Source: Komagataeibacter sucrofermentans DSM 15973
Lineage (GTDB): Bacteria; Pseudomonadota; Alphaproteobacteria; Acetobacterales; Acetobacteraceae
DNA: 64,000 nucleotides
Reading direction: 5' to 3'
Assembly (NCBI RefSeq): GCF_040581405.1
Contig: NZ_CP137157.1
Span: 2,726,001 to 2,790,000 of the forward strand
Positions 1-64,000 of this stretch are shown piece by piece. Every line of letters begins with the position of its first letter. Position 1 is the stretch's first letter. The notes below the pieces were generated by a model. The model did no database searches, had not been told where the DNA came from, and worked only from the letters and a program-made list of their open reading frames with translations. The position numbers and the translations under genes were made by a program.

Positions 1-940
1 TGAAATCCTCGGAGTTCCACGACACGAACAGCTTGGCGGTAGAGCCGTTGTTCCAGTCCTTCTGCAGGCCGAAATCGATGTGCTTGCGCTGGTTGATGCC
101 CGAACCCATCCACGAACGCGAATGCGTGTTGGAGAACGAGAAATAGCTGCGCACGCCGGTATGGCCGATCTCGCCCGAATCAAGGCGGATGAACTCGCGC
201 GACATATTATTCGTGCCGTACGAGAAATCCATCATGCCGCCGAATTTGTGCGATGCCGTGCGCGAACGCTGGTTCATCACGCCGCCTGCAGCCGACATGG
301 CGGGCAGGTCGGTGGCGGAACTGCCTGGCGTTACCTCGATGCTCTCGATGTTTTCGGAATCGATATCCTCGTTGAGGTATTTGGCTGCTTCCGCCGGTGC
401 GCCATCAAGCATCAACCCCATGTCGAGGTCGGTCAGGCCACGGGTCTGGATCTGGCCACCTTCCATGCCAGACGGATCAGGCGAGTTCACGTTCATGCTC
501 GGCAGGTTCTTGACCAGATCGAGCGCCGTGCTGGTGGGGCTGCGCATTTCAATGAACTGCTTGCCCACGGTCTGCACCGCATGAGGTGCGGTTTCCTGCC
601 GCATCATGCCGCCGCCGCCGTCACGCTCCTGGCGCGATGAGGCCACGCGGATCTGCTCGGGGGCCGCGGTGTCCGTAACGCCCGCAGGCGCTGCAGCCTG
701 CTGCCTGGGTGCCGCCGCCTGCCGGACCGGCGTATGCCGATGGGGGGTGGCGTGCGGCGTGGTGGCCACCTGCGCCCAGGCCTCGCTGCCCGTGGCGAGG
801 CACATCGTGCCCACCAGGCACGATACCGCGCGCAGGTGTGTTTTCAGCCCCGGCCTGCGCAGCCCGGCCAGTCCGCCCTGCCCTGCCGCATTACGCACCT
901 GTCGTATCATGACGTTATAAATATCCCGGCCCATCTTCAT
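1..940 (-). CDS. TonB-dependent outer-membrane receptor, N-terminal part
   Basis: Open reading frame entering from the window edge; the ATG at 940 starts MKMGRDIYNV, and about 313 residues are visible. A long basic n-region and a hydrophobic stretch end in an Ala-rich cleavage site near SEAWAQ (residues 50-56). A Gln/Ala/Pro-rich linker follows, then a plug domain: the run VGKQFIEMRS, the segment LDLVKNLPSMNV, QTRGL and LDGAP are typical of TonB-receptor plugs. First barrel strands begin near the truncated end (SYGTNN, SYFSFSNTHS). The barrel lies outside the window, so the substrate (siderophore, cobalamin, metal or sugar) cannot be told. It lies 0.5 kb downstream of exbD on the same strand, separated by a terminator, so it probably has its own promoter but uses the neighbouring TonB/Exb system. 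Confidence 0.9.
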   Translation of the reverse strand, partial: MKMGRDIYNVMIRQVRNAAGQGGLAGLRRPGLKTHLRAVSCLVGTMCLATGSEAWAQVATTPHATPHRHTPVRQAAAPRQQAAAPAGVTDTAAPEQIRVASSRQERDGGGGMMRQETAPHAVQTVGKQFIEMRSPTSTALDLVKNLPSMNVNSPDPSGMEGGQIQTRGLTDLDMGLMLDGAPAEAAKYLNEDIDSENIESIEVTPGSSATDLPAMSAAGGVMNQRSRTASHKFGGMMDFSYGTNNMSREFIRLDSGEIGHTGVRSYFSFSNTHSRSWMGSGINQRKHIDFGLQKDWNNGSTAKLFVSWNSEDF

Positions 941-1360
941 TCGTTCCCCCCGCAAATCTGTCCGGCGGCGCGCCATTGCGTGCAGCCATACGGTTTTCAG
1001 CGGCAGCCATCCCCGTCTGCCTCACTGACAGCACTTTCCGTCCCGTACCGGTCATGCTGAAGTAGTTGCGGAAACTGAACATTCCGCCTTCCTGTTGACT
1101 TATGAAATACACTTGGACAGGCCAAGCTTAAAAAACGCAACAGAGTGTTTATCTATCTGGAAACCGGGAATGGCCCCGTGGGGGTAATAATGCCTATCCC
1201 GCTATAAACCAACGATTTTACATCGTTCTGTTTTCCATTCGATATAAATTACAGCCACTCGACCAACCCCAACAATATGGGTTGCGTGCTTTTTATGCTA
1301 CAGCTGCCCCAGGCTATTTGCCCGAAAAAACGGCATTTCCCATCCATACCGGACGCATGA
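941..1360. other. Intergenic leader region before the TonB receptor
   Basis: About 420 bases, AT-richer than the genes on either side. No convincing conserved gene is seen. On the minus strand a 55-codon frame (1082-915) begins with ATG after a strong Shine-Dalgarno-like AGGAAGGCGG and overlaps the receptor start by 26 bases. A small inverted repeat, CTTGG-ACAGG-CCAAG, lies at 1112-1126. The receptor promoter should lie here, but no clear -10/-35 pair was identified. Confidence 0.4.
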
Positions 1361-1397
1361 AAAAAGCGGCCCTCCCCACAAGGGAAGGACCGCTTTT
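1361..1397 (-). terminator. Rho-independent terminator of the tonB-exbBD operon
   Basis: Inverted repeat with arms aaaagcggccctcccc and gggaaggaccgctttt around a 4-base loop. Read on the minus strand the stem is followed by a run of T. It begins 35 bases past the stop codon of the last exbD gene, so it ends transcription before the receptor gene. Confidence 0.85.
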
Positions 1398-1431
1398 CAG
1401 GTCATGATGCTGCGTTGTGAAAATGGAGCGC

Positions 1432-1869
1432 TTACTGCGCGTCCATGAACTGATCGCTTCCCATGATCCCCAGCTTGGTTACGCCAAGACGCTGTGCATC
1501 CGCCATGACATGCGCCACGACCTTGTAGCTGGCCAGACGGTCGGGATGGATGTGCATCTCGGGCTGGACCGGCTGGGCTGCCGCATCCTTGAAGCGGGCC
1601 TGAAGGTCCGCCTCGCCTGCAACGGGTTCGCCATTCCAGGTGATGGTGTTGTCAAAATCGATCGCCACCGTATCCACAACCGGATCAGGGGCTGCGGAAG
1701 GCGGCGGGTTGCCCTGCGGCAGGTCGATCGAGACTGAATGCGTCTGGAGCGGGATGGTGATGATCAGCATGATCAACAGCACCAGCATGACGTCAATCAG
1801 GGGCGTGGTATTGATATCGACAATACCTTCGTCCTCTGTCGTGCTGTCTGAGCCGACATTCATGCCCAT
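1432..1869 (-). CDS. exbD: ExbD/TolR family protein (second copy)
   Basis: 145-residue inner-membrane protein of the ExbB-ExbD proton-driven motor that energises TonB. A short acidic cytoplasmic N-terminus (DSTTEDEGIVDI) is followed by the signature TTPLIDVMLVLLI, with the Asp in the single transmembrane helix that is essential for proton flow in ExbD/TolR. The rest is periplasmic, Pro-rich then the conserved C-terminal fold. The ATG at 1869 is chosen because GGGGAGAG lies 8 bases upstream; an in-frame TTG at 1887 has no such site. It is the last gene of tonB-exbB-exbD-exbD, 54 bases after the first exbD. Two non-identical ExbD proteins in one operon are also known in other bacteria, for example Xanthomonas. 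Confidence 0.93.
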   Translation of the reverse strand: MGMNVGSDSTTEDEGIVDINTTPLIDVMLVLLIMLIITIPLQTHSVSIDLPQGNPPPSAAPDPVVDTVAIDFDNTITWNGEPVAGEADLQARFKDAAAQPVQPEMHIHPDRLASYKVVAHVMADAQRLGVTKLGIMGSDQFMDAQ

Positions 1870-1923
1870 GGTGTCTACTCTCCCCAATGTGGCCGGGGCA
1901 TGAACCCCGGCCGGGAATGGATA

Positions 1924-2346
1924 TCAGCCGTGTGGCTGCTCAGTGATGAAATCGACGTGAACGATGCCGGCCTGCTGGCAGGCTGCGATCACCTTGCCCA
2001 CACCTTCGTATTTTGCCGTCTGGTCACCGCGGATCTGGATCTGGGGCTGCGGAGTTTCCGCAGCCGCGTGCTCCAGGTGCGATTCCAGGTCGGCATAGCT
2101 GGTGAGCGGCGTCTCGTTCCAGTAGGCCTGCCCGCTCGGCGTGATCGCCACGACGATGTTGTTCTGCAACGTCCGGGTTGGCTGGTTAGCATCCATGGGG
2201 AGGCTAACCTTGATGGTATGTGTCGCGACGGGGATGGTGATCAGGAAGATGATCAGCAACACCAGCATGACGTCGACAAGCGGTGTGGTGTTGATGGCCG
2301 ACACCACCTCGTCTTCATCGCCGCCACCTCCAACTTGCATACCCAT
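1924..2346 (-). CDS. exbD: ExbD/TolR family protein (first copy)
   Basis: 140-residue biopolymer transport protein with acidic N-terminus (GGGGDEDEVV), then NTTPLVDVMLVLLIIFLI, the transmembrane helix carrying the conserved proton-path Asp, and a periplasmic domain of about 95 residues. It starts two bases after the exbB stop codon, indicating translational coupling and a shared complex with ExbB. It differs clearly from the neighbouring ExbD outside the membrane helix, so the pair is an old duplication, not a recent one. Confidence 0.95.
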   Translation of the reverse strand: MGMQVGGGGDEDEVVSAINTTPLVDVMLVLLIIFLITIPVATHTIKVSLPMDANQPTRTLQNNIVVAITPSGQAYWNETPLTSYADLESHLEHAAAETPQPQIQIRGDQTAKYEGVGKVIAACQQAGIVHVDFITEQPHG

Positions 2347-2348
2347 GA

Positions 2349-3392
2349 TCAGGCCACCCGGTTATCGATAGTCGTGGTTGTGGGGGAGTTGTCGGGATGG
2401 ATGGTGATGTCCGCGCCATGGCGGTAGCCACCCATCAGGATCGACTGCACGTCAGCGGCGAAGTTGCGCACCTTGTCGATCGCGCCCTTGTTGCGGCGGA
2501 CCAGCAGGTTGTAGCCCAGCACGGCGGGAACGGCGGTGCCGAGGCCGATGGCGGTCATGATCAGCGATTCACCCACGGGGCCGGCAACCTTGTCGATCGA
2601 GGCCTGGCCTGCGATGCCGATGGCGGTCAGGGCGTGATAGATACCCCAGACGGTGCCGAACAGACCCACGAACGGCGAGGTGGAACCCACGGTGCCGAGG
2701 AAGGCAAGGCCGCCCTGCAGCTTGGTCTGGATCACGTCAACCGAACGCTGGATGGACATGGTGGTCCAGGAATGCAGGTCGATGGATTCCTGCATCGTGC
2801 CTTCGTGGTGCTCGGCAGCCTTCACGCCCGTATCGGCAATGTAGCGGAACGGGGAGTTCGCGGGCAGTGCCGCGGCACCTTCCTTGATGGAACCCTTGGT
2901 CCAGAAATCGCTCATCACCTGCTTGGCGGCGTTCATCACGCGGGCCTGCTCGAAGAACTTGGTGATCATGATGTACCAGGTGCCCAGCGACATGAACACC
3001 ATGATGAGCAGCACGCCACGGGCGATGAAGTCACCATTGGCCCACAGCGCGCCAAGACCGTAGGGGTTGCCCTCGGGTGCCTTGGGCACATCGGCCGGCG
3101 GCGCTGCGTCAGCGGCAGGTGCGGGGGCCGGCGCTTCTGGCGCGGGGGTTGCCGGTGCGGCGTCAGCGCCGGGGGCCGGTGCTTCGGCGGCCGGGGCGTC
3201 GGCGCCCGGAGCCGGGGCTGCGGGTGCGCCAGCGCCATCGGCGGGCGGAGCAGAAACCGCCGGAGCCGTGGCCGCATCGTTCGCGGCCGGGGCGGCATCC
3301 TGCGCCAGCGCCGCAAGCGGCGAGGCAGCACACAGCATGGCAGCGAACGCGGCCGAGGCAACAAGAGTGTGTTTACGATGCAGTCTGATCAT
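2349..3392 (-). CDS. exbB: ExbB/MotA/TolQ-type proton channel with long Ala/Pro-rich N-terminus
   Basis: 347 residues. Residues 1-30 form a signal-peptide-like segment (ASPLAALAQ), followed by about 75 residues made almost only of Ala, Pro, Gly and Asp. The MotA/TolQ/ExbB channel domain occupies roughly residues 115-330, with three transmembrane helices: one at LLIMVFMSLGTWYIMI, then the pair around GGLAFLGTVGSTSPFVGLFG and ESLIMTAIGLGTAVPAVLGY. It forms the inner-membrane proton channel that drives TonB. ExbB proteins are often near 240 residues; the extra length is the periplasmic low-complexity extension. AGAGGA-type ribosome binding sequence lies about 10 bases before the ATG. Confidence 0.95.
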   Translation of the reverse strand: MIRLHRKHTLVASAAFAAMLCAASPLAALAQDAAPAANDAATAPAVSAPPADGAGAPAAPAPGADAPAAEAPAPGADAAPATPAPEAPAPAPAADAAPPADVPKAPEGNPYGLGALWANGDFIARGVLLIMVFMSLGTWYIMITKFFEQARVMNAAKQVMSDFWTKGSIKEGAAALPANSPFRYIADTGVKAAEHHEGTMQESIDLHSWTTMSIQRSVDVIQTKLQGGLAFLGTVGSTSPFVGLFGTVWGIYHALTAIGIAGQASIDKVAGPVGESLIMTAIGLGTAVPAVLGYNLLVRRNKGAIDKVRNFAADVQSILMGGYRHGADITIHPDNSPTTTTIDNRVA

Positions 3393-3480
3393 TTAACCAA
3401 AATCCTCTGGAGCAGGATGTTTTTTTCGCGATGCGGCGGGGTGCTGCCGGCCCCCGCCGCGCCTGACCTAACACTCAGGC

Positions 3481-4143
3481 TCAGTCGTTCAGACTGAACG
3501 TGATCGTATAGAGATGGTGGAACTCCTTGACGGGCACACCATTTTTGACTGCCGGCGCATAACGTGAGCGGCGAACCGCCTTGAGGGCTGCGTCGGCAAA
3601 TGCCTGGCCACCTTTTACGTTGACCACCTGGCAGTTGCTGGTCACGCCGGTCGGCTCCACGTCGCAAGCCACGGACACAACGCCCTCACGGCCTTCTTCC
3701 GACATCTCCTCCGGATATTCCGGCACGACATGGTTCAGCGGCGACGTGCCTGCCGAGTGATCGGGCACGGGCGGCGCGTTGGACACGGGCGCATCAGCCG
3801 GCGGCGTCGCCTTTGCGGGCGGCATGGCCTTGGGCGGCTTCTCGTGAGTCACCTTCATCGGCGGTGGCGGCGTCGGCACCTGAATCTTCGGCGGCGGAAT
3901 ATACGGCGGCGGCGGCTGCGTAATTTCCGGCGGCGGAGGTGGTGGCGGCGGCGGAGGCGGCGGAGGCGGAGGCTCCTTGATCATGTGCACCTCGACCGGC
4001 GGCTTGGGCGGCTCCTGGGGCGCATCTGGCGGCGAGCTGAGCCCGAACAGAAGCGCGAGCACCAGCAGCCCCTCGAATGCCAGGACGAGGGCAAAAATGA
4101 TTACCTTTTGTAGTGTATTATCACTCTGTTCCGCATACGTCAT
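3481..4143 (-). CDS. tonB: TonB energy transducer
   Basis: About 220 residues. One N-terminal membrane anchor (VIIFALVLAFEGLLVLALLF) is followed by an extremely proline-rich periplasmic linker with an uninterrupted run of about 15 Pro, and a C-terminal TonB domain (YPEEMSEEGREGVVSVAC, then ADAALKAVRRSRYAPAVKNG). It transmits the ExbBD-generated force to outer-membrane receptors. ATG at 4143 is favoured because GAGG lies 7 bases upstream; an ATG at 4149 overlaps that site. It heads the tonB-exbB-exbD-exbD operon, 88 bases before exbB. Confidence 0.94.
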   Translation of the reverse strand: MTYAEQSDNTLQKVIIFALVLAFEGLLVLALLFGLSSPPDAPQEPPKPPVEVHMIKEPPPPPPPPPPPPPPPEITQPPPPYIPPPKIQVPTPPPPMKVTHEKPPKAMPPAKATPPADAPVSNAPPVPDHSAGTSPLNHVVPEYPEEMSEEGREGVVSVACDVEPTGVTSNCQVVNVKGGQAFADAALKAVRRSRYAPAVKNGVPVKEFHHLYTITFSLND

Positions 4144-4770
4144 ACCCATACCTCACTCAGAACGGCATAGTTTTTAGGAAGGATTATTACAGAATTTGTT
4201 CTGGATGTTCTGATTTCACCAATTTGACTACGGGAGTATGACCAGATTTCTACGAAACGACTGATGCGATCCGCCTTGTTCTCCCCGGCTTGACCCTGAA
4301 GCACGATAACCCTCTTTCCCGGCGGAACGGAAAAGCATGACAGTCGTAGCCTCCGGCAGTCCATACGCCAATGCACGGACACTGGATGCATCCTGCCCTG
4401 ACAAGCCAAGCCATTCATTCATCACGTTTTATCCATAAACATTATTAACATCTCGAAATCAACCCTGATCTTATATGAAATATTTTTATGTGACCTGCAG
4501 CCCGCCAGGCCACCTCTCGATGGCAAAAAGACTCCCATGAAGCTGTGTTCCACCCGCATGGCAGCCAAACAAAAAACCGTTCGTTCCAGCTTGATCAAAA
4601 AAAAATCCAGTCAAGCAAAGTGTTAAAAAAATGAGAGAAAAATCCATTCACGCCCGTGCGTACCAGCCGCATCGGCAGCATATTACTTATTCGATATGAA
4701 CAGGGTCGCACCCGCAGTAAAGGCGGCAACAGTCATGCCGCCGCCGCCTTGGTTTCTTTCCAAAAACGGT
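4144..4770. other. Intergenic region between tonB and the ScpA-like gene
   Basis: About 630 bases, AT-rich in the part at 4430-4640 with several runs of A. It should carry the tonB promoter. No conserved protein or RNA was recognised, and no convincing Fur-box-like sequence was found near tonB. At 4719-4750 an inverted repeat with arms aaggcggc/gccgcctt lies just past the ScpA-like stop codon and may be a weak terminator for that operon. Confidence 0.4.
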
Positions 4771-5586
4771 TCAGGGCGCGCCGTCGCGCTCCACGTTGCC
4801 AAAACAGGGTAGCGTATCGGGGTCGGGCTGGTAGGCCAGCGCCTCGCCCTGCTTGACCATTTCAAGGCAGGCGGTGAACGTGCTGCTCCACGCCGAGCGC
4901 CGCAACCCCGTGCGCCGCACGCGCTGCGCCCCATGCCGGACGGAATCGGGCAGCATGCGGTCCAGCGGCACGGGCCTGCGGGCGTGGGCCAGGCAGGCGC
5001 GCACCCGTACCCGCGCCTCCTCGACCGAGAACAGGTCAAGCTGCACCGGGGCATAGAAGGGCGCCTGCTCGGGCATGGCGCCCCAGTTGCCATCAAACAC
5101 CGCAAGGCAACCCCACAGGAATTCGATCCGGTCCACCTCCCATGCAGCCGATTCGTCATGCAGGGCAGGCTGAGCGCCGCCAAAGGCATGGACATCGCGC
5201 CCGAGCTGCGCGCGCGCGGCAAGCCACCCCGCCAGATGCCCCGCCTGCTCGGCCGCGATCAGGCGCGCGCGCAGGTCATGCGCCTCCTGCGCCGCCTGCT
5301 GCTGGCGCGGATCATCGGCAGGCAGCAAAAGCCGCGAGCGCAGCAGCAGCAGGCCGGATGCCATGACCACCCACTGCGCCTTCATGCCCAGCGGCAGGGC
5401 GGCATGCGCCCGCGCGGCCTCGGCCAGCTGGTCGATCAGGGCCACGATATCAAGCCGGGTCAGGTCGATTTCACGCGCATGGGCCAGTTGCACCAGGTGC
5501 GTAAGATCGCCCTGATACGCCTCCAGCATGATGACCGGCTCAGGGCCGGGCCGCGCGGGGTCGAACAGGTCGGACTGGCTGGTCAT
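4771..5586 (-). CDS. ScpA-like kleisin (segregation and condensation protein A family)
   Basis: 271 residues. The N-terminus follows the ScpA pattern: VIMLEAYQGDLTHLVQLAH, an Asp-rich helix EIDLTRLDIVALIDQL, then a helix ending LLLLRSRLLLP, which matches the hydrophobic-KSRxLLP helix of ScpA. The C-terminal stretch FTACLEMVKQGEALAYQ resembles the winged helix by which kleisins contact the SMC head. ScpA normally works with ScpB and SMC in chromosome segregation, and scpB is normally adjacent; here no scpB is nearby. It overlaps the preceding gene by 4 bases (ATGA) in a trio led by a tyrosine recombinase. Family assignment is fairly sure; whether this is the housekeeping ScpA or a specialised paralogue is unknown. 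Confidence 0.75.
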   Translation of the reverse strand: MTSQSDLFDPARPGPEPVIMLEAYQGDLTHLVQLAHAREIDLTRLDIVALIDQLAEAARAHAALPLGMKAQWVVMASGLLLLRSRLLLPADDPRQQQAAQEAHDLRARLIAAEQAGHLAGWLAARAQLGRDVHAFGGAQPALHDESAAWEVDRIEFLWGCLAVFDGNWGAMPEQAPFYAPVQLDLFSVEEARVRVRACLAHARRPVPLDRMLPDSVRHGAQRVRRTGLRRSAWSSTFTACLEMVKQGEALAYQPDPDTLPCFGNVERDGAP

Positions 5587-6287
5587 GTCAGGGGCCGCCC
5601 GGTCAGGCGGAAAGTCAGCAGGGGGTAATGCTCCTCCATCCGGCGCACCACGGGCGCAGGCGTGCCGCCACGGGTAAAAAAGCCATACACCACGGCCCGA
5701 TGCCCGCGCGGCAGCCGCCTGCCCGCCTTACGCCCCGGCACCAGCGCCATCTGGGCGGGAGCCTCCACCACGCCCCAGTTGGCCACGAGCCAGGCGCGGG
5801 CATCGGGGTGGGTCGCGCCAAGCTGCAGGATACGCTCGGGCACGGGCACAAGGCGATTGAAATCCAGCGGGCAGGCACCCTCGGGCCGCAGGGCGAGGCG
5901 GGCATGACGTGCCTCTGCCGCCGCGCGGAACTGGCGGGCAAGGATGCGGCATCCTTCCACCGACAGGCCGCCCCGGTCCTGACCGGGCCTGTTGGCCCCG
6001 ATGGCCAGCGCGAACATATCTTCTTCCACCCGCTCCGCATCGAACGGCCACGAAATCAGTCCCGGCCCGGCGGCTTCGGCGGCAAAACCCGCCATATCTG
6101 CGTCAGGCCCGTGCACCAGCAGGTGCCAGCCCTGCCAGGGCAGCGGCCCCGCAGGCGCGGGCCAGGCGGAAAGCGGCCGCCGCCCCCGCCGTGCGGGCGG
6201 GCGGCGGGTCGGGGTGGATGGACCTTCCTCCTCACGCGGGGTGGTGGGTGGCAGGTCGGCCCAGGGCAGGCGCAGGGTGTCAGTCAT
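5583..6287 (-). CDS. Unknown protein, C-terminus similar to Api92/YubB-like (DUF1281) ferredoxin fold
   Basis: 234 residues, ATG at 6287 overlapping the recombinase stop codon by 8 bases (ATGACTGA); its own stop overlaps the ScpA-like start. Residues 1-55 are Pro/Arg-rich and probably disordered. The segment FNRLVPVPERILQLG, then ANWGVV and later YGFFTRGGTPAPVV with EEHYPLLTFRLT resembles my recollection of the DUF1281/Api92-like pattern (F-x-x-LVPxPE, NWG, FxTxxxxPxPV, YPxLxF) known from plasmid and phage proteins. The match is by eye and tentative. The function is unknown; the context suggests a DNA-related role with the recombinase and kleisin. Confidence 0.7.
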   Translation of the reverse strand: MTDTLRLPWADLPPTTPREEEGPSTPTRRPPARRGRRPLSAWPAPAGPLPWQGWHLLVHGPDADMAGFAAEAAGPGLISWPFDAERVEEDMFALAIGANRPGQDRGGLSVEGCRILARQFRAAAEARHARLALRPEGACPLDFNRLVPVPERILQLGATHPDARAWLVANWGVVEAPAQMALVPGRKAGRRLPRGHRAVVYGFFTRGGTPAPVVRRMEEHYPLLTFRLTGRPLT

Positions 6288-7146
6288 GGGCAAGAAGGTC
6301 CGCATACGGGCGCAGGGCGCGCGGATCACGGTACCGGGTGCGCTGGCCCAGAGCCGCAGCATCCATGCCATGGCGCAGGGCCTCGACAATAAAGCCCGCC
6401 CGCAGCGCATGGGCACTGAGCCGCGCCACGGTGGCGGGTGGCACCTCGGCCATCAGCGCCCGGCGTTGCAGGATGCGGGTCACGGCATAAGGCGTCAGCG
6501 CCCGCCCGCCCACGCGCTCGCCCTTGGAGATGGCGCGGAACAGCGGCCCGGTCTGCCGGTGCGCCACCTGCTGCCATGCCGTAAAGGCCGCCGCCGGGCA
6601 TAGTTCGCGCTCCTGCGCTACGGGCAGCGCCATAGTGGGAGCCTCATGCCCGTCGCGCACCGTCAGCATCACCGCCTGAGGGGTAAGGCGTACATCTTCC
6701 ACCTGCAGCCCCACCAGTTCCGAACGGCGCAGCGCGCCCGCAAAGCCGAACAGCAGCAGGCAACGATCGCGCAGGCCGCGCACGCCATCGGTACAGTGTG
6801 CTGACATGGCGCGCAGCATGGCGGGCGTGACCACGGCAGGCGGCGGCGCGGGGCGCGCAGCCTGTTCGAGCATCTCGGCCAGTGCCGTGCGGATGAGCGG
6901 ATGCGTGACATCCCACGCCAGCCCGTTGAAGCGGTGCATCTTGCCAATGGCGGCCAGGCGGCGGCGGATGGTGGCGGGAGCGAATGTGCCCAGGCTGCGC
7001 AGATAGGCGGCCACCCCCTCAGGCGTTGCGGGAATGGGGGAAATGGCGTGTTCCGCGCACCACTTCGTAAAATGCACCCAGTCCGCCCTATAGGCACGCA
7101 GGGTGGCCGTGGCCTCCCGCGTGGGGGCCTGCTGTGGCGTGCTCAT
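6280..7146 (-). CDS. Tyrosine recombinase/integrase family protein with altered active site
   Basis: 288 residues. An N-terminal SAM-like core-binding domain (YRADWVHFTKWCAEH, then ATIRRRLAAIGKMHR) precedes a catalytic domain from about residue 95. The box I Arg lies in GALRRSELVGL and the box II H-x-x-R in SAHALRAGF. Where most members have LGH, this protein has LGQRTRYRD, replacing the second His by Gln. The likely nucleophile Tyr is in LRPYADLL. ATG at 7146 is preferred: it sits 22 bases after the adenine deaminase stop, while an upstream ATG at 7194 would overlap that gene. It leads the coupled trio. No att repeats were found, so a role as a phage integrase is unproven. Confidence 0.85.
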   Translation of the reverse strand: MSTPQQAPTREATATLRAYRADWVHFTKWCAEHAISPIPATPEGVAAYLRSLGTFAPATIRRRLAAIGKMHRFNGLAWDVTHPLIRTALAEMLEQAARPAPPPAVVTPAMLRAMSAHCTDGVRGLRDRCLLLFGFAGALRRSELVGLQVEDVRLTPQAVMLTVRDGHEAPTMALPVAQERELCPAAAFTAWQQVAHRQTGPLFRAISKGERVGGRALTPYAVTRILQRRALMAEVPPATVARLSAHALRAGFIVEALRHGMDAAALGQRTRYRDPRALRPYADLLAHD

Positions 7147-7168
7147 GGGCAGTTCCCGCCCGGCCGGA

Positions 7169-8869
7169 TCAGACCAGTTCCATCCGGTTGACATCCACCA
7201 TGCCGAAATCCGTGATCTTGAGATGCGGGATCACCGGCAGCGGCAGGAAGGCAAGCTGGAGGAATGGCTCATCAAGCTGGCAGCCCAGGGCGCGGGCGGC
7301 GGCACGCAGCACCTCAAGCTGGTCGCGCACGGTCTCGAACGGCGCATCGCTCATCAGCCCCGCCACGGGTAGCGGCATGTCGGCCACTACCGTGCCATCA
7401 CGCACCACCACAAAGCCGCCGCCAGTCTTTTCCAGATGGTTGACCGCCAGCGCCATGTCGGCATCGTTCATGCCGACCACACAGATATTATGGCTGTCAT
7501 GCCCCACCGATGAGGCCAGCGCCCCGCCAGACAGCCCGAAGCCCTTAACAAAGCCCCGGCCGATATTGTCATTATGCCCATGCCGCGCCACCACGCAGAT
7601 GCGCGCGATATCCTGCGCCGGGTCAGGCTGCACGATGCCATCCACAACAGGCAGGTCGGCATGCAGGAAGGGTGTGATGATCTGGCCGGGCAGCAGGCCG
7701 ATCACGGGGCGCTGCGTGCCGCTGCCCTTTATTTCCATATCCGCCGCACTGACCGGAGCAGGCAGGCTGATGCTCTCCAGCCCCACGGGGGCAATGATCT
7801 CACGGGCTGCAAACAGCGCATCATCCACCAGGCGGCCCGCGCTGATCACGTCCGACACGCGGCATTCCCGCAGGTCATCAAGCAGCACGATGTCGGCACG
7901 CTTGCCGGGTGCGATCATGCCACGATCACGCAGGCCAAAGGCATTGGCGGCACTCAGCGATGCGCTGCGATAGGCGGCCAGCGGCTCGACACCCAGCGAG
8001 ATGGCCAGGCGGATCAGGTAGTCCAGATGGCCTTCATGGGCGATTTCCAGCGGGTTGCGGTCATCGGTGCAAAAGGCGAAGAACGGCGACGTGACCGGGT
8101 TGAGCAGCGGCACCAGTGCGCGCAGATCCTTGCACACCGAACCTTCGCGGATCAGCACCATCATGCCCTTGCGCACTTTCTCCAGCGCTTCTTCCGCCGT
8201 GGTCGCCTCATGGTCGGTGGTGATGCCGGCACTCAGGTAGCCATTGAGCTTGCGCCCGCGCAGCAGCGGGGCATGACCGTCGATATGGCCACCGGCAAAG
8301 GCTTCGAGCTTTTCCATGCATCCGGGGTCGCCATTCAGCACGCCGGGAATGTTCATGAACTCGGCCAGGCCAATCACCTTGGGGTGGTCACGATAGGCCA
8401 GCAGATCAGCAGCGCCGAGCGTCGCCCCCGAGGTTTCAAGATGGGTGGAGGGCACGCAGCTTGAAAGGTTGACGCGCAGGTCCATGACCGTGCGCATGGC
8501 GGCTTGGGTAAAGTAATCCAGCGCCGGGCGGCCGAGCACGTTGGCCATCTCGTGCGGGTCGCATATGGCGGTGGTCACGCCATGGGGCAGCACGCAGCGA
8601 TCGAACTCGAAGGGCGTGATGAGCGAGGATTCGACATGCAGGTGCGTGTCGATGAAGCCAGGCACGGCAATGCGGCCACGGCCCTCGATCACGTTCGCGC
8701 CTTCATAGTGGTCGAGCGTGCCGACAATGGTGTCGCCACAGATGGCGATGTCGGTTGGCAGCATCTCCCCCGTCACCAGATCGAACAGGCGCACATTACG
8801 GATAACGGTATCAGCCACCATGCGCCCGCTACCCTGTGCAATCCGGTTGGAAATCGTGTTTGCCGCCAT
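7169..8869 (-). CDS. ade: Adenine deaminase
   Basis: 566 residues, amidohydrolase family, converting adenine to hypoxanthine and ammonia in purine salvage. Metal-binding signatures are visible: [16 protein letters not shown] near residues 70-85, [11 protein letters not shown] (residues about 105-115), and GHAPLLRG. The C-terminal adenine-deaminase-specific domain ([16 protein letters not shown], then [10 protein letters not shown]) is complete. ATG at 8869 is preferred because GGGGAAGCGGG precedes it; the ATG at 8887 lacks a ribosome binding site. The gene is divergent from the thiC riboswitch transcript and just upstream of the recombinase trio. Confidence 0.95.
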
Positions 8870-9023
8870 TCTGTCCCGCTTCCCCATAAAATGATGTTCG
8901 CTGCCACTTTATCACAACCGGGCGTCTGGCAAATCGGCACACGAATTCTTTTTAAGACACACCCCCTGAGCCCCCGCCTGCATGATTGACAAGGCAGACG
9001 GGATTGATGATCCTGAGCAGACC

Positions 9024-11105
<2,082 letters not shown>

Positions 11106-11110
11106 GACAG

Positions 11111-11164
11111 ACGTTTCCGGATGCCGCCTTTTTTCAGAAAGGCGGCGTTCTTCTGAAGCTTTTA
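11111..11164. repeat. Convergent-junction hairpin repeat, copy A (truncated)
   Basis: First of seven related elements. It contains the GC hairpin (gccgcctttttt followed by a mirror aaaggcggc) and then gttcttctgaagctttt, but lacks the second hairpin and right terminal repeat. It fills the gap between the convergent thiC and the frameshifted gene. Confidence 0.85.
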
Positions 11165-11174
11165 TCATCCTGCC

Positions 11175-11575
11175 TCAGTGGGAGGCCGCCACCGCCTCCC
11201 GCTGCACGGCCACCGCCGCACCGCCATCCTTGCGGATCATGAGGAAACGCCCGGACCACGACCCTTCAATCCGCCACATTCCCTCGATTTCGGTGCTGTC
11301 GGCATTCAGCCTGCCCGCATACAGCACGACATGCCGCCGGGGCCGCCTTCATAGGTTTTGGTAAAACGCACCTCGGCTGCGTGGCGCACGCCGCGCACAG
11401 TCGAGACAAAGCAGCCCGCCCCGGCCTGACCCGATGCCGGGCGCTCCGTTACCGTGCCCCCAATGGTGCCACCGGTTTCGAACAGGGAGGCGGAGAAAAA
11501 CTCCGGCGGCAACGTGCGCGGGTAGCTGAACTGACCATCCCACTGCCCCGTCACATCAAACCTGTTTTCAGCCAT
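11175..11575 (-). pseudogene. Small conserved-type protein gene interrupted by a frameshift
   Basis: The frame starting ATG at 11575 reads MAENRFDVTGQWDGQFSYPR and continues for 89 codons to a stop at 11306. The reading then clearly continues in another frame: from about 11339 it gives RRHVVLYAGRLNADSTEIEG, then FLMIRKDGG, to a stop at 11175. One base appears to be missing in the C run around 11339-11345 (minus strand GGCCCCGG). Restoring it gives a single protein of about 133 residues with a plausible beta-rich fold. This is either a real inactivating mutation or a sequencing error. No function is known to me. Confidence 0.7.
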
Positions 11576-11611
11576 GACGATCTCCCTGCCCCCGCACTGC
11601 CTGCCATAAAA

Positions 11612-11650
11612 TAAAGCGGGCCATGCCTTACAGCATGACCCGCCCTTTTT
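11612..11650 (-). terminator. Terminator downstream of ilvE
   Basis: Imperfect inverted repeat gcgggccatgc / gcatgacccgc with a short loop; read on the minus strand it is followed by a T/A-rich tail (tttatttta). It lies 28 bases after the ilvE stop codon. Confidence 0.8.
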
Positions 11651-11677
11651 CCATTTCCCTGCCGTGCGGGAGGAAAA

Positions 11678-12769
11678 TCAGATCACCTTTTCCACCCAGC
11701 CATGGGTGTCGGGCGCTGTGCCGCGCTGGATGCCGATCAGGGCATTGCGCAGCTTTGCGGTGACCGGGCCAATGCCCGCGCCATCGCCAATCACCGCCTC
11801 ACCCTTATGGCCGCGGAAGCGCCCGATGGGCGAGACCACCGCCGCCGTGCCGCAGGCGAACACTTCCTTCAGGCGGCCTGAGGCGGCATCAGCGTAAAGC
11901 TGGTCGATGGCGTAAGGCTCCTCGCGCACGGTCAGGCCCATCTCACGCGCAAGGGTGAGTAGCGAATCGCGGGTGATGCCACGCAGGATGGTGCCGGTCA
12001 GCGGCGGAGTAGCAACAGAGCCGTCATCGAACACGAAGAACACGTTCATGCCGCCCATTTCCTCGATCCAGCGGCGCTCCACCGCATCGAGGAACAGCAC
12101 CTGCGCACAGCCATGGCCCTTGGCTTCCTGCTGGGCCAGCAGGCTTGCGGCATAGTTGCCGCCGCACTTGGCCTCGCCCGTGCCGCCGGGGGCGGCGCGA
12201 CAGAAATCGGACACCCACACGCTCACCGCTTCCGCCCCGAAATAGGCGCCCACGGGCGAGGCAATGACCATGAACAGGTATTCCGACGCGGGCTTGACGC
12301 CAAGGAACGTCTCGCTCGCAATCATGTAGGGGCGTATGTACAGGCTCTCATCGGGGTTGCCTGGCACCCAGGCATGATCCACGCGCACAAGCTGGCGCAC
12401 GGCCTCGACAAACACGTCCTCGGGCAGTTCCGCCATGGCAAGGCGCGCCGCCGATTTGCGGAAGCGCGCGGCATTGGCCTGCGGGCGGAACAGGGTGATG
12501 CCCCCTTCCGCCGTGCGGTAGGCTTTCATGCCCTCGAATATTTCCTGCGCGTAGTGCAGCACGGCGGCGGCGGGGTCGAGGGTGAACGGCGCATAAGGCT
12601 GCACGCGGGCGTCGTGCCACCCCTTGCCTTCCTGGTAGCGGATCACGACCATGTTGTCGGTAAAGACACGCCCGAAACCGGGATTGGCCAGAATTTCCGC
12701 CCGTCGCTCGGGTGAGACCGGGGTCGCGGTGGGTGAAAGCGTGAAGGGAAGGGAAGTGGCGCTGTCCAT
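11678..12769 (-). CDS. ilvE: Branched-chain amino acid aminotransferase
   Basis: 363 residues, PLP-dependent fold-type IV transaminase that makes leucine, isoleucine and valine from their 2-oxo acids. Conserved segments include HYAQEIFEGMKAYR, IRPYMIASE, YAASLLAQQEAKGHGCAQVLFLD in parts (the PLP lysine region lies near GNYAASLLAQQEAK) and EEMGGMNVFFVF, with TPPLTGTILRGITRDS near the C-terminus. The length suits the larger eukaryote-like BCAT class. ATG at 12769 is preferred over 12808: it has AGAGAAA upstream and fits the family length. Followed by its own terminator. Confidence 0.96.
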   Translation of the reverse strand: MDSATSLPFTLSPTATPVSPERRAEILANPGFGRVFTDNMVVIRYQEGKGWHDARVQPYAPFTLDPAAAVLHYAQEIFEGMKAYRTAEGGITLFRPQANAARFRKSAARLAMAELPEDVFVEAVRQLVRVDHAWVPGNPDESLYIRPYMIASETFLGVKPASEYLFMVIASPVGAYFGAEAVSVWVSDFCRAAPGGTGEAKCGGNYAASLLAQQEAKGHGCAQVLFLDAVERRWIEEMGGMNVFFVFDDGSVATPPLTGTILRGITRDSLLTLAREMGLTVREEPYAIDQLYADAASGRLKEVFACGTAAVVSPIGRFRGHKGEAVIGDGAGIGPVTAKLRNALIGIQRGTAPDTHGWVEKVI

Positions 12770-12910
12770 AGCCGTTATTTCTCTTTCATCATGGCGCTGG
12801 CGCGCCATACGGAGCGCGCCCCTGCCCGCCTCAAGCTGCGGGCAACCACATCAGAAGTTCACCAGAACATTGCGCCGGTCAACCCCGCCCCGTGCGCATG
12901 CCCCCTGCTT

Positions 12911-13759
12911 TTACGCCTTGCCCAGCACAAAACCCAAGGCGCGCAGGGCGGCAGGCAGGCGCTCGCGGCCATGAAGCGCGCCGATCTCACCCAGTCGCGC
13001 CACCACGCTTCTGCTCCAGTTCCGCGCACCCGCACGGCTGGCCTCAAGGCTGGCATCATAGGCCCTGATGCCGGCTTCATCCGTGGCGGCGGGGCTGTAG
13101 CGTTCCTCATGCAGCACCATGGCCTGTGGCAGGCGCGGCTTGATGGCGGTAGGCTGCGCGCGGTCAGGGTAGCCCACGCTCATGCCAAACAGCGCAAATG
13201 TCCTGGGCGGCAGGCCAAGTTCGGCGGCAATGGCCTCGGGCTGGTTGCGCACCGCGCCCACGTACACGATTCCCAAGCCGTAGGATTCAAACGTCGCCGC
13301 TGCATTCTGCCCCGCCAGCGCCGTATCCACCACGCCGCTCAGGAATGTATCGAGGCAGTCCAGCCCCGGCAGCGCGTGACCCTGCGCGTGGCCCACATGC
13401 TCCAGCCGCGACAGGTCCACCACCCACGCCAGGAACAGCGGCGCCTGCGCGATGAACGCCTGATCGCCCGCTATTTTGGCCAGCCGGGCGCGCCGCGCGG
13501 GGTCGCGCACGGCAATCACGCTCCATGCCTGCAGGTTGCATGAACTCGAGGCCGACTGGGCTGCGGCAATCGCCGCCTCCACCACGCCTTCGGGCAGGGG
13601 GGCGGGGCTGAAATGCCGCACGGAACGATGCGCCATGAGGCTGCGCGCCACCGGGCTTTCGGGCAGCGGTTTTTCAGGCGGCTTCGTGCCATAACGGGCC
13701 TGCCACAGCGCGTTCATGGAGGACTGGGCGGAAAAGGAAGAAACGGTGGTGTCGGACAT
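12911..13759 (-). CDS. NfsA-like flavin nitroreductase family oxidoreductase
   Basis: 282 residues. FMN-dependent oxidoreductase of the nitroreductase superfamily. The N-terminus shows the family pattern SLMAHRSVRHFSPAPLPEGV and QSASSSCNLQAWSVIAVRDP, which bind FMN. A central GVVDTALAGQNAAATFESYGLG and C-terminal basic region resemble NfsA-type NADPH oxidoreductases. AGGAGG lies 7 bases before the ATG at 13759, which decides the start. The natural substrate is not evident. It is a single-gene unit, divergent from the YhdH-type reductase gene. Confidence 0.88.
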   Translation of the reverse strand: MSDTTVSSFSAQSSMNALWQARYGTKPPEKPLPESPVARSLMAHRSVRHFSPAPLPEGVVEAAIAAAQSASSSCNLQAWSVIAVRDPARRARLAKIAGDQAFIAQAPLFLAWVVDLSRLEHVGHAQGHALPGLDCLDTFLSGVVDTALAGQNAAATFESYGLGIVYVGAVRNQPEAIAAELGLPPRTFALFGMSVGYPDRAQPTAIKPRLPQAMVLHEERYSPAATDEAGIRAYDASLEASRAGARNWSRSVVARLGEIGALHGRERLPAALRALGFVLGKA

Positions 13760-14075
13760 ACGCATGCCTCCTGCCTGTGCAATGCTGGCTGAAAAAGCAG
13801 CACACCACAGCGCAACAGGGACAGGTAGCGGGGCGATATCACACCTGCCCTGCGCATTTTCATGCAACCGGCCGACCCATGGCAGCAGTGCCCCCGAACC
13901 CCTTTTGCAGATGGTCCGATTTTTTGGAAATTCGTTTCCAGATCAGCTATTTATTGCACATTATCCATCACGTTCATGCGAAATCACATGGCTGTAAATA
14001 GGAACAGACACCCAGACGGGTCATGAAGGATACAGCACCCCCCTGTTTTCATTACCAGCAAGGAAACCCGTTCGC

Positions 14076-15065
14076 ATGTTCGAGGCCCTCATGATCCGCC
14101 ACGCCGATGGCGCGACCACCACCCGGCTGGAACAGGTCGACCCCGCAAGCCTGCCACAGGGCGATGTGACGGTCGAAGTCGCGCAGTCCAGCCTCAACTA
14201 CAAGGATGCGCTGGCCATGACGCGCGGGGCGCCGGTTGTGCGGCATTTTCCCATGATTCCAGGCATTGACCTTGCTGGCCGTGTTCTCCACTCCGATGAC
14301 CCGGTCTTCCGCCCCGGCGATCAGGTTCTGGCCACCGGCTGGGGACTGGGGGAAAAGCACTGGGGCGGCATGGCTGGCATGGCCCGCCTGCCGGGGCGGT
14401 GGCTGCTGCCACACCCCGCGGGCCTGTCGGGGCGGCAGGTGATGGGCATTGGCACGGCGGGCTTTACCGCCATGCTGTGCGTCATGGCGCTGGAGGATGG
14501 CGGGCTGACGCCTGCCTCCGGCCCCATCATCGTCAGCGGGGCGGGCGGCGGCGTGGGCGGCATGGCCGTGATGCTGCTGGCGCAGTTGGGCTATCAGGTG
14601 GTGGCGGTAACGGGGCGGGCGCAGCTTCAGGCCTATCTGACCAGCCTGGGTGCTGCCGAAGTGCTGCCACGCGAAGCCCTCGCCCCTACCGGCAAGCCGT
14701 TGGAAAAAGCACGCTGGGCAGGCGGGATCGACGTGGTGGGGGGCGAGGCGCTGGCCACGATGTGCGCCTCCATCACGCAGGGCGGCACGGTGGCGGCCTG
14801 CGGGCTGGCCGGGGGCATGGCCCTGCCGCTGACTGTGGCCCCCTTCATTTTACGCAATGTGCGCCTGCAGGGAATCGACAGCGTCATGTGCCCCCGACCG
14901 CGCCGCATGACGGCCTGGGCGCGGCTTGCGCGTGACATCGACCCCACACGGCTGGACAGCATGCTGCATGACGCAACCCTGGCCGAAGTGCCCGGCCTGG
15001 CCCCGCGCCTGCTTGCGGGGCATATAAGAGGGCGGACCGTTATCCACCTCACCAATTCAAAATGA
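14076..15065 (+). CDS. YhdH/AcuI-type quinone oxidoreductase (acrylyl-CoA reductase family)
   Basis: 329 residues, zinc-free medium-chain dehydrogenase/reductase. SSLNYKDALA and FPMIPGIDLAGRV in the N-terminal GroES-like domain, then the NADPH Rossmann motif SGAGGGVGGMAVMLL (residues about 155-170) and the C-terminal IDSVMCPRPRR and GRTVIHL characteristic of the YhdH subgroup. E. coli YhdH and Rhodobacter AcuI reduce acrylyl-CoA to propionyl-CoA; the true substrate here is not provable from sequence. The stop codon abuts repeat copy B. Confidence 0.9.
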   Translation: MFEALMIRHADGATTTRLEQVDPASLPQGDVTVEVAQSSLNYKDALAMTRGAPVVRHFPMIPGIDLAGRVLHSDDPVFRPGDQVLATGWGLGEKHWGGMAGMARLPGRWLLPHPAGLSGRQVMGIGTAGFTAMLCVMALEDGGLTPASGPIIVSGAGGGVGGMAVMLLAQLGYQVVAVTGRAQLQAYLTSLGAAEVLPREALAPTGKPLEKARWAGGIDVVGGEALATMCASITQGGTVAACGLAGGMALPLTVAPFILRNVRLQGIDSVMCPRPRRMTAWARLARDIDPTRLDSMLHDATLAEVPGLAPRLLAGHIRGRTVIHLTNSK

Positions 15066-15068
15066 TAA

Positions 15069-15145
15069 AAGTTTCTGGGTGCCGCCTTTTTTCAAAAAGG
15101 CGGCGTTCTATCGAAGCTTCTTGAAAAAATCTTCGCCAAGAACTG
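15069..15145. repeat. Convergent-junction hairpin repeat, copy B
   Basis: Same orientation as copy C. The GC hairpin gccgccttttttcaaaaaggcggc is intact; the second hairpin (gaagcttcttgaaaaaatcttc) and right terminal repeat are partly diverged. It begins three bases after the stop codon of the YhdH-type gene and lies in the convergent gap to cbtB. Confidence 0.9.
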
Positions 15146-15171
15146 CTGCTTTCAAAAGTCGTTCAGGCAAT

Positions 15172-15204
15172 AAAAAACGGCAGGCGCAATGGGCGCATGC
15201 CGTT
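15172..15204 (-). terminator. Terminator downstream of cbtB
   Basis: Inverted repeat aacggcatgcgcc / cgcctgccgtt read on the minus strand, followed by TTTTTATT. It lies about 40 bases past the cbtB stop codon, on the cbtB side of repeat copy B. Confidence 0.8.
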
Positions 15205-15245
15205 CTTCACATCAGGCCATGCGGGGCGGATGCGCCCCGCGCCCC

Positions 15246-15467
15246 TTAGTGGCAGGGGAAGCCGAGCAGATGACGGCCGTCATGCACGAATTCATGCACG
15301 TAATGGCCAGAAACGAGCGAGGTCGCGCCCTGCTCCGCGCCAACGAAGTAGATCAGCAGCGAGGCCAGAACCAGCCCGAACACGCCCCACGGCAGCAGGT
15401 CGCGCACGGGAATGGCAACCGGCGGGGCGACAATATTGGCGGACAGGACGGATGTGTCTTGGCTCAT
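15246..15467 (-). CDS. cbtB: CbtB-like cobalt transporter subunit
   Basis: 73 residues with one membrane helix (LLPWGVFGLVLASLLIYFVG) and the hallmark His-rich C-terminus HEFVHDGRHLLGFPCH, which ends the protein in CbtB family members and is thought to bind cobalt. ATG at 15467 follows GGAG by about 9 bases. CbtB is normally paired with the multi-helix protein CbtA; no cbtA follows here, because the next feature is a terminator. It lies immediately beside the cobalamin gene cluster, consistent with cobalt supply. Confidence 0.88.
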   Translation of the reverse strand: MSQDTSVLSANIVAPPVAIPVRDLLPWGVFGLVLASLLIYFVGAEQGATSLVSGHYVHEFVHDGRHLLGFPCH

Positions 15468-15631
15468 GCTGAAAACTCCATGGATCATGCTCGATCCGGA
15501 GCAGTATGGCATGACAGGGCGGCTTGCAATGCCCTTGCCGTGTAACCGGATCAGCCGCCATGCTTTCAAAATCAACCGGCAAGGTCAATCATCCATTGCT
15601 CGCCCCACCCTTTCGGGCCACGCAGGGCAGC

Positions 15632-16165
15632 ATGAACCAGACCCTGACCTGCATCGCCCTGCCTGCGCCTGATGAGTTGCGCCGGGGCGTCATTCCGGCA
15701 CGCGATGCTGCCCCCATCCTGCCCGCAGGCTTCATGGCCCGCCTGCCGTCGGCCGATCGCCTTTTTGTGCCACCGCCCCTGAACAAGACCATCGGAACCG
15801 ATGCCTGCGAGGCCGTGCCCGCCCTGCAGGCGGCCGATATGGGGGCGTGGCACGGGCTTTCGCTCAAGGTTCTCCCCCCTGCCGACCTCACCCGCTGGGT
15901 GGGAGATGCCGGTTTCGCGCCACCGGGGGGTGAAAGCCGCGACTCGCTGCTGCGCCGCGCTGGCACATGGCTGGCCGCACTCCCCGCAATGCCAGCGCGC
16001 ATGCTGGTGCTGGCCGATGCCACGGTCATCCGCGCGCTTGCCATCGCGGCCCTCGGCGGTGACGGCGCCATGATGGCGCGGCTCGATATCGCCCCCCTCA
16101 CCCGCACGGTGCTGACCCGCCACGCCACATGGCGTCTGGCCACCAGCGGCGCGCCCCGGCCCTGA
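15632..16165 (+). CDS. Histidine-phosphatase-fold protein lacking the catalytic histidines
   Basis: 177 residues. Phosphoglycerate-mutase-like layout is visible: ALQAADMGAWHGLSLKVLPP matches the LxExDxGxWEG region, PPGGESRDSLLRRAGTWL is the PGGES motif, and MLVLADATVIRALAIAALG matches the usual VSHGGVIRALL strand. However, the N-terminal RHG is absent (TLTCIALPAPDE) and the second His is replaced (LADATVIRAL). It is therefore probably a non-catalytic relative. Its place between cbtB and the B12 riboswitch suggests descent from a CobC-like or cobalamin-operon phosphatase. The start ATG at 15632 gives a family-like N-terminus. Confidence 0.65.
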   Translation: MNQTLTCIALPAPDELRRGVIPARDAAPILPAGFMARLPSADRLFVPPPLNKTIGTDACEAVPALQAADMGAWHGLSLKVLPPADLTRWVGDAGFAPPGGESRDSLLRRAGTWLAALPAMPARMLVLADATVIRALAIAALGGDGAMMARLDIAPLTRTVLTRHATWRLATSGAPRP

Positions 16166-16225
16166 GGGCACGGGCTGGCATGCGGCTTTGACAGCGCGGA
16201 CCGCAATCGGCTAAATCCGCCCCTG

Positions 16226-16424
16226 ATGGTTCCCCCACAGGGAGAATAGGGAAGACGGTGCGCCACTCGGCAATGCCGTCGCTGCCCCCGCAACTGTAAG
16301 TGGTCGAATCCGGCCCGGTGCGTGCACCGGTCCCGCCACTGGTCCCTGAGGGACCGGGAAGGCCGCCGGATATTGAGGGTGTGGCCCGCCACGCCCTTCG
16401 CCACAAGCCAGGAGACCTGCCATC
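16226..16424 (+). promoter_or_regulatory. Cobalamin (B12) riboswitch
   Basis: Typical adenosylcobalamin aptamer elements are present in order: ATGGTTCCCCC, GGGAAGACGGTGCG, the core GCTGCCCCCGCAACTGTAAG around 16286, and the B12 box GCCAGGAGACCTGCC ending at about 16422. It precedes the DUF1636-cobW-cobN-cobGHIJ transcript, so cobalamin would repress its own synthesis genes. Confidence 0.95.
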
Positions 16425-16585
16425 CCCGCCCGCGCGGGACAGATGACCGTTTCGATCGCATGGCTGGCGGGGTGCCCGGCACGCGACTGGCCACCACCTG
16501 GCAATCTGCTGCCGGGCGGGGCATGACCGCGCACCCCGCTTTTTGTGCTGCCCGCCCGGCAGCGCCGCGAAAGGGCACGGACCAG

Positions 16586-16981
16586 ATGACCACTTCCCCC
16601 CAGCCAGACACGGCACCACCGCCCGTGCACCTGCATGTGTGCGTAACCTGCCGCCGCGGCCTGCCCGCATCGGACAACCCGCAGGGCAGGCAGTTGCACG
16701 ATGCCATGCAGGCACTGGCCAAAGGCGATCCCGACATTGTGGTGCATGAAGTCGCCTGCCTTGCCGCGTGCAACGACGGCTGCACCGCCGTTATCGCGAC
16801 ACCGGGCAAATGGGGCTGGCTACTGGCCAATCTCGGCCCGGAAAAGGCCGATGACCTGCTGACCTACACCAAAGCGTACGCCGCCTCGGCCAAAGGCACC
16901 GTCATGCCTTCGCGCAGGCCCGCAAGCCTGTCGGACATGGTGCGCGGCCGCTTTCCCGCATCCCTCTTTTCCGGAGTCTGA
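16586..16981 (+). CDS. DUF1636-type metal-binding protein of the cobalamin operon
   Basis: 131 residues. The N-terminal HVCVTCRRG and the central VACLAACNDGCTAV supply five Cys in a ferredoxin-like (thioredoxin-fold) pattern typical of DUF1636 proteins, which may hold a metal or iron-sulfur cluster. First gene behind the B12 riboswitch and 5 bases before cobW. An alternative ATG at 16523 would add 21 residues without homology. Its biochemical role in cobalamin synthesis is not established as far as I know; cobalt handling or electron supply to CobG are possibilities. Confidence 0.8.
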   Translation: MTTSPQPDTAPPPVHLHVCVTCRRGLPASDNPQGRQLHDAMQALAKGDPDIVVHEVACLAACNDGCTAVIATPGKWGWLLANLGPEKADDLLTYTKAYAASAKGTVMPSRRPASLSDMVRGRFPASLFSGV

Positions 16982-16986
16982 CCGCC

Positions 16987-18039
16987 ATGAACACGTCCGC
17001 CACGGCCCGCGCCAAAGTGCCCGTTACCGTCATCACCGGCTTTCTGGGCGCAGGCAAGACCACGCTGCTGCGCCACGTGCTGGCCAATGCGAAAGGCAAG
17101 CGCATTGCCATCGTGGTCAATGAATTCGGCACGCTGGGCATCGATGGCGACACGCTGCGCGCCTGCGGCGTGGAAGGCTGCACCGACGAGGATATTGTCG
17201 AACTGACCAATGGCTGCCTGTGCTGCACCGTGGCGGACGACTTCCTGCCCACCATGGAAGCCCTGCTCGACCGCGCGACCCCGCCCGACCATATCGTGAT
17301 CGAGACCTCCGGCCTCGCCCTGCCCAAGCCGCTGCTCAAGGCGTTCGGCTGGCCCACCATCCGCACGCGCATGACCGTTGACGGCGTGGTGACCGTGGTC
17401 GATGGCCCCGCCGTGGAAGCCGGCCGCTTTGCCGATGACCCCGAGGAAGTCGCCCGCCAGCAGGCCGCCGACCCCTCGCTCGACCACGACAACCCCCTGG
17501 CCGAGGTGTACGAGGACCAGCTCCTGTGCGCGGACCTGATCATGCTCAACAAGACCGACCTCATGACGCCCGCGCAGGCCGATGCGGTCGAGGCCGCGAT
17601 CCGCGCCGAGATCCCGCGCGCGGTGAAGGTGGTGCGCGCCACCGACGGGCAGGTTGACCCCGCCGTGCTGCTCGGCCTCGATGCGGCGGCGGAAGATGAC
17701 CTTGCCGCCCGCCCCTCCCACCATGATGCCGAGGGCGGCGAGCACGAGCATGATGATTTCGAGAGCTTCGTGCTGCCCATCCCCGAGCAGGACAGCGTGG
17801 AGGGCTTCATCACCCGCCTGCAAAAACTGGCCGAACAGCACGACATCCTGCGCATGAAGGGCTACGCCACCGTGCGCGGCAAGGCCATGCGGCTGGCCGT
17901 GCAGGGGGTTGGCAGCCGCTTTCGCCACCAGTTCGACCAGCCCGTGCCCAAGGATGGCCCGCGAACCGGCACCCTTGTGGTGATCGGCCAGAAGGGGCTG
18001 GACCAGGCCGCCATTGCAGCGGCCCTGGCACTGGCGTAA
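16987..18039 (+). CDS. cobW: CobW GTP-binding metallochaperone
   Basis: 350 residues, G3E GTPase. Walker A GFLGAGKT at residues 18-25, the metal-binding CxCC in NGCLCCTVADDF, the base-recognition NKTD (LNKTDLM), and a His/Asp-rich stretch (SHHDAEGGEHEHDDF) before the C-terminal CobW domain. CobW is required for aerobic cobalamin synthesis and is thought to deliver cobalt to the CobN chelatase. It lies 27 bases before cobN. Confidence 0.96.
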   Translation: MNTSATARAKVPVTVITGFLGAGKTTLLRHVLANAKGKRIAIVVNEFGTLGIDGDTLRACGVEGCTDEDIVELTNGCLCCTVADDFLPTMEALLDRATPPDHIVIETSGLALPKPLLKAFGWPTIRTRMTVDGVVTVVDGPAVEAGRFADDPEEVARQQAADPSLDHDNPLAEVYEDQLLCADLIMLNKTDLMTPAQADAVEAAIRAEIPRAVKVVRATDGQVDPAVLLGLDAAAEDDLAARPSHHDAEGGEHEHDDFESFVLPIPEQDSVEGFITRLQKLAEQHDILRMKGYATVRGKAMRLAVQGVGSRFRHQFDQPVPKDGPRTGTLVVIGQKGLDQAAIAAALALA

Positions 18040-18066
18040 GGCAAACGGCAGACGGGGGGCCGAATC

Positions 18067-21000
18067 ATGCACCTGCTGGCACGCGAGGTCCGCACGCTCG
18101 ATGAGGCCGATCAGGCCGAAGACCTCGGCCACGCCCCGGCTGATATCGTGTTCCTGTCCTTTTCGGACAGTGACCTGCTATGCCTCAACGCCGCCCATGC
18201 GGCAGGGGCCGCGCCCGATGCCAGCCTGCGCACCGCAACGCTGTCCCGCCTGCGCCACCCCATGTCGATCGACCTGTATGTGGCCGACACCATCATGGAG
18301 TCGCGCTGCGTGGTGGTGCGGCTGCTTGGCGGGCTGGAATACTGGCGCTACGGCGTGGAGGAACTCAGCCGCGCGTGCCAGCAGGCGGACATCCCGCTGG
18401 TGCTGCTGGCAGGCGACGGGCGCGACGACCCGCGCCTGGCCGAACGCTCCACCGTGACAGAGGCCATCCGCACCCGGCTCGACACCCTGCTGCGCACGGG
18501 TGGGGCCACCAACACCGCCACCGCCCTGCGGCTCATGGCCCATATTGCAGGGCGCGGGCCGGATGATGGCGCAGGCCCCGAACCCCTGCCACCGGCAGGC
18601 GTGCTGCATGCGGCCAATCCTGCCCTACCCTTTCGCGCCATGGTGGTGTTCTACCGCGCCCATCTGCTGGCTGCCGATATAGCCCCCATCACGGCACTTG
18701 CCGCTGAACTGGAGCAACGCGGCATGGGGGCGGAGCTTGTTTATGTCTCCTCCCTCAAGAACCCGGAATCGGCGGCCTTTGTCGCGGCACGGCTGGCGGA
18801 TATGCCGCCCGATGTCATCATGAACGCCACCTTCTTTTCCGCGCGCGGGGCGGCGGACAGCCCCTCACCGCTGGATATGCCGGGCGTGCCGGTGCTGCAG
18901 GTGCAGCAGCCCGGCATTGCCCACGGCCTGTGGCGCGACAGTGTGCGCGGCCTGTCGCAGGCCGACCTTGCCATGCAGGTGGTGCTGCCTGAACTCGATG
19001 GTCGCATTCCCGCCTTCCCCATCTCCTTCAAGGAGGACACCACCCCCGGCCTGCCTGCCCGCCACGTGCCCTACACGCAGGGCATTGCGCTCACCGCCGC
19101 CCGCGCGCTGGGCTGGGCGCGGCTGGGGCATGAGCTACCTGCCCAGCGGCGGGTGGGCATCATCCTGTCCGACTATCCCGGCGCGCAGGGTGCGCCCACC
19201 GGGCAGGCCGCCCATGCCGTGGGGCTGGACAGTTTTGCAAGCCTTGAACACATCCTGACCCTGCTCCACGCGGCGGGCTATGACACGGGTGACATACCCA
19301 CGGCGGACCAACTGGCACATACGCTGGCCCGCGCGCCTGCCACCGCGTTTGTATCGGTTGCGACCTATCGTGCGTGGCTTGAGGCCCTGCCGCAGGCATT
19401 GCGCGACCAGCTTGCCGCCTGCTGGGGCGCGCCAGAGGATGACCCCTGCGTGCGCGATGGCCGTTTCACCCTGCGCCACCTGCACGCAGGCCACATCCTG
19501 ATGGCGCTGCAACCCGACCGGGGCACCACAACCGACCGCCACGGCGGCTACCATGACCCCGACACCCCACCGCGCCATGCCTATGTGGCCTTCTACCTGT
19601 GGCTGCGCCACGGCTGCGGGCTGGACGCCATGGTGCATCTGGGCACGCATGGCACGCTGGAATGGCTGCCGGGCAAGGCGGCAGCCCCTTCGGCCACGTG
19701 CTGGCCCTCGGTGCTGGTAGGGGGCATGCCGGTGATCTATCCCTTCATCGTCAACAACCCCGGCGAGGCAGCCGCCGCGCGGCGCAGGCTGGGCGCCGTG
19801 ACCATTGGCCACATGACACCGCCCATCGCGGCAGTAAGCAGCGCAGGGGCCGATACGGGCGAACTCGAACGCCTGATTGATGAATATGCCGCAGCCGACG
19901 GGCTCGACCGCAGGCGGGGCGCCATCCTGCGTGGCGAGATCCTGCAACGCGCGGATGATCTGGGCCTGCTTGATGAAGGCGGCATTGCCCGCGCCGATAA
20001 CGAGGATGAAGCCCTCGCCCAGCTTGACGCCTATCTGTGCGATGTAAAAGACCTCCAGATCCGCGACGGGCTGCATGTCTTTGGCCGCCCCCCCACCCGG
20101 ACAGTGGAACTGGCCCATGCCATCGCCCGCGCCTGTGGCGACAGCGCGCCCGCCGACCTGCCCACCCGCCTGCACGCCTGCGGCGCGGCGGAGGCAGCCG
20201 CCCTGCTCGCAGCCCTTGATGGGCGGTTCGTGCCCGCAGGCCCGGCAGGTGCGCCCACCCGTGGCCGCGCCGACGTGCTGCCCACGGGGCGCAACCTGTA
20301 CGCCATGGACCCCCGCGCCATTCCCACCCGCTCGGCGCTGGTGCTGGCCGAGCGCACGGCAGCCCTGTTGCTGGAGGAACACCTGCAGGACCAGGGCGAG
20401 CCGCTGCGCGCGCTGGTGATCGACCTGTGGGGCTCGGCCAGCCTGCGCACGGGCGGCGAGGACCTGGCGCTGGCCCTGCTGCTGATGGGCGTAAGGCCGG
20501 TATGGGATGGCGCATCGGGGCGCGTAAGCGGCATCGAGGTCATTCCCATGGCAGCGCTCGACCGCCCGCGCGTGGATGTGACGCTGCGCCTGTCCGGCCT
20601 GTTCCGCGATGCCTTTCCCGGCCAGATCGCGCTGTTCGAGCAGGCGGTGCAGGCCATTGCCGCCCGCACGTTCGAAGCCCCCGACCTCAACCCGCTGGCC
20701 GCCAGCACCGCAGGGCTTGAAGGGGCGGCACGGCATACCGCCACCGCCCGCATGTTTGGCACAGCCCCCGGCAGCTACGGCACGGGGGTGGAAGACGTGC
20801 TGGCCAGCGGCCAGTGGCATGAACGTGACGGGCTGGGGCAGGCATGGCTGAATGGCTCGGCCTGGACCTATGGCGGCGGGCGCGAGGGCCAGCAGGCGCC
20901 AGACATTCTGGCCGGGCGCATGGCGCAGGCGGGCGTGCTGCTGCATGTGCAGGACCATGCCGAAACCGATATTCTGGAAAGCGTGGACATGGCCACGCAT

Positions 21001-21432
21001 GAAGGCGGCATGGCCGCCGCTGCCCACCTGCTGGGCAATACGCCCCGCCTCGTGCATGGCGATACCTCCCGCCCCGAGGCCCCCCGCCTGCGCGGCACGG
21101 TGCACGAAGTAGCCCGCGTGGTGCGCGGGCGGCTGGCAAACCCGGTCTGGCTTGCGGGCATGCGCCGCCACGGCTACCGGGGGGCAGCCGAGATCGCACG
21201 CGGCGTAGAGGCGCTGCACGGCTTTGCCGCCACCGTGCCCGCGCGCTTTGACCGACAGTTTGATCTCGCCTTCAGCCGCCTGCTCGATGACCCGGAGATG
21301 GACGCCTTCTTGCTTGAAGCCAACCCCGATGCCCACGCCACCATCCGCCGCCTCATGGCCGATGCCCTGCGCCGCGACCTGTGGCGGCCACGGCGCAACA
21401 GCGCTGGCATGTTGCTGGACCCCGCGCCATGA
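18067..21432 (+). CDS. cobN: Cobaltochelatase subunit CobN
   Basis: 1121 residues, the large subunit of the ATP-dependent aerobic cobaltochelatase that inserts cobalt into hydrogenobyrinic acid a,c-diamide. Conserved segments include MVHLGTHGTLEWLPGKA, YPFIVNNPGEAAAARRR and the C-terminal DYAETDILES-like block (HAETDILESVDMATHEGG), as in CobN/BchH/ChlH. It is somewhat shorter than many CobN proteins (about 1250 residues). The partner subunits CobS and CobT are not in this window. The stop overlaps the cobG start by 4 bases. Confidence 0.96.
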   Translation: MHLLAREVRTLDEADQAEDLGHAPADIVFLSFSDSDLLCLNAAHAAGAAPDASLRTATLSRLRHPMSIDLYVADTIMESRCVVVRLLGGLEYWRYGVEELSRACQQADIPLVLLAGDGRDDPRLAERSTVTEAIRTRLDTLLRTGGATNTATALRLMAHIAGRGPDDGAGPEPLPPAGVLHAANPALPFRAMVVFYRAHLLAADIAPITALAAELEQRGMGAELVYVSSLKNPESAAFVAARLADMPPDVIMNATFFSARGAADSPSPLDMPGVPVLQVQQPGIAHGLWRDSVRGLSQADLAMQVVLPELDGRIPAFPISFKEDTTPGLPARHVPYTQGIALTAARALGWARLGHELPAQRRVGIILSDYPGAQGAPTGQAAHAVGLDSFASLEHILTLLHAAGYDTGDIPTADQLAHTLARAPATAFVSVATYRAWLEALPQALRDQLAACWGAPEDDPCVRDGRFTLRHLHAGHILMALQPDRGTTTDRHGGYHDPDTPPRHAYVAFYLWLRHGCGLDAMVHLGTHGTLEWLPGKAAAPSATCWPSVLVGGMPVIYPFIVNNPGEAAAARRRLGAVTIGHMTPPIAAVSSAGADTGELERLIDEYAAADGLDRRRGAILRGEILQRADDLGLLDEGGIARADNEDEALAQLDAYLCDVKDLQIRDGLHVFGRPPTRTVELAHAIARACGDSAPADLPTRLHACGAAEAAALLAALDGRFVPAGPAGAPTRGRADVLPTGRNLYAMDPRAIPTRSALVLAERTAALLLEEHLQDQGEPLRALVIDLWGSASLRTGGEDLALALLLMGVRPVWDGASGRVSGIEVIPMAALDRPRVDVTLRLSGLFRDAFPGQIALFEQAVQAIAARTFEAPDLNPLAASTAGLEGAARHTATARMFGTAPGSYGTGVEDVLASGQWHERDGLGQAWLNGSAWTYGGGREGQQAPDILAGRMAQAGVLLHVQDHAETDILESVDMATHEGGMAAAAHLLGNTPRLVHGDTSRPEAPRLRGTVHEVARVVRGRLANPVWLAGMRRHGYRGAAEIARGVEALHGFAATVPARFDRQFDLAFSRLLDDPEMDAFLLEANPDAHATIRRLMADALRRDLWRPRRNSAGMLLDPAP

Positions 21433-22658
21433 CCACGGCACCGTCCGTGCGCGGCTGGTGCCCCGGCCTGCACACCCCCATGGAGGCCGCCGATGGCTGG
21501 CTGGTGCGCGTGCGCCCGCCGCTTGGCCGCCTGTCCGCCCCGCAGGCCCGCATCGTGGCCCGTGCCGCACGCACGCATGGCAACGGGCTGATTGAACTGA
21601 CCAGCCGGGGCAACCTGCAACTGCGCGGCCTGACACCGGACAGTGCGCGCGCCTTTGCCCGCGACATGGCTGAAGCGGGCCTTGCCAGCGCCGATGCCGC
21701 AACCGAGGCGCGACGCGCGCTGCTGATTTCGCCCCTTGCAGGCATCGACCCGCAGGCGGCACCCGATGCCCCCGCCATCATCGAGGCACTTGATGCCGCA
21801 CTCGCCGGGGCCGAAACCCTGCGCGGCCTGCCCGCCAAGTTCGCAATCGCGGTGGAGTGCAGGGGGTATGTGCCCGCAGGCAGCCTGCGGGCCGATATTA
21901 TGGTCCGGGCAGGCAGGGATGGCTGGCTGGTCCTCTGCGGCACGCGCGCCCTGCCCTGTGCCGCGCAGGATGTGCCGCCCGCCGTGCTGGCCCTTGCCCG
22001 TGCGCTGGCCGATATGGGCGGCCAGCCCCGCCCGCTGCGCAATCCGGCCCTTGGCGCGCAGGCCTTTGCCCGGATCGGGCGACTGGCCGCCACACGCGCC
22101 GCAACCACGCCCGCCCACGCGCCCGCCTGTCTGGCCGGGCCGCTGCCCGGTGGCGCGATGGGGCTGGTCCTGCCGCCCGGCCCCATTGGCGCCGATCTGC
22201 TTGCGGACGTAGCGCAATGGGCCGAACAGTCTGGCAATGGCCAGATGCGCGTGGCCCCCATGCGCGCCCTTGTTATTGAAGACTGCGCCACGGCTCCGCC
22301 CCTGCCTGGCCTGATCACGCAGGCAGATGACCCGCGCCTGCGCATCAGCGCGTGCATCGGCGCGCGCGGCTGTGGCTGTGCTGCGCGGGACGTGATTGCC
22401 GATGCCACCATGCTGGCCCCGGACCTGCCAGCCGGGGCCACGCTGCATGTGTCAGGCTGCCCCAAGGGCTGCGCCCATCCGGGGCCAGCCGACATCACGC
22501 TGGTGGCACAAGTGGATGGCTATGGCCTGTGCCCGCATGGCCGGGCGGCTGATACGCCTGTAGACAACGGGCTTTCGCTGGCACAGATACAGCACATCGT
22601 GCGGGACTGGCCCCGCAACCTGACCACGCCACGGAACGGGAGAACCCAACCGGCATGA
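21429..22658 (+). CDS. cobG: Precorrin-3B synthase
   Basis: 409 residues. Ferredoxin-type sulfite/nitrite reductase fold; converts precorrin-3A to precorrin-3B with oxygen, the step that marks the aerobic pathway. LTSRGNLQLRGL in the N-terminal ferredoxin-like half and the C-terminal [4Fe-4S]-siroheme-type cysteines in GARGCGCAARDV and SGCPKGCAHPGPADIT are clear. ATG at 21429 overlaps the cobN stop (ATGA), and the stop overlaps cobH in the same way. Confidence 0.94.
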   Translation: MTTAPSVRGWCPGLHTPMEAADGWLVRVRPPLGRLSAPQARIVARAARTHGNGLIELTSRGNLQLRGLTPDSARAFARDMAEAGLASADAATEARRALLISPLAGIDPQAAPDAPAIIEALDAALAGAETLRGLPAKFAIAVECRGYVPAGSLRADIMVRAGRDGWLVLCGTRALPCAAQDVPPAVLALARALADMGGQPRPLRNPALGAQAFARIGRLAATRAATTPAHAPACLAGPLPGGAMGLVLPPGPIGADLLADVAQWAEQSGNGQMRVAPMRALVIEDCATAPPLPGLITQADDPRLRISACIGARGCGCAARDVIADATMLAPDLPAGATLHVSGCPKGCAHPGPADITLVAQVDGYGLCPHGRAADTPVDNGLSLAQIQHIVRDWPRNLTTPRNGRTQPA

Positions 22659-23296
22659 CCGCGCAAACGGAACCGTACGACTACATTCACGACGGGGCGG
22701 CGATCTATGCCCGTTCCTTTGCCATCATCCGTGAAGAAGCCGATCTGAGCGGCCTGACCAAGGCCGAGGCCCGCGTGGTGGTGCGCATCATCCACGCCTG
22801 CGGCATGGTGGATGTGGCGCAAGCCGTGCGCATGTCGCCCGATTTCGTGGCCAGCGCGCAGGCGGCGCTGCGGGCGGGCAAGCCCATATTGTGCGATGCC
22901 AACATGGTCGCCCATGGCGTCACGCGCGCGCGCCTGCCAGCCGATAACCCGGTCATCTGCACCCTGCGCGACCCGCGCACGCCAGAAATTGCGAAGCAGA
23001 TCGGCAATACCCGCTCGGCCGCCGCGATGGATCTGTGGGGCCATGACCTCGCCGGCGCCGTGGTGGCCATTGGCAATGCGCCGACCGCCCTGTTCCACCT
23101 GCTGGAGATGATCCGCGCAGGCGCGCCCCGCCCGGCCGCCGTAATTGGCATGCCGGTAGGCTTTGTGGGTGCCGCCGAATCGAAGGAAGCGCTGGCCGAA
23201 TTCGGTGACCTGCCCTTCATCATCGTGCGTGGCAGGCTGGGCGGCAGCGCCATGGCGGCGGCCACCGTCAACGCGCTGGCGAGTGACACGGAATGA
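22655..23296 (+). CDS. cobH: Precorrin-8X methylmutase
   Basis: 213 residues. Moves the C11 methyl group to C12, giving hydrogenobyrinic acid. The family pattern IYARSFAIIREEADL, VVRIIHACGMVD (with the catalytic His), PILCDANMVAHGV, IGNAPTALFHLLE and GMPVGFVGAAESKEAL is complete. Four-base overlaps with cobG and cobI indicate strict translational coupling. Confidence 0.97.
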   Translation: MTAQTEPYDYIHDGAAIYARSFAIIREEADLSGLTKAEARVVVRIIHACGMVDVAQAVRMSPDFVASAQAALRAGKPILCDANMVAHGVTRARLPADNPVICTLRDPRTPEIAKQIGNTRSAAAMDLWGHDLAGAVVAIGNAPTALFHLLEMIRAGAPRPAAVIGMPVGFVGAAESKEALAEFGDLPFIIVRGRLGGSAMAAATVNALASDTE

Positions 23297-24018
23297 GTGC
23301 CGGCCGCCTGTCCATCCTTGGCATGGGACCGGGTAACCCCGAACTCATGACCCTCAAGGCCGCGCGCCTGCTGCGCGAAAGCCCGGTGGTGGGCTGGTTC
23401 TGCCGCCACGACCGCCCCGGGCATGCCCGCCAGATTGCAGGCGACATGATTGGCCCCGACGCCACCACGCTGCGCTTCGCCTACCCCTTCACCACCGAGA
23501 TTGCGGTCAGCGACCCGGCGTACCTCATGCGCATGGGCCAGTTCTATGATGAATGCGCAGCCCGGGTCGCAACGCACCTTGAGGCCGGGCACGACGTGGC
23601 GCTTTTGTGCGAGGGCGACCCGTTCCTGTTCGGCTCGGCGATGTATGTGTTCGACCGGCTGCATGAGCGCTTCGAGAGCACGGTGGTGCCCGGCATCACC
23701 GCCATGAGCGGCTGCTGGTCAGCCGCGCAGCGCCCGATGGTGCATGGTGATGACGTGCTGTGCGTCATCCCCGGCACGCTGGATGAGGAAGCGCTGGTGG
23801 CGTGGCTGGAAAAGGCCGATGCCGCCGTCATCATGAAGCTGGGCCGCAACCTTGAAAAAGTACGCGCCGCCCTGCGCCGCACGGGGCGCGAGGAACGCGC
23901 GATCTATGTGGAACGCGCCAGCCAGCCCACCCAGCGCTGCCTGAAACTGACCGAGATGACGGGGCCTGCCCCCTATTTCTCCATCATCCTCGTGCCGGGG
24001 CGGGAGGATGCGCGATGA
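23293..24018 (+). CDS. cobI: Precorrin-2 C20-methyltransferase
   Basis: 241 residues, SAM-dependent tetrapyrrole methylase. GMGPGNPELMTLKAARLL at residues 10-27, LCEGDPFLFGSAMYVF and VVPGITAMSGCWSAA match CobI. Adds the C20 methyl to precorrin-2. Overlaps cobH and cobJ by 4 bases each. Confidence 0.95.
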   Translation: MSAGRLSILGMGPGNPELMTLKAARLLRESPVVGWFCRHDRPGHARQIAGDMIGPDATTLRFAYPFTTEIAVSDPAYLMRMGQFYDECAARVATHLEAGHDVALLCEGDPFLFGSAMYVFDRLHERFESTVVPGITAMSGCWSAAQRPMVHGDDVLCVIPGTLDEEALVAWLEKADAAVIMKLGRNLEKVRAALRRTGREERAIYVERASQPTQRCLKLTEMTGPAPYFSIILVPGREDAR

Positions 24019-24776
24019 GCGGCCGCATATTCGTCGTGGGCCTTGGCCCGGGTGCCGCGGACCAGCGCACGCCCCAGGCCGATGCCGCACTCGCGCAGGC
24101 TACCGACCTGATTGGCTATGCCCCCTATGTGGCCCGCGTGCAGGCAGGCCCCGACGTGGTGCGCCATGCCAGTGACAACCGCGTGGAGCTTGAACGCGCC
24201 CGGCATGCCATTGAACTGGCACTGGCAGGGCGCACGGTCGCGGTCGTGTCGGGTGGGGATGCGGGCGTGTTTGGCATGGCGAGTGCCGTGTTCGAGGCGA
24301 TTGACCACGGCCCCATTGCATGGCGGGGGGTGGAGGTTACGGTCATTCCCGGCGTGTCTGCCGTGCTGGCCGCCGCCGCCCGGCTGGGCGCGCCGCTGGG
24401 CGGGGATTTCTGCGTCATTTCACTGTCTGACAACCTCAAGCCGCAGGAAGTGGTGCATAAAAGGCTGGCGGCGGCGGCGGAGGCAGGGCTGGTGATGGCG
24501 CTGTACAATCCGCGCTCGAAAGCCCGCCCGCACCAGTTGGGCGAGGCGTTTGCCCTGCTGCGCACCATCCTGCCCGGCACCGTGCCGGTCGCTTTTGCCC
24601 GCGCCATTGGCCGCCCGGATGAGCGCGTGATCCTGACCGATATTGCCCATGCCAACCCCGAACAGGTGGATATGAGCACGCTGGTGCTGATTGGCTGCCC
24701 GCTCACCCACACCATTGCGCGCGCAGACGGGGAAAAATGGCTCTACACCGCGCGGCGGGTAGAAAAAACAGAATAA
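24015..24776 (+). CDS. cobJ: Precorrin-3B C17-methyltransferase
   Basis: 253 residues, SAM-dependent methylase catalysing ring contraction and C17 methylation. VVGLGPGAADQRTPQA at the N-terminus, VSGGDAGVFGMASAVFE, VTVIPGVSAVLAAAARLGAP, DFCVISLSDNLKP and ALYNPRSKARP are characteristic of CobJ/CbiH. Last gene of the first plus-strand cobalamin run; its stop codon abuts repeat copy C. Confidence 0.96.
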   Translation: MSGRIFVVGLGPGAADQRTPQADAALAQATDLIGYAPYVARVQAGPDVVRHASDNRVELERARHAIELALAGRTVAVVSGGDAGVFGMASAVFEAIDHGPIAWRGVEVTVIPGVSAVLAAAARLGAPLGGDFCVISLSDNLKPQEVVHKRLAAAAEAGLVMALYNPRSKARPHQLGEAFALLRTILPGTVPVAFARAIGRPDERVILTDIAHANPEQVDMSTLVLIGCPLTHTIARADGEKWLYTARRVEKTE

Positions 24777-24853
24777 AAGTTTTTGGGTGCCGCCTTTTTT
24801 CAAAAAGGCGGCGTCTTTTCGAAGCTTTTTGAAAAAAGCTTCACCAAAAACTT
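24777..24853. repeat. Convergent-junction hairpin repeat, copy C
   Basis: A complete copy: left end aagtttttgggtg, GC hairpin gccgccttttttcaaaaaggcggc, spacer, second hairpin gaagctttttgaaaaaagcttc, right end caccaaaaactt. The two ends form an imperfect terminal inverted repeat. It starts on the base after the cobJ stop codon and fills the convergent gap to cobK. Confidence 0.93.
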
Positions 24854-24892
24854 CTTATGATTCCAGGGTTTTTCGTGAGCAGGTTTTCCACA

Positions 24893-25636
24893 TCATTCCG
24901 ACAGGCCTTCCAGCCACATCATGGCAGCAGTGGCATCCGCCACCGTCTCGGCCGGGGCCACGGGGGGGCGATCGACCATAATCACGTCAATGCCCAGCCT
25001 GCGGGCCGCCGCGAGCTTGGCTGCGGTTGCCGTGCCACCGGAATTCTTGGTCACGATCACATCAATCCGTTCCCGGTGCAAAAGCGCTTCCTCGCCCGCT
25101 TCATCAAACGGGCCACGGGCCAGCAGCAGCCGCGTGCCTGCAGGCAGCAGGGCCGGGTCGGGCGCATCCACGCAGCGCAGCAGCCAGTCATGCGGCCCCG
25201 CGTGGTGAAAGGGCAGCAGATCCTTGCGCCCCACGGTCAGCAGCACGCGGCGGGGTGTGGTGCCCAGCGCGCGGGCTGCGGCCTGCATGTCGGGCACGCG
25301 GGTCCAGCGATCGCCCGCCACGGGTGCCCAGCCGGGGCGTTCCACGCGCAGCAACTTCACATGGGCCTGCGCGCAGGCGGCCACCGCATGGTGGCTCATC
25401 TGCACGGCAAAGGGGTGGGTGGCATCAATCACCGCTTCGACATGATGGGCCACAAGCCACGCCCGCAGGCCATCCACGCCGCCAAAGCCGCCAATGCGCA
25501 CGTCAAGCGCGGGCAGGACCGGCGCGCGGGTAACACCTGCGAGCGAGACGGTGACCGCAAAGCGGTCCGTGCGCTGCTCCAGCGCCGCGTAAAGCTGTCG
25601 GGCCTCCGTCGTGCCGCCCAGAACCAGAACCCGCAT
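24893..25636 (-). CDS. cobK: Precorrin-6A reductase
   Basis: 247 residues. NADPH-dependent reduction of precorrin-6A to dihydro-precorrin-6. MRVLVLGGTTEARQLYAAL at the N-terminus, VIDATHPFAVQMSHHAV, LLTVGRKDL and VTKNSGGTATAAKLAAARRLG are typical CobK/CbiJ motifs. AGGAAGGAAA precedes the ATG at 25636, so an upstream in-frame start at 25681 is less likely. It faces opposite to the rest of the cobalamin run, only 32 bases from the divergent cobL. Confidence 0.95.
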   Translation of the reverse strand: MRVLVLGGTTEARQLYAALEQRTDRFAVTVSLAGVTRAPVLPALDVRIGGFGGVDGLRAWLVAHHVEAVIDATHPFAVQMSHHAVAACAQAHVKLLRVERPGWAPVAGDRWTRVPDMQAAARALGTTPRRVLLTVGRKDLLPFHHAGPHDWLLRCVDAPDPALLPAGTRLLLARGPFDEAGEEALLHRERIDVIVTKNSGGTATAAKLAAARRLGIDVIMVDRPPVAPAETVADATAAMMWLEGLSE

Positions 25637-25668
25637 CTTTTCCTTCCTGCTGCTTGTAAGGCCACACC

Positions 25669-26907
25669 ATGAGCACGCCATGGCTGCATGTTATCGGCAT
25701 TGGGGAGGACGGTGTCGAGGGCCTGCCCGCCGCCACCCGTGCCCTGGTTGCGGGGGCGGAACTCGTGGTGGGGGGCGCGCGCCACCTTGCCCTGGCAAAC
25801 ACCCTGATAACAGGTCAGACGCTGGCCTGGCCGCACCCGCTGGCCGATGGCATTGCCACAGTGCTGCGCTGGCGGGGCAGGCGCGTGTGCGTGCTGGCCT
25901 CTGGCGATCCGTTCCTGTTTGGCATTGGCACCACGCTGCGCCGCCATGTGGAACTGGCCGAGATGATGAGCCTGCCCGCGCCATCATGCGTGGCGCTGGC
26001 GTGCAACCTGATGGGCTGGGCGGAGCAGGATGTGAGCGTGCTCTCGCTGTGTGGCCGCCCGATGGAGGCCGTGGCCCCTGCCCTTCAGCCCGGTGGTAGG
26101 CTGGTCGTGCTCTCGGCGGATGAACACACGCCCCACGCCTTTGCCCGCTGGCTCGATGCGCGCGGCTTTGGTGCCTCCGTGCTGCATGTGCTGGGTGCGC
26201 TGGGCGGGTCAAGGCAGAGCCACCACACCGCCACGGTGGCCGAGACCGCCCGCGCTGAAGGGGCATTGCCACCCCGGCTGAACCTGATGGCGCTGGAGGT
26301 CGTGGCTGACCGGGATGCGCAGGTCATTCCGCTTGCCTGCGGCCTGCCTGATGACATGTTCGACCATGACGGACAGATCACCAAGCGCGAGATCCGGGCC
26401 GTCACCCTCTCGGCCCTTGCGCCACGGCGGGGCGAGATGCTGTGGGATATAGGCGGCGGCTCAGGCTCGATCAGCATTGAATGGATGCTGCGCCACCCGG
26501 CCAACCGCGCCATCGCCATTGAAAAATCAGCCGAGCGCGGCGCACGGATTGCCCATAACGCGCTCACCCTTGGCGTGCCCGGCCTGCGCGTGATGGCGGG
26601 CGAGGCCCCGGCCATTTTGCCCCGCATGGAGGCCGAAGGGCTGGATGCGCCCGATGCCATTTTCATTGGCGGTGGCATCAGCAACCCCGGCATGCTGGAG
26701 GCCGCATGGCAGGCCCTGCGCCCCGGCGGGCGGCTGGTGGCCAATGCCGTAACGCTGGAAAGCGAGGCTGCGGTGATGGCCGCCCACGCCCGCCGGGGCG
26801 GCACGCTTACGCGCCTGCATGTGGAGCGGCTGGAGCCGATCGGGCGCTTTCACGGCTTTCGCCCCGGCATGACCGTGACCAGCTACACCGTGGGCAAACC
26901 GGCATGA
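25669..26907 (+). CDS. cobL: Precorrin-6Y C5,15-methyltransferase (decarboxylating)
   Basis: 412 residues, fusion of a CbiE-type tetrapyrrole methylase (residues about 1-210; VIGIGEDGVEGLPAATRALV, LASGDPFLFGIGTTL) with a CbiT-type SAM methyltransferase (about 230-410; ITKREIRAVTLSALAPRRGE, DIGGGSGSISIEW, FIGGGISNPG). It methylates C5 and C15 and decarboxylates the acetate chain. Its stop overlaps the cobE start (ATGA). Confidence 0.96.
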   Translation: MSTPWLHVIGIGEDGVEGLPAATRALVAGAELVVGGARHLALANTLITGQTLAWPHPLADGIATVLRWRGRRVCVLASGDPFLFGIGTTLRRHVELAEMMSLPAPSCVALACNLMGWAEQDVSVLSLCGRPMEAVAPALQPGGRLVVLSADEHTPHAFARWLDARGFGASVLHVLGALGGSRQSHHTATVAETARAEGALPPRLNLMALEVVADRDAQVIPLACGLPDDMFDHDGQITKREIRAVTLSALAPRRGEMLWDIGGGSGSISIEWMLRHPANRAIAIEKSAERGARIAHNALTLGVPGLRVMAGEAPAILPRMEAEGLDAPDAIFIGGGISNPGMLEAAWQALRPGGRLVANAVTLESEAAVMAAHARRGGTLTRLHVERLEPIGRFHGFRPGMTVTSYTVGKPA

Positions 26908-27278
26908 TCGTGGCCGGTCTGGGCCTGCGCAGCGGGTGCGATGCGCAGGCACTCATTGCCCTCGTGCTGGCCGCACAGGAACGCTGCGGCAGGCAGGCGG
27001 ACCTTGTGGCCGTGCCCGCCTTCCGCTACCGCGAGGCCGGCGTGCAGGCCGCAGCCCGTCATATGGGGCTGGCGCTGCGGGTGGTCACGCATGATGAACT
27101 GCTGGCCGCCCAGCCGCGCTGCATCACCCGTTCTGCCCGCGCGCAGGCTGCCATAGGCGTGGCCTCGGTGGCGGAAGGCTGCGCGCTGGCGGCGGCAGGG
27201 CCGCACTCAAGGCTGATCGTGCCGCGCCTGACGGGCAGCGGTGCAACATGTGCCATGGCACAGGGAGAGGATGAATGA
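26904..27278 (+). CDS. cobE: CobE / CbiG C-terminal-like protein
   Basis: 124 residues. [17 protein letters not shown] at residues 5-21 and [14 protein letters not shown] match CobE, which equals the C-terminal domain of CbiG. CobE is needed for aerobic cobalamin synthesis in Pseudomonas denitrificans but its exact step is unclear; CbiG opens the ring lactone in the anaerobic route. ATG at 26904 and the stop both sit in 4-base overlaps with cobL and cobM. Confidence 0.9.
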
Positions 27279-28027
27279 CCGTACACTTCATTGGCGCAGG
27301 CCCCGGTGCCGCCGACCTGCTGACCCTGCGCGGGCGCGACCTGCTGGCAAAATGCCCGGTATGCCTGTACGCAGGCTCGATCGTGCCGACCGAGATGCTC
27401 GCACACTGCCCGCCCGATGCACGGCTGGTTGATACCGCGCCGCTCACGCTCGACCTGATCGAGCAGGAATATATCCGCGCCCATGCGGCAGGCCAGGATG
27501 TGGCGCGGCTGCATTCGGGCGATCTATCGGTGTACAGCGCCGTGGCCGAGCAGATCCGCAGGCTCGACCGCAACAATATTCCATGGACCATGACCCCTGG
27601 CGTGCCCGCCTTTGCCGCCGCCGCCTCGGTGCTGGGGCGCGAACTGACGGTGCCGGAAGTGGCCCAGAGCGTGGTGCTGACGCGCGTGAGCGGCCGGGCC
27701 TCGGCCATGCCGGAGCGCGAGAAGCTGGCCGCCTTTGGGGCTACGGGGGCCACGCTGGCCATCCACCTGGCCATTCATGTGCTGGACCGGATCGTGGCCG
27801 ACCTGACCCCGTTTTATGGCGCGGACTGCCCCGTGGCCATCGTGGCGCGCGCCACCTGGCCCGACCAGCTCGTTCTGCGCGGCACGCTGGGCGACATCTG
27901 TGAAAAACTGGCTGCGAACCCCATCGAGCGCACGGCTCTTGTTCTGGTGGGCCGGGCGCTGGGCACCCATGACTTCCGTGAAAGCGCGCTGTACAACGCC
28001 GATTACCACCGCCGCTTCCGCTCCTGA
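27275..28027 (+). CDS. cobM: Precorrin-4 C11-methyltransferase
   Basis: 250 residues, SAM-dependent methylase. [51 protein letters not shown] and [16 protein letters not shown]-like [10 protein letters not shown] follow the CobM/CbiF pattern. Last gene of the cobL-cobE-cobM run; repeat copy D begins about 30 bases downstream. Confidence 0.96.
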
Positions 28028-28057
28028 AGCAGGCAAGACCTGTTGGAGAAGTAATAA

Positions 28058-28133
28058 AAGTTTTTGGTGAAGCTTTTTTCAAAAATCTTCAAAGAGCGCC
28101 GCCTTTTTAAAAACAGGCGGTGTTCGAAAACTT
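28058..28133. repeat. Convergent-junction hairpin repeat, copy D
   Basis: Reverse orientation compared with copies A-C: left end aagtttttggtg, then the gaagctttttt hairpin, spacer, the gccgcc hairpin (slightly diverged, aggcggtgttc) and right end cgaaaactt. It lies in the convergent gap between cobM and cbiD. Confidence 0.9.
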
Positions 28134-28142
28134 TTATACTTT

Positions 28143-29234
28143 TCAGCCGGTAACCGGATGCGGACCATGCCGGGCCACCAGCGTGCCCGCGCGGTCGAAC
28201 AGCAGCACATCCAGCGCGCAGGGCGTGCCCGCCAGCACATCGCCCGCCGTCTGCCACGCGCCCCGCGCGACTGCCGGGCCAAGGGGGTGACCTGCCTCGG
28301 CAGCCAGCGCGAAAGCAGCGGCAACGGAATGGGCCCGCGCAATCGCCCCCGTCAGGGCATCCGGTGCGCCAATACCCTGCGCAAGAGCCGCCAACCGGCC
28401 CATATCCGCCTGCCCCCGGCGTGAATGCAGGTCAAGAAACCCCTGCGCCAGCTTGGTCATCTTGGCCACGCCGCCGCCAATCGTCACCCGCGCGACAGGG
28501 TGGCGGCGCAGGTATTTGAGCAGGCCGCCGGCAAAATCGCCCATCTCCAGCATGGCTTCCTCCGGCAGGTCATACAGCGCGCGGGTGGCGCGTTCCGACA
28601 CATCGCCCGTACAGCCCGCCACATGCGGCAGGCCCAGCGCGCGCGCCACGTCCACGCCACGATGGATGCTGTCGATCCACGCGGCGCAGGAAAACGGCAC
28701 CACGATGCCCGTCGTGCCCAGAATCGACAGGCCACCCACAATGCCCAGCCGACCATTGAGCGTGTGCCGCGCCATCTCCTCGCCGCCCGCGATCGAGATG
28801 ATCACCTCCGCATCGGGTTCGTGGCCGTCCGCGCCGGTCAGGGCCGTGCGGATCATGCGGCGGGGCACGGGGTTTATGGCAGGCTCGCCCGGCGGTATGG
28901 GCAGGCCCGGCAGGGTCACGGTGCCCACGCCGGGGCCTGCGCGAAACACCACACCGCTGCCCGACGCGCCACGGCGCACATCCACGCGCACATGCGCGCC
29001 GTGGGTTACGTCCGGATCATCGCCCGCATCCTTCACCACCTCCGCCCACGCGCCATCCGGCCCCAGACCATGGGCCGCCAGCGCAAAGGCCACGCTCTGC
29101 CCGGCGGGGAGCGTGATGGTGACCGGGTCGGGAAAGCCCTGCCCGCACAGGGCTGCCCACGCAGCCTTCGCGGCGGCGGTGGCGCAACTGCCGGTCGTCC
29201 ATCCCCGCCGCAGGCTGGTATGGGTATGCTCCAT
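28143..29234 (-). CDS. cbiD: Cobalt-precorrin-5B C1-methyltransferase (CbiD type)
   Basis: 363 residues. LRRGWTTGSCATAAAKAAW near the N-terminus, NPVPRRMI, GGLSILGTTGIVVPFS and a C-terminal GGGVAKMTKLAQGFLDLHS are diagnostic for CbiD. CbiD belongs to the anaerobic pathway and methylates C1; here it sits in an otherwise aerobic set and probably replaces CobF, which is not seen. ATG at 29234 (MEHTHTSLRRG) is chosen by family N-terminus. It is divergent from cobB with 67 bases between the starts. Confidence 0.95.
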   Translation of the reverse strand: MEHTHTSLRRGWTTGSCATAAAKAAWAALCGQGFPDPVTITLPAGQSVAFALAAHGLGPDGAWAEVVKDAGDDPDVTHGAHVRVDVRRGASGSGVVFRAGPGVGTVTLPGLPIPPGEPAINPVPRRMIRTALTGADGHEPDAEVIISIAGGEEMARHTLNGRLGIVGGLSILGTTGIVVPFSCAAWIDSIHRGVDVARALGLPHVAGCTGDVSERATRALYDLPEEAMLEMGDFAGGLLKYLRRHPVARVTIGGGVAKMTKLAQGFLDLHSRRGQADMGRLAALAQGIGAPDALTGAIARAHSVAAAFALAAEAGHPLGPAVARGAWQTAGDVLAGTPCALDVLLFDRAGTLVARHGPHPVTG

Positions 29235-29301
29235 CGGGATGACCTTCTCGTCCAACAGGGGTAAGGGTGGCATCGCTCGCCACGCTTTAGCAGGAACGCA
29301 C

Positions 29302-30630
29302 ATGATGACACGAGGGCTGATGATCGCCGCCCCCCGCTCGGGCGGAGGCAAGACCACGCTCACACTCGCCCTGCTGGCCGCCCTGCGCCGCAGGGGTGTT
29401 GCCGTGCGCGGCGCCAAGACCGGGCCGGACTATATCGACCCCGCCTTCCATGAAGCCCTGACCGGGCGCACCAGCCTCAACCTTGATAGCTGGGCCATGC
29501 CCCCGGGCCTGCTCGATGGCGTGATGGCACAGGCGCAGGCAGGCTGCGACGTGCTGGTGGCCGAAGCCTCGATGGGCCTGTTCGACGGGTTGATGGGGCC
29601 TGCGGGCGGGCGCGGGGCGCCTGCGGATATCGCGGCCCGCTACGGCCTGCCGGTGCTGCTGGTGCTCGACATTTCAGGCCAGGGCCAGTCAGCCGCCGCT
29701 ACCGCGCTGGGCTTTGCCACGCTGGACCCGGCGGTGAAAATCGCGGGCGTGATCCTCAACCGCGTCGGCTCCCCCCGCCATGCCGCCATGGCCACACAGG
29801 CCATGGAAGCGATCGGCCTGCCGGTGCTTGGCGCGTTCGGGCGCGATACGCAGCTTGAGCTGCCCGAGCGCCATCTGGGGCTGGTGCAGGCACGCGAGCA
29901 TGGCGGCCTTGATGCCCTGGCCGAACGACTGGCCACCCAGGCCGAGCGCGACCTTGATCTTGACGCCATACTGGCCTGCACCACGCCACCCCGCCTGCCC
30001 GCGCCCGCCAGCAGCCTGTGCGCCGTGCCACCACCGGGGCAGCGGATTGCGGTGGCCGATGATGCCGCGTTCTCGTTCCTGTATGCCCATATCATCGCGG
30101 GCTGGCGGCAGGCGGGAGCGGAACTGCATCCCTTCTCCCCCCTTGCCGATGAAGGCCCGGGCGAAGACTGCGATGCCTGCTGGCTGCCCGGCGGCTACCC
30201 TGAACTACATGCGGGCCGTCTGGCCGCATGTGGGAATTTTCGCACCACGCTGGCCCGTTTCGCCCGCACCCGGCCCGTGCATGGGGAATGCGGGGGCTTC
30301 ATGGTGCTGGGCGAGAGCCTGACCGACAAGGCGGGCGAGACCCACCGCATGACCGGCCTGCTCGGCCATGCCACGTCCTTTGCCAAACGCCGCATGAACC
30401 TTGGCTACCGCAGCGCCACATTGCGCGAAGGCTGCGCCATAGGCCCTGCGGGCACCGTGCTGCGCGGGCATGAATTCCACTACGCCACGGTCACTGACCC
30501 CGGCCGGGACACACCCCTTGCCGACATGACCGATGGCTACGGCGTGGACCGGGGCACGGGCGGGGCGCGGCGGGGGCATGTTTCAGGCACGTTCTTCCAT
30601 GTGCTTTCTACGCTGGAGGATGCAGCCTGA
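29302..30630 (+). CDS. cobB: Cobyrinate a,c-diamide synthase
   Basis: 442 residues. ATP- and glutamine-dependent amidation of the a and c carboxylates of hydrogenobyrinate. The P-loop-like APRSGGGKTTLTLALL and TGPDYIDPAFHEALTGR form the N-terminal dethiobiotin-synthase-like domain; the C-terminal class I glutaminase-like domain has HGECGGFMVLGESL with the nucleophile Cys in ECGG, then FHYATV. ATG 29302 follows AGGAAC; a second ATG directly after it (29305) is an equal candidate. Confidence 0.95.
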   Translation: MMTRGLMIAAPRSGGGKTTLTLALLAALRRRGVAVRGAKTGPDYIDPAFHEALTGRTSLNLDSWAMPPGLLDGVMAQAQAGCDVLVAEASMGLFDGLMGPAGGRGAPADIAARYGLPVLLVLDISGQGQSAAATALGFATLDPAVKIAGVILNRVGSPRHAAMATQAMEAIGLPVLGAFGRDTQLELPERHLGLVQAREHGGLDALAERLATQAERDLDLDAILACTTPPRLPAPASSLCAVPPPGQRIAVADDAAFSFLYAHIIAGWRQAGAELHPFSPLADEGPGEDCDACWLPGGYPELHAGRLAACGNFRTTLARFARTRPVHGECGGFMVLGESLTDKAGETHRMTGLLGHATSFAKRRMNLGYRSATLREGCAIGPAGTVLRGHEFHYATVTDPGRDTPLADMTDGYGVDRGTGGARRGHVSGTFFHVLSTLEDAA

Positions 30631-30773
30631 GGACAGGGCGATCTGGCTGGCCTGCCCGCCATGACGCGGCTCGCACGCACAGCCGCACCCCACGCAACCC
30701 CTGCGCTGCCAACATATCGGCACCAGCGATAACGCAGGCATCGGGGCAAACGTGATGGACAATATTCCCGGTA

Positions 30774-30792
30774 GTATTTAATAATAATTATC
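30774..30792 (+). promoter_or_regulatory. Fur-box-like operator upstream of feoA
   Basis: The sequence gtatttaataataattatc matches 13 of 19 positions of the classical Fur box, including taataattatc against TAATCATTATC. It is 33 bases before the feoA ATG in an AT-rich stretch that stands out from the GC-rich surroundings. Iron-dependent repression of feoAB by the fur product in this window is a reasonable inference. Confidence 0.55.
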
Positions 30793-30824
30793 ACTTACTT
30801 TTACTATCCGGATTGTTTCTGTCT

Positions 30825-31073
30825 ATGCGACTGAATGACCTGCCACGCGGAACCGACGCCGTGATCGACAGCGTTGATGATAACGGCAGCCCCGACCCCG
30901 TGGCCGCGCGCCTGCGCGAGCTGGGCTTCGTGCCGGGCGAGGCGGTGCGCATCGTGGCCACGGCGCCGCTCGGTGGCGACCCGCTGGCCGTGCGCATTGG
31001 CTTCACCCGCTTTGCCCTGCGCCGCACCGAAGCGCAGCGCGTGCGCGTGCATGTGGCGAAAGGGGCGGCATGA
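30825..31073 (+). CDS. feoA: Ferrous iron transport protein A
   Basis: 82 residues forming a single SH3-like FeoA domain (LPRGTDAVIDSVDDNG, RLRELGFVPGEAVRIVATAPLGGDPLAVRIG, FALRRTEAQRVRV in parts). FeoA is a small cytoplasmic partner of FeoB. ATG at 30825 is used; a TTG four codons upstream is in frame but unlikely. The stop overlaps the feoB start by 4 bases. Confidence 0.94.
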   Translation: MRLNDLPRGTDAVIDSVDDNGSPDPVAARLRELGFVPGEAVRIVATAPLGGDPLAVRIGFTRFALRRTEAQRVRVHVAKGAA

Positions 31074-32905
31074 CCCCGCTCAACATCGCCCTGGTCGGCA
31101 ACCCGAACTGCGGCAAGACGGCGTTATTCAACCTGCTGACCGGCAGCAGGCAGAAAGTGGCCAACTACGCTGGCGCTACCGTGGAGCGCAAGGAAGGCTG
31201 GTTCACAACGCCAGCGGGCCGCAGCGTGCGCCTGCTCGACCTGCCCGGCGCCTACAGCCTCAACGCCACCAGCCCCGATGAGGCGGTGACGCGCGACGTA
31301 TGCGCGGGCACCTATCGCGGCGAGACCGCACCCGACCTGCTGGTGTGCGTGGCCGATGCCACCAACCTGCGCCTGCACCTGCGCTTCGTGCTGGAAATGC
31401 GCAGCCTTGGCCGCCCCGTGGTGCTGGCGCTGAACATGATCGACGCAGCCCAGCGCAACGGCATGGAAATCGACCTGCCGCGCCTGCAGGCGGAACTGGG
31501 CATGCCCGTCGTGCCCACGGTGGGCATAAAGCGCAACGGCGCGCGCGACCTGCTGGCCCGGCTTGATGGCGTGCCGCCCCCCGTGCCCACGCCCCTGCCG
31601 CCGGGCACCGACCTGCACGCCATGGTGCGCCAGATCCTGGCGGACTGCGTGACCCATGCCACCCCGCTGTCGGACCGGATGGAGGAGCGGCTCGACCGCT
31701 GGGTGCTGCACCCGGTCTGGGGGCCGGTGATCCTGCTCGTGCTGCTGTTCCTCATGTTCCAGGCGGTCTTTGCCTGGGCGCAGCCGCTCATGGATGGCAT
31801 TGACGCGGGCATGGGCCAGTTGGGCGAACAGGTGGGCCGCCTGCTGCCAGATGGCGTGCTGCGCAGCCTGATCGTGGATGGCGTGATCGCGGGGGCGGGC
31901 AGCGTGGTGACCTTCCTGCCGCAGATCCTGATCCTGTTCTTATGGATCCTGGCGCTGGAGGAATCGGGCTACCTGCCGCGCGCGGCCTTCCTGCTCGACC
32001 GGCTGATGTCGGTTGCGGGCCTGAGCGGGCGCTCGTTCATTCCGCTACTGTCAAGCTTTGCCTGCGCGGTGCCGGGCATCATGGCCACCCGCACCATCCA
32101 GAACCCGCGCGACCGGCTGGTGACCATTCTCGTCGCCCCGCTCATGACCTGCTCGGCCCGGCTGCCGATCTATACGCTGCTGATCGGGGCGTTCATCCCG
32201 CACCGCAACGTGGCGGGCTTCATGAACCTGCAGGGGCTGGTGCTGTTCGGGCTTTACGCGCTGGGCATCATGTCAGCACTGGTGGTGGCGCGCATCATGC
32301 GCTGGCGCAACCCCGACCGGCGCGAAGCCACCCTGCTGATGGAACTGCCCGCCTACCGCCTGCCCAACCCGCGCGATCTGGCGCTGGGGCTGTGGGAGCG
32401 CGCGCGCATCTTCCTCATGCGCGTGGGCACGACCATCGTCTCGCTGACGGTACTGCTGTGGGGGCTTTCCAGCTTTCCCAAGCCGCCCGCGGGCGCTATC
32501 GGCCCTGCCATCGACTGGAGCCTGGCCGGGCGCATCGGGCACATCATGCTGCCCGTGTTCGCGCCGCTGGGCTTCAACTGGCAGATCTGTGTCGCCCTCA
32601 TTCCCGGCCTTGCCGCACGTGAGGTGGCGGTGGGTGCGCTGGCCACGGTCTATTCGCTCGGCTCAGGGGCCGATACCGACCAGGCGGCCCTTCAGCTTGG
32701 CGGCCTGCTGCCCACGCACTGGAGCCTGCCCACCGCGCTTTCGCTGCTGGCATGGTACGTCTATGCCCCGCAATGCGTGGCAACCCTTGCCGTCATCCGG
32801 CGCGAGACCGGCTCATGGCGCGTGGTGGCGCTGACGGCGGGCTACCTGTTTGGCCTGGCCTACGGGGCGGCCTTCCTCACCTATCACATCGCGCGGATGT
32901 TCTGA
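31070..32905 (+). CDS. feoB: Ferrous iron transport protein B
   Basis: 611 residues, inner-membrane Fe(II) transporter. The N-terminal G domain shows GNPNCGKTALFN (G1, residues 8-19), the DLPGAYSLNATSPDE G3 region and LNMID (G4). The membrane part carries two Gate-type repeats, including SFIPLLSSFACAVPGIMATRT with its conserved Cys and PLMTCSARLPIYTLLIGAF. It is shorter than the 770-residue E. coli FeoB, but the core is complete. Overlaps both neighbours. Confidence 0.96.
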   Translation: MTPLNIALVGNPNCGKTALFNLLTGSRQKVANYAGATVERKEGWFTTPAGRSVRLLDLPGAYSLNATSPDEAVTRDVCAGTYRGETAPDLLVCVADATNLRLHLRFVLEMRSLGRPVVLALNMIDAAQRNGMEIDLPRLQAELGMPVVPTVGIKRNGARDLLARLDGVPPPVPTPLPPGTDLHAMVRQILADCVTHATPLSDRMEERLDRWVLHPVWGPVILLVLLFLMFQAVFAWAQPLMDGIDAGMGQLGEQVGRLLPDGVLRSLIVDGVIAGAGSVVTFLPQILILFLWILALEESGYLPRAAFLLDRLMSVAGLSGRSFIPLLSSFACAVPGIMATRTIQNPRDRLVTILVAPLMTCSARLPIYTLLIGAFIPHRNVAGFMNLQGLVLFGLYALGIMSALVVARIMRWRNPDRREATLLMELPAYRLPNPRDLALGLWERARIFLMRVGTTIVSLTVLLWGLSSFPKPPAGAIGPAIDWSLAGRIGHIMLPVFAPLGFNWQICVALIPGLAAREVAVGALATVYSLGSGADTDQAALQLGGLLPTHWSLPTALSLLAWYVYAPQCVATLAVIRRETGSWRVVALTAGYLFGLAYGAAFLTYHIARMF

Positions 32906-33156
32906 TGCACGTCGCAGGCTGGCTTCAGGCACTGGTGGCGGCAACGCTGGTCATGGCGTGCGCCGCCTACTGGCTGGGGCGGCTGTTCCCCCCGCTGGGG
33001 CAAAAAGGCTGGCAGGCCACGGCCGGGCTACTCCGCCGCCTCCATGCGCCGCAGGCCCTGATACGCCATGCGCAGACAAGGGCCCGCCCGCGCCCCAAGG
33101 GCGGATGTGGCGGCTGTTCAGGTTGCGCGGGCGGGGACTGCGGTCCAAAAAACTGA
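32905..33156 (+). CDS. Small Cys-rich membrane protein following FeoB
   Basis: 83 residues, start codon overlapping the feoB stop (TGATG), hence coupled. One membrane helix (ALVAATLVMACAAYWLGRL), a basic middle and a C-terminal cluster GGCGGCSGCAGGDCG with four Cys. This layout resembles the FeoB-associated Cys-rich membrane proteins and small DUF6587-type proteins seen after feoB elsewhere. It does not resemble the winged-helix FeoC. A role in binding iron or controlling FeoB is plausible but unproven. Confidence 0.8.
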   Translation: MHVAGWLQALVAATLVMACAAYWLGRLFPPLGQKGWQATAGLLRRLHAPQALIRHAQTRARPRPKGGCGGCSGCAGGDCGPKN

Positions 33157-33461
33157 CACGCATGAAATATGGCAATTTTGCGTGCGGGATGTGATGGATC
33201 AACCGCGCCGTGAATGCTATATGGACCCGTCCGTTACGGAAATTATTAGAAGACGGCCTTAATTCATATCAATGTGGTATAATGATTATCTTGAATAATA
33301 TGTAATACGCCTATCACCATCCTATGATATTCCTGCGCCCGCCCCGCGCTGTCCCCGCCCGGACAGTGGTGCGTGGCGCCCTGCATTTCAGGCCGCCTTA
33401 TTACTCCTGCCGCAGCCGCCCTGCCGGTAGCTGCCCCTTGTCCCTTTTGCGAGGTAACTCA
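33157..33461 (+). promoter_or_regulatory. Leader region of the c-di-GMP gene pair with Fur-box-like/-10-like site
   Basis: About 305 bases without a gene. At 33278-33296 tataatgattatcttgaat matches the first two hexamers of a Fur box well (13 of 19 overall) and also contains a perfect TATAAT that could be a -10 element. A ribosome binding site GAGGT lies 6 bases before the ATG at 33462. The two readings of the AT-rich site cannot be separated by eye. Confidence 0.4.
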
Positions 33462-35684
33462 ATGTCAAAGCCCAACCTGAGCGCTGAAGTCCTGATTTCG
33501 GCACTGGAGCAGGCCATAGACGCAACCGTGATTATTGATGACAGGAATGAAGTCATCTTCTTCAATCAGGCTGCGTCGAACCTGTGGGGCCTCGACAAGA
33601 AAGACGTGCTGGGCAAGAACGTGAACGTGCTGGTGCCCACGCTGCATCGGGCCGGGCATGACGCCTTTGTCGAGCGCAGCCGGGGCAGCGAGCACAACCG
33701 CATTGTCGGCACATCGCGCGAGGTGGAGTTCACCCGCTCGGATGGGGAATATGTCTGCGGCGAACTTTCGCTGTCCAAGGTCGTGACCCATGACGGGCGC
33801 ATCTTCTTCATGGGCGTGATGAAGAATGTCACCAATGAAAGCCAGCAGCGCAAGATCCTGATCCTGCAGAACGACGTGCTGCAGGCCCTTGCCAGCGACA
33901 TGATGATCCAGGACGTGGCCGACCTCCTGTGCCGCCGGGTGGAAAGCTTCGTGCCCGGCACGGTGGCCGTGCTCATGCTGATTACACCCGACGGGCAGTT
34001 GCGCGTCCTGTCCAGCCCCACGCTGCCCAAGCGCTACCGTGCCTCGCTCGAGAGCCTGTATGTCTCGTCATCCGAACTCGAGAAGCTGCGCGTCGACCCC
34101 AAGCACGCCACCCGCATGGTGTGGGACAGCTACCGCTCGCTCGGCATCTCGCTGGGCCTGCAGCAGTGCTTCTGCACGCCGGTCAGCACGCGTTCGGGGC
34201 AGGTGAAGGGCATTTTCGCCCTCTATGCGCGTGAAGACCAGGGCCGCAACACCTGGCCGCAGCGCATTGTTGATTCGTGCATTCCCTTCTGCGCGCTGGC
34301 CTTTGAGCAGAATGCGACGCAGGAACATATCTCCCACCTTGCCAATTTTGACAGCCTGACCGGGCTGCTCAACCGCTCCTCGGTGCACAAGGTGATCGAG
34401 GGCATGATCAACAAGCAGGATGGCAACCGGCAGTTCGCCATCTTCATGCTCGATATCGACCGTTTCCGCGATATCAACGATGCGCTTGGCCATGTCTATG
34501 CCGACCAGTTCCTTATCGAGATTGCAGGGCGCATCCGCACCATCGCCAAGGAGGATTACGTGCTCAGCCGCTCCGGCGGCGATGAGTTCGTGGTGGTGGT
34601 GCCCAACTGCCCGCACAAGGAAGCCACCGCCTTTGCCGAGCAACTGCTCGCCACCATGACCATGCCCATGCAGATCGGCCAGAACACGCTGACCATTTCA
34701 TGCTCGATCGGCATCAGCACCTACCCTGATAACGGGCCGGACAGCGAATCCCTGCTCAGCACCGCCGACGTGGCGCTGCGCCAGGCCAAGGAAGACGGGC
34801 GCGGCATCTTCCGCTTCGCCAATCTGGAAAAGAACCAGATTGCGCAGGATCGGCTGGTGCTCGGCTCGGCGCTGCGTGATTCACTGGCCAAGGGCATGCT
34901 CAACCTGCATTACCAGCCGCAGGTGCGCACCCATACGCTTGAACTCAGCGGTGTTGAGGCGCTGTCGCGCTGGCACCACCCGCATCTGGGCAACATCTTC
35001 CCCTCGCGCTTCATTGCCGTGGCGGAAGAGACCGGCCAGATCGAGGCCATTGGCCGCTGGTCGCTGCTCGAGGCCTGCCGCCAGATCGTGAAGTGGGACC
35101 GTGACGGCGTGCATGTGCCCACCGTGGCCGTGAACCTGTCTGCCGTGCATTTCCGCAATCGCGCGCTGCCCGAGCATATCGCGGCCCTGCTCAAGGACCA
35201 TAACCTCAAGCCTTCGCGCCTGACGGTGGAAATCACCGAAAGCGTGATGATGGATAACAGCCGCGACACCGAGGAAGTGCTCCAGTCGATCCGCAATATC
35301 GGCTGCGGCCTGTCGATGGATGATTTCGGCACCGGCTACTCATCGCTGTCGCGGCTGACGCGCCTGCCGCTGACCGAGATCAAGATCGACCGCAGCTTCA
35401 TCAACGATTTCGAGCACGACACCAATGCCCAGGCCGTGACCATGGCGGTGATCGGCATCGGCTCGCGGCTGGGCATGACGGTGGTGACCGAAGGCGTCGA
35501 GACCGAACAGCAGCGCGACCTGCTGGAAAAACTGAACTGCGACGTGATGCAGGGCTACCTGTTCGCCAAGCCGCTGGCACCTGGCGACTTCGAGAAATGG
35601 ATGCGCCAGCACCAGACGATCCGCCAGATGCTGCCCGCCACGCAGGCTGCCAAAAGTGTTTCGCCAAAAAAGAAATCATCCTAA
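33462..35684 (+). CDS. Heme-PAS GGDEF-EAL protein, PdeA-like c-di-GMP phosphodiesterase
   Basis: 740 residues: PAS (about 10-140), GAF-like (150-300), GGDEF (310-470), EAL (480-735). The PAS region LVPTLHRAGHDAF aligns with the heme-binding PAS of E. coli DosP, where His66 would be the proximal ligand; the DosP distal Met position is Thr here (GTSRE for GMSRE). GGDEF 372-376 is intact. EAL 499-501, ESVMM, DDFGTGYSS (Asp620-Asp621), KIDRSFI and EGVE are all intact, so phosphodiesterase activity is expected. The A. xylinum PDEA1 of this architecture is an oxygen-sensing phosphodiesterase controlling cellulose synthesis. Followed after 50 bases by a diguanylate cyclase gene. No RxxD inhibitory site precedes GGDEF. 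Confidence 0.93.
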   Translation: MSKPNLSAEVLISALEQAIDATVIIDDRNEVIFFNQAASNLWGLDKKDVLGKNVNVLVPTLHRAGHDAFVERSRGSEHNRIVGTSREVEFTRSDGEYVCGELSLSKVVTHDGRIFFMGVMKNVTNESQQRKILILQNDVLQALASDMMIQDVADLLCRRVESFVPGTVAVLMLITPDGQLRVLSSPTLPKRYRASLESLYVSSSELEKLRVDPKHATRMVWDSYRSLGISLGLQQCFCTPVSTRSGQVKGIFALYAREDQGRNTWPQRIVDSCIPFCALAFEQNATQEHISHLANFDSLTGLLNRSSVHKVIEGMINKQDGNRQFAIFMLDIDRFRDINDALGHVYADQFLIEIAGRIRTIAKEDYVLSRSGGDEFVVVVPNCPHKEATAFAEQLLATMTMPMQIGQNTLTISCSIGISTYPDNGPDSESLLSTADVALRQAKEDGRGIFRFANLEKNQIAQDRLVLGSALRDSLAKGMLNLHYQPQVRTHTLELSGVEALSRWHHPHLGNIFPSRFIAVAEETGQIEAIGRWSLLEACRQIVKWDRDGVHVPTVAVNLSAVHFRNRALPEHIAALLKDHNLKPSRLTVEITESVMMDNSRDTEEVLQSIRNIGCGLSMDDFGTGYSSLSRLTRLPLTEIKIDRSFINDFEHDTNAQAVTMAVIGIGSRLGMTVVTEGVETEQQRDLLEKLNCDVMQGYLFAKPLAPGDFEKWMRQHQTIRQMLPATQAAKSVSPKKKSS

Positions 35685-35734
35685 ATTACCGATAGGTCAA
35701 TTCAGGTTTTCCGATCCGTATCCGAGGTAACAGA

Positions 35735-37471
35735 ATGTCCGCACCGCATGATAACAGGCTCCGCGCCCTTACACATGAAGATGCCGACTTCTGGGCGGAT
35801 GTGGTGGATAATGTCCTTATTGTTGCGATCACTGACCGCAAGGGCGTCATTACATACGTCAATGACAAGTTCTGTGAGATCAGCCAGTATTCCCGCGAGG
35901 AACTGCTTGGTCATACCCACCGCATCCTGAACTCGGGCGAGCACGGGAAGGCCTTCTTCCGCGAGATGTACCAGACCCTGTTCTCAGGCCGGACCTGGTA
36001 TGGCAACCTGTGCAACCGCGCCAAGGATGGCAGCCATTACTGGGTCGCCACCACCATCATGCCGCACCGCAATGCGAAGGGCGAGATCACCGGTTTCGTG
36101 GCCAGCCGGTTTGAAATCACGGAACTGATGAACACCAAGGTCCGGCTCAAGAAACAGGCCGCGACCGATATGCTGACCGGGCTGCTCAACCGTGGCGGCT
36201 TCAATGCCAGCCTGGTCACGGCGCTCGAGAACGCCAAGCGCCCGCACCCCGAGCCGCAGGCGCTGGTCATGTTCGATCTTGACGGGTTCAAGCCTGTCAA
36301 TGACATCCATGGCCACCATGCGGGTGACGAGGTGCTCAAGGTGATCGCGCAGCGCCTGATCGAGCTGATCGGCCCCGATGACGCGATCAGCCGCCTTGGT
36401 GGCGATGAGTTCGCCATCATCCTGCGCCACAGCCTCAAGCTCATGCCGCTCGAGACCATCCTGACCAAGGTGCAGAACCTGCTTGAAGAGCCGATCATGC
36501 TGGAAAGTGCCACGGTGCGCATTTCCGGCAGCATCGGGGCCACGCCGATCACGGCGGCGGACACGCTTGAGGGCCTGCAGAAAAACGCCGATGTGGCGGT
36601 CTATGCTGCCAAGCAGTCGGGCGGCAAGCAGGCGCGCATGTTCACGCCCAGCCTGCACAAGACCACGATGGAGCGGGCCAAGATCCTGACCGAGGCCCGC
36701 AAGGGCGTGGAACTCAGGCAGTTCGAGGTTTACTACCAGCCCATACTGAACGCGCGCACGGGCCGCATCGAGCAGGCGGAAGCGCTGATGCGCTGGCACC
36801 ACCCCGATCGGGGCCTGCTCTCCGCGGGCGCATTTACCGATGTATTTGCCGACTCGGCCCTGGCTCAGATCATGGAGACGCACCTTGTGCAGTCCTTCCA
36901 TGACGATATCCAGAAATGGAAGGAAGCGGGCCTGCCCAGCCTGCGGCTGGCGGTCAACCTGTCGCATCTGGACCTGCTCAACCTTGAGCAGCAGATCGAC
37001 CTGTTCAGCGAGATCCGTGAGCTCAACCTTGAACCCTCTACCTTCATGCTGGAAGTGACCGAGCAGATGCTGCAGGGGCGACGGGCGGAAAAAAGCCGCC
37101 TGCGCCTGCGTGCGCTTGCGGAAGACGGGTTTGGCCTGGCCATGGACAATTTCGGTTACGGCACGGTCCGCCTGTCCACCCTGCGCGAACTGCCGCTCCA
37201 GTCGCTCAAGCTTGACCGCTGCCTCGTGCGCGACATCGCCACCGACGCGGAAGCCCGGAACCTGCTCGCCGCCCTCATCAAGCTCGGCCACGGCTATAAC
37301 CTGGCCGTAACGGTGGAAGGCGTGGAAACGCAGGAGGAATTCGACACCGTGCGCGCGCTGGGTGTGGATTACGTGCAGGGCTTCTTCATCTCACGCGCGG
37401 TTTCGGCCACGGAACTGATCCGCATCACCCAGCGCGATGCGTGGAACCCGACGAAGAAGACGACGACCTGA
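35735..37471 (+). CDS. PAS-GGDEF-EAL protein, Dgc-like diguanylate cyclase
   Basis: 578 residues: PAS (about 18-140), GGDEF (150-310), EAL (325-565). The PAS sequence YVNDKFCEISQYSREELLG and NSGEHGKAFFREMY, then GRTWYGNLCNRAKDGS, is of the NifL/Aer flavin-binding kind. GGDEF 222-226 is intact, so c-di-GMP synthesis is expected. In the EAL domain, EAL 349-351 is kept but the metal/loop-6 motif is MDNFGYGTV in place of DDFGTGYSS, so hydrolysis is probably lost. Matches the dgc half of the A. xylinum pdeA-dgc operons in order and size. GAGGTAACAGA precedes the ATG. Confidence 0.93.
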   Translation: MSAPHDNRLRALTHEDADFWADVVDNVLIVAITDRKGVITYVNDKFCEISQYSREELLGHTHRILNSGEHGKAFFREMYQTLFSGRTWYGNLCNRAKDGSHYWVATTIMPHRNAKGEITGFVASRFEITELMNTKVRLKKQAATDMLTGLLNRGGFNASLVTALENAKRPHPEPQALVMFDLDGFKPVNDIHGHHAGDEVLKVIAQRLIELIGPDDAISRLGGDEFAIILRHSLKLMPLETILTKVQNLLEEPIMLESATVRISGSIGATPITAADTLEGLQKNADVAVYAAKQSGGKQARMFTPSLHKTTMERAKILTEARKGVELRQFEVYYQPILNARTGRIEQAEALMRWHHPDRGLLSAGAFTDVFADSALAQIMETHLVQSFHDDIQKWKEAGLPSLRLAVNLSHLDLLNLEQQIDLFSEIRELNLEPSTFMLEVTEQMLQGRRAEKSRLRLRALAEDGFGLAMDNFGYGTVRLSTLRELPLQSLKLDRCLVRDIATDAEARNLLAALIKLGHGYNLAVTVEGVETQEEFDTVRALGVDYVQGFFISRAVSATELIRITQRDAWNPTKKTTT

Positions 37472-37518
37472 GGGATATCCCCTGCCCTGCCGTTTTTTAA
37501 GAGCCAGAAATCATAAGG

Positions 37519-37594
37519 ACGTTTTTGGTGAAGCTTTTTTCAAAAAGCTTCGAAGAACGCCGCCTTTTTGAAAAAAGGCGGCATCCAAAAACTT
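37519..37594. repeat. Convergent-junction hairpin repeat, copy E
   Basis: Complete copy in the D orientation: gtttttggtg, hairpin gaagcttttttcaaaaagcttc, spacer gaagaac, hairpin gccgcctttttgaaaaaaggcggc, then atccaaaaactt. Its reverse complement is nearly identical to copy C. It lies between the convergent Dgc-like gene and lpd. Confidence 0.93.
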
Positions 37595-37609
37595 CTTTTT
37601 AGCATTCAT

Positions 37610-37650
37610 AAAAAAACCCACCCGGTAATCCTGTTACCGGGTGGGTTTTC
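37610..37650 (-). terminator. Terminator of the zapE-sucAB-lpd strand
   Basis: Strong inverted repeat aaaacccacccggtaa / ttaccgggtgggtttt with a 6-base loop and a T run on the minus strand, 16 bases after the lpd stop codon. Confidence 0.93.
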
Positions 37651-37665
37651 TGTTGCGGCGGCCGC

Positions 37666-39402
37666 TCAGATATGGATGGCGCGCTTGTCCACATCGAGGG
37701 CTGCTTCCTTCACCGCCTCGCTCAGCGTGGGGTGAGCGTGGCAGGTACGGGCAATATCCTCCGACGAGGCGCCAAACTCGATCGCCATGGTGCATTCGGC
37801 AATCAGTTCGCCCGCCATCGGGCCGATAATGTGCACGCCAAGCACCTGGTCGGTGGTGGAGTCGGCCAGAACCTTCACGAACCCGTCGGTCATGCCGATG
37901 GCGCGCGCGCGGCCATTGGCGGTGAAGGGAAATTTGCCAACCTTGTAGGCAACGCCCTCTTCCTTCAGGTTCTCCTCGGTCTTGCCCACGGTCGCCACTT
38001 CCGGCCACGTATAGACCACGGCAGGGATCGCGCCGTAATTCACATGGCCTGCCTGACCTGCCAGCAGCTCGGCTATGGCAACGCCTTCTTCCTCGGCCTT
38101 GTGAGCCAGCATGGGGCCAGCAATCACATCACCAATGGCATAGATGCCGGGCACGCTGGTGGCGTAATGCGCGTCGGTCACGATGCGGCCGCGCTTGTCG
38201 AGCTCGATGCCCGCTTCTTCCAGCCCGAAGCCCTTGCTCGCCGCCGTGCGGCCAATGGCCAGCAGCACAACATCGGCTTCCAGCGTTTCAGCCGCGCCAC
38301 CCTTGGCGGGTTCCACGCTCAGGGTCACGCCCTTGGGGCCTTTCTCGGCCTTGGTCACCTTGTGGCCGAGCTTCATCTTGAGGCCCTGCTTGGTCAGGAT
38401 GCGCTGGAAGGTCTTGGCCACCTCGTTATCGGTGCCCGGAACCAGACGGTCGAGATATTCGATTACCGTCACATCCGCACCAAGGCGGTGCCACACGCTG
38501 CCCAGCTCAAGGCCGATCACGCCGCCGCCAATCACCACCAGCTTTTTGGGAACACTGGAAAGCTCAAGCGCGCCGGTGGAGGTGACGATCTGCTTTTCAT
38601 CCACATCCACGCCCGGCAGGCCCGCGCTGTCGCTGCCGCTGGCAATGACGATGTGCTTAGCCGTAACCGGCTTACCATCAACCGTGATGCGGCCCGTACC
38701 TTCAACCTTGCCGGTGCCCTTGAGCCAGGTAACCTTGTTCTTCTTGAACAGGAACTCCACGCCCTTCACGTTGGCATCGACCACGGACTGCTTGCGCGCC
38801 ATCATCTTCGCCAGATCCAGCTTCACGCTGTCGATGATGATGCCCATCTCGCCATATTCATCCTTGGCGGCATGGAAATTCTCGGACTGCTGCAACAGCG
38901 CCTTGGACGGGATACAGCCCACATTGAGGCAGGTGCCCCCAAGGGTCGCGCGCTTTTCCACGCACGCCACCCTGAAGCCAAGCTGGGCTGCGCGAATGGC
39001 GCACACATACCCGCCGGGGCCTGCGCCGATCACGATCACGTCGTAATCCGTCTCGGATGGCGCCTCGACCGCAGGCGTGGGCGCGGCAGCCGGGGCGGGT
39101 GTGGCAGGCGCAGCAGCCTGTGCAGGCTTGGCGGCAGGAGCCGGAGCCGCCTTGGCACCGCCAGCACCCGGCGTAAGGGTGGTCAGCACGGTGCCGACCT
39201 CGACCTCGTCACCTTCGTTTACGGCATGCGCGCCGAGCACGCCTGCCTGCGGGGCGGGCACTTCCACGCTGACCTTGTCGGTTTCCAGCTCGGCGATCGG
39301 GTCATCGGCATTGACCGCATCACCGGGCTGCTTGAGCCATTTGGCGACCGTGGCCGTGGTCACGCTCTCGCCCAGCGTGGGCACCTTGATATCGATTGTC
39401 AT
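37666..39402 (-). CDS. lpd: Dihydrolipoyl dehydrogenase with N-terminal lipoyl domain
   Basis: 578 residues. Residues 1-78 are a lipoyl domain with lipoylated Lys43 (ETDKVSV), residues 80-115 an Ala/Pro linker, and 120-578 the E3 flavoprotein: FAD motif [15 protein letters not shown], redox disulfide Cys158/Cys163 ([13 protein letters not shown]), NAD motif [15 protein letters not shown] and C-terminal [10 protein letters not shown] with the catalytic His. Oxidises the lipoyl groups of 2-oxo acid dehydrogenases. Third gene after sucA and sucB. Its lipoyl domain is almost the same as that of SucB, suggesting an internal duplication. Confidence 0.96.
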
Positions 39403-39471
39403 GTCTTGTCAGTCCTGCTTGCTATGCGGTTGCGCGTATGGGCCGCGACACAAACGCGGCCCCGGCAGGCA

Positions 39472-40731
39472 TCAGACCTGCAGCAGCAGACGGCGCGGAT
39501 CTTCCACGTTCTGCTTGACGCGCACAAGGAAGCTGACCGCCTCCTTGCCATCCACGATCCGGTGGTCGTAGGTCAGCGCGATATACATCATCGGGCGGAT
39601 CACCACCTGCCCGTTCACCGCCATCGGGCGCTCCTGGATGGCATGCATGCCAAGGATGGCCGACTGCGGCGCGTTGATGATGGGCGTGGACATGAGCGAG
39701 CCATAGATGCCGCCATTGGTGATCGAGAACGTGCCACCTGACAGTTCATCGATCTTGAGCGTGCCTTCGCGCGCCTTCTTGCCAAAGCCTGCGATGGCGC
39801 TTTCGATCTGGGCAAAGCCCATCTTGTCGGCATCGCGGATCACGGGCACGACCAGCCCGTTGGGGCCACCCACGGCAATGCCGAGGTTGACGAACTCGCG
39901 GTAGATCACGTCATCGCCGTCGATCTCGGCATTGATGGCCGGGAATTCCTGCAACGCCGCAATGACCGCACGGCTGAAGATGGACATGAAGCCCAGCTTC
40001 ACGCCGTTATGCTTCTTGATGAACAGTTCCTTGTATTCGGCGCGCATCTGCATCACCGCCGACATGTCCACCTCGTTGAAGGTGGTGAGCAGGGCCGCGG
40101 TGTTCTGCGCGTCCTTGAGGCGGCGGGCGATGGTGCGGCGCAGGCGCGTCATCTTCACGCGCTCTTCACGCGGGTCGTCCTGACGCGGCGGGCGCGGGGC
40201 GGCAGCGGGGGCTGCCGTACGCGGCTGCGCCAGGAAGCTCTGCACGTCGCCCTTGGTGATGCGCCCGTCCTTGCCCGTGCCGGTGCCGACCTGGGCGGGC
40301 GTTACACCCTGCTCGGCCATGACCTTGCGCGCGGCGGGGAAGGCCACGTTGGCCGCGCCCTGCGCCGCCACATCAGACGGCGGGGTGGCCGGACGCGCCA
40401 CCGGGCCCGGGGTTGCGGGCTGGGCCTGCACGCCAGCGGGGGCGGCTTCCTTTTTTGGCGCGGGGGCTGCGGCAGCCTTGGGGGCGGCGCCACTACCGGC
40501 CTCGATGGTGGACAGCACGGTGCCGACTTCCACTTCAGCGCCTTCGGGCACCAGCAGCGGGCCAAGCACGCCAGCCTGCGGGGCGGGCACTTCCACACTG
40601 ACCTTGTCGGTTTCGAGTTCCACCAACGGGTCATCCTCGTTCACGGCGTCACCCGGCTGCTTGAGCCACTTGGCGATGGTTGCCGTGGTTACGCTTTCAC
40701 CCAGTGTCGGTACCTTGATCTCGGCGGACAT
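39472..40731 (-). CDS. sucB: 2-oxoglutarate dehydrogenase E2, dihydrolipoyl succinyltransferase
   Basis: 419 residues: lipoyl domain 1-78 (Lys43 in ETDKVSV), flexible Ala/Pro linkers, peripheral subunit-binding domain ([26 protein letters not shown]), and catalytic core with [11 protein letters not shown] at the C-terminus. [11 protein letters not shown] and [17 protein letters not shown] fit the succinyltransferase type. AGGAA sits immediately before the ATG. 121 bases separate it from sucA, 69 from lpd. Confidence 0.97.
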
Positions 40732-40852
40732 TTCCTGTTTCCCAATCCCTTGGCCGCCCCTGCCCCAACCGGGCTGCGGGGCGGCCGCATTCGTTATCTG
40801 GGGTGCGACCGGCAGGCCGCCCCCATGTTATGTGTGCTCTATCCAGCCTGTA

Positions 40853-43726
40853 TCAGGCGCTGACGCCCAGCGCCTTGTTCACCAGCGCCGCCTGCTCGGC
40901 CACATGCACCTTGGCAAGGCCCGTGGCCGGGCTTGCAGCCGCAACCCGCCCCACAAAGGTCGGGCGCGTGCTCTTGTGACCAATATCGGTCAGCACGCCC
41001 TCGATCAGGCGATCGACAAAGGTCCAGCCGCCCATGTTCTCGGGTTCTTCCTGGCACCAGATCACCTTGGCCTGTTTGTAGCGGGCCAGTTCCTCGCCCA
41101 GCATCTTGCCGGGGAAGGGATAGAACTGCTCGAGGCGCAGGATTGCGACGTTATCGAGCTTGCGCTCACGGCGCTCGGCCAGCAGGTCGTAATAGACCTT
41201 GCCCGAGCAGATCACCACGCGGTCCACCTTGTCGGGGGCGGCGATCGGGTCGATCTCGCCAATGACCGGCAGGAAGCGCGTGCCCGGCCCGAAATCCTTG
41301 AGTTCCGACACCGCCAGCTTGTGGCGCAGCAGGGACTTCGGCGTCATGATGATCAGCGGCTTGCGGTAGTCGAGGAACAGCTGGCGGCGCAGCGCATGGA
41401 AGTAGTTGGCCGGCGTGGTGATGTTGCACACCCGCATGTTGTTCTCGGCGCAAAGCTGCAGGTAGCGCTCGAGGCGGGCGGAGGAATGCTCCGGCCCCTG
41501 CCCTTCATAGCCATGCGGCAGCAGCATCACGAGGCCCGACATGCGCAGCCACTTGGTCTCGCCCGAGGCAATGAACTGGTCGATGATGACCTGCGCGCCG
41601 TTGGCGAAGTCACCGAACTGCGCCTCCCACAGCACCAGCGCGTTGGGGTCGGCCAGCGAGTAGCCGTATTCAAAGCCCAGCACGCCAAATTCGGATAGCA
41701 GCGAGTTGTAGATCTCGATGGCCGCCTGGTCCTTGGCGATGTTGTTGAGCGGCACGTAGGTGTTCTGGTTCACCTGGTCGATTAGCACCGCATGGCGCTG
41801 GCTGAAGGTGCCGCGCTGGCAGTCCTCGCCCGAGAGGCGGACATGATGTTTGTCGAGCAGCAGCGTGCCAAAACCCAGCGCTTCGCCCGTGGCCCAGTCG
41901 ATGCCTGCGCCGGTCTCGAACATCTTCGCCTTGGCCTTGAGCTGGCGGATGATCTTGGGGTTGGCGTTGAAATCATCGGGCACATGGGCCAGCGATGCGC
42001 CGACTTCCTTCAGCCGGTCGATGGCGACACCGGTTTCAGGCGCGGGCAGGGTCGTGTCGACCGGCGGCGGCTTGAGGCCTTTCCATGCGCCTTCCAGCCA
42101 GTCGGCCTTGTTGGGCTTGTAGCCCTGGGCTGCCTGATAGGCCTGCTCGAGCTTGTTGTGGAAGCCATCCCACTCGGCGGTGACCTCGGCTTCGGTCAGC
42201 ACGCCTTCACGCACCAGGCGGTCGGAATACAGCGTGCGGATGGTCGGGCGCGCCGCGATGGCCTTGTACATGGTGGGCTGGGTGAATGACGGCTCATCGG
42301 ACTCGTTATGGCCGTGGCGGCGGTACCCCACGATGTCGAGCACCACGTCGGATGCGAACTTCTGGCGGAACTCGGCAGCAAGGCGCGAACAGTAGATCAC
42401 CGCCTCCGGCTCGTCGCCATTGACGTGCAGGATCGGCGCCTGCACCGCCTTGGCCACGTCCGTGCAGTACAGGCCCGAGAAGGAATGGACCGATACGGTG
42501 GTGAACCCGATCTGGTTATTGACCACGACATGGATCGTGCCGCCGGTGCGGTAGCCGATCAGCTGCGACATGGCCAGCGTTTCATACACGATGCCCTGCC
42601 CCGCGAAGGCCGCATCACCATGCAGCAGCACACCCATGTGGCGGCCGCGCTGGTGGGGGTCGTCATCATCCTGCGTGGCCCTCACCTTGCCGATCACGAC
42701 CGGATCGACCGCCTCGAGATGCGAGGGGTTGGGCTGGAGCGAGATGTGCACGGGGGTGCCGCCAATCTCGACATCGGTGGAGGTGCCGAGATGGTATTTC
42801 ACATCACCCGAGCCCTGCACGTCGTCAGGCCTGAAGGACACGCCGGCGAATTCACTGAAGATGGCGGTGTAGGGCTTGCGCACGATGTTGACGAGCGTGT
42901 TCAGACGCCCGCGATGCGGCATGCCGATGGCCACCGAGCGCACGCCGCCCTGTGCCGCCTGGTCAATGATGGCGTGCAGCGCGGGGATGGTCACGTCCTC
43001 GCCCTCAAGGCCGAAGCGCTTGGTGCCGACATAACGCTTCTGGCAGAAGGACTCGAAGCCCTCCGCCTCGGTCAGCTGCTGCAGGATGACCTTTTTCTGC
43101 TCGGGTGTCGCACCCTTGCGCCAGTTATCGCCCTCAAGCCGCGCCTGCACCCACATGCGCTGCTCGGGGTCCTGGATGTGCATGAACTCGGCGCCGATCG
43201 GCCCGCAATAGACCGCGCGCAGGGCATCGAGCACCTGGTTGATGGTGGCGGTGTCCGAACCGATCAGGCTGGCGACGATATGGCCAAGATAGATCGGGCG
43301 GTCGCAGTCCTTGGGGCCAAAGCCGTAGGTGGCGGGGTCGAGATCCGCATGGGGCTTGGGCACCTGCAGGCCGAGCGGATCGAGCCGCGCCTCGAGGTGG
43401 CCGCGCACGCGGAAGGCGCGGATGAGCTGGGTCGCACGCAGGCTGTCATCAGCCGCCGCCTTCAGGCTCTCCGCCGTAACGCCCGCCGCCTTGCCATTGG
43501 GCAGAGGAGCCGGTTCATCGCCGGTGATGATATGCGGGCGCGGCGCCCAGGAGGCCCCTTCCGCATCATGAACGATTTCGGTGCCTTCCTCATGCAGTTC
43601 CTGGAACAGGGAGGCAAAGGAAGGATCGACGCTGTTGGGATCGGCCACCCAGCGCGCATACAACTCGGCCAGATAGGCCGTATTGGCGCCGCTGAATGCG
43701 GTCGAAAGAATATCTACGCCCGCCAT
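40853..43726 (-). CDS. sucA: 2-oxoglutarate dehydrogenase E1
   Basis: 957 residues, thiamine diphosphate-dependent decarboxylase of the TCA cycle. An N-terminal NTAYLAELYARWVADPNSVDPS start of the SucA type in parts, then VAIGMPHRGRLNTLVNI, HLGTSTDVEIGG, LQPNPSHLEAVDPVV, HGDAAFAGQGIVYETL, VNNQIGFTT, and late YEGQGPEHSSARLERYLQL. These are all diagnostic. GAGGAG lies about 11 bases before the ATG. First gene of sucA-sucB-lpd; zapE lies 345 bases upstream on the same strand. Confidence 0.98.
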   Translation of the reverse strand: MAGVDILSTAFSGANTAYLAELYARWVADPNSVDPSFASLFQELHEEGTEIVHDAEGASWAPRPHIITGDEPAPLPNGKAAGVTAESLKAAADDSLRATQLIRAFRVRGHLEARLDPLGLQVPKPHADLDPATYGFGPKDCDRPIYLGHIVASLIGSDTATINQVLDALRAVYCGPIGAEFMHIQDPEQRMWVQARLEGDNWRKGATPEQKKVILQQLTEAEGFESFCQKRYVGTKRFGLEGEDVTIPALHAIIDQAAQGGVRSVAIGMPHRGRLNTLVNIVRKPYTAIFSEFAGVSFRPDDVQGSGDVKYHLGTSTDVEIGGTPVHISLQPNPSHLEAVDPVVIGKVRATQDDDDPHQRGRHMGVLLHGDAAFAGQGIVYETLAMSQLIGYRTGGTIHVVVNNQIGFTTVSVHSFSGLYCTDVAKAVQAPILHVNGDEPEAVIYCSRLAAEFRQKFASDVVLDIVGYRRHGHNESDEPSFTQPTMYKAIAARPTIRTLYSDRLVREGVLTEAEVTAEWDGFHNKLEQAYQAAQGYKPNKADWLEGAWKGLKPPPVDTTLPAPETGVAIDRLKEVGASLAHVPDDFNANPKIIRQLKAKAKMFETGAGIDWATGEALGFGTLLLDKHHVRLSGEDCQRGTFSQRHAVLIDQVNQNTYVPLNNIAKDQAAIEIYNSLLSEFGVLGFEYGYSLADPNALVLWEAQFGDFANGAQVIIDQFIASGETKWLRMSGLVMLLPHGYEGQGPEHSSARLERYLQLCAENNMRVCNITTPANYFHALRRQLFLDYRKPLIIMTPKSLLRHKLAVSELKDFGPGTRFLPVIGEIDPIAAPDKVDRVVICSGKVYYDLLAERRERKLDNVAILRLEQFYPFPGKMLGEELARYKQAKVIWCQEEPENMGGWTFVDRLIEGVLTDIGHKSTRPTFVGRVAAASPATGLAKVHVAEQAALVNKALGVSA

Positions 43727-44072
43727 ATTGAAGACATCTCCTCGCTGGCGGCCTTTGTGGCCGCGCTATTTCCGGATCCGGCCTGAAACGGCAGCCGGCC
43801 CGATTTGTATCGCTACCCTAGCCGCACCCTTGCCGGGATGCCGCCATCATTCATCAGGATCAGGTCTGCTTGCCGCGCATACTGACATTTTCGTGCCTGA
43901 CCCGTGATGGCGGGGCATGGCGCTGCAAAACATCACTTTCTGCGGCATGGCTCCCGGCTGATGCGAACTTGCCCATACCCAAGCAAAGACCGCACGGCTT
44001 GCCTACCGCCCCGGCAGTCACACCATCGCCATAACCGTCACGATGGCGTGACCCTTCCGCCGTTTTTACCCA
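43727..44072. other. Intergenic region between zapE and sucA
   Basis: About 345 bases. It should carry the sucA promoter. A perfect small hairpin gtcacg-ccat-cgtgac lies at 44038-44053, just past the zapE stop, without a T run. No gene or conserved RNA motif was recognised. Confidence 0.4.
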
Positions 44073-45272
44073 TCATGCGTTGAGGTGCGGCAACTGCATG
44101 TAGGCCGCACTCTGCATCTCCTCGAGGCGGGAAGCCGTGCGCTCGAACGCGGTCGCCCCCTGCCCTTTGGCATAGATGGCATCGGGGCGGTCCTCGGCGG
44201 AGGCAAACAGCTTGACGTTCTGTTCGTACAGCGTGTCGATCAGCACGATGAAGCGTCGCGCCTCGTCAAAATTGTCCGGCCCCATGCGCGGCACGCCATC
44301 GAGCACGAGGTTGGGGAAGCGCGTGGCCAGTGCCAGGTAATCACCCGCGCCGAGCGGCCTGCCGCACAGATCGGCAAAGCTGAACCGCGCAACCGGGCCT
44401 GCCGCGCGCGCAACCCTGAGCGGGCGGCCCATGATGTCGAGGGTTACGGGCACGACCGGCGCGCCATCGGCCAGGCGGCCAAAGATCGAGTCGAGTTCCT
44501 TTGTCGCCGCCGCATCGACGGGGATGATCCATGTCTGCATGCCCGGTGCGTTGCCCCGGCGGTAATCACGCGGGGAATCGAGGATGACGGTATCGACCTC
44601 CTTGAGGATCGCGGCGATGAAGGGCTTGAACGCATCGGCGCCGGGCCGGTCCTGAAACAGGTCCTCGGGCTTCGTGTTGGATGTGGCGACCACCACCACG
44701 CCATCGGCGAACAGGTAGTCGAACAGGCGGCCAAGGATCATGGCGTCCGCGATGTCATTGACCTGGAATTCATCAAAGCACAGCAGCCACGCCTCCTGCG
44801 CGATCTGGCGGGCAAGCGGGGGAATGGGATCGGACAGGTCGGGGTCGGCTTCCTTCATGTCATGTAGGCGCTGGTGCACATCCTGCATGAAGCGGTGGAA
44901 ATGCACCCGGCGCTTGTGCTCGACCGGGGCGAGGCTGAAGAACAGGTCCATCAGCATGGTTTTGCCACGCCCCACCTGCCCCACCATGTACACGCCGCGC
45001 GGCCGGGGCTGCGCCTGCGCCGGCCTGCCCGCGAGGCCAAGCCGCGCCTTCAGCCCGCCAAGCCAGCCACTCGCGGGCGGGGCGGACTGGACCACGGGGT
45101 GGTAGTCGCGCAGTTCGCGCCAGAGCTGGTCGAGCCTGCGGGCGGCTTTTTCCTGCTCGGGGTCGCGGTCAAGACGGCCTGAAGCCACGCGGGCCTCATA
45201 GGCGGCGAAGGGGCCGGTGCCTGCGGGCAGCGCCGCAGCGGACAGGCGGGCGGGGGCAATATCGGTGTTCAT
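44073..45272 (-). CDS. zapE: ZapE/AFG1-family ATPase
   Basis: 399 residues. Walker A GQVGRGKTMLMDLFF (residues about 93-107), RVHFHRFMQDVHQRLHD, Walker B LLCFDEFQVNDIADAMIL and TSNTKPEDLF are hallmark ZapE/Lafe1 motifs, with the C-terminal DNFDEARRFIVLIDTLYEQNVKL. E. coli ZapE interacts with FtsZ during division under stress. An Ala/Pro/Gln insertion (KARLGLAGRPAQAQPRPRG in parts) lies just before the Walker motif. Confidence 0.94.
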   Translation of the reverse strand: MNTDIAPARLSAAALPAGTGPFAAYEARVASGRLDRDPEQEKAARRLDQLWRELRDYHPVVQSAPPASGWLGGLKARLGLAGRPAQAQPRPRGVYMVGQVGRGKTMLMDLFFSLAPVEHKRRVHFHRFMQDVHQRLHDMKEADPDLSDPIPPLARQIAQEAWLLCFDEFQVNDIADAMILGRLFDYLFADGVVVVATSNTKPEDLFQDRPGADAFKPFIAAILKEVDTVILDSPRDYRRGNAPGMQTWIIPVDAAATKELDSIFGRLADGAPVVPVTLDIMGRPLRVARAAGPVARFSFADLCGRPLGAGDYLALATRFPNLVLDGVPRMGPDNFDEARRFIVLIDTLYEQNVKLFASAEDRPDAIYAKGQGATAFERTASRLEEMQSAAYMQLPHLNA

Positions 45273-45392
45273 GATATTTTGGCGATAGTCCGTTCAAAAA
45301 CCCCCAGCAAGGCCCCGATCTCGCCAAACTGTGTCATGACAGGGGTTCTCTCCATCTGGTGAACTCAAACCCCATCATATGGAGGATTTGTG

Positions 45393-45731
45393 ATGACTGA
45401 CTGGAACGCCTACCGCGCCCATCTTGGCGAGTCCATCGGTGCGTTTGCCACCCTTTCACCCGGCACGCTCAAGGGACTCCAGACCCTCGACCGGGCAGGG
45501 GCCGAAACCGGCCACCTCGATGCCAAGACCCGCGAACTCATCGCGCTGGCCGTGGCCGTGACCACACGGTGCGACGGGTGCATCTCCGTCCATTCCGCCG
45601 CGGCGGTCAAAGCCGGAGCCACGAAGGCGGAAATTGCCGAGGCGCTGGGCGTTGCCGTGGCGCTGAACGCAGGGGCCGCCGCGGTCTATTCCAGCCGCGT
45701 GCTCGATGCGGTGGATACGCTCAAGCCCTGA
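45393..45731 (+). CDS. AhpD-like carboxymuconolactone decarboxylase family protein
   Basis: 112 residues, a single CMD domain: LDAKTRELIALAVAVTTRCD, the redox motif CDGCISVH (CxxC plus His) and AGATKAEIAEALGVAVALNAG. AhpD-like proteins act as alkylhydroperoxidase or peroxiredoxin-reducing partners. GGAGG at 45381 is 7 bases before the ATG at 45393, which decides against the GTG at 45390. Stands alone, divergent from zapE. Confidence 0.9.
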   Translation: MTDWNAYRAHLGESIGAFATLSPGTLKGLQTLDRAGAETGHLDAKTRELIALAVAVTTRCDGCISVHSAAAVKAGATKAEIAEALGVAVALNAGAAAVYSSRVLDAVDTLKP

Positions 45732-45838
45732 TCCGCGCGATCACTTGCGGGTGAAGGCAACTGGTCCTAGTCTGGCGCATATTGGCTTTCTGGCCCGATG
45801 ACCGGGGCCGTTTTCACCCGCGTGCTTGCAGAGATGGC

Positions 45839-46483
45839 ATGATCCAACCCGTCACCCCCGACTATGCGGCACTTGAAGCGACGCCCGTCGCAACCACGCC
45901 CTTTGCCCATGTGGTGGTGCCGCATTTCATCACGCCCGCCGACCTGCGCGCACTGGCCACGAGCATGCCCGACATCCGCTCGGGCGGGTCGTTTCCGCCC
46001 GCGGCACTCAGCCTGTCACCGCTCATGGCGGGGCTGGTGGCGGAGCTGGAAGGGCCACGCCTGCGGCAGGCCATCGCCACCAAATTCGATCTCGACCTTG
46101 ATGCCGCCCCCACCATGCTGACCCTGCGCGGGCGCACGCGGGCAAAGGACGGGCGCATCCACCGCGATTCCGACAGCAAGCGCGTGACCGTGCTGCTCTA
46201 CCTCAACCCTGCCGATGAGGCCGCCTGGGCGCGGCATGAAGGCTGCCTGCGCCTGTTGCGCAACGGGCATGACCTTGAGGATTTCGCCGCCGAGATCCCG
46301 CCCGTCAACGGCACGCTGCTCATCTTTCCCAACGGGCCGGACACATGGCATGGACACCGGCAGTATGTCGGCCCGCGCCATACCATCCAGCTCAATTACA
46401 TGACCAATGACACCCGCGCGCGCAACGAACTGCGTCGCCACCGGTTATCCGCCCTGACCAAGCGGTTGCCCTGGGTGGCCTGA
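45839..46483 (+). CDS. 2-oxoglutarate/Fe(II)-dependent oxygenase family protein
   Basis: 214 residues, double-stranded beta-helix fold of the prolyl-4-hydroxylase-like type. The iron ligands appear as His108-x-Asp110 (HRDSDSKRVTVLLYLN) and His171 (NGPDTWHGHR), with Arg180 (GPRHTIQLNY) as likely 2-oxoglutarate contact. The substrate is unknown. ATG at 45839 gives the family N-terminus (PFAHVVVPHFI). Confidence 0.85.
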   Translation: MIQPVTPDYAALEATPVATTPFAHVVVPHFITPADLRALATSMPDIRSGGSFPPAALSLSPLMAGLVAELEGPRLRQAIATKFDLDLDAAPTMLTLRGRTRAKDGRIHRDSDSKRVTVLLYLNPADEAAWARHEGCLRLLRNGHDLEDFAAEIPPVNGTLLIFPNGPDTWHGHRQYVGPRHTIQLNYMTNDTRARNELRRHRLSALTKRLPWVA

Positions 46484-46571
46484 ACACGGCCCGGGCCATT
46501 GTTTCGCCACGCGGGGCGCCTATCGTGCCCCCGTTCTTCGCCTTCACGATACGCCGAGGTACTCAAAGCCC

Positions 46572-46937
46572 ATGAAGCTGCGTAAACTTACTGCTTCCCT
46601 CCTGTCAGCCAGCTTCGCCCTTGGGCTGCTGGCCACCGCCGTGCCTGCGGCTCATGCCCAGCCCTGGCGTGGCGGACCCGGCCCCGGACCTGGCCCCGGC
46701 TGGCATGGTGGCCCGCCGCATGGCGGCGGTTGGCATGGCGGATGGCGCGGCGGTGGCCGCCGTGGTGGCGGCGCGGGGCTGGCCGTGGGCAGCGGCATTG
46801 CAGGCCTCGCGGTTGGGGCCATGCTGGGCAGCGCGTTGGCCGAGCGGGGGGCCGCCCCGCCGCCGCCCGCCTATTACCCCGCGCCGCCCCCGCCGCCCCC
46901 GCCGCCAGCCTATTACCCCTATGGCGGCGGTTACTGA
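46572..46937 (+). CDS. Exported Gly/Pro/His-rich small protein
   Basis: 121 residues. Signal peptide about 1-29 (SFALGLLATAVPAAHAQ), then a Gly/Pro/His/Arg-rich mature part, a glycine-zipper-like segment GSGIAGLAVGAMLGSALAE, and a Pro/Tyr tail with PPPPPPPPAYYPYGGGY. The layout suggests a periplasmic or envelope-associated small protein. It is followed 51 bases later by another exported protein. No function is known to me. Confidence 0.75.
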   Translation: MKLRKLTASLLSASFALGLLATAVPAAHAQPWRGGPGPGPGPGWHGGPPHGGGWHGGWRGGGRRGGGAGLAVGSGIAGLAVGAMLGSALAERGAAPPPPAYYPAPPPPPPPPAYYPYGGGY

Positions 46938-46988
46938 CCGCCTGACATCCCACGCATCCACTCTCTCCCGCGAAGGAAAATATACAAC

Positions 46989-47522
46989 ATGATGTTCCGC
47001 CGGTTTCTCCCCGCTGCCGCCCTGCTGATGCTGCCCGCCATGGCCATGGCTGCCGACCCGCAGCCTGCGGCCCCCGCAGCGCAGGGCACGCCCAGCTCGA
47101 CCGCATCACTCGCCCACACCCCGCGCGACCCCGCCCCCGATGAGGTCGAGGCCCACATCAAGGCCCTGCATGACGAGCTGGGCATCACCAAAAAGCAGGA
47201 AGCCCTGTGGACGCCGTTCGCGCAGGACATGATGGACAACGCCCAGCGCCTGCATGACGCCATCGAGGCCCGCCGCGACAAGCTGCCCAAGATGAACGCG
47301 GTGGAAAACATGCAGTCCTATGCCGACCTCGTGGCCGAGCGCGCGCATGACATGCAGACGCTCAACAGCGCATTTGCCCCGCTTTATGACAGCTTCTCCA
47401 AAAAGCAGCGCAAGCATGCCGATACCCTGTTCGTTCAGGGCGACAGCGAGCATGCCGAGAAGCAGCAGGAACGTGCTGCCGCAGCACAGGGCGCGACAAC
47501 AGCCGCCCCCGCCGCGCAGTAA
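46989..47522 (+). CDS. Periplasmic LTxxQ (Spy/CpxP-like) family protein
   Basis: 177 residues. Signal peptide 1-22 (LLMLPAMAMAA), then a helical domain with LGITKKQEALWTPFAQDMMD, which fits the LTxxQ motif of Spy/CpxP-like proteins, and a second weaker helix repeat (LNSAFAPLYDSFSKKQRKHAD). The C-terminus is Ala/Gln-rich. Spy and CpxP are periplasmic chaperone or stress proteins. AAGGAAAA lies about 10 bases before the ATG. Confidence 0.8.
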   Translation: MMFRRFLPAAALLMLPAMAMAADPQPAAPAAQGTPSSTASLAHTPRDPAPDEVEAHIKALHDELGITKKQEALWTPFAQDMMDNAQRLHDAIEARRDKLPKMNAVENMQSYADLVAERAHDMQTLNSAFAPLYDSFSKKQRKHADTLFVQGDSEHAEKQQERAAAAQGATTAAPAAQ

Positions 47523-47542
47523 CCAACTGCGCCACAGGCATG

Positions 47543-47579
47543 AAAAAAAGCCCGCGCCATGATGGCGCGGGCTTTTTTA
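47543..47579 (+). terminator. Terminator after the LTxxQ protein gene
   Basis: Inverted repeat aaaagcccgcgccat / atggcgcgggctttttt with almost no loop and a T run on the plus strand. It lies 20 bases after the stop codon, immediately before repeat copy F. Confidence 0.93.
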
Positions 47580-47589
47580 TTATGTGAAA

Positions 47590-47663
47590 AAGTTTTTGAA
47601 GCTTTTTTCAAAAAGCTTTGGAAGAACGCCGCCTTTTTAAAAAAAGGCGACGCCCAAAAACTT
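47590..47663. repeat. Convergent-junction hairpin repeat, copy F
   Basis: D orientation: aagtttttgaagc, hairpin gaagcttttttcaaaaagcttt, spacer gaagaac, hairpin gccgcctttttaaaaaaaggcg, right end cccaaaaactt. The left arm is a few bases shorter than in copy E. It lies between the LTxxQ gene terminator and zwf, whose stop codon is 8 bases further on. Confidence 0.9.
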
Positions 47664-47671
47664 CTGTTTTT

Positions 47672-49216
47672 TCAGGCTTTATCCAACGGGTACCAGGCCC
47701 GCCCGTCACGCGCGAGCAACGCATCCGCGCCCTTGGGGCCGGTAGCGCCTGCTTCATACAGTTCGGGGCCTGTGCTGTCCTGCGCCCAGGCCTGCAGCAC
47801 CGGATCGACCGCCTTCCATGCCGCCTCGATATTGTCAGCGCGCTGGAACAGGGTCTCATCACCCATCAGGCAGTCATAAAGCAGGGTCTCGTAGCCCACA
47901 TTGGGTGACTTGGTGAACACGTCCTCATACCGGAAGCGGGCCTGCACGTCGGTCAGGTCCATTTCCGGCCCCGGCTTTTTCGCGCCAAGCTCCACCGTCA
48001 GCCCCTGGGCTGGCTGGATGTTGAGGATGATGCGGTTGGGCGGCAGGTTCCCGGTCTCGGTATCGCGGAACATCAGCATCGGCGGCTTGCGGAACTGCAC
48101 CACCACCTCCGTGCGGCGCCCGCCCAGCCCCTTGCCGGTGCGCAGGTAGAACGGCACGCCCGCCCAGCGCCAGTTCTCGACATGCAGCTTGAGCGCCACA
48201 TAGGTCTCGGTATTGCTGTGGGGGGCCACGCCGGGGCTTTCGCGGTAGCCCACCATGGGTTTGCCCTCCACCGTGCCGGCTGCGTACTGGCCGCGCACGG
48301 CGTCTTTCGGGTCAATGGGGGTTACGGCCTCGAACAGCTGCTCCTTGGCATTGCGCACGCTCTCGGCATCAAAGGTGTTGGGCGGCTCCATCGCCACCAT
48401 GGCGAAAAGCTGGAACAGGTGGTTGGGCACCATGTCGCGCAGCGCGCCGGTGGGCTCATAGAACGCGCCGCGCTGCTCCACGCCAATGGTCTCGGCGGCG
48501 GTGATCTCGATATGATCGACATATTCGTTGCGCCACAGCGGCTCGAAGATCAGGTTGCCGAATCGCATGGCGAGAATGTTCTGCACCGTCTCCTTGCCCA
48601 GGAAGTGGTCGATGCGGAACACCTGCGACTCGTCAAGCACCGAGAGCACGCGGCGATTGAGTTCTTTCGCGGAGGCGAGATCGGAGCCAAACGGCTTTTC
48701 AATCACCACCCGGCGGAAGGCGCCATCCTTCTGCGCCACGACTCCGGCGGCACCCAGCGTTTCCACCACGGTGGCGAAAAAGCGCGAGGGGATGGCAAGG
48801 TAGAAGATGGCATTGGCGGGCAACTGGCTGCCGAGATTGCGGATGGCATCAACATCGCTGAAATCCGACTTCACGTATTCCATCCGCTGCGCCAGCCAGT
48901 CCCACTGCGCGGCATTGATGCTGGCGGGGTGGAATTCGGCATTGGGGTCGTGGGTAAAGGACTGCATCATGGCATTCAGTCCGTCGCGCCACGCAGCGGT
49001 GGTGCTGTCCACCCGGTCCACCCCGATCACGCGGAAATCCGGATGCAGCAGGCCGCTGCCCACCAGATTGTACAGCGCAGGCACCAGCAGGCGCTTGGTC
49101 AGGTCGCCATGCGCGCCAAATATGACCAGCGTGCACGGCGGCGCGCGGTGCGCGCCTGCGGGGGTGACCGGCAATACCGTGCCGGGCGTTGCGGAAATAT
49201 CAGTTGGTGAGGCCAT
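47672..49216 (-). CDS. zwf: Glucose-6-phosphate 1-dehydrogenase
   Basis: 514 residues. NADP-binding IFGAHGDLTKRLLVPALYNL near residue 33, the catalytic RIDHFLGKETVQNI (active-site His region), RFGNLIFEPLWRNEYVDHI and RTGKGLGGRRTEVVVQF are diagnostic. First step of the oxidative pentose phosphate pathway, the main sugar route in acetic acid bacteria. ATG at 49216 follows AGAGAGA and gives a normal N-terminus. It is not in an operon with pgl or gnd here. Confidence 0.97.
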   Translation of the reverse strand: MASPTDISATPGTVLPVTPAGAHRAPPCTLVIFGAHGDLTKRLLVPALYNLVGSGLLHPDFRVIGVDRVDSTTAAWRDGLNAMMQSFTHDPNAEFHPASINAAQWDWLAQRMEYVKSDFSDVDAIRNLGSQLPANAIFYLAIPSRFFATVVETLGAAGVVAQKDGAFRRVVIEKPFGSDLASAKELNRRVLSVLDESQVFRIDHFLGKETVQNILAMRFGNLIFEPLWRNEYVDHIEITAAETIGVEQRGAFYEPTGALRDMVPNHLFQLFAMVAMEPPNTFDAESVRNAKEQLFEAVTPIDPKDAVRGQYAAGTVEGKPMVGYRESPGVAPHSNTETYVALKLHVENWRWAGVPFYLRTGKGLGGRRTEVVVQFRKPPMLMFRDTETGNLPPNRIILNIQPAQGLTVELGAKKPGPEMDLTDVQARFRYEDVFTKSPNVGYETLLYDCLMGDETLFQRADNIEAAWKAVDPVLQAWAQDSTGPELYEAGATGPKGADALLARDGRAWYPLDKA

Positions 49217-49497
49217 GATCTCTCTAACCGTCCTTGCCTGCGCGGCCGCGGGTGAGGCCACAAAGGCCCCCCACGCACGGGCGCGATGGGTCAAGCGTGC
49301 CTCGGGCACGCGGTACGCCACAAGGCCTATCACCGCATGGAAGCCGCCACCTTGACCTGCCCCCGATTCGATTCCCCCGTTTGGGGCGGCACAGGCTGCT
49401 TGCACGTTGGCGGCACAGGCTCTAGGTGTGCCTACAGTGACGGAAAACGGCCCGTTCCGCGCGAATGGACCGGCATGACAGGACAGGAAAGAAGATT

Positions 49498-50517
49498 ATG
49501 GGTTACCGCGTTGCGGTGGTGGGCGCCACCGGTGCTGTGGGGCGCGAAATCCTCAAGACTCTGGCCGAGCGCCAGTTCCCTGTGGATGAGATCGTGGCCC
49601 TCGCCTCCGCCCGTTCGGCGGGCAAGGAAGTCTCGTTTGGCGATAAAAAGGTGCTCAAGGTGCAGAACCTCGAGACCTTCGACTTCACCGGCTGGGATGT
49701 GGCCCTCTTCTCGCCCGGCGGCGCGGTCTCGGCCGTGCATGCGCCGCGCGCGGCCAAGGCTGGCTGCATCGTGATCGACAACACATCCCACTTCCGCATG
49801 GAACCGGATGTGCCGCTCGTGGTGCCCGAGGTCAATCCCAACGATGTGAAGAAGGCGAAGCGCGGCATCATTGCCAACCCGAACTGCTCGACCATCCAGA
49901 TGGTGGTTGCCCTCAAGCCGCTGCACGACCTGTTCACAATCAGGCGCGTGGTGGTGGCCACCTACCAGGCGGTTGCGGGCGCGGGCAAGAGCGGCATGGA
50001 CGAGCTGTTCAACCAGGCGCGTGGCAGCCTTGTGGGCGACCCGCTCAAGGCCGAGCAGTTCACCAAGCAGATCGCGTTCAACTGCATTCCCCATATCGAC
50101 CGCTTCATGGATGATGGCGCGACGAAGGAAGAGTGGAAGATGACGGTCGAGACCCGCAAGATCCTCGACCCCGACATCGCGGTTTTCGCCACCTGTGTGC
50201 GGGTGCCGGTGTTCATTGGCCATGCCGAGGCCATTACCGTTGAATTCGAGGAACCCGTTGATCTTGCACGTGCCCGCGAGGCCCTGCGCGAGGCACCCGG
50301 CGTGGTGCTGCACGACAAGCGCGAGGATGGCGGCTACGCCACCCCGCTCGAGATCGTGGGCGAGGATGCGACCTATGTCTCGCGCCTGCGCATCGACCCC
50401 ACCGTGCCCAACGGACTCGGCTTTTGGTGCGTGGCCGACAACCTGCGCAAGGGCGCTGCCCTGAACGCGGTGCAGATTGCCGAAACCATGGTCGCCCTCG
50501 ACCTGCTCGGACACTGA
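49498..50517 (+). CDS. asd: Aspartate-semialdehyde dehydrogenase
   Basis: 339 residues. VAVVGATGAVGREILKTL binds NADP, Cys130 in IIANPNCSTIQMV is the catalytic nucleophile, and GAGKSGMDELF and RVPVFIGHAEAITVEF follow the bacterial Asd pattern. It makes aspartate semialdehyde for lysine, diaminopimelate, methionine and threonine synthesis. GGAAAGAAG precedes the ATG. The upstream gap to the divergent zwf carries two direct copies of ggcggcacaggct. Confidence 0.97.
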   Translation: MGYRVAVVGATGAVGREILKTLAERQFPVDEIVALASARSAGKEVSFGDKKVLKVQNLETFDFTGWDVALFSPGGAVSAVHAPRAAKAGCIVIDNTSHFRMEPDVPLVVPEVNPNDVKKAKRGIIANPNCSTIQMVVALKPLHDLFTIRRVVVATYQAVAGAGKSGMDELFNQARGSLVGDPLKAEQFTKQIAFNCIPHIDRFMDDGATKEEWKMTVETRKILDPDIAVFATCVRVPVFIGHAEAITVEFEEPVDLARAREALREAPGVVLHDKREDGGYATPLEIVGEDATYVSRLRIDPTVPNGLGFWCVADNLRKGAALNAVQIAETMVALDLLGH

Positions 50518-50694
50518 AGGACGGGCCTGTGATGGCGGTGCAGCGCGGCTGTACCGCCACCACGGCGGGGGTGGCGTCTCTCAACCTCGTGTTCCCCGCC
50601 TGCGTTGACCCCGCCCGCCGCGCGGCGTAGGACCGAATTCAGACAAGGCGACGGAACAAACCGAAGCCATAACAGGGAAATTGACGAGACGACC

Positions 50695-51153
50695 ATGCAG
50701 GATGTCCGTGATGCGCTCTATGTAGGGCAGCGAAGCGACGGAACTCTGACCAGGCGGCCTATGTCCCCACACCTCCAGGTCTACCGCTTCCGTCTTTCCA
50801 TGTTCCTTTCAATCGCGAACCGCGCTGCTGGTGTCGCCGCCGCAGGCGGTTCGGCACTTGGCCTGTGCTGGATCAGCGCGGCGGCAAAGGGACCAAAATC
50901 TTTCAGCAAGGTCCAGAAAGTGACCGGCAACCCGCTTGGCCAGATGCTGATGGCAGGCTGGGCGCTGGCTCTGGTCTACCACTTCGTGGCAGGGCTGCGC
51001 CATCTGGCGTGGGATAGCGGCTATCGCTTCTCCAAAAAGGAAATCAACGAGGATGGGCCGGTTGCCGTGGGTGTAACACTCGGCACCACGGCAGCCCTTG
51101 TTGCCGGTATCGTTGGCGTTGCGATCTGTCGCTCCCGCAAGAAGGCATCCTGA
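50695..51153 (+). CDS. sdhC: Succinate dehydrogenase cytochrome b subunit
   Basis: 152 residues. RPMSPHLQVYRFRLSMFLSI with the family RP-SPHL motif and SIANRAAGV, three membrane helices, and YHFVAGLRHLAWD, containing the likely heme-ligand His. First gene of sdhCDAB. ATG at 50695 is preferred over an in-frame start at 50605, which would add an Arg-rich extension without homology. Confidence 0.93.
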   Translation: MQDVRDALYVGQRSDGTLTRRPMSPHLQVYRFRLSMFLSIANRAAGVAAAGGSALGLCWISAAAKGPKSFSKVQKVTGNPLGQMLMAGWALALVYHFVAGLRHLAWDSGYRFSKKEINEDGPVAVGVTLGTTAALVAGIVGVAICRSRKKAS

Positions 51154-51155
51154 CC

Positions 51156-51587
51156 ATGAGCAATCCAAAGAAGCCACATGTCACGGTCATGCGCTCGCAG
51201 CTTTCGCGCGCACGGGGCCTGGGTTCGGGGCAGGCCGGTGTCGGCCACTGGTGGGCCGAGCGCGCCTCGGCGGTGGCCCTCGTGCCGCTGTCGGGCTGGT
51301 TCGTGATCCAGGTGTTCCGCCTTGCTGGCGCATCACAGCCGGAAGTGGCGAAGTGGGGCGCGCGCCCCTTCAACACCACCATGATGCTGTCGCTGGTGAT
51401 CCTGACCTTCTATCACACCCAGCTTGGGCTGCAGGTCATCATTGATGACTATGTGCACGGCAAGGCGCACCTGCCTGCTGGCCTGCTGATGAAGGGGATC
51501 GTCTTCCTTCTGGGTCTGTTCGGCACGGTTTCCGTACTGAAGCTGGCGCTGGCCGGCAGCAGCCGGAGCACGATCGCCGCGGGCTGA
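51156..51587 (+). CDS. sdhD: Succinate dehydrogenase membrane anchor subunit
   Basis: 143 residues with three membrane helices. GVGHWWAERASAVALVPLS near residue 30 and FYHTQLGLQVIIDDYVHG, with the conserved His and the DDY quinone-site residues, are typical of alphaproteobacterial SdhD. Starts 2 bases after the sdhC stop. 97 bases separate it from sdhA. Confidence 0.93.
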   Translation: MSNPKKPHVTVMRSQLSRARGLGSGQAGVGHWWAERASAVALVPLSGWFVIQVFRLAGASQPEVAKWGARPFNTTMMLSLVILTFYHTQLGLQVIIDDYVHGKAHLPAGLLMKGIVFLLGLFGTVSVLKLALAGSSRSTIAAG

Positions 51588-51684
51588 AGCCCGCGCAATC
51601 GCCTGAGCAGAACATGACATTCGCGGACCGGCGGGCCGCACCCGCGGCCGGCCGTCCGAACGAGCATCGGGACACGTCCAAGAA

Positions 51685-53496
51685 ATGAACGCGACCACTT
51701 CACCACTCACCGGCTCCTACAGGATCGTTGACCACGCATATGACGTGGTTGTCGTAGGCGCTGGTGGCTCCGGCCTGAGGGCCACGCTGGGCATGGGGGC
51801 CGCTGGCCTCAAGACCGCCTGCGTGACCAAGGTTTTCCCCACACGCAGCCACACCGTCGCAGCGCAGGGCGGCATTGGCGCATCGCTTGGCAACATGGCC
51901 GAGGATAACTGGCGCTGGCACATGTACGACACCGTAAAGGGGTCGGACTGGCTGGGCGATCAGGACGCCATCGAATACATGTGCCGCGAGGCCGTGCCCG
52001 CCGTGCAGGAACTCGAGCACATGGGCGTGCCGTTTTCACGCACGGAAGATGGCAAGATCTACCAGCGCCCCTTCGGTGGCCACATGCGCAATTATGGCGA
52101 GGCCCCGGTGCCCCGCGCCTGCGCCGCCGCCGACCGCACGGGCCATGCCATCCTGCACACGCTGTACCAGCAGTGCCTGAAGCATAACGTCGAATTCTTT
52201 GTCGAATACTTCGCCATCGACCTGATCATGGATGAAGACGGCACATGCCGTGGCGTGATGGCCTGGTGCCTGGAAGATGGCACGCTGCACCGCTTCCGCG
52301 CGCAGAAGGTGGTTCTGGCCACCGGCGGCTATGGCCGCGCCTATCATTCGTGCACCTCGGCCCACACCTGCACCGGTGATGGCGGCGGCATGGCCATCCG
52401 CGCGGGCATTCCCATGCAGGACATGGAGTTCGTGCAGTTCCACCCCACCGGCATCTTCCCCGCAGGCTGCCTGCTGACGGAAGGCTGCCGTGGCGAAGGT
52501 GGCTACCTCACCAACTCCAAGGGCGAGCGCTTCATGGAGCGTTATGCGCCCACCGCCAAGGATCTCGCCTCCCGCGATGTCGTCTCGCGCGCCATGACCA
52601 TCGAAATCAACGAAGGGCGTGGCTGCGGGCCGGAGAAGAACTACATCATGCTCCATCTCGAGCATCTTGGCCCCGAGATCCTGCATGAGCGCCTGCCCGG
52701 CATTTCCGAGACCGCGCGCATCTTCGCGGGCATCGACGTGACCAAGGAGCCGGTGCCGGTCCTGCCCACGGTGCACTACAACATGGGTGGCATCCCCACC
52801 AACTACCATGGCGAGGTCATCCGCCCCACGGCTGACGATGTCGATGCGGTAGTGCCCGGCCTGATGGCCGTGGGTGAAGCCGCCTGCGTGTCCGTGCATG
52901 GCGCCAACCGCCTTGGCACCAACTCGCTGCTCGACCTTGTGGTGTTTGGCCGCGCCGCCGCCCAGCGCGCCGCCGCCACCATCAAGAGCGAGGAAGTGAT
53001 CCCGCCGCTGCCCGAAGGCGCGGGCGAGGCCGCGATCGCGCGCTTTGACAGGCTGCGCTACGCCAAGGGCAAGACCCATGTGGCCGACATGCGCTCCAAG
53101 CTGCAGCGCACCATGCAAAAGCACGCCGCCGTCTTCCGCAATACCGAAAGCCTGGCGCAGGGTGTGGAGAAGATAAAGGAAATCTGGTCGGAACTGCCCG
53201 ACATCTCGATCAACGACCGCTCGCTGATCTGGAACAGTGACCTGATGGAAGCGCTCGAGTTCGAGAACCTGCTCGCCAACGCCACCGTGACCATGGCAGG
53301 CGCCGATGCCCGCCACGAAAGCCGCGGCGCGCAGGCCCATGACGATTATCCCGATCGTGATGACAAGAACTGGATGAAGCACACCGTCGCCCACATGACC
53401 GACGCGGGCGATGTCACGCTGAGCTACCGCCCCGTGCACATGAAAACGCTGACCGACGATGTGCAGGTCTTCCCCCCCAAGAAGCGCGTCTACTGA
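51685..53496 (+). CDS. sdhA: Succinate dehydrogenase flavoprotein subunit
   Basis: 603 residues. FAD-binding [15 protein letters not shown], the covalent-flavin His in [34 protein letters not shown], the [15 protein letters not shown] region and [18 protein letters not shown] are all present. Oxidises succinate to fumarate in the TCA cycle and passes electrons to SdhB. Confidence 0.98.
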
Positions 53497-53522
53497 CGTA
53501 ACGGCGGAAAAGGAACGAGACG

Positions 53523-54305
53523 ATGGTCGAATTCAGACTGCCAAAGAACAGCACGGTGGGCAAAGGCCGCATTTTCACGGCAGCCCCCGGTGCCTCCAAT
53601 GTCAAGAATTTCCGGATCTATCGCTGGAGCCCGGATGATGACAGCAACCCCGTGGTCGATACCTATGAGATCGACCTCGACAAGATCGGCCCGATGGTGC
53701 TCGACGCGCTGATCCACATCAAGAACGATGTGGACTCCACGCTCACCTTCCGCCGCTCGTGCCGCGAGGGCATCTGCGGGTCGTGCGCCATGAACATCGC
53801 GGGCGAGAACACGCTGGCCTGCCTCAAGCCCATCCGCGACATCGAGGGCGATATCGCGATCTATCCGCTGCCGCACATGCCGGTTATCAAGGATCTGGTG
53901 CCCGACCTTGATGGCGCCTATGCCCAGCTGCGCTCGATCGACCCGTGGCTGAAATCCGATACCGCGCCGCCGCCCGATTCCGAGCGCCGCCAGAGCATTG
54001 AGGAACGCGCCGAGCTTGATGGCATGTGGGAGTGCATCCTGTGCTTCTGCTGCTCCACCTCGTGCCCGTCCTACTGGTGGAATGGTGATCGCTACCTCGG
54101 CCCGGCAACGCTGCTGGCGGCCTATCGCTGGATTGCCGACAGCCGCGACGAGCATGCGGGCGACCGGCTGGATGCGCTGGAAGATCCGCTCAAGCTCTAT
54201 GCCTGCCGCACCATCATGAACTGCACCCAGACCTGCCCCAAGGGCCTGAACCCCGCCAAGGCGATTGGCCGGATCAAGGAACTGCAGCTTGAACGCAAGG
54301 CGTAA
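53523..54305 (+). CDS. sdhB: Succinate dehydrogenase iron-sulfur subunit
   Basis: 260 residues. [2Fe-2S] motif [12 protein letters not shown], then [16 protein letters not shown] and [17 protein letters not shown] for the [4Fe-4S] and [3Fe-4S] clusters. Carries electrons from SdhA to the membrane quinone. Last gene of sdhCDAB; a terminator follows 33 bases later. Confidence 0.98.
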
Positions 54306-54337
54306 GGGCTTCTTCCTTCATTCGTGATTGACGCGGA

Positions 54338-54370
54338 AAGCGCTGGATGTGAAAAATCCAGCGCTTTTTT
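54338..54370 (+). terminator. Terminator of the sdhCDAB operon
   Basis: Inverted repeat aagcgctggat / atccagcgctt with a 7-base loop, followed by TTTTTT on the plus strand. Confidence 0.93.
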
Positions 54371-54400
54371 CGTCTCCACCCATTTGAAAGGACAAGGCCG

Positions 54401-55066
54401 GTGTTTGAGGGAAACCTGTCCACCCCCGCTGGCCGAAGCCGCGCCTGGATCGACAGCCTGTTTGTTGACCACGCCATCCTGCGCCAGACCTGGACCAACT
54501 TCCGCACGGTCATTCCCGGCCGGGTCTATCGCTGCAACCACCCCACGCCGTGGCGACTGCGGCTGGCCACGCGCCGCCTGGGCCTGAAAACGCTGGTCAA
54601 CCTGCGCGGGCACCGCAAATGTGGCTCGGATGCGCTCTCACGCGAGGCAGCCCACGCCCTTGGCCTGCGGCATATCGACATGGCGTTTGAAAGCCGCAAC
54701 GCCCCCCACCGCGACCGCATCGAGCGCTTTGAGCGCATCTACCGCGATGATATCCGCTTTCCCATGCTCATGCACTGCAAGTCGGGCGCTGACCGCACGG
54801 GGCTTGCGGCGGGGCTGGTGATCCTGTTCGAGGGCGGCACGGCCAGGCAGGCGCTACGCCAGCTTTCATGGAAGAACGGGCATTTCAACTCATCACGCAC
54901 CGGCGTGCTTGATGCGTTCTTCCTGCGCTACGCGGCGGAAGCGGAAGGGCGCATTCCCTTCATGGACTGGGTGCGCACGGAATATGACGAAGACCGCCTG
55001 CGCCATGATTTCCGCGCGGGCAGGATCGCGTCCTTCATGACCGATCAGGTGCTGCGGCGGGAATGA
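54401..55066 (+). CDS. Tyrosine/dual-specificity protein phosphatase-like protein
   Basis: 221 residues. The P-loop HCKSGADRTG carries the CX5R signature with Cys126 and Arg132; the general-acid region would lie near residues 95-112. NLRGHRKCGS and the PGRVYRCNHPTPWRL N-terminus are like the DSP/tyrosine-phosphatase-type proteins found across alphaproteobacteria. The start is GTG at 54401 with AAGGACAAGG just upstream. The substrate is unknown. Monocistronic, behind the sdh terminator. Confidence 0.88.
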   Translation: MFEGNLSTPAGRSRAWIDSLFVDHAILRQTWTNFRTVIPGRVYRCNHPTPWRLRLATRRLGLKTLVNLRGHRKCGSDALSREAAHALGLRHIDMAFESRNAPHRDRIERFERIYRDDIRFPMLMHCKSGADRTGLAAGLVILFEGGTARQALRQLSWKNGHFNSSRTGVLDAFFLRYAAEAEGRIPFMDWVRTEYDEDRLRHDFRAGRIASFMTDQVLRRE

Positions 55067-55093
55067 CAATGGGGAACGCCGGTCATCATAAAA

Positions 55094-55168
55094 AAGTCTT
55101 TGGTGAAGCTTTTTTCAAAAAGCTTTAAAAACACCGTCTTTGTGAAAAACGGGCGGCACCCAAAAACT
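55094..55168. repeat. Convergent-junction hairpin repeat, copy G
   Basis: D orientation and more diverged: aagtctttggtg, hairpin gaagcttttttcaaaaagctt, then accgtctttgtgaaaaacgg in place of the GC hairpin, and cacccaaaaact at the right. It lies between the phosphatase gene and the XRE regulator, which are convergent. Confidence 0.85.
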
Positions 55169-55185
55169 GTCTCATGATGACAGGC

Positions 55186-55662
55186 TTACGCTCCCATGGA
55201 GCGTACAAGATCCAGCACGCGGCGGCGCGTGCCGCTATCCTCGATTCCGTAATAGGCGCGCACCAGGTCGATCGTCTCGCGGCGCGATAGCAGGGCGAGA
55301 TCATCGACCGGCATCTCCCCCCTGCTCTCTTCCTTCAGGGCAGGAAGCGGGGCTACGCTGGCCGCAGGCTCAGCCATGCCCGCCACTTCAGCCCCAACAC
55401 CCGCATCCTGCTCCATGCCACGATCGGGCAGGCCCTCGAAAAAGAAGGCCACCGGCACGTTGAGCACGCAGGCAAGGTCATACAGACGCGACGCACCAAC
55501 ACGGTTGCGGCCACGCTCGTATTTCTGCACCTGCTGGAATGTGAGGCCAAGAGCATTGCCCAACCGCTCCTGTGACATGCCAAGCAGGGTACGGCGCAGG
55601 CGGATACGGTTGCCAACATGCACATCCACCGGGTTGGACGCAGCAGACATTTTCCCGATCAC
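55186..55662 (-). CDS. XRE-family helix-turn-helix regulator
   Basis: 158 residues. HTH domain about residues 16-74 (GNRIRLRRTLLGMSQERLGN, LTFQQVQKYERGRNRVGASR). The C-terminal part (LSRRETIDLVRAYYGIED, TRRRVLDLVRSMG) is shared by a group of alphaproteobacterial regulators found next to lnt. The GTG at 55662 has GGTAAGG 8 bases upstream; an ATG four codons later (55650) is an alternative. Targets are unknown. Confidence 0.88.
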   Translation of the reverse strand: MIGKMSAASNPVDVHVGNRIRLRRTLLGMSQERLGNALGLTFQQVQKYERGRNRVGASRLYDLACVLNVPVAFFFEGLPDRGMEQDAGVGAEVAGMAEPAASVAPLPALKEESRGEMPVDDLALLSRRETIDLVRAYYGIEDSGTRRRVLDLVRSMGA

Positions 55663-55906
55663 AGTAATAGCCTTACCTTTCCTGTCTCACACGGCGCAAA
55701 CCGCTGGAACGTGCAGATACCCATCAGATGATGGCCGGGCATTAATCTTTTTTAAAGCAAGCCCGAATATAATACATACGCTATTTTCTGTCCTGTCTGC
55801 GCCCAAATGAGGCAGGCGTGCATAAAACTTCCCCACCGCGAAAAGCGGAGAAAAATTAGGAAAATATTCATGCATTTTGAATGCACGAATTAAGAGTGGG
55901 CGTATC

Positions 55907-57457
55907 CTAAAGAGGTATCCCAGAACCTTCTTTAAGGCCGGGCCGCCGCCAGACCAGCCCCGCAGCCCCCGTCAGCAACACCAGAAACAGGGGCACCAGA
56001 CGGCCATAATGGCCAAAAAACGTGCGCGGCAGCGCATCGGGCAGCGCATGGACCAGCACGCCCTGCCGGTCCCATCCCAACCGGGCCAGTTCCCGGCCAC
56101 GCCCGTCAAAAATGGCTGAAATGCCGGTATTGGCGGCACGCGCAACCGGCAGGCCTTCCTCCACCGCGCGGATGCGCACGGCGGCAAGGTGCTGGCGCGG
56201 GCCTGCGCTATTGCCATACCAGGCGTCATTCGTGCTGTTGAGCAGCCAGGTGGGGCGATCATGCGGATCAACCACCTGGCCCGAGAAAATCACCTCGTAA
56301 CAGATCAGCGGCCCCACGGGGGCAACACCCGGCAGGTGCCAGGTCTGCACGCCGGGGCCAGGGGTCAGCCCATCGCCCGGCACGACGTGAAAGGGCAGGA
56401 AGGCGGGCTGGTATTCGCCAAACGGCACCAGATGCGCCTTGTCATAGGGGGTGGCGGGCTGTCCGCCGGGCAGCAGGGCCACCATGCTGTTGCGCCAGTG
56501 TTTGTCCTCCAGCCAGCGCAGCGTGCCGATCACGCCAGCCGCTGCGCCCTGCCCTGCCTGCATGATCATGGGGCGCGCGATGTCATCTTCCATCAGCAGG
56601 CCGGGAAAAGCCGATTCCGGCCACGCAAACACGACCGGCCGGCCGACTGCCTCACGCAGGCCCGCCTGCACGCCCTCATGTGTCAGTTGCAGATAGCGGC
56701 GGAACACAGCCACATCGGAATCGCGTGATATTTTCTCGGTTTCAGGCACATTGCCCTGCACCAGCACCACCTCGGGGTTGTGGCCATAGGTGTCATGGAT
56801 GCTGGCCACCCGCAGCGCGCCACAGGCCACCCATGCCGCCAGCATGCCCGCGCAGGCCACGCGCCCCGTGCGGCCATAAAGCGGCGCAAGCGAGAGCAGG
56901 CAGGTCAGCAGCGTCAGCCCATCCACCCCGATCCATGCGGCGGGCTGGAGCATGATATCCCCCGCAAGCCCCGGAAACGCCCATACGCTGCCGGGCGGGT
57001 TCCACGGAAAACCGCTGAACACGTAAACCCGCGCCATGTCCGTCAGCGTCCATAACGCCGCCAGCACCACCAGCCGCCTTGTGCCGCGCGGCACAAGGCG
57101 GCTCAACCCGGCCGAGAGCGCGCTGAGCGGGGCCAGAATGACCGCGCAGCCCGGCGCGGCCAGCGGCACCAGCCACCAGAAATCATCCGCCCGGAGCAGG
57201 ATGGCGTACATGAGCCAGTACAGGCCCACGGTGTACAGCCCCATGGCGAACATGAAGCCCCGCCGCGCGGCCCCTTTCCAGCCTGCTGCATTATCAATGG
57301 CCAGCGCCAGCAGGCAGAAGGCCACCGGCAGCACCACGACCGCATGCACAGGCGGAAAGCCAAGCGCGTACAGCCCACCCGCCAGCACCATCACAAGGTC
57401 CGCGCGCCAGCCATGCTGGCGCGACAGCCTCATATACAGATCATGAAGGAACCTCAT
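55907..57457 (-). CDS. lnt: Apolipoprotein N-acyltransferase
   Basis: 516 residues, last step of lipoprotein maturation in the inner membrane. Five to six N-terminal membrane helices, then a nitrilase-like domain with the catalytic triad Glu (VFAWPESAFPG), Lys (YDKAHLVPFGEY) and Cys (PLICYEVIFSG), and WLLNSTNDAWYGNSAGPRQH. A C-terminal membrane helix (LVPLFLVLLTGAAGLVW) closes the protein. It follows olsB after 36 bases on the same strand. Confidence 0.96.
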   Translation of the reverse strand: MRFLHDLYMRLSRQHGWRADLVMVLAGGLYALGFPPVHAVVVLPVAFCLLALAIDNAAGWKGAARRGFMFAMGLYTVGLYWLMYAILLRADDFWWLVPLAAPGCAVILAPLSALSAGLSRLVPRGTRRLVVLAALWTLTDMARVYVFSGFPWNPPGSVWAFPGLAGDIMLQPAAWIGVDGLTLLTCLLSLAPLYGRTGRVACAGMLAAWVACGALRVASIHDTYGHNPEVVLVQGNVPETEKISRDSDVAVFRRYLQLTHEGVQAGLREAVGRPVVFAWPESAFPGLLMEDDIARPMIMQAGQGAAAGVIGTLRWLEDKHWRNSMVALLPGGQPATPYDKAHLVPFGEYQPAFLPFHVVPGDGLTPGPGVQTWHLPGVAPVGPLICYEVIFSGQVVDPHDRPTWLLNSTNDAWYGNSAGPRQHLAAVRIRAVEEGLPVARAANTGISAIFDGRGRELARLGWDRQGVLVHALPDALPRTFFGHYGRLVPLFLVLLTGAAGLVWRRPGLKEGSGIPL

Positions 57458-57493
57458 GCAGCGCCACGATCCCCGCCGTGGGGGAGGGCGCGC

Positions 57494-58339
57494 CTAGTCC
57501 AGCGCGTCACGCAGGCGGCGCTCGTAATGGCGGTAATACTTGTCAGCCAGCAGTTCGCTCTTGACGAGCACGGCCACGTCAATGGTGTTGAACTGCTCAT
57601 CAATCACCGCGCCATCGCCCACATAGCCCCCAAGCCGCAGATATCCCTTTATCAGGGGCGGCAGGCGCGCGAGCGAGCGGCGATGGTCGAGGGTCTGCGG
57701 GTCGGTGCGCAGCATTTCCACCCGGCGTTCCGGCACGGCGCTGATGCGCAGCGCGGGCGGGGCAAGGTGGTTGTGATACAGGTAGGTCAGTTCATCGGAC
57801 AGCGCATCGGGGTTGGTGCCCGGCAGGCTCGCGCAGCCGAACAGCACGTCAATGCGGTGCAGGAAGATGTAGGAGGCAATGCCACGCCACAGCAGTTGCA
57901 TAGCCGCGCGACCGCGATAGTTCTGGTCCACGCAGGAGCGACCCACCTCAAGTAGCCGACCGGGGAACTCGGTCAGGCGCGAGATGTCGTATTCGCCCGA
58001 GGTATAGAATTTGCCCAGCTTCTTCGCAGCATCGCCCTGCATGAGCCGGTAGGTGCCCACAACGCCCTTCGCCCCCGATGAGATGGCATGATCGATCACC
58101 AGAAGGTGATCGGCATATTCATCGAATTCGTCCACGTCGCGCTTGAGGCGCGCGGTACGGGAATCGGGGCGGGCGCCCATTTCCTCATAGAAGACACGGT
58201 AGCGCAGCGCCTGGGCGGCATCGCGCTCTTCATCCGTCGCGGCGATCCTGACGCCAAGGTTCCCCCCCCGCAGCTCGGGAAAACCGTTGCGCTCAAGGTC
58301 CAGAGTGGAAAGGGACTGTATGGTTTTCTCGATACTCAA
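57494..58339 (-). CDS. olsB: OlsB-like N-acyltransferase (ornithine lipid synthesis)
   Basis: 281 residues, GNAT-type acyltransferase. ALRYRVFYEEMGARPD, DHLLVIDH, VVGTYRLMQGDAA, LEVGRSCVDQNYRGRAAMQL and GCASLPGTNPDA match the OlsB group that transfers a 3-hydroxy fatty acid from ACP to ornithine as the first step to ornithine lipids, which are abundant in acetic acid bacteria. OlsA is not in the window. The start overlaps the fur stop by 4 bases. Confidence 0.88.
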   Translation of the reverse strand: MSIEKTIQSLSTLDLERNGFPELRGGNLGVRIAATDEERDAAQALRYRVFYEEMGARPDSRTARLKRDVDEFDEYADHLLVIDHAISSGAKGVVGTYRLMQGDAAKKLGKFYTSGEYDISRLTEFPGRLLEVGRSCVDQNYRGRAAMQLLWRGIASYIFLHRIDVLFGCASLPGTNPDALSDELTYLYHNHLAPPALRISAVPERRVEMLRTDPQTLDHRRSLARLPPLIKGYLRLGGYVGDGAVIDEQFNTIDVAVLVKSELLADKYYRHYERRLRDALD

Positions 58340-58827
58340 GGCCGTGACCCGCCCTTCTGCTCCGTTTGCACCGTGTGGTCCGTCTGTTCTTGTGCCACGT
58401 CGGGTAGCCTGCGCGCAAACAGTTCCAGCCGATGGGACACCAGCTCGAACCCCAGTGAAGCCGTGATCTGGCGCAGCAGTTCGGCATGGGCGGCATGGGT
58501 GAACTCAACGACCTGCCCGCTTTCCACGTCGATCAGGTGGTAGTGGTCGCCTTCCTCCGTGGCCTCGTAGCGCGCGCGGCCGCCGCCAAAATCACGGCGT
58601 TCAAGAATGCCGTTTTCTTCAAGCAGGCGGACGGTGCGATACACCGTGGCAACCGATATGCGCCCGTCCAGCGCCGAGGCGCGGCGGTAGAGTTCCTCCA
58701 CGTCCGGGTGGTCATGGGCCTCGGACAGCACGCGCGCGATGACACGGCGCTGGCCTGTCATCTTCAGGCCGCGCTCCATGCACATGCGCTCGATGCGCGT
58801 CTGTAGTCCGTTACGATCTGTTGCCAT
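58336..58827 (-). CDS. fur: Fur-family metal-responsive regulator
   Basis: 163 residues. Winged-helix DNA-binding half with MTGQRRVIARVLSEAHDHPD and ISVATVYRTVRLLEENGIL, and metal-binding region YEATEEGDHYHLIDVESGQV. The usual CxxC structural zinc site is absent (IDVESG in place of CxxCG), as in many alphaproteobacterial Fur/Mur proteins. ATG at 58827 is chosen from the family N-terminus. It could sense iron or manganese; a Fur-box-like site precedes feoA in this window. In a run mucR-fur-olsB-lnt. Confidence 0.92.
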   Translation of the reverse strand: MATDRNGLQTRIERMCMERGLKMTGQRRVIARVLSEAHDHPDVEELYRRASALDGRISVATVYRTVRLLEENGILERRDFGGGRARYEATEEGDHYHLIDVESGQVVEFTHAAHAELLRQITASLGFELVSHRLELFARRLPDVAQEQTDHTVQTEQKGGSRP

Positions 58828-58885
58828 GCCTATGGACGTAGCCGATCGCGCCGATACCTGTCCATATGACCACCCGGCATGGAGA

Positions 58886-59293
58886 TCAGTCCTCGCGCTG
58901 TTTCGTGCCAAGCCCGATCTTGCGGGCCAGGGTGGAGCGGTGGCTGGCATAGCTCGGCGCCACCATGGGGTAGTCATGCGGCAGGCCCCAGCGCTCGCGA
59001 TATTCATCCGGCGTCATGTTATAGGCGGTCTTGAGGTGACGCTTGAGCATCTTGAGCTTCTTCCCGTCCTCGAGGCAGACGATATAATCAGGGAAGACGG
59101 ATTTCTTGAGCGGCACGGCGGGCACCGGCTTCTCGGGCACGGGCTCGGCGCGCCCGAGCGAGGCGACAGCCTCATAGACCTGGTGAATCAGATCGGGGAG
59201 GGTATCCGCGTCGATTTCATTTCGTGAGACATATGCCGAAACGATTTCGGCAGCGAGTTCGCGCACTTCAACTTCTGCCGCTGCATCAGCCAT
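58886..59293 (-). CDS. mucR: MucR/Ros-type zinc-finger regulator
   Basis: 135 residues. Acidic helical N-terminus, then the Ros/MucR zinc-finger region YIVCLEDGKKLKMLKRHL followed by TAYNMTPDEYRERWGLPHDYPMVAPSYA. MucR/Ros proteins are global H-NS-like or regulatory factors in alphaproteobacteria and often govern exopolysaccharide and motility. AGGA lies about 9 bases before the ATG. Located 58 bases before fur. Confidence 0.93.
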   Translation of the reverse strand: MADAAAEVEVRELAAEIVSAYVSRNEIDADTLPDLIHQVYEAVASLGRAEPVPEKPVPAVPLKKSVFPDYIVCLEDGKKLKMLKRHLKTAYNMTPDEYRERWGLPHDYPMVAPSYASHRSTLARKIGLGTKQRED

Positions 59294-59386
59294 TAATCTG
59301 ATCCTGTCATTCTGGAATAATGATCCATCCTATATAAATAATTCCAGAAGGATCGCAACCGGTCACAACAGAGGTTTCATGGTAAT

Positions 59387-59635
59387 ATGTCTGATATAGA
59401 TATGGCAAAACTGGATATCACCCATGAAGTGTGCCCCATGACTTTCGTGCACACGCGTCTGGCACTTGACAGACTTCCAGCCGGGGGAAAACTGCTTGTC
59501 CGCCTGCGCGGAGCGGGCCCGCTGGACAATGTTTCGCGCAGTCTGAAGCTGCTTGGTCATGTCGTGGAAGAAATACAGACAGAAACAGATGGCATAACCC
59601 ACCAGCTGACCGTGCTCAAATCTCCCGCTTCATGA
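59387..59635 (+). CDS. TusA-family sulfurtransferase-like protein
   Basis: 82 residues. The TusA/SirA motif is seen as HEVCPMTFVHTRLALDRLPA with the CP-x dipeptide carrying the sulfur-accepting Cys, then GGKLLVRLRG and VSRSLKLLGHVVEEI. The gene overlaps the convergent rimI by 20 bases at the 3' end. The specific sulfur pathway is not apparent. Confidence 0.85.
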   Translation: MSDIDMAKLDITHEVCPMTFVHTRLALDRLPAGGKLLVRLRGAGPLDNVSRSLKLLGHVVEEIQTETDGITHQLTVLKSPAS

Positions 59636-60059
59636 CACAGGCATCGGTACCATCGGGGTAATATCGCGGCCTGACCCCAACCACCGCGAATCCCGCTGCA
59701 TGGTAAAGCCCCAGCGCGGCCGCGTTATCACGCGCCACTTCAAGGAACATGCTGGCAGCCCCCGCGCGTGCGGCCTCATGCAGGCAACGCGCCAGCAGGG
59801 CGCGGCCAATGCCCTGCCCCTGCCAGGCGGGGTCCACGGCAAATGTCAGGATCTCGGCTTCATCAAACAGGGTGCGGGCCATGATGAAGCCTGCGCCGGG
59901 GGGAATATCCCCACCCTGCGCAAGCAGCACGAACACGCCGGGCAGGGCCAGCAGGTCCGTCATGGCCTGCGCGTCCCACCGATGCACGGGCGTGAAGGCT
60001 GCCGCGTGAATGCGAGCCAGCAGCGCGGCCTGCCCTGCGGGCACGGCAGTGTCCGTCAT
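59616..60059 (-). CDS. rimI: RimI-type ribosomal protein S18 alanine N-acetyltransferase
   Basis: 147 residues, GNAT fold with the acetyl-CoA loop VDPAWQGQGIGRALLARCLHE and FLEVARDNAAALGLYHAAGF, typical of RimI. The start overlaps the tsaB stop by 4 bases, a conserved bacterial neighbourhood. Confidence 0.93.
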   Translation of the reverse strand: MTDTAVPAGQAALLARIHAAAFTPVHRWDAQAMTDLLALPGVFVLLAQGGDIPPGAGFIMARTLFDEAEILTFAVDPAWQGQGIGRALLARCLHEAARAGAASMFLEVARDNAAALGLYHAAGFAVVGVRPRYYPDGTDACVMKREI

Positions 60060-60769
60060 GAGGTAACGGGTGCCGGGCGCAGGCCTGCGGCGGGCAGCTT
60101 GGCTTCCGGCGCATCGACATAAAGCGGCTGGGCCGCGCGGGGGGGCAGATCACCGCGCAGGCGCAGCAGGGCGGCGGCGGCAATGGCCTGCGGGTCGGGT
60201 GGCGCATCGGGCAGCAGGTGGATGTCACCGCTCCGGGCGGCGGCGGCCTCGGCTACGGCCTGCGCGGCGTTCCCAGCCAGCAGCACAGGCCCCGGCGGCA
60301 GGTCAAGCGCATCAAGCATATAGGCGCGGACCTGCCCCAATGATGACGGCGTGCCCAATGTTTCAATAAACACGCGGCCCCGGCGGGCCATGGTGCAATG
60401 CAGGGCGGTCGCCCCCAGCGGGGCCGCGGCCGCGCGCAGGGTCGGGGCCATGACCTCTCCCCCGCTCACACCCACGACCGTGCAGCCCGAACCTGCCGCC
60501 AGCCCGTGCGCGAACGCCAGCGAGGCCCGCAGCCCCGTAAACGATCCCGGCCCCACCACCACGCCCGCAAGGTCAGGCATGGCATGGCCCCAGCCACATT
60601 GTGCAAACAGTTCGGTGGCCAGCAGCGGAAACTGCTCGGCAGCGCCGCGCCCGGTGGCAATACGGGTAGCGAGAATGGCTGGCACGCCCGCCCCATCAGC
60701 CGCCAGGCACGCGATCAGGGCCTGCGCCTGCGCCCCGGTCGCCGCCCCATCCATGACCAGAATACGCAT
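60056..60769 (-). CDS. tsaB: tRNA threonylcarbamoyladenosine biosynthesis protein TsaB
   Basis: 237 residues, ASKHA-type fold. LVMDGAATGAQAQALI in place of the usual LaiDTS start, the conserved VVGPGSFTGLRASLAFAHGLA and VVGVSGGEVMA are the TsaB signature. It partners TsaD and TsaE in making t6A37 in ANN-decoding tRNAs. Lies 3 bases after the RutE-like gene and overlaps rimI. Confidence 0.93.
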   Translation of the reverse strand: MRILVMDGAATGAQAQALIACLAADGAGVPAILATRIATGRGAAEQFPLLATELFAQCGWGHAMPDLAGVVVGPGSFTGLRASLAFAHGLAAGSGCTVVGVSGGEVMAPTLRAAAAPLGATALHCTMARRGRVFIETLGTPSSLGQVRAYMLDALDLPPGPVLLAGNAAQAVAEAAAARSGDIHLLPDAPPDPQAIAAAALLRLRGDLPPRAAQPLYVDAPEAKLPAAGLRPAPVTS

Positions 60770-60772
60770 GGG

Positions 60773-61357
60773 TCAGACAATCACGCAGGCATCATCAAAG
60801 CCCAGTCGCGGCGCGCGGGGACCCGGCGGCGGCCCGTCGCAATAGCCAAGGCAGAGCAGGAAATTGGCCTGCCAGCCCTGATCGGCCAGAAAGGCGTCTT
60901 CCACCATCGCCGCATCAAAGCCCGAAAGCGGCAGCGCCGACAGGCCGAGCGCGCGGGCGGCCAGGATCATGTAGCCACCTTCCAGCGTGCCGTTGCGCTG
61001 GGCGGTTTCCTCGGCCAGGCCCACATCGGCAGCGAACCACTGGCGCACATGGGCCTGCGGGTTCAGCGTGTCCATGCGATCAAAAAACAGCGGGTCATGC
61101 GCCACGATTACCGTGACCGGGGCGGTCATCATGCGCTGCACATTGCCTGCCGACAGGGCCGGACGCAGGCGCTCGCGCGCGCCCTCCGTGGTCAGGAACA
61201 CGAAGCGGGCGGGGCAGCAGTTGCCCGATGTCGGCCCAAGGCGCACCAGATCATAGAGCTGGCGCAGCGTATCGGTGCCGACGGGCCGGTCATTCCACGT
61301 CACCGGCGTGCGTGCGTTACGGAACAGAAGATCAAGCCCAGCGTCATCAAGCGCCAT
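60773..61357 (-). CDS. RutE-like malonic semialdehyde reductase (nitroreductase family)
   Basis: 194 residues. RNARTPVTWNDRPVGTDTLR, LVRLGPTSGNCCPARFVFL and GGYMILAARALGLSALPLSGFD are characteristic of RutE/HadB-type FMN oxidoreductases. In E. coli RutE reduces malonic semialdehyde in pyrimidine breakdown, but no other rut gene is nearby, so the role may differ. Second in a run NifU-like, RutE-like, tsaB, rimI. Confidence 0.88.
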   Translation of the reverse strand: MALDDAGLDLLFRNARTPVTWNDRPVGTDTLRQLYDLVRLGPTSGNCCPARFVFLTTEGARERLRPALSAGNVQRMMTAPVTVIVAHDPLFFDRMDTLNPQAHVRQWFAADVGLAEETAQRNGTLEGGYMILAARALGLSALPLSGFDAAMVEDAFLADQGWQANFLLCLGYCDGPPPGPRAPRLGFDDACVIV

Positions 61358-61392
61358 GAAACATTCCCAAGCTTACGCGCAAGACCTGCCGA

Positions 61393-61956
61393 TCAGGCCT
61401 CTACCTGCTCCACCGATACCACTTCCGGCACGTAATGGCGCAGCATGTTCTCGACCCCGTGCTTGAGGGTGGCGCGTGAAGACGGGCAACCCGAGCAGGC
61501 CCCCTGCATGGTCAGGCGCACCACGCCATCGCGGTAGCCACGGAACACGATGTCACCACCATCGCCCGCCACGGCGGGACGCACGCGGGTATCAAGCAGT
61601 TCCTTGATCTGCTGCACGATCTCCTCATCCCCCGGCGCGATCAGGTCTTCAACCACCTGCGCGTCGCTTTCCACCACGGGCTGCCCGGTGGAGAGATAAT
61701 CGGCCAGCACCGCGAGCACCTGCGGGCGCAGGGCCTCCCACTCGGTGGCATCGGCGCGGGTCACGGCCGCGAAGTCATTGCCAAAGAAGACGCGGGCCAC
61801 GCCATCGAGGTCGAACAGCAGCTCGGCCAGGCGCGAGCGGCCCGCCACGGAATCAGGGCTGATGAAATCCGCCGTCGCCCCGCTGGCCATGATCTCACGC
61901 CCCGGCAGGAACTTCAGGGTGGCGGGATTGGGTGTGTCTTCCGTTTCGATGAACAT
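61393..61956 (-). CDS. NifU-like iron-sulfur scaffold protein (Nfu type)
   Basis: 187 residues. N-terminal Nfu domain (FIETEDTPNPATLKFLPG, VARVFFGNDFAAVTR) and C-terminal NifU-like domain with the cluster-binding CxxC in MQGACSGCPSSRATLKHGVE. Nfu proteins carry and transfer iron-sulfur clusters to client enzymes. ATG at 61956 is the family start. Confidence 0.94.
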   Translation of the reverse strand: MFIETEDTPNPATLKFLPGREIMASGATADFISPDSVAGRSRLAELLFDLDGVARVFFGNDFAAVTRADATEWEALRPQVLAVLADYLSTGQPVVESDAQVVEDLIAPGDEEIVQQIKELLDTRVRPAVAGDGGDIVFRGYRDGVVRLTMQGACSGCPSSRATLKHGVENMLRHYVPEVVSVEQVEA

Positions 61957-62088
61957 TGCTCGGTCTTCCAGACATGACGGGAAAGGGGGGACAGGCAAAA
62001 GTACTTCCCGGGTCCTGTTATATGATCGACCCGCGCGCAAATCCAACCCCACGCACACGCGCGGCGTGCATTTACGCCCCGTGGCCTA

Positions 62089-63453
62089 TCACGGCATGCG
62101 CGGCAGGACAATTTCCGCGCATAATCCGCCCCCCAGCCGGTTGAACAGCCTGAACCGCCCGCCGCCACGCGCCACCTCGCGGCTGACAATGGCCAGTCCC
62201 AGCCCCAGCCCGCCCGTGCTGCGCGAGCGCGAACCCTCCACGCGGTAGAACGGCGTGGTGACCCGGTCGAGTTCGGCCTCGGGCAGGCCGGGGCCGTTAT
62301 CCTCCACGCGGATGCACAGCGCATCTTCCATCAATGTCAGGCTGACATGGGCGTTGCCGCCATAGTTCACGGCATTGTCAATCAGGTTGCCCACCACGCG
62401 CTTGAGGGCCAGCGGGCGCACGATGGCCTGCGCCTGGTCCGGGCCATCATAGGTGACGTCGCGGCCCTGATCGGCCTCGTCATCCACGCGCGTGGCCAGA
62501 ATGGAGGCCACATTGACCGAACGCGCGGGCTCGGGGTCCTTCTCGCCCGAAAGGTAGGCCAGCACGCCGGCAATCATGGCCTCCATCTCGGTCACGTCGG
62601 CCTCGATCTCCTTCTGCGCGTTCGCATCCTCCAGAAAGCCCGCGCGCAGGCGCAGGCGGGCCAGCGGCGTGCGCAGGTCGTGCGATACGGCGGCCAGCGC
62701 CTCGGTGCGGTCAGCAATGAGGCGGTTGATGCGCTCCTGCATGGCGTTGATGGCGCGGGCGAGATAGCGCACCTCACGCGGGCCCTTGTCGGCCAAAGGC
62801 ACCCACCGGCCCGACCCCACCGTATCAGCCACGTCGGCCAGCGCGCGCAACGGCATGCTCAGCGCGCGCACCAGCATGCCCGCAGCCCCGATGACCGCCC
62901 CCGCAAGAATGGCCGCCGAGACAAGGCCCCGGCGCATATGGTGCGGCTCAAGAATATCGGGGGCGAGAAAGCCCATGTAGCTGCCATCGGGCAGGCGCAG
63001 CGTGCCGCGCACATCCGCCGTGCCCATGATGGTGCCAGACAGGTTGAGCGCATCGCCCTGCAACACCGGCAACGTGCCCGCCAGCCGGTCATGCAGCTTG
63101 CGCAGCGAAGGAGGCTCGACCTTGAGCGTGCCCTGCTGGCCCTGGTTGCGCCAGTCTACCGTCAGATCGCTTGTGGAGAGCATGGCGGCAAGCACCATGC
63201 GCTGCGAGGTTGGCGTTGCCGCCAGCACGCGCGCATCGATCACCAGCCGCTCGCCCACCTGCTCAAGCTGGGCGTCGTCTATGGTGTAGGTCTCGGCTTC
63301 CTCATAGAAAACGGAACTGCCCACGAACACGAGCGCCACCGCCACGAGCAGCACGAACATGACGCGCCCGACCAGCCCGCGCGGCCACAGCGTGATGCGC
63401 CGCGCCACCGCCTGCGGCGCGCGCGCGCCCTGTGCACTCCCCTGCCCCGCCAC
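62089..63453 (-). CDS. EnvZ-type sensor histidine kinase
   Basis: 454 residues. Two membrane helices (VMFVLLVAVALVFVGSSVFY and LVSAAILAGAVIGAAGMLVR) flank a periplasmic domain of about 125 residues. HAMP follows, then HisKA with the phosphoacceptor His in AAVSHDLRTPLARLRLRAGFL, N box NLIDNAVNYG, DNGPGLPEAE and the GLGLGLAIV G2 box. The start is GTG at 63453, 11 bases after the response-regulator stop. Signal unknown. Confidence 0.93.
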   Translation of the reverse strand: MAGQGSAQGARAPQAVARRITLWPRGLVGRVMFVLLVAVALVFVGSSVFYEEAETYTIDDAQLEQVGERLVIDARVLAATPTSQRMVLAAMLSTSDLTVDWRNQGQQGTLKVEPPSLRKLHDRLAGTLPVLQGDALNLSGTIMGTADVRGTLRLPDGSYMGFLAPDILEPHHMRRGLVSAAILAGAVIGAAGMLVRALSMPLRALADVADTVGSGRWVPLADKGPREVRYLARAINAMQERINRLIADRTEALAAVSHDLRTPLARLRLRAGFLEDANAQKEIEADVTEMEAMIAGVLAYLSGEKDPEPARSVNVASILATRVDDEADQGRDVTYDGPDQAQAIVRPLALKRVVGNLIDNAVNYGGNAHVSLTLMEDALCIRVEDNGPGLPEAELDRVTTPFYRVEGSRSRSTGGLGLGLAIVSREVARGGGRFRLFNRLGGGLCAEIVLPRMP

Positions 63454-63464
63454 GGCGCGCGTGC

Positions 63465-64000
63465 TCAGACCCGCTCCACTTCAGCGGTGAAGATGTAGCC
63501 CATGCCGCGCACGGTGCGGATTAGCCCATCCGAATCCGGCCCCAGCTTGCGCCGCAGGCGGCTGACCAACACATCCACGCTGCGGTCGGACACATCGCCC
63601 AGCCGCGTGCGCGACAGTTCGAGCAGCCGGTCACGCCCGATCACGCGCTGCGGGTTGTCAAGAAAGCTGGTGAGCAGGTCATGCTCCGCCCCCGAAATTT
63701 CGACCGCCATGCCCGAGGGATCAGTCAGTTCACGCCGCCGTAGGTCGAGCATCCACCCGCCAAAGCGTACGGTTTCCTTGCGCTGGCGCCCGGCACTGGG
63801 CGTAGTCACGCCGCCGCCGCGCCTGCGCAGCACCGCGCGCACGCGGGCAAGCAGTTCTTTCTGGCCAAAGGGCTTGGGCACGTAGTCATCCGCGCCGAGT
63901 TCGAGGCCCTGCACGCGGTCGAGTTCCTCGCCACGGGCGGAGACGATAATGACCGGCACCTCGGTCAACGGGGCCTCGCCCGGCACCGAGGGGTCAGCCT
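63465..64000 (-). CDS. OmpR/PhoB-family response regulator, C-terminal part
   Basis: 178 residues visible; the reading frame runs off the window, so about 60-75 residues of the receiver with the phosphorylated Asp are missing. The receiver end VIIVSARGEELDRVQGLELG, ADDYVPKPFGQKELLARVRA is clear. The C-terminal winged helix (LTDPSGMAVEISGAEHDLLT, SDRSVDVLVSRLRRKLGPD, IRTVRGMGYIF) completes an OmpR-type regulator. Forms a two-component pair with the downstream kinase. Confidence 0.95.
   Translation of the reverse strand, partial: ADPSVPGEAPLTEVPVIIVSARGEELDRVQGLELGADDYVPKPFGQKELLARVRAVLRRRGGGVTTPSAGRQRKETVRFGGWMLDLRRRELTDPSGMAVEISGAEHDLLTSFLDNPQRVIGRDRLLELSRTRLGDVSDRSVDVLVSRLRRKLGPDSDGLIRTVRGMGYIFTAEVERV

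What the first reader, a model, noticed from the sequence alone, without database searches (positions are those of the whole stretch)
11111..55168. Seven copies of a double-hairpin repeat, one in every convergent gene gap
Elements at 11111, 15069, 24777, 28058, 37519, 47590 and 55094 share about 75 bp. Each has a gccgcc(T/A)ggcggc hairpin, a short spacer, a gaagcttttttc hairpin and, in most, ends of the form aagtttttgg / ccaaaaactt. Copies A-C and D-G are reverse complements of each other. All seven lie between the 3' ends of convergent genes, and every convergent pair with a gap has one; the only exception, the TusA-like gene with rimI, overlaps and has no room. None lies upstream of a gene. 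This points to a mobile REP- or MITE-like family kept as a two-way transcription terminator.
Basis: seen in the sequence. Interest (0 to 1): 0.75.

Follow-up and report, generated by a model that had tools for sequence, protein, structure and literature searches.

The report
Jumping DNA ending two facing genes
Vinegar-making and cellulose-making bacteria carry many copies of a tiny jumping element that folds into a double hairpin and often sits between genes that run towards each other, where it probably stops transcription from both sides.

Summary
In detail: seven related ~80-bp double-hairpin elements lie at the stated places, one in each of the window's seven convergent gaps with room; the eighth convergent pair overlaps. 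The genome has at least 150 copies. In an 850-kb sample, 33 of 88 convergent gaps hold one, against 18 of 478 tandem and 2 of 88 divergent; none of 54 has its midpoint inside a called gene. So "every convergent gap" is local.

The element is the worn core of a ~162-bp MITE. Of 19 copies with perfect ends (GAGACTGTTTGAAAA) fetched from other genomes of the genus, 18 have identical 3-bp flanks, 17 of them TNA, as in IS1031/IS5-group elements. Most copies have lost these ends but keep the core.

The core folds as a three-way junction with T-rich sequence outside its closing stem on both strands. A two-way terminator is the best reading, but termination is inferred: no transcripts were examined, a consensus scan flags none of copies A-D, and gaps without a copy often lack a recognised terminator too.

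The parts
11109..11185 (+). Copy A: worn copy, first hairpin intact, second half decayed; between thiC (ends 11105 +) and a small ORF (11306-11554 -)
   Evidence: 65 bits; flanking genes (no Pfam match for the small ORF)
15067..15147 (+). Copy B: between an alcohol-dehydrogenase-like gene (stop at 15065) and a cbtB-like gene on the - strand
   Evidence: 90 bits
24775..24855 (+). Copy C: near-consensus copy; MITE-derived sequence reaches 24762-24890; its first bases overlap the stop of a tetrapyrrole methylase gene (ends 24776); cobK/cbiJ-like gene on the other side
   Evidence: 106 bits; MITE model positions 25-153 of 162
28056..28135 (-). Copy D: between a tetrapyrrole methylase gene (ends 28027 +) and cbiD (28143 -)
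   Evidence: 86 bits
37517..37596 (-). Copy E: between a GGDEF/EAL gene (ends 37471 +) and a dihydrolipoamide-dehydrogenase-like gene (37666 -)
   Evidence: 99.5 bits
47588..47665 (-). Copy F: between an LTXXQ gene (ends 47522 +) and a glucose-6-phosphate dehydrogenase gene (47672 -)
   Evidence: 87 bits
55092..55171 (-). Copy G: present here; the same gap in the 6 relatives that could be compared is 7-14 bp without an element (a seventh, G012, had no match there)
   Evidence: 74 bits; flanking genes
47550..47578 (+). Ordinary GC-rich hairpin plus T-run next to copy F (coordinates read by eye)
   Evidence: sequence; one search scores terminators on both strands of this gap outside the element
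15177..15205 (-). Ordinary terminator-like hairpin for the - strand gene next to copy B (coordinates read by eye)
   Evidence: sequence
37617..37645 (-). Ordinary terminator-like hairpin next to copy E (coordinates read by eye)
   Evidence: sequence

Best explanation
The seven elements are worn copies of a non-autonomous transposon (a MITE of about 162 bp, ends GAGACTGTTTGAAAA, 3-bp TNA target duplication, so of IS1031/IS5 type) that carries a two-way transcription terminator. Copies settle at or just behind gene ends. There two hairpins, closed by an 8-12 bp stem that is flush with a U-tract on either strand, would release RNA polymerase arriving from either gene. After insertion the transposition ends decay and the terminator core stays. 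Because the job is nearly symmetric, the core can lie in either orientation, and its orientation changes over evolutionary time. Shown: MITE anatomy, identical 3-bp flanks, family spread, location, fold, T-tracts, orientation changes in the same gap, loss of ends. Inferred: termination itself, the identity of the transposase, and selection as the reason the core is kept.
For: MITE: 21 exact inverted pairs of the 15-mer 146-150 bp apart in the genus, one of them in this genome (my count from the listing). Of the 20 in other genomes 19 were fetched (one at a contig edge was left out); 18 of 19 have identical 3-bp flanks, 17 of the TNA type, including 8 of 8 in genome G005. This genome's own full-length copy on contig C2 has TAA on both sides, read in the element's direction. 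IS1031-group preference for TNA: PMC12016507, one passage. Location: convergent 33/88, tandem 18/478, divergent 2/88 (Fisher 2e-17 and 1e-9); in named acetic acid bacteria 62 convergent, 28 tandem, 4 divergent, 23 undetermined of 117. Terminator anatomy: three-way-junction folds on both strands of two copies; at least 5 T in the first 8 bases outside the stem in 109 and 105 of 130 copies on the two strands, against 0 and 7 of 130 at +29-36; no other standard terminator in 28 of 38 element-bearing convergent gaps. Retention: of 352 model matches, 14 reach both MITE ends, 69 one, 269 neither. Symmetry: in orthologous gaps orientation is 12 same/3 different, 7/4 and 9/4 between close species, 19/19 to distant ones, with one in-place inversion between alignable flanks (locus 25).
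Against: No transcript 3' ends were examined. A consensus terminator scan of window 10001-30000 lists 8 sites, fewer than in shuffles (11.3), and none inside copies A-D. In my own test a standard hairpin-plus-T-run inside the element is found on the top strand in 22 of 35 copies but on the bottom strand in 1 of 35. Convergent gaps without an element also often lack a standard terminator: 25 of 42, or 15 of 30 for gaps of 40 bp or more, against 28 of 38 with an element, so lack of another terminator is weak evidence. In tandem gaps the top-strand orientation is somewhat favoured, 31:15, so function may not be symmetric. Covariation is modest (25 double-changed cells against 11.6 in shuffles; 12 of 26 double changes between orthologs keep pairing). 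G-U against A-C counts (49 against 72) do not single out an RNA strand. Harmless insertion behind genes would also give much of the location bias: pneumococcal BOX, RUP and IS elements show it too (PMC3049150). One worn plasmid match lies under an annotated hypothetical protein (H11). No intact transposase with matching ends was identified.
Confidence: 0.7

Rival explanations
1. Harmless passenger: the MITE has no function for the host. It lies between convergent genes because insertions there do least damage, and its hairpins are only what transposon ends look like.
For: BOX, RUP and IS elements of pneumococcus are also over-represented between convergent genes (PMC3049150). Young full-length copies are already 7 convergent, 7 tandem, 0 divergent, 5 undetermined of 19. 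Stems of orthologs diverge only a little slower than flanks, 0.133 against 0.172 substitutions. Gaps without the element also often have no standard terminator, 25 of 42, so the host does not seem to need one there.
Against: The arms are lost far more often than the core; indels are 3 times rarer in stems than in the first 25 flanking bases, 0.025 against 0.077; copies persist in the same gaps across species in either orientation. Detection by the core favours copies that kept it, which weakens the first point.
Confidence: 0.22
2. mRNA 3'-end stabiliser or RNase processing site: termination happens elsewhere, and the double hairpin protects or trims the 3' ends of both transcripts.
For: Stable folds on both strands; location directly behind stop codons. 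Leaving out the terminators behind a reporter halved its signal in Gluconobacter (PMC8426231, passages), so 3' structure matters there; whether one of those terminators is a copy of this family is unknown.
Against: The T-tract on each strand just outside the closing stem is what a terminator needs and a stabiliser does not.
Confidence: 0.12
3. A DNA-level element: a cruciform or protein-binding site that absorbs the supercoils that build up between converging RNA polymerases.
For: Convergent location; palindromic DNA; no strong bias towards G-U or A-C mismatches on one strand.
Against: 18 of 54 copies lie behind single genes in tandem gaps; a cruciform needs no T-tracts.
Confidence: 0.05
4. 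REP/BIME-type repeat moved by a Y1 (RAYT) transposase.
For: High-copy, palindromic, extragenic.
Against: No PF01797 match in the genome, while 5 of 14 control genomes ring; terminal inverted repeats and identical 3-bp flanks instead.
Confidence: 0.02

Closest known systems
SPRITE of Streptococcus pneumoniae (PMC3049150, passages read)
   Same: Short interspersed MITE-like repeat shaped like an intrinsic terminator, enriched between convergent genes (15 of 30) and close to stop codons; co-option as terminator was proposed.
   Different: SPRITE is a single 18-bp duplex with one U-rich tract, ends AAAA/TTTT only, no target duplication established, 30 copies. Here: two hairpins in a three-way junction, T-tracts on both strands, 15-bp perfect ends, TNA duplication, at least 150 copies, several genera.
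MITEs of the IS5 family, IS1031 group (TNA target: PMC12016507, one passage)
   Same: Perfect short terminal repeats, 3-bp TNA duplication, ~162 bp; this genome also holds an IS with nearly the same ends (GAGCCTGTTTGGAAA and GAGCCTGTTTGAAAA against GAGACTGTTTGAAAA), TAA flanks and IS4/5-type transposase pieces.
   Different: No intact transposase with these exact ends was identified, so the parent IS is not named.
DUS/USS-pair terminators of Neisseria and Pasteurellaceae (PMC1852404, passages)
   Same: A genome-wide repeat used in terminator hairpins.
   Different: Those are uptake signals of about 9-11 nt, generally 1000 copies or more, in inverted pairs; here a transposon about 162 bp long.
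A-tract/stem/T-tract terminators of low-GC Firmicutes (PMC1590033, passages)
   Same: A-rich left flank and T-rich right flank around a stem; the authors say they may work both ways near convergent genes.
   Different: In the passages read those are not one repeat family and not mobile; here the stem is a three-way junction in a window of 65% GC.
REP/BIME elements (abstracts in the listing; further details recalled)
   Same: High-copy extragenic palindromes.
   Different: No RAYT transposase found here; identical 3-bp flanks and terminal repeats present.

Membership tests
MITE (non-autonomous transposon) | Short, with perfect or near-perfect terminal inverted repeats | tested here: met
   161-165 bp with 15-bp perfect terminal repeats in 19 copies (chosen by that criterion)
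MITE (non-autonomous transposon) | Target-site duplication of fixed length | tested here: met
   identical 3-bp flanks in 18 of 19 perfect-end copies. Among the 13 distinct profile matches that reach both ends, worn ones included, 5 have identical TNA flanks, 1 identical TTG, 7 do not match
MITE (non-autonomous transposon) | Presence/absence at orthologous sites | tested here: met
   gap G filled here and empty in the 6 relatives that could be compared; this worn copy no longer shows clean ends
IS5 family, IS1031 group | 3-bp TNA duplication | tested here: met
   17 of 19 identical and TNA, 1 ATA/ATA, 1 unmatched TCG/TTA; group rule from PMC12016507
IS5 family, IS1031 group | Autonomous partner with the same ends and an IS5-type transposase | tested here: inconclusive
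   one IS with 13 of 15 and 14 of 15 matching bases at its two ends, TAA flanks and DUF4096/DDE pieces; 33 DUF4096 matches in the genome, their ends not checked
Intrinsic (Rho-independent) terminator | Stable stem directly followed by a U-tract, both strands | tested here: met
   folds of two copies on both strands, T-tracts in 130 copies; the stem next to the tract is A/T-rich
Intrinsic (Rho-independent) terminator | Compact GC-rich hairpin directly before the U-tract, both strands | tested here: not met
   top strand 22 of 35 copies, bottom strand 1 of 35; the consensus scan flags none of copies A-D
Intrinsic (Rho-independent) terminator | Transcript 3' ends at the U-tract | not testable with these tools
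   no transcript data at hand
REP/BIME | Y1 REP-associated transposase in the genome | tested here: not met
   0 matches to PF01797
DUS/USS | 9-11 nt uptake motif in about 1000 or more copies | not tested
   no motif count was made; the repeat unit here is far longer

The most novel reading that the evidence does not exclude
A transposon has become a common way to end facing transcription units in a whole branch of acetic acid bacteria. It travels with a ready-made two-way terminator, can insert exactly in stop codons because TAA and TGA fit its TNA target and are rebuilt by the duplication, then sheds its transposition ends and keeps the terminator, which can lie either way round because its job is nearly symmetric.
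Probability: 0.53. Interest if true: 0.75.

Novelty: new variant of a known kind. Interest (0 to 1): 0.62.

Why it matters
Mobile elements are well known to bring promoters (recalled); terminators spread by transposition are mostly a suggestion: a 2024 review calls Rho-independent terminators from MITEs 'conceivable' (PMC10969869, passages). Here is a family with clear transposon ends, at least 150 copies in one genome, a strong 3'-end location and visible steps from young copy to bare core. It lets one test directly whether transcript ends evolve by transposition, and it may offer two-way terminators for engineering cellulose and vinegar bacteria. It would also help annotation, since standard hairpin-plus-T tests see the element poorly.

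Tried and rejected
REP/BIME origin: rejected for lack of a Y1 transposase and the presence of 3-bp duplications.

Known RNA family: Rfam at gathering thresholds gave only a cobalamin riboswitch in the window.

One-strand RNA element: G-U against A-C counts did not point to one strand. Strand by replichore: 74 plus and 75 minus among 149 contig-C1 copies; no pattern seen.

Concerted evolution: orthologs between close species in the same orientation are more alike (0.863 mean identity, 20 pairs) than unlinked copies within this genome (0.782), so descent is mainly vertical there; to distant species this signal is gone (0.780 and 0.764). Copies in the same gap of distant species may therefore be separate insertions rather than flips.

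Candidate autonomous element in G015 (1046 bp between perfect ends): it holds a cytochrome c gene between two MITE halves; no transposase was seen in it.

Stop-codon targeting as a special preference: in 11 of 44 end-reaching sides facing a gene the stop codon is exactly the boundary trinucleotide (10 TAA/TGA, 1 TAG). Leaving out one ortholog and the TAG case, 9 of 42 exceeds uniform insertion at 1 in 100 (p 3e-10) but not a rough 1-in-8 chance for TNA sites near gene ends (p 0.10); both chances are my guesses, so no special targeting is claimed.

Link to an experimentally used two-way terminator of Gluconobacter oxydans (100 bp behind GOX0028): the sequence is not in the passages I could read; open.

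Literature: searches listed no paper that I recognised as describing this repeat. Only listings, starts of abstracts and passages were read, of an open-access library, so 'not in print' is not claimed.

Weak points of method. The first version of my gene caller could lose genes at chain breaks; it was used. The genome census was redone with a corrected version; the census of named genomes and the ortholog table (which lost the first ~70 kb of one joined stretch) were not. One search classified 80 of 120 fetched named loci, and all were found by a core 23-mer. The ortholog table holds gaps chosen because they are convergent or hold a copy here. Comparisons between three close species share loci: six distinct loci (3, 4, 5, 8, 13, 25) differ in orientation, and locus 13 is a remnant whose orientation is doubtful. 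In one search the anchor pattern itself demands an A two bases left of the stem, so one T of the bottom-strand tract is forced. Some stretches are held twice (L200 = L210, L174 within L075, and others). The copy count is a lower bound: 150 of 1215 candidates were scored.
Full report
What was claimed and what is there. All are present at the stated starts, three in one orientation and four in the other. The consensus is AAAAGTTTTTGG-GTGCCGCCTTTTTTCAAAAAGGCGGC-GTTCTTTC-GAAGCTTTTTGAAAAAAGCTTC-A-CCAAAAACTTTT: a closing stem around two hairpins. Both strands of copies C and E fold into this three-way junction with z near -6 and 0 of 200 shuffles as good. In 43 aligned copies 91.7% of pair cells form standard pairs; 25 cells have changes on both sides, against 11.6 in shuffles (0 of 500 as high) and at most 19 in slid controls.

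Genome-wide census. Model R1, built from the seven copies, gives 150 matches in the 3.44-Mb genome, all at E of 2.2e-5 or better; 150 of 1215 candidates were scored, so this is a lower bound. I took 786.5 kb of contig C1 as systematic stretches (20 kb every 73.5 kb, one shortened where it met the window) plus the window, and called genes with my own fifth-order frame model. Of 54 elements at 35 bits or more (profile search), 33 lie in convergent gaps, 18 in tandem gaps, 2 in divergent gaps, 1 at an edge, 0 with midpoint inside a called gene. By gap: convergent 33 of 88, tandem 18 of 478, divergent 2 of 88; for gaps of 80-199 bp, 25 of 36, 5 of 116 and 0 of 21 (Fisher p 2e-17 against tandem and 1e-9 against divergent for all gaps). 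The element itself lengthens the gaps it lies in, so the counts over all gaps are the fairer ones. In tandem gaps 17 of 18 lie within 51 bp of the upstream stop codon. The window is richer than the rest: 7 of 7 against 26 of 81 convergent gaps (p 7e-4).

Other genomes. R1 matched all 18 other genomes of the genus that were searched, 1 of 17 same-family genomes outside it and 0 of 24 same-class genomes. R2 matched 67 of 397 genomes of the family, 20 of 102 genera, some weakly. In 80 of the 120 named loci, 117 elements divide into 62 convergent, 28 tandem, 4 divergent, 23 at edges (older gene caller). Six places on annotated plasmids, whose gene tables are incomplete, give 3 convergent, 2 tandem and 1 uninformative, with no annotated feature under the core match. 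With the full MITE as query one more, worn plasmid match lies under an annotated hypothetical protein (H11). No phage record matched at E 1e-3.

It is a MITE. On a Novacetimonas plasmid the core lies inside a 16-bp perfect inverted repeat. The same form exists on contig C2 of this genome: 162 bp, ends GAGACTGTTTGAAAA, flanked by TAA on both sides. The 15-mer occurs in 18 of 19 genomes of the genus, with 0 for the reversed control; from the listing I count 21 inverted pairs 146-150 bp apart. Of 19 of these fetched with flanks, 18 have identical 3-bp flanks (11 TTA, 3 TAA, 2 TGA, 1 TCA, 1 ATA); the exception is TCG/TTA. Eight lie in one genome, G005, and all eight match. I did not check whether some of the others share one ancestral insertion; L233 is the same K. 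rhaeticus copy as L138. Among the 13 distinct matches of a full-length profile that reach both ends, worn ones included, 5 have identical TNA flanks, 1 has TTG/TTG and 7 do not match. A 3-bp TNA duplication is the habit of the IS1031 group of the IS5 family (PMC12016507, one passage). This genome has an IS with near-identical ends, TAA on both sides and DUF4096/DDE transposase pieces; no intact partner with the exact ends was identified, and the ends of most of the 33 DUF4096 matches were not checked.

From MITE to core. A profile of three full-length copies gave 352 matches in the DNA then held, some stretches held twice: 14 reach both ends, 69 one end, 269 neither; core positions are covered by about 280-340 matches, the outer 13 positions by 10-76 on the left and 47-88 on the right. 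The window copies lie between MITE positions 21 and 153. Flanks of 130 distinct copies show fading base preferences outward that resemble the MITE arms by eye. Some boundaries coincide with a stop codon: 11 of 44 end-reaching sides that face a gene, and a K. nataicola plasmid copy starts exactly at the annotated stop of an aldo/keto reductase gene. TNA target choice plus selection against insertions in genes may be enough to explain this.

Turnover and orientation. Across three close species (this genome, G003, G004), 18 of 24 compared gaps have an element in all three; one, gap G of the window, is filled only here; 2 have none in any; the other 3 are mixed or lack one species. At the same gap orientation differs in 3 of 15, 4 of 11 and 4 of 13 comparisons between close species, which is six distinct loci, one of them doubtful, and in 19 of 38 between close and distant ones. 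Locus 25 shows the element inverted in place between alignable flanks. Recombination or template switching between the arms would do this without a transposase (inference; similar small inversions in chloroplast 3' hairpins are recalled, not looked up); for distant species separate insertion is as likely.

How it probably works. On either strand the closing stem ends in CCAAAAAC, directly followed by T-rich sequence: mean 5.4 and 5.2 T in the first 8 bases, at least 5 T in 109 and 105 of 130 copies, against 0 and 7 of 130 further out (one T of the bottom-strand tract is forced by the anchor pattern). This is a stem plus U-tract on both strands, with an A-rich left and T-rich right flank as described for terminator-like stem-loops of Firmicutes (PMC1590033, passages). 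In 28 of 38 element-bearing convergent gaps (30 bits or more) no other standard terminator was found on either strand; but the same is true of 25 of 42 gaps without an element, 15 of 30 if only gaps of 40 bp or more are counted. The strands are not equal: a standard hairpin-plus-T test is passed by the top strand in 22 of 35 copies and by the bottom strand in 1 of 35; the consensus scan of window 10001-30000 flags none of copies A-D and finds fewer sites (8) than in shuffles (11.3); and in tandem gaps the top-strand orientation is favoured 31 to 15 (p 0.026). Termination was not observed; it is inferred.

Selection or tolerance. Pneumococcal BOX, RUP and IS elements are also enriched between convergent genes, which was read there as tolerance (PMC3049150). 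Here the youngest copies already avoid divergent gaps (7 convergent, 7 tandem, 0 divergent, 5 undetermined). In 28 ortholog comparisons, not all independent, substitutions are 0.133 in stems, 0.157 in loops and 0.172 in the first 25 flanking bases, and indels 0.025, 0.040 and 0.077. The core is thus somewhat protected and the arms are not, which supports a function, but not strongly. Detecting copies by their core adds a bias in the same direction.

Verdict.

Noticed in passing
window 16225-16424 (+): Cobalamin riboswitch (95 bits, Rfam RF00174) in a region with several cobalamin-synthesis genes.
   Followed up: no
G000 contig C1, 1.2-2.1 Mb: High-scoring copies are scarce in the middle of the main contig: 10 of 149 against 45 expected by length; in the sample 4 of 24 convergent gaps there hold a copy against 29 of 64 elsewhere. 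A terminus effect or younger DNA is possible.
   Followed up: partly
L240 1001-2046 (G015 C52): A cytochrome c gene lies between two MITE halves whose outer ends form a perfect inverted pair 1046 bp apart; it may be a captured cargo gene or two separate insertions.
   Followed up: partly
G003, gap D of the window (L005 about 2366-2836): Two facing copies of the element bracket a small ORF; G004 has two copies without that ORF.
   Followed up: no
L040 3236-4963 (G000 C1:1399736-1401463): An IS with ends almost equal to the MITE's, TAA flanks, and IS4/5-type transposase pieces in separate open frames.
   Followed up: partly
G005 (whole genome): 47 exact MITE end sequences and 8 full-length copies, the most among the 19 genomes searched; the MITE may be active or recently active there.
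   Followed up: partly
L189 (record titled Alistipes MAG): One exact 23-mer match in a record named outside the family; contamination or chance, not examined.
   Followed up: no
Gluconobacter oxydans GOX0028-GOX0029 (PMC7055074): A 100-bp two-way terminator between convergent genes is used in engineering and terminates well by RNA-seq according to the paper; whether it belongs to this family could not be checked.
   Followed up: partly
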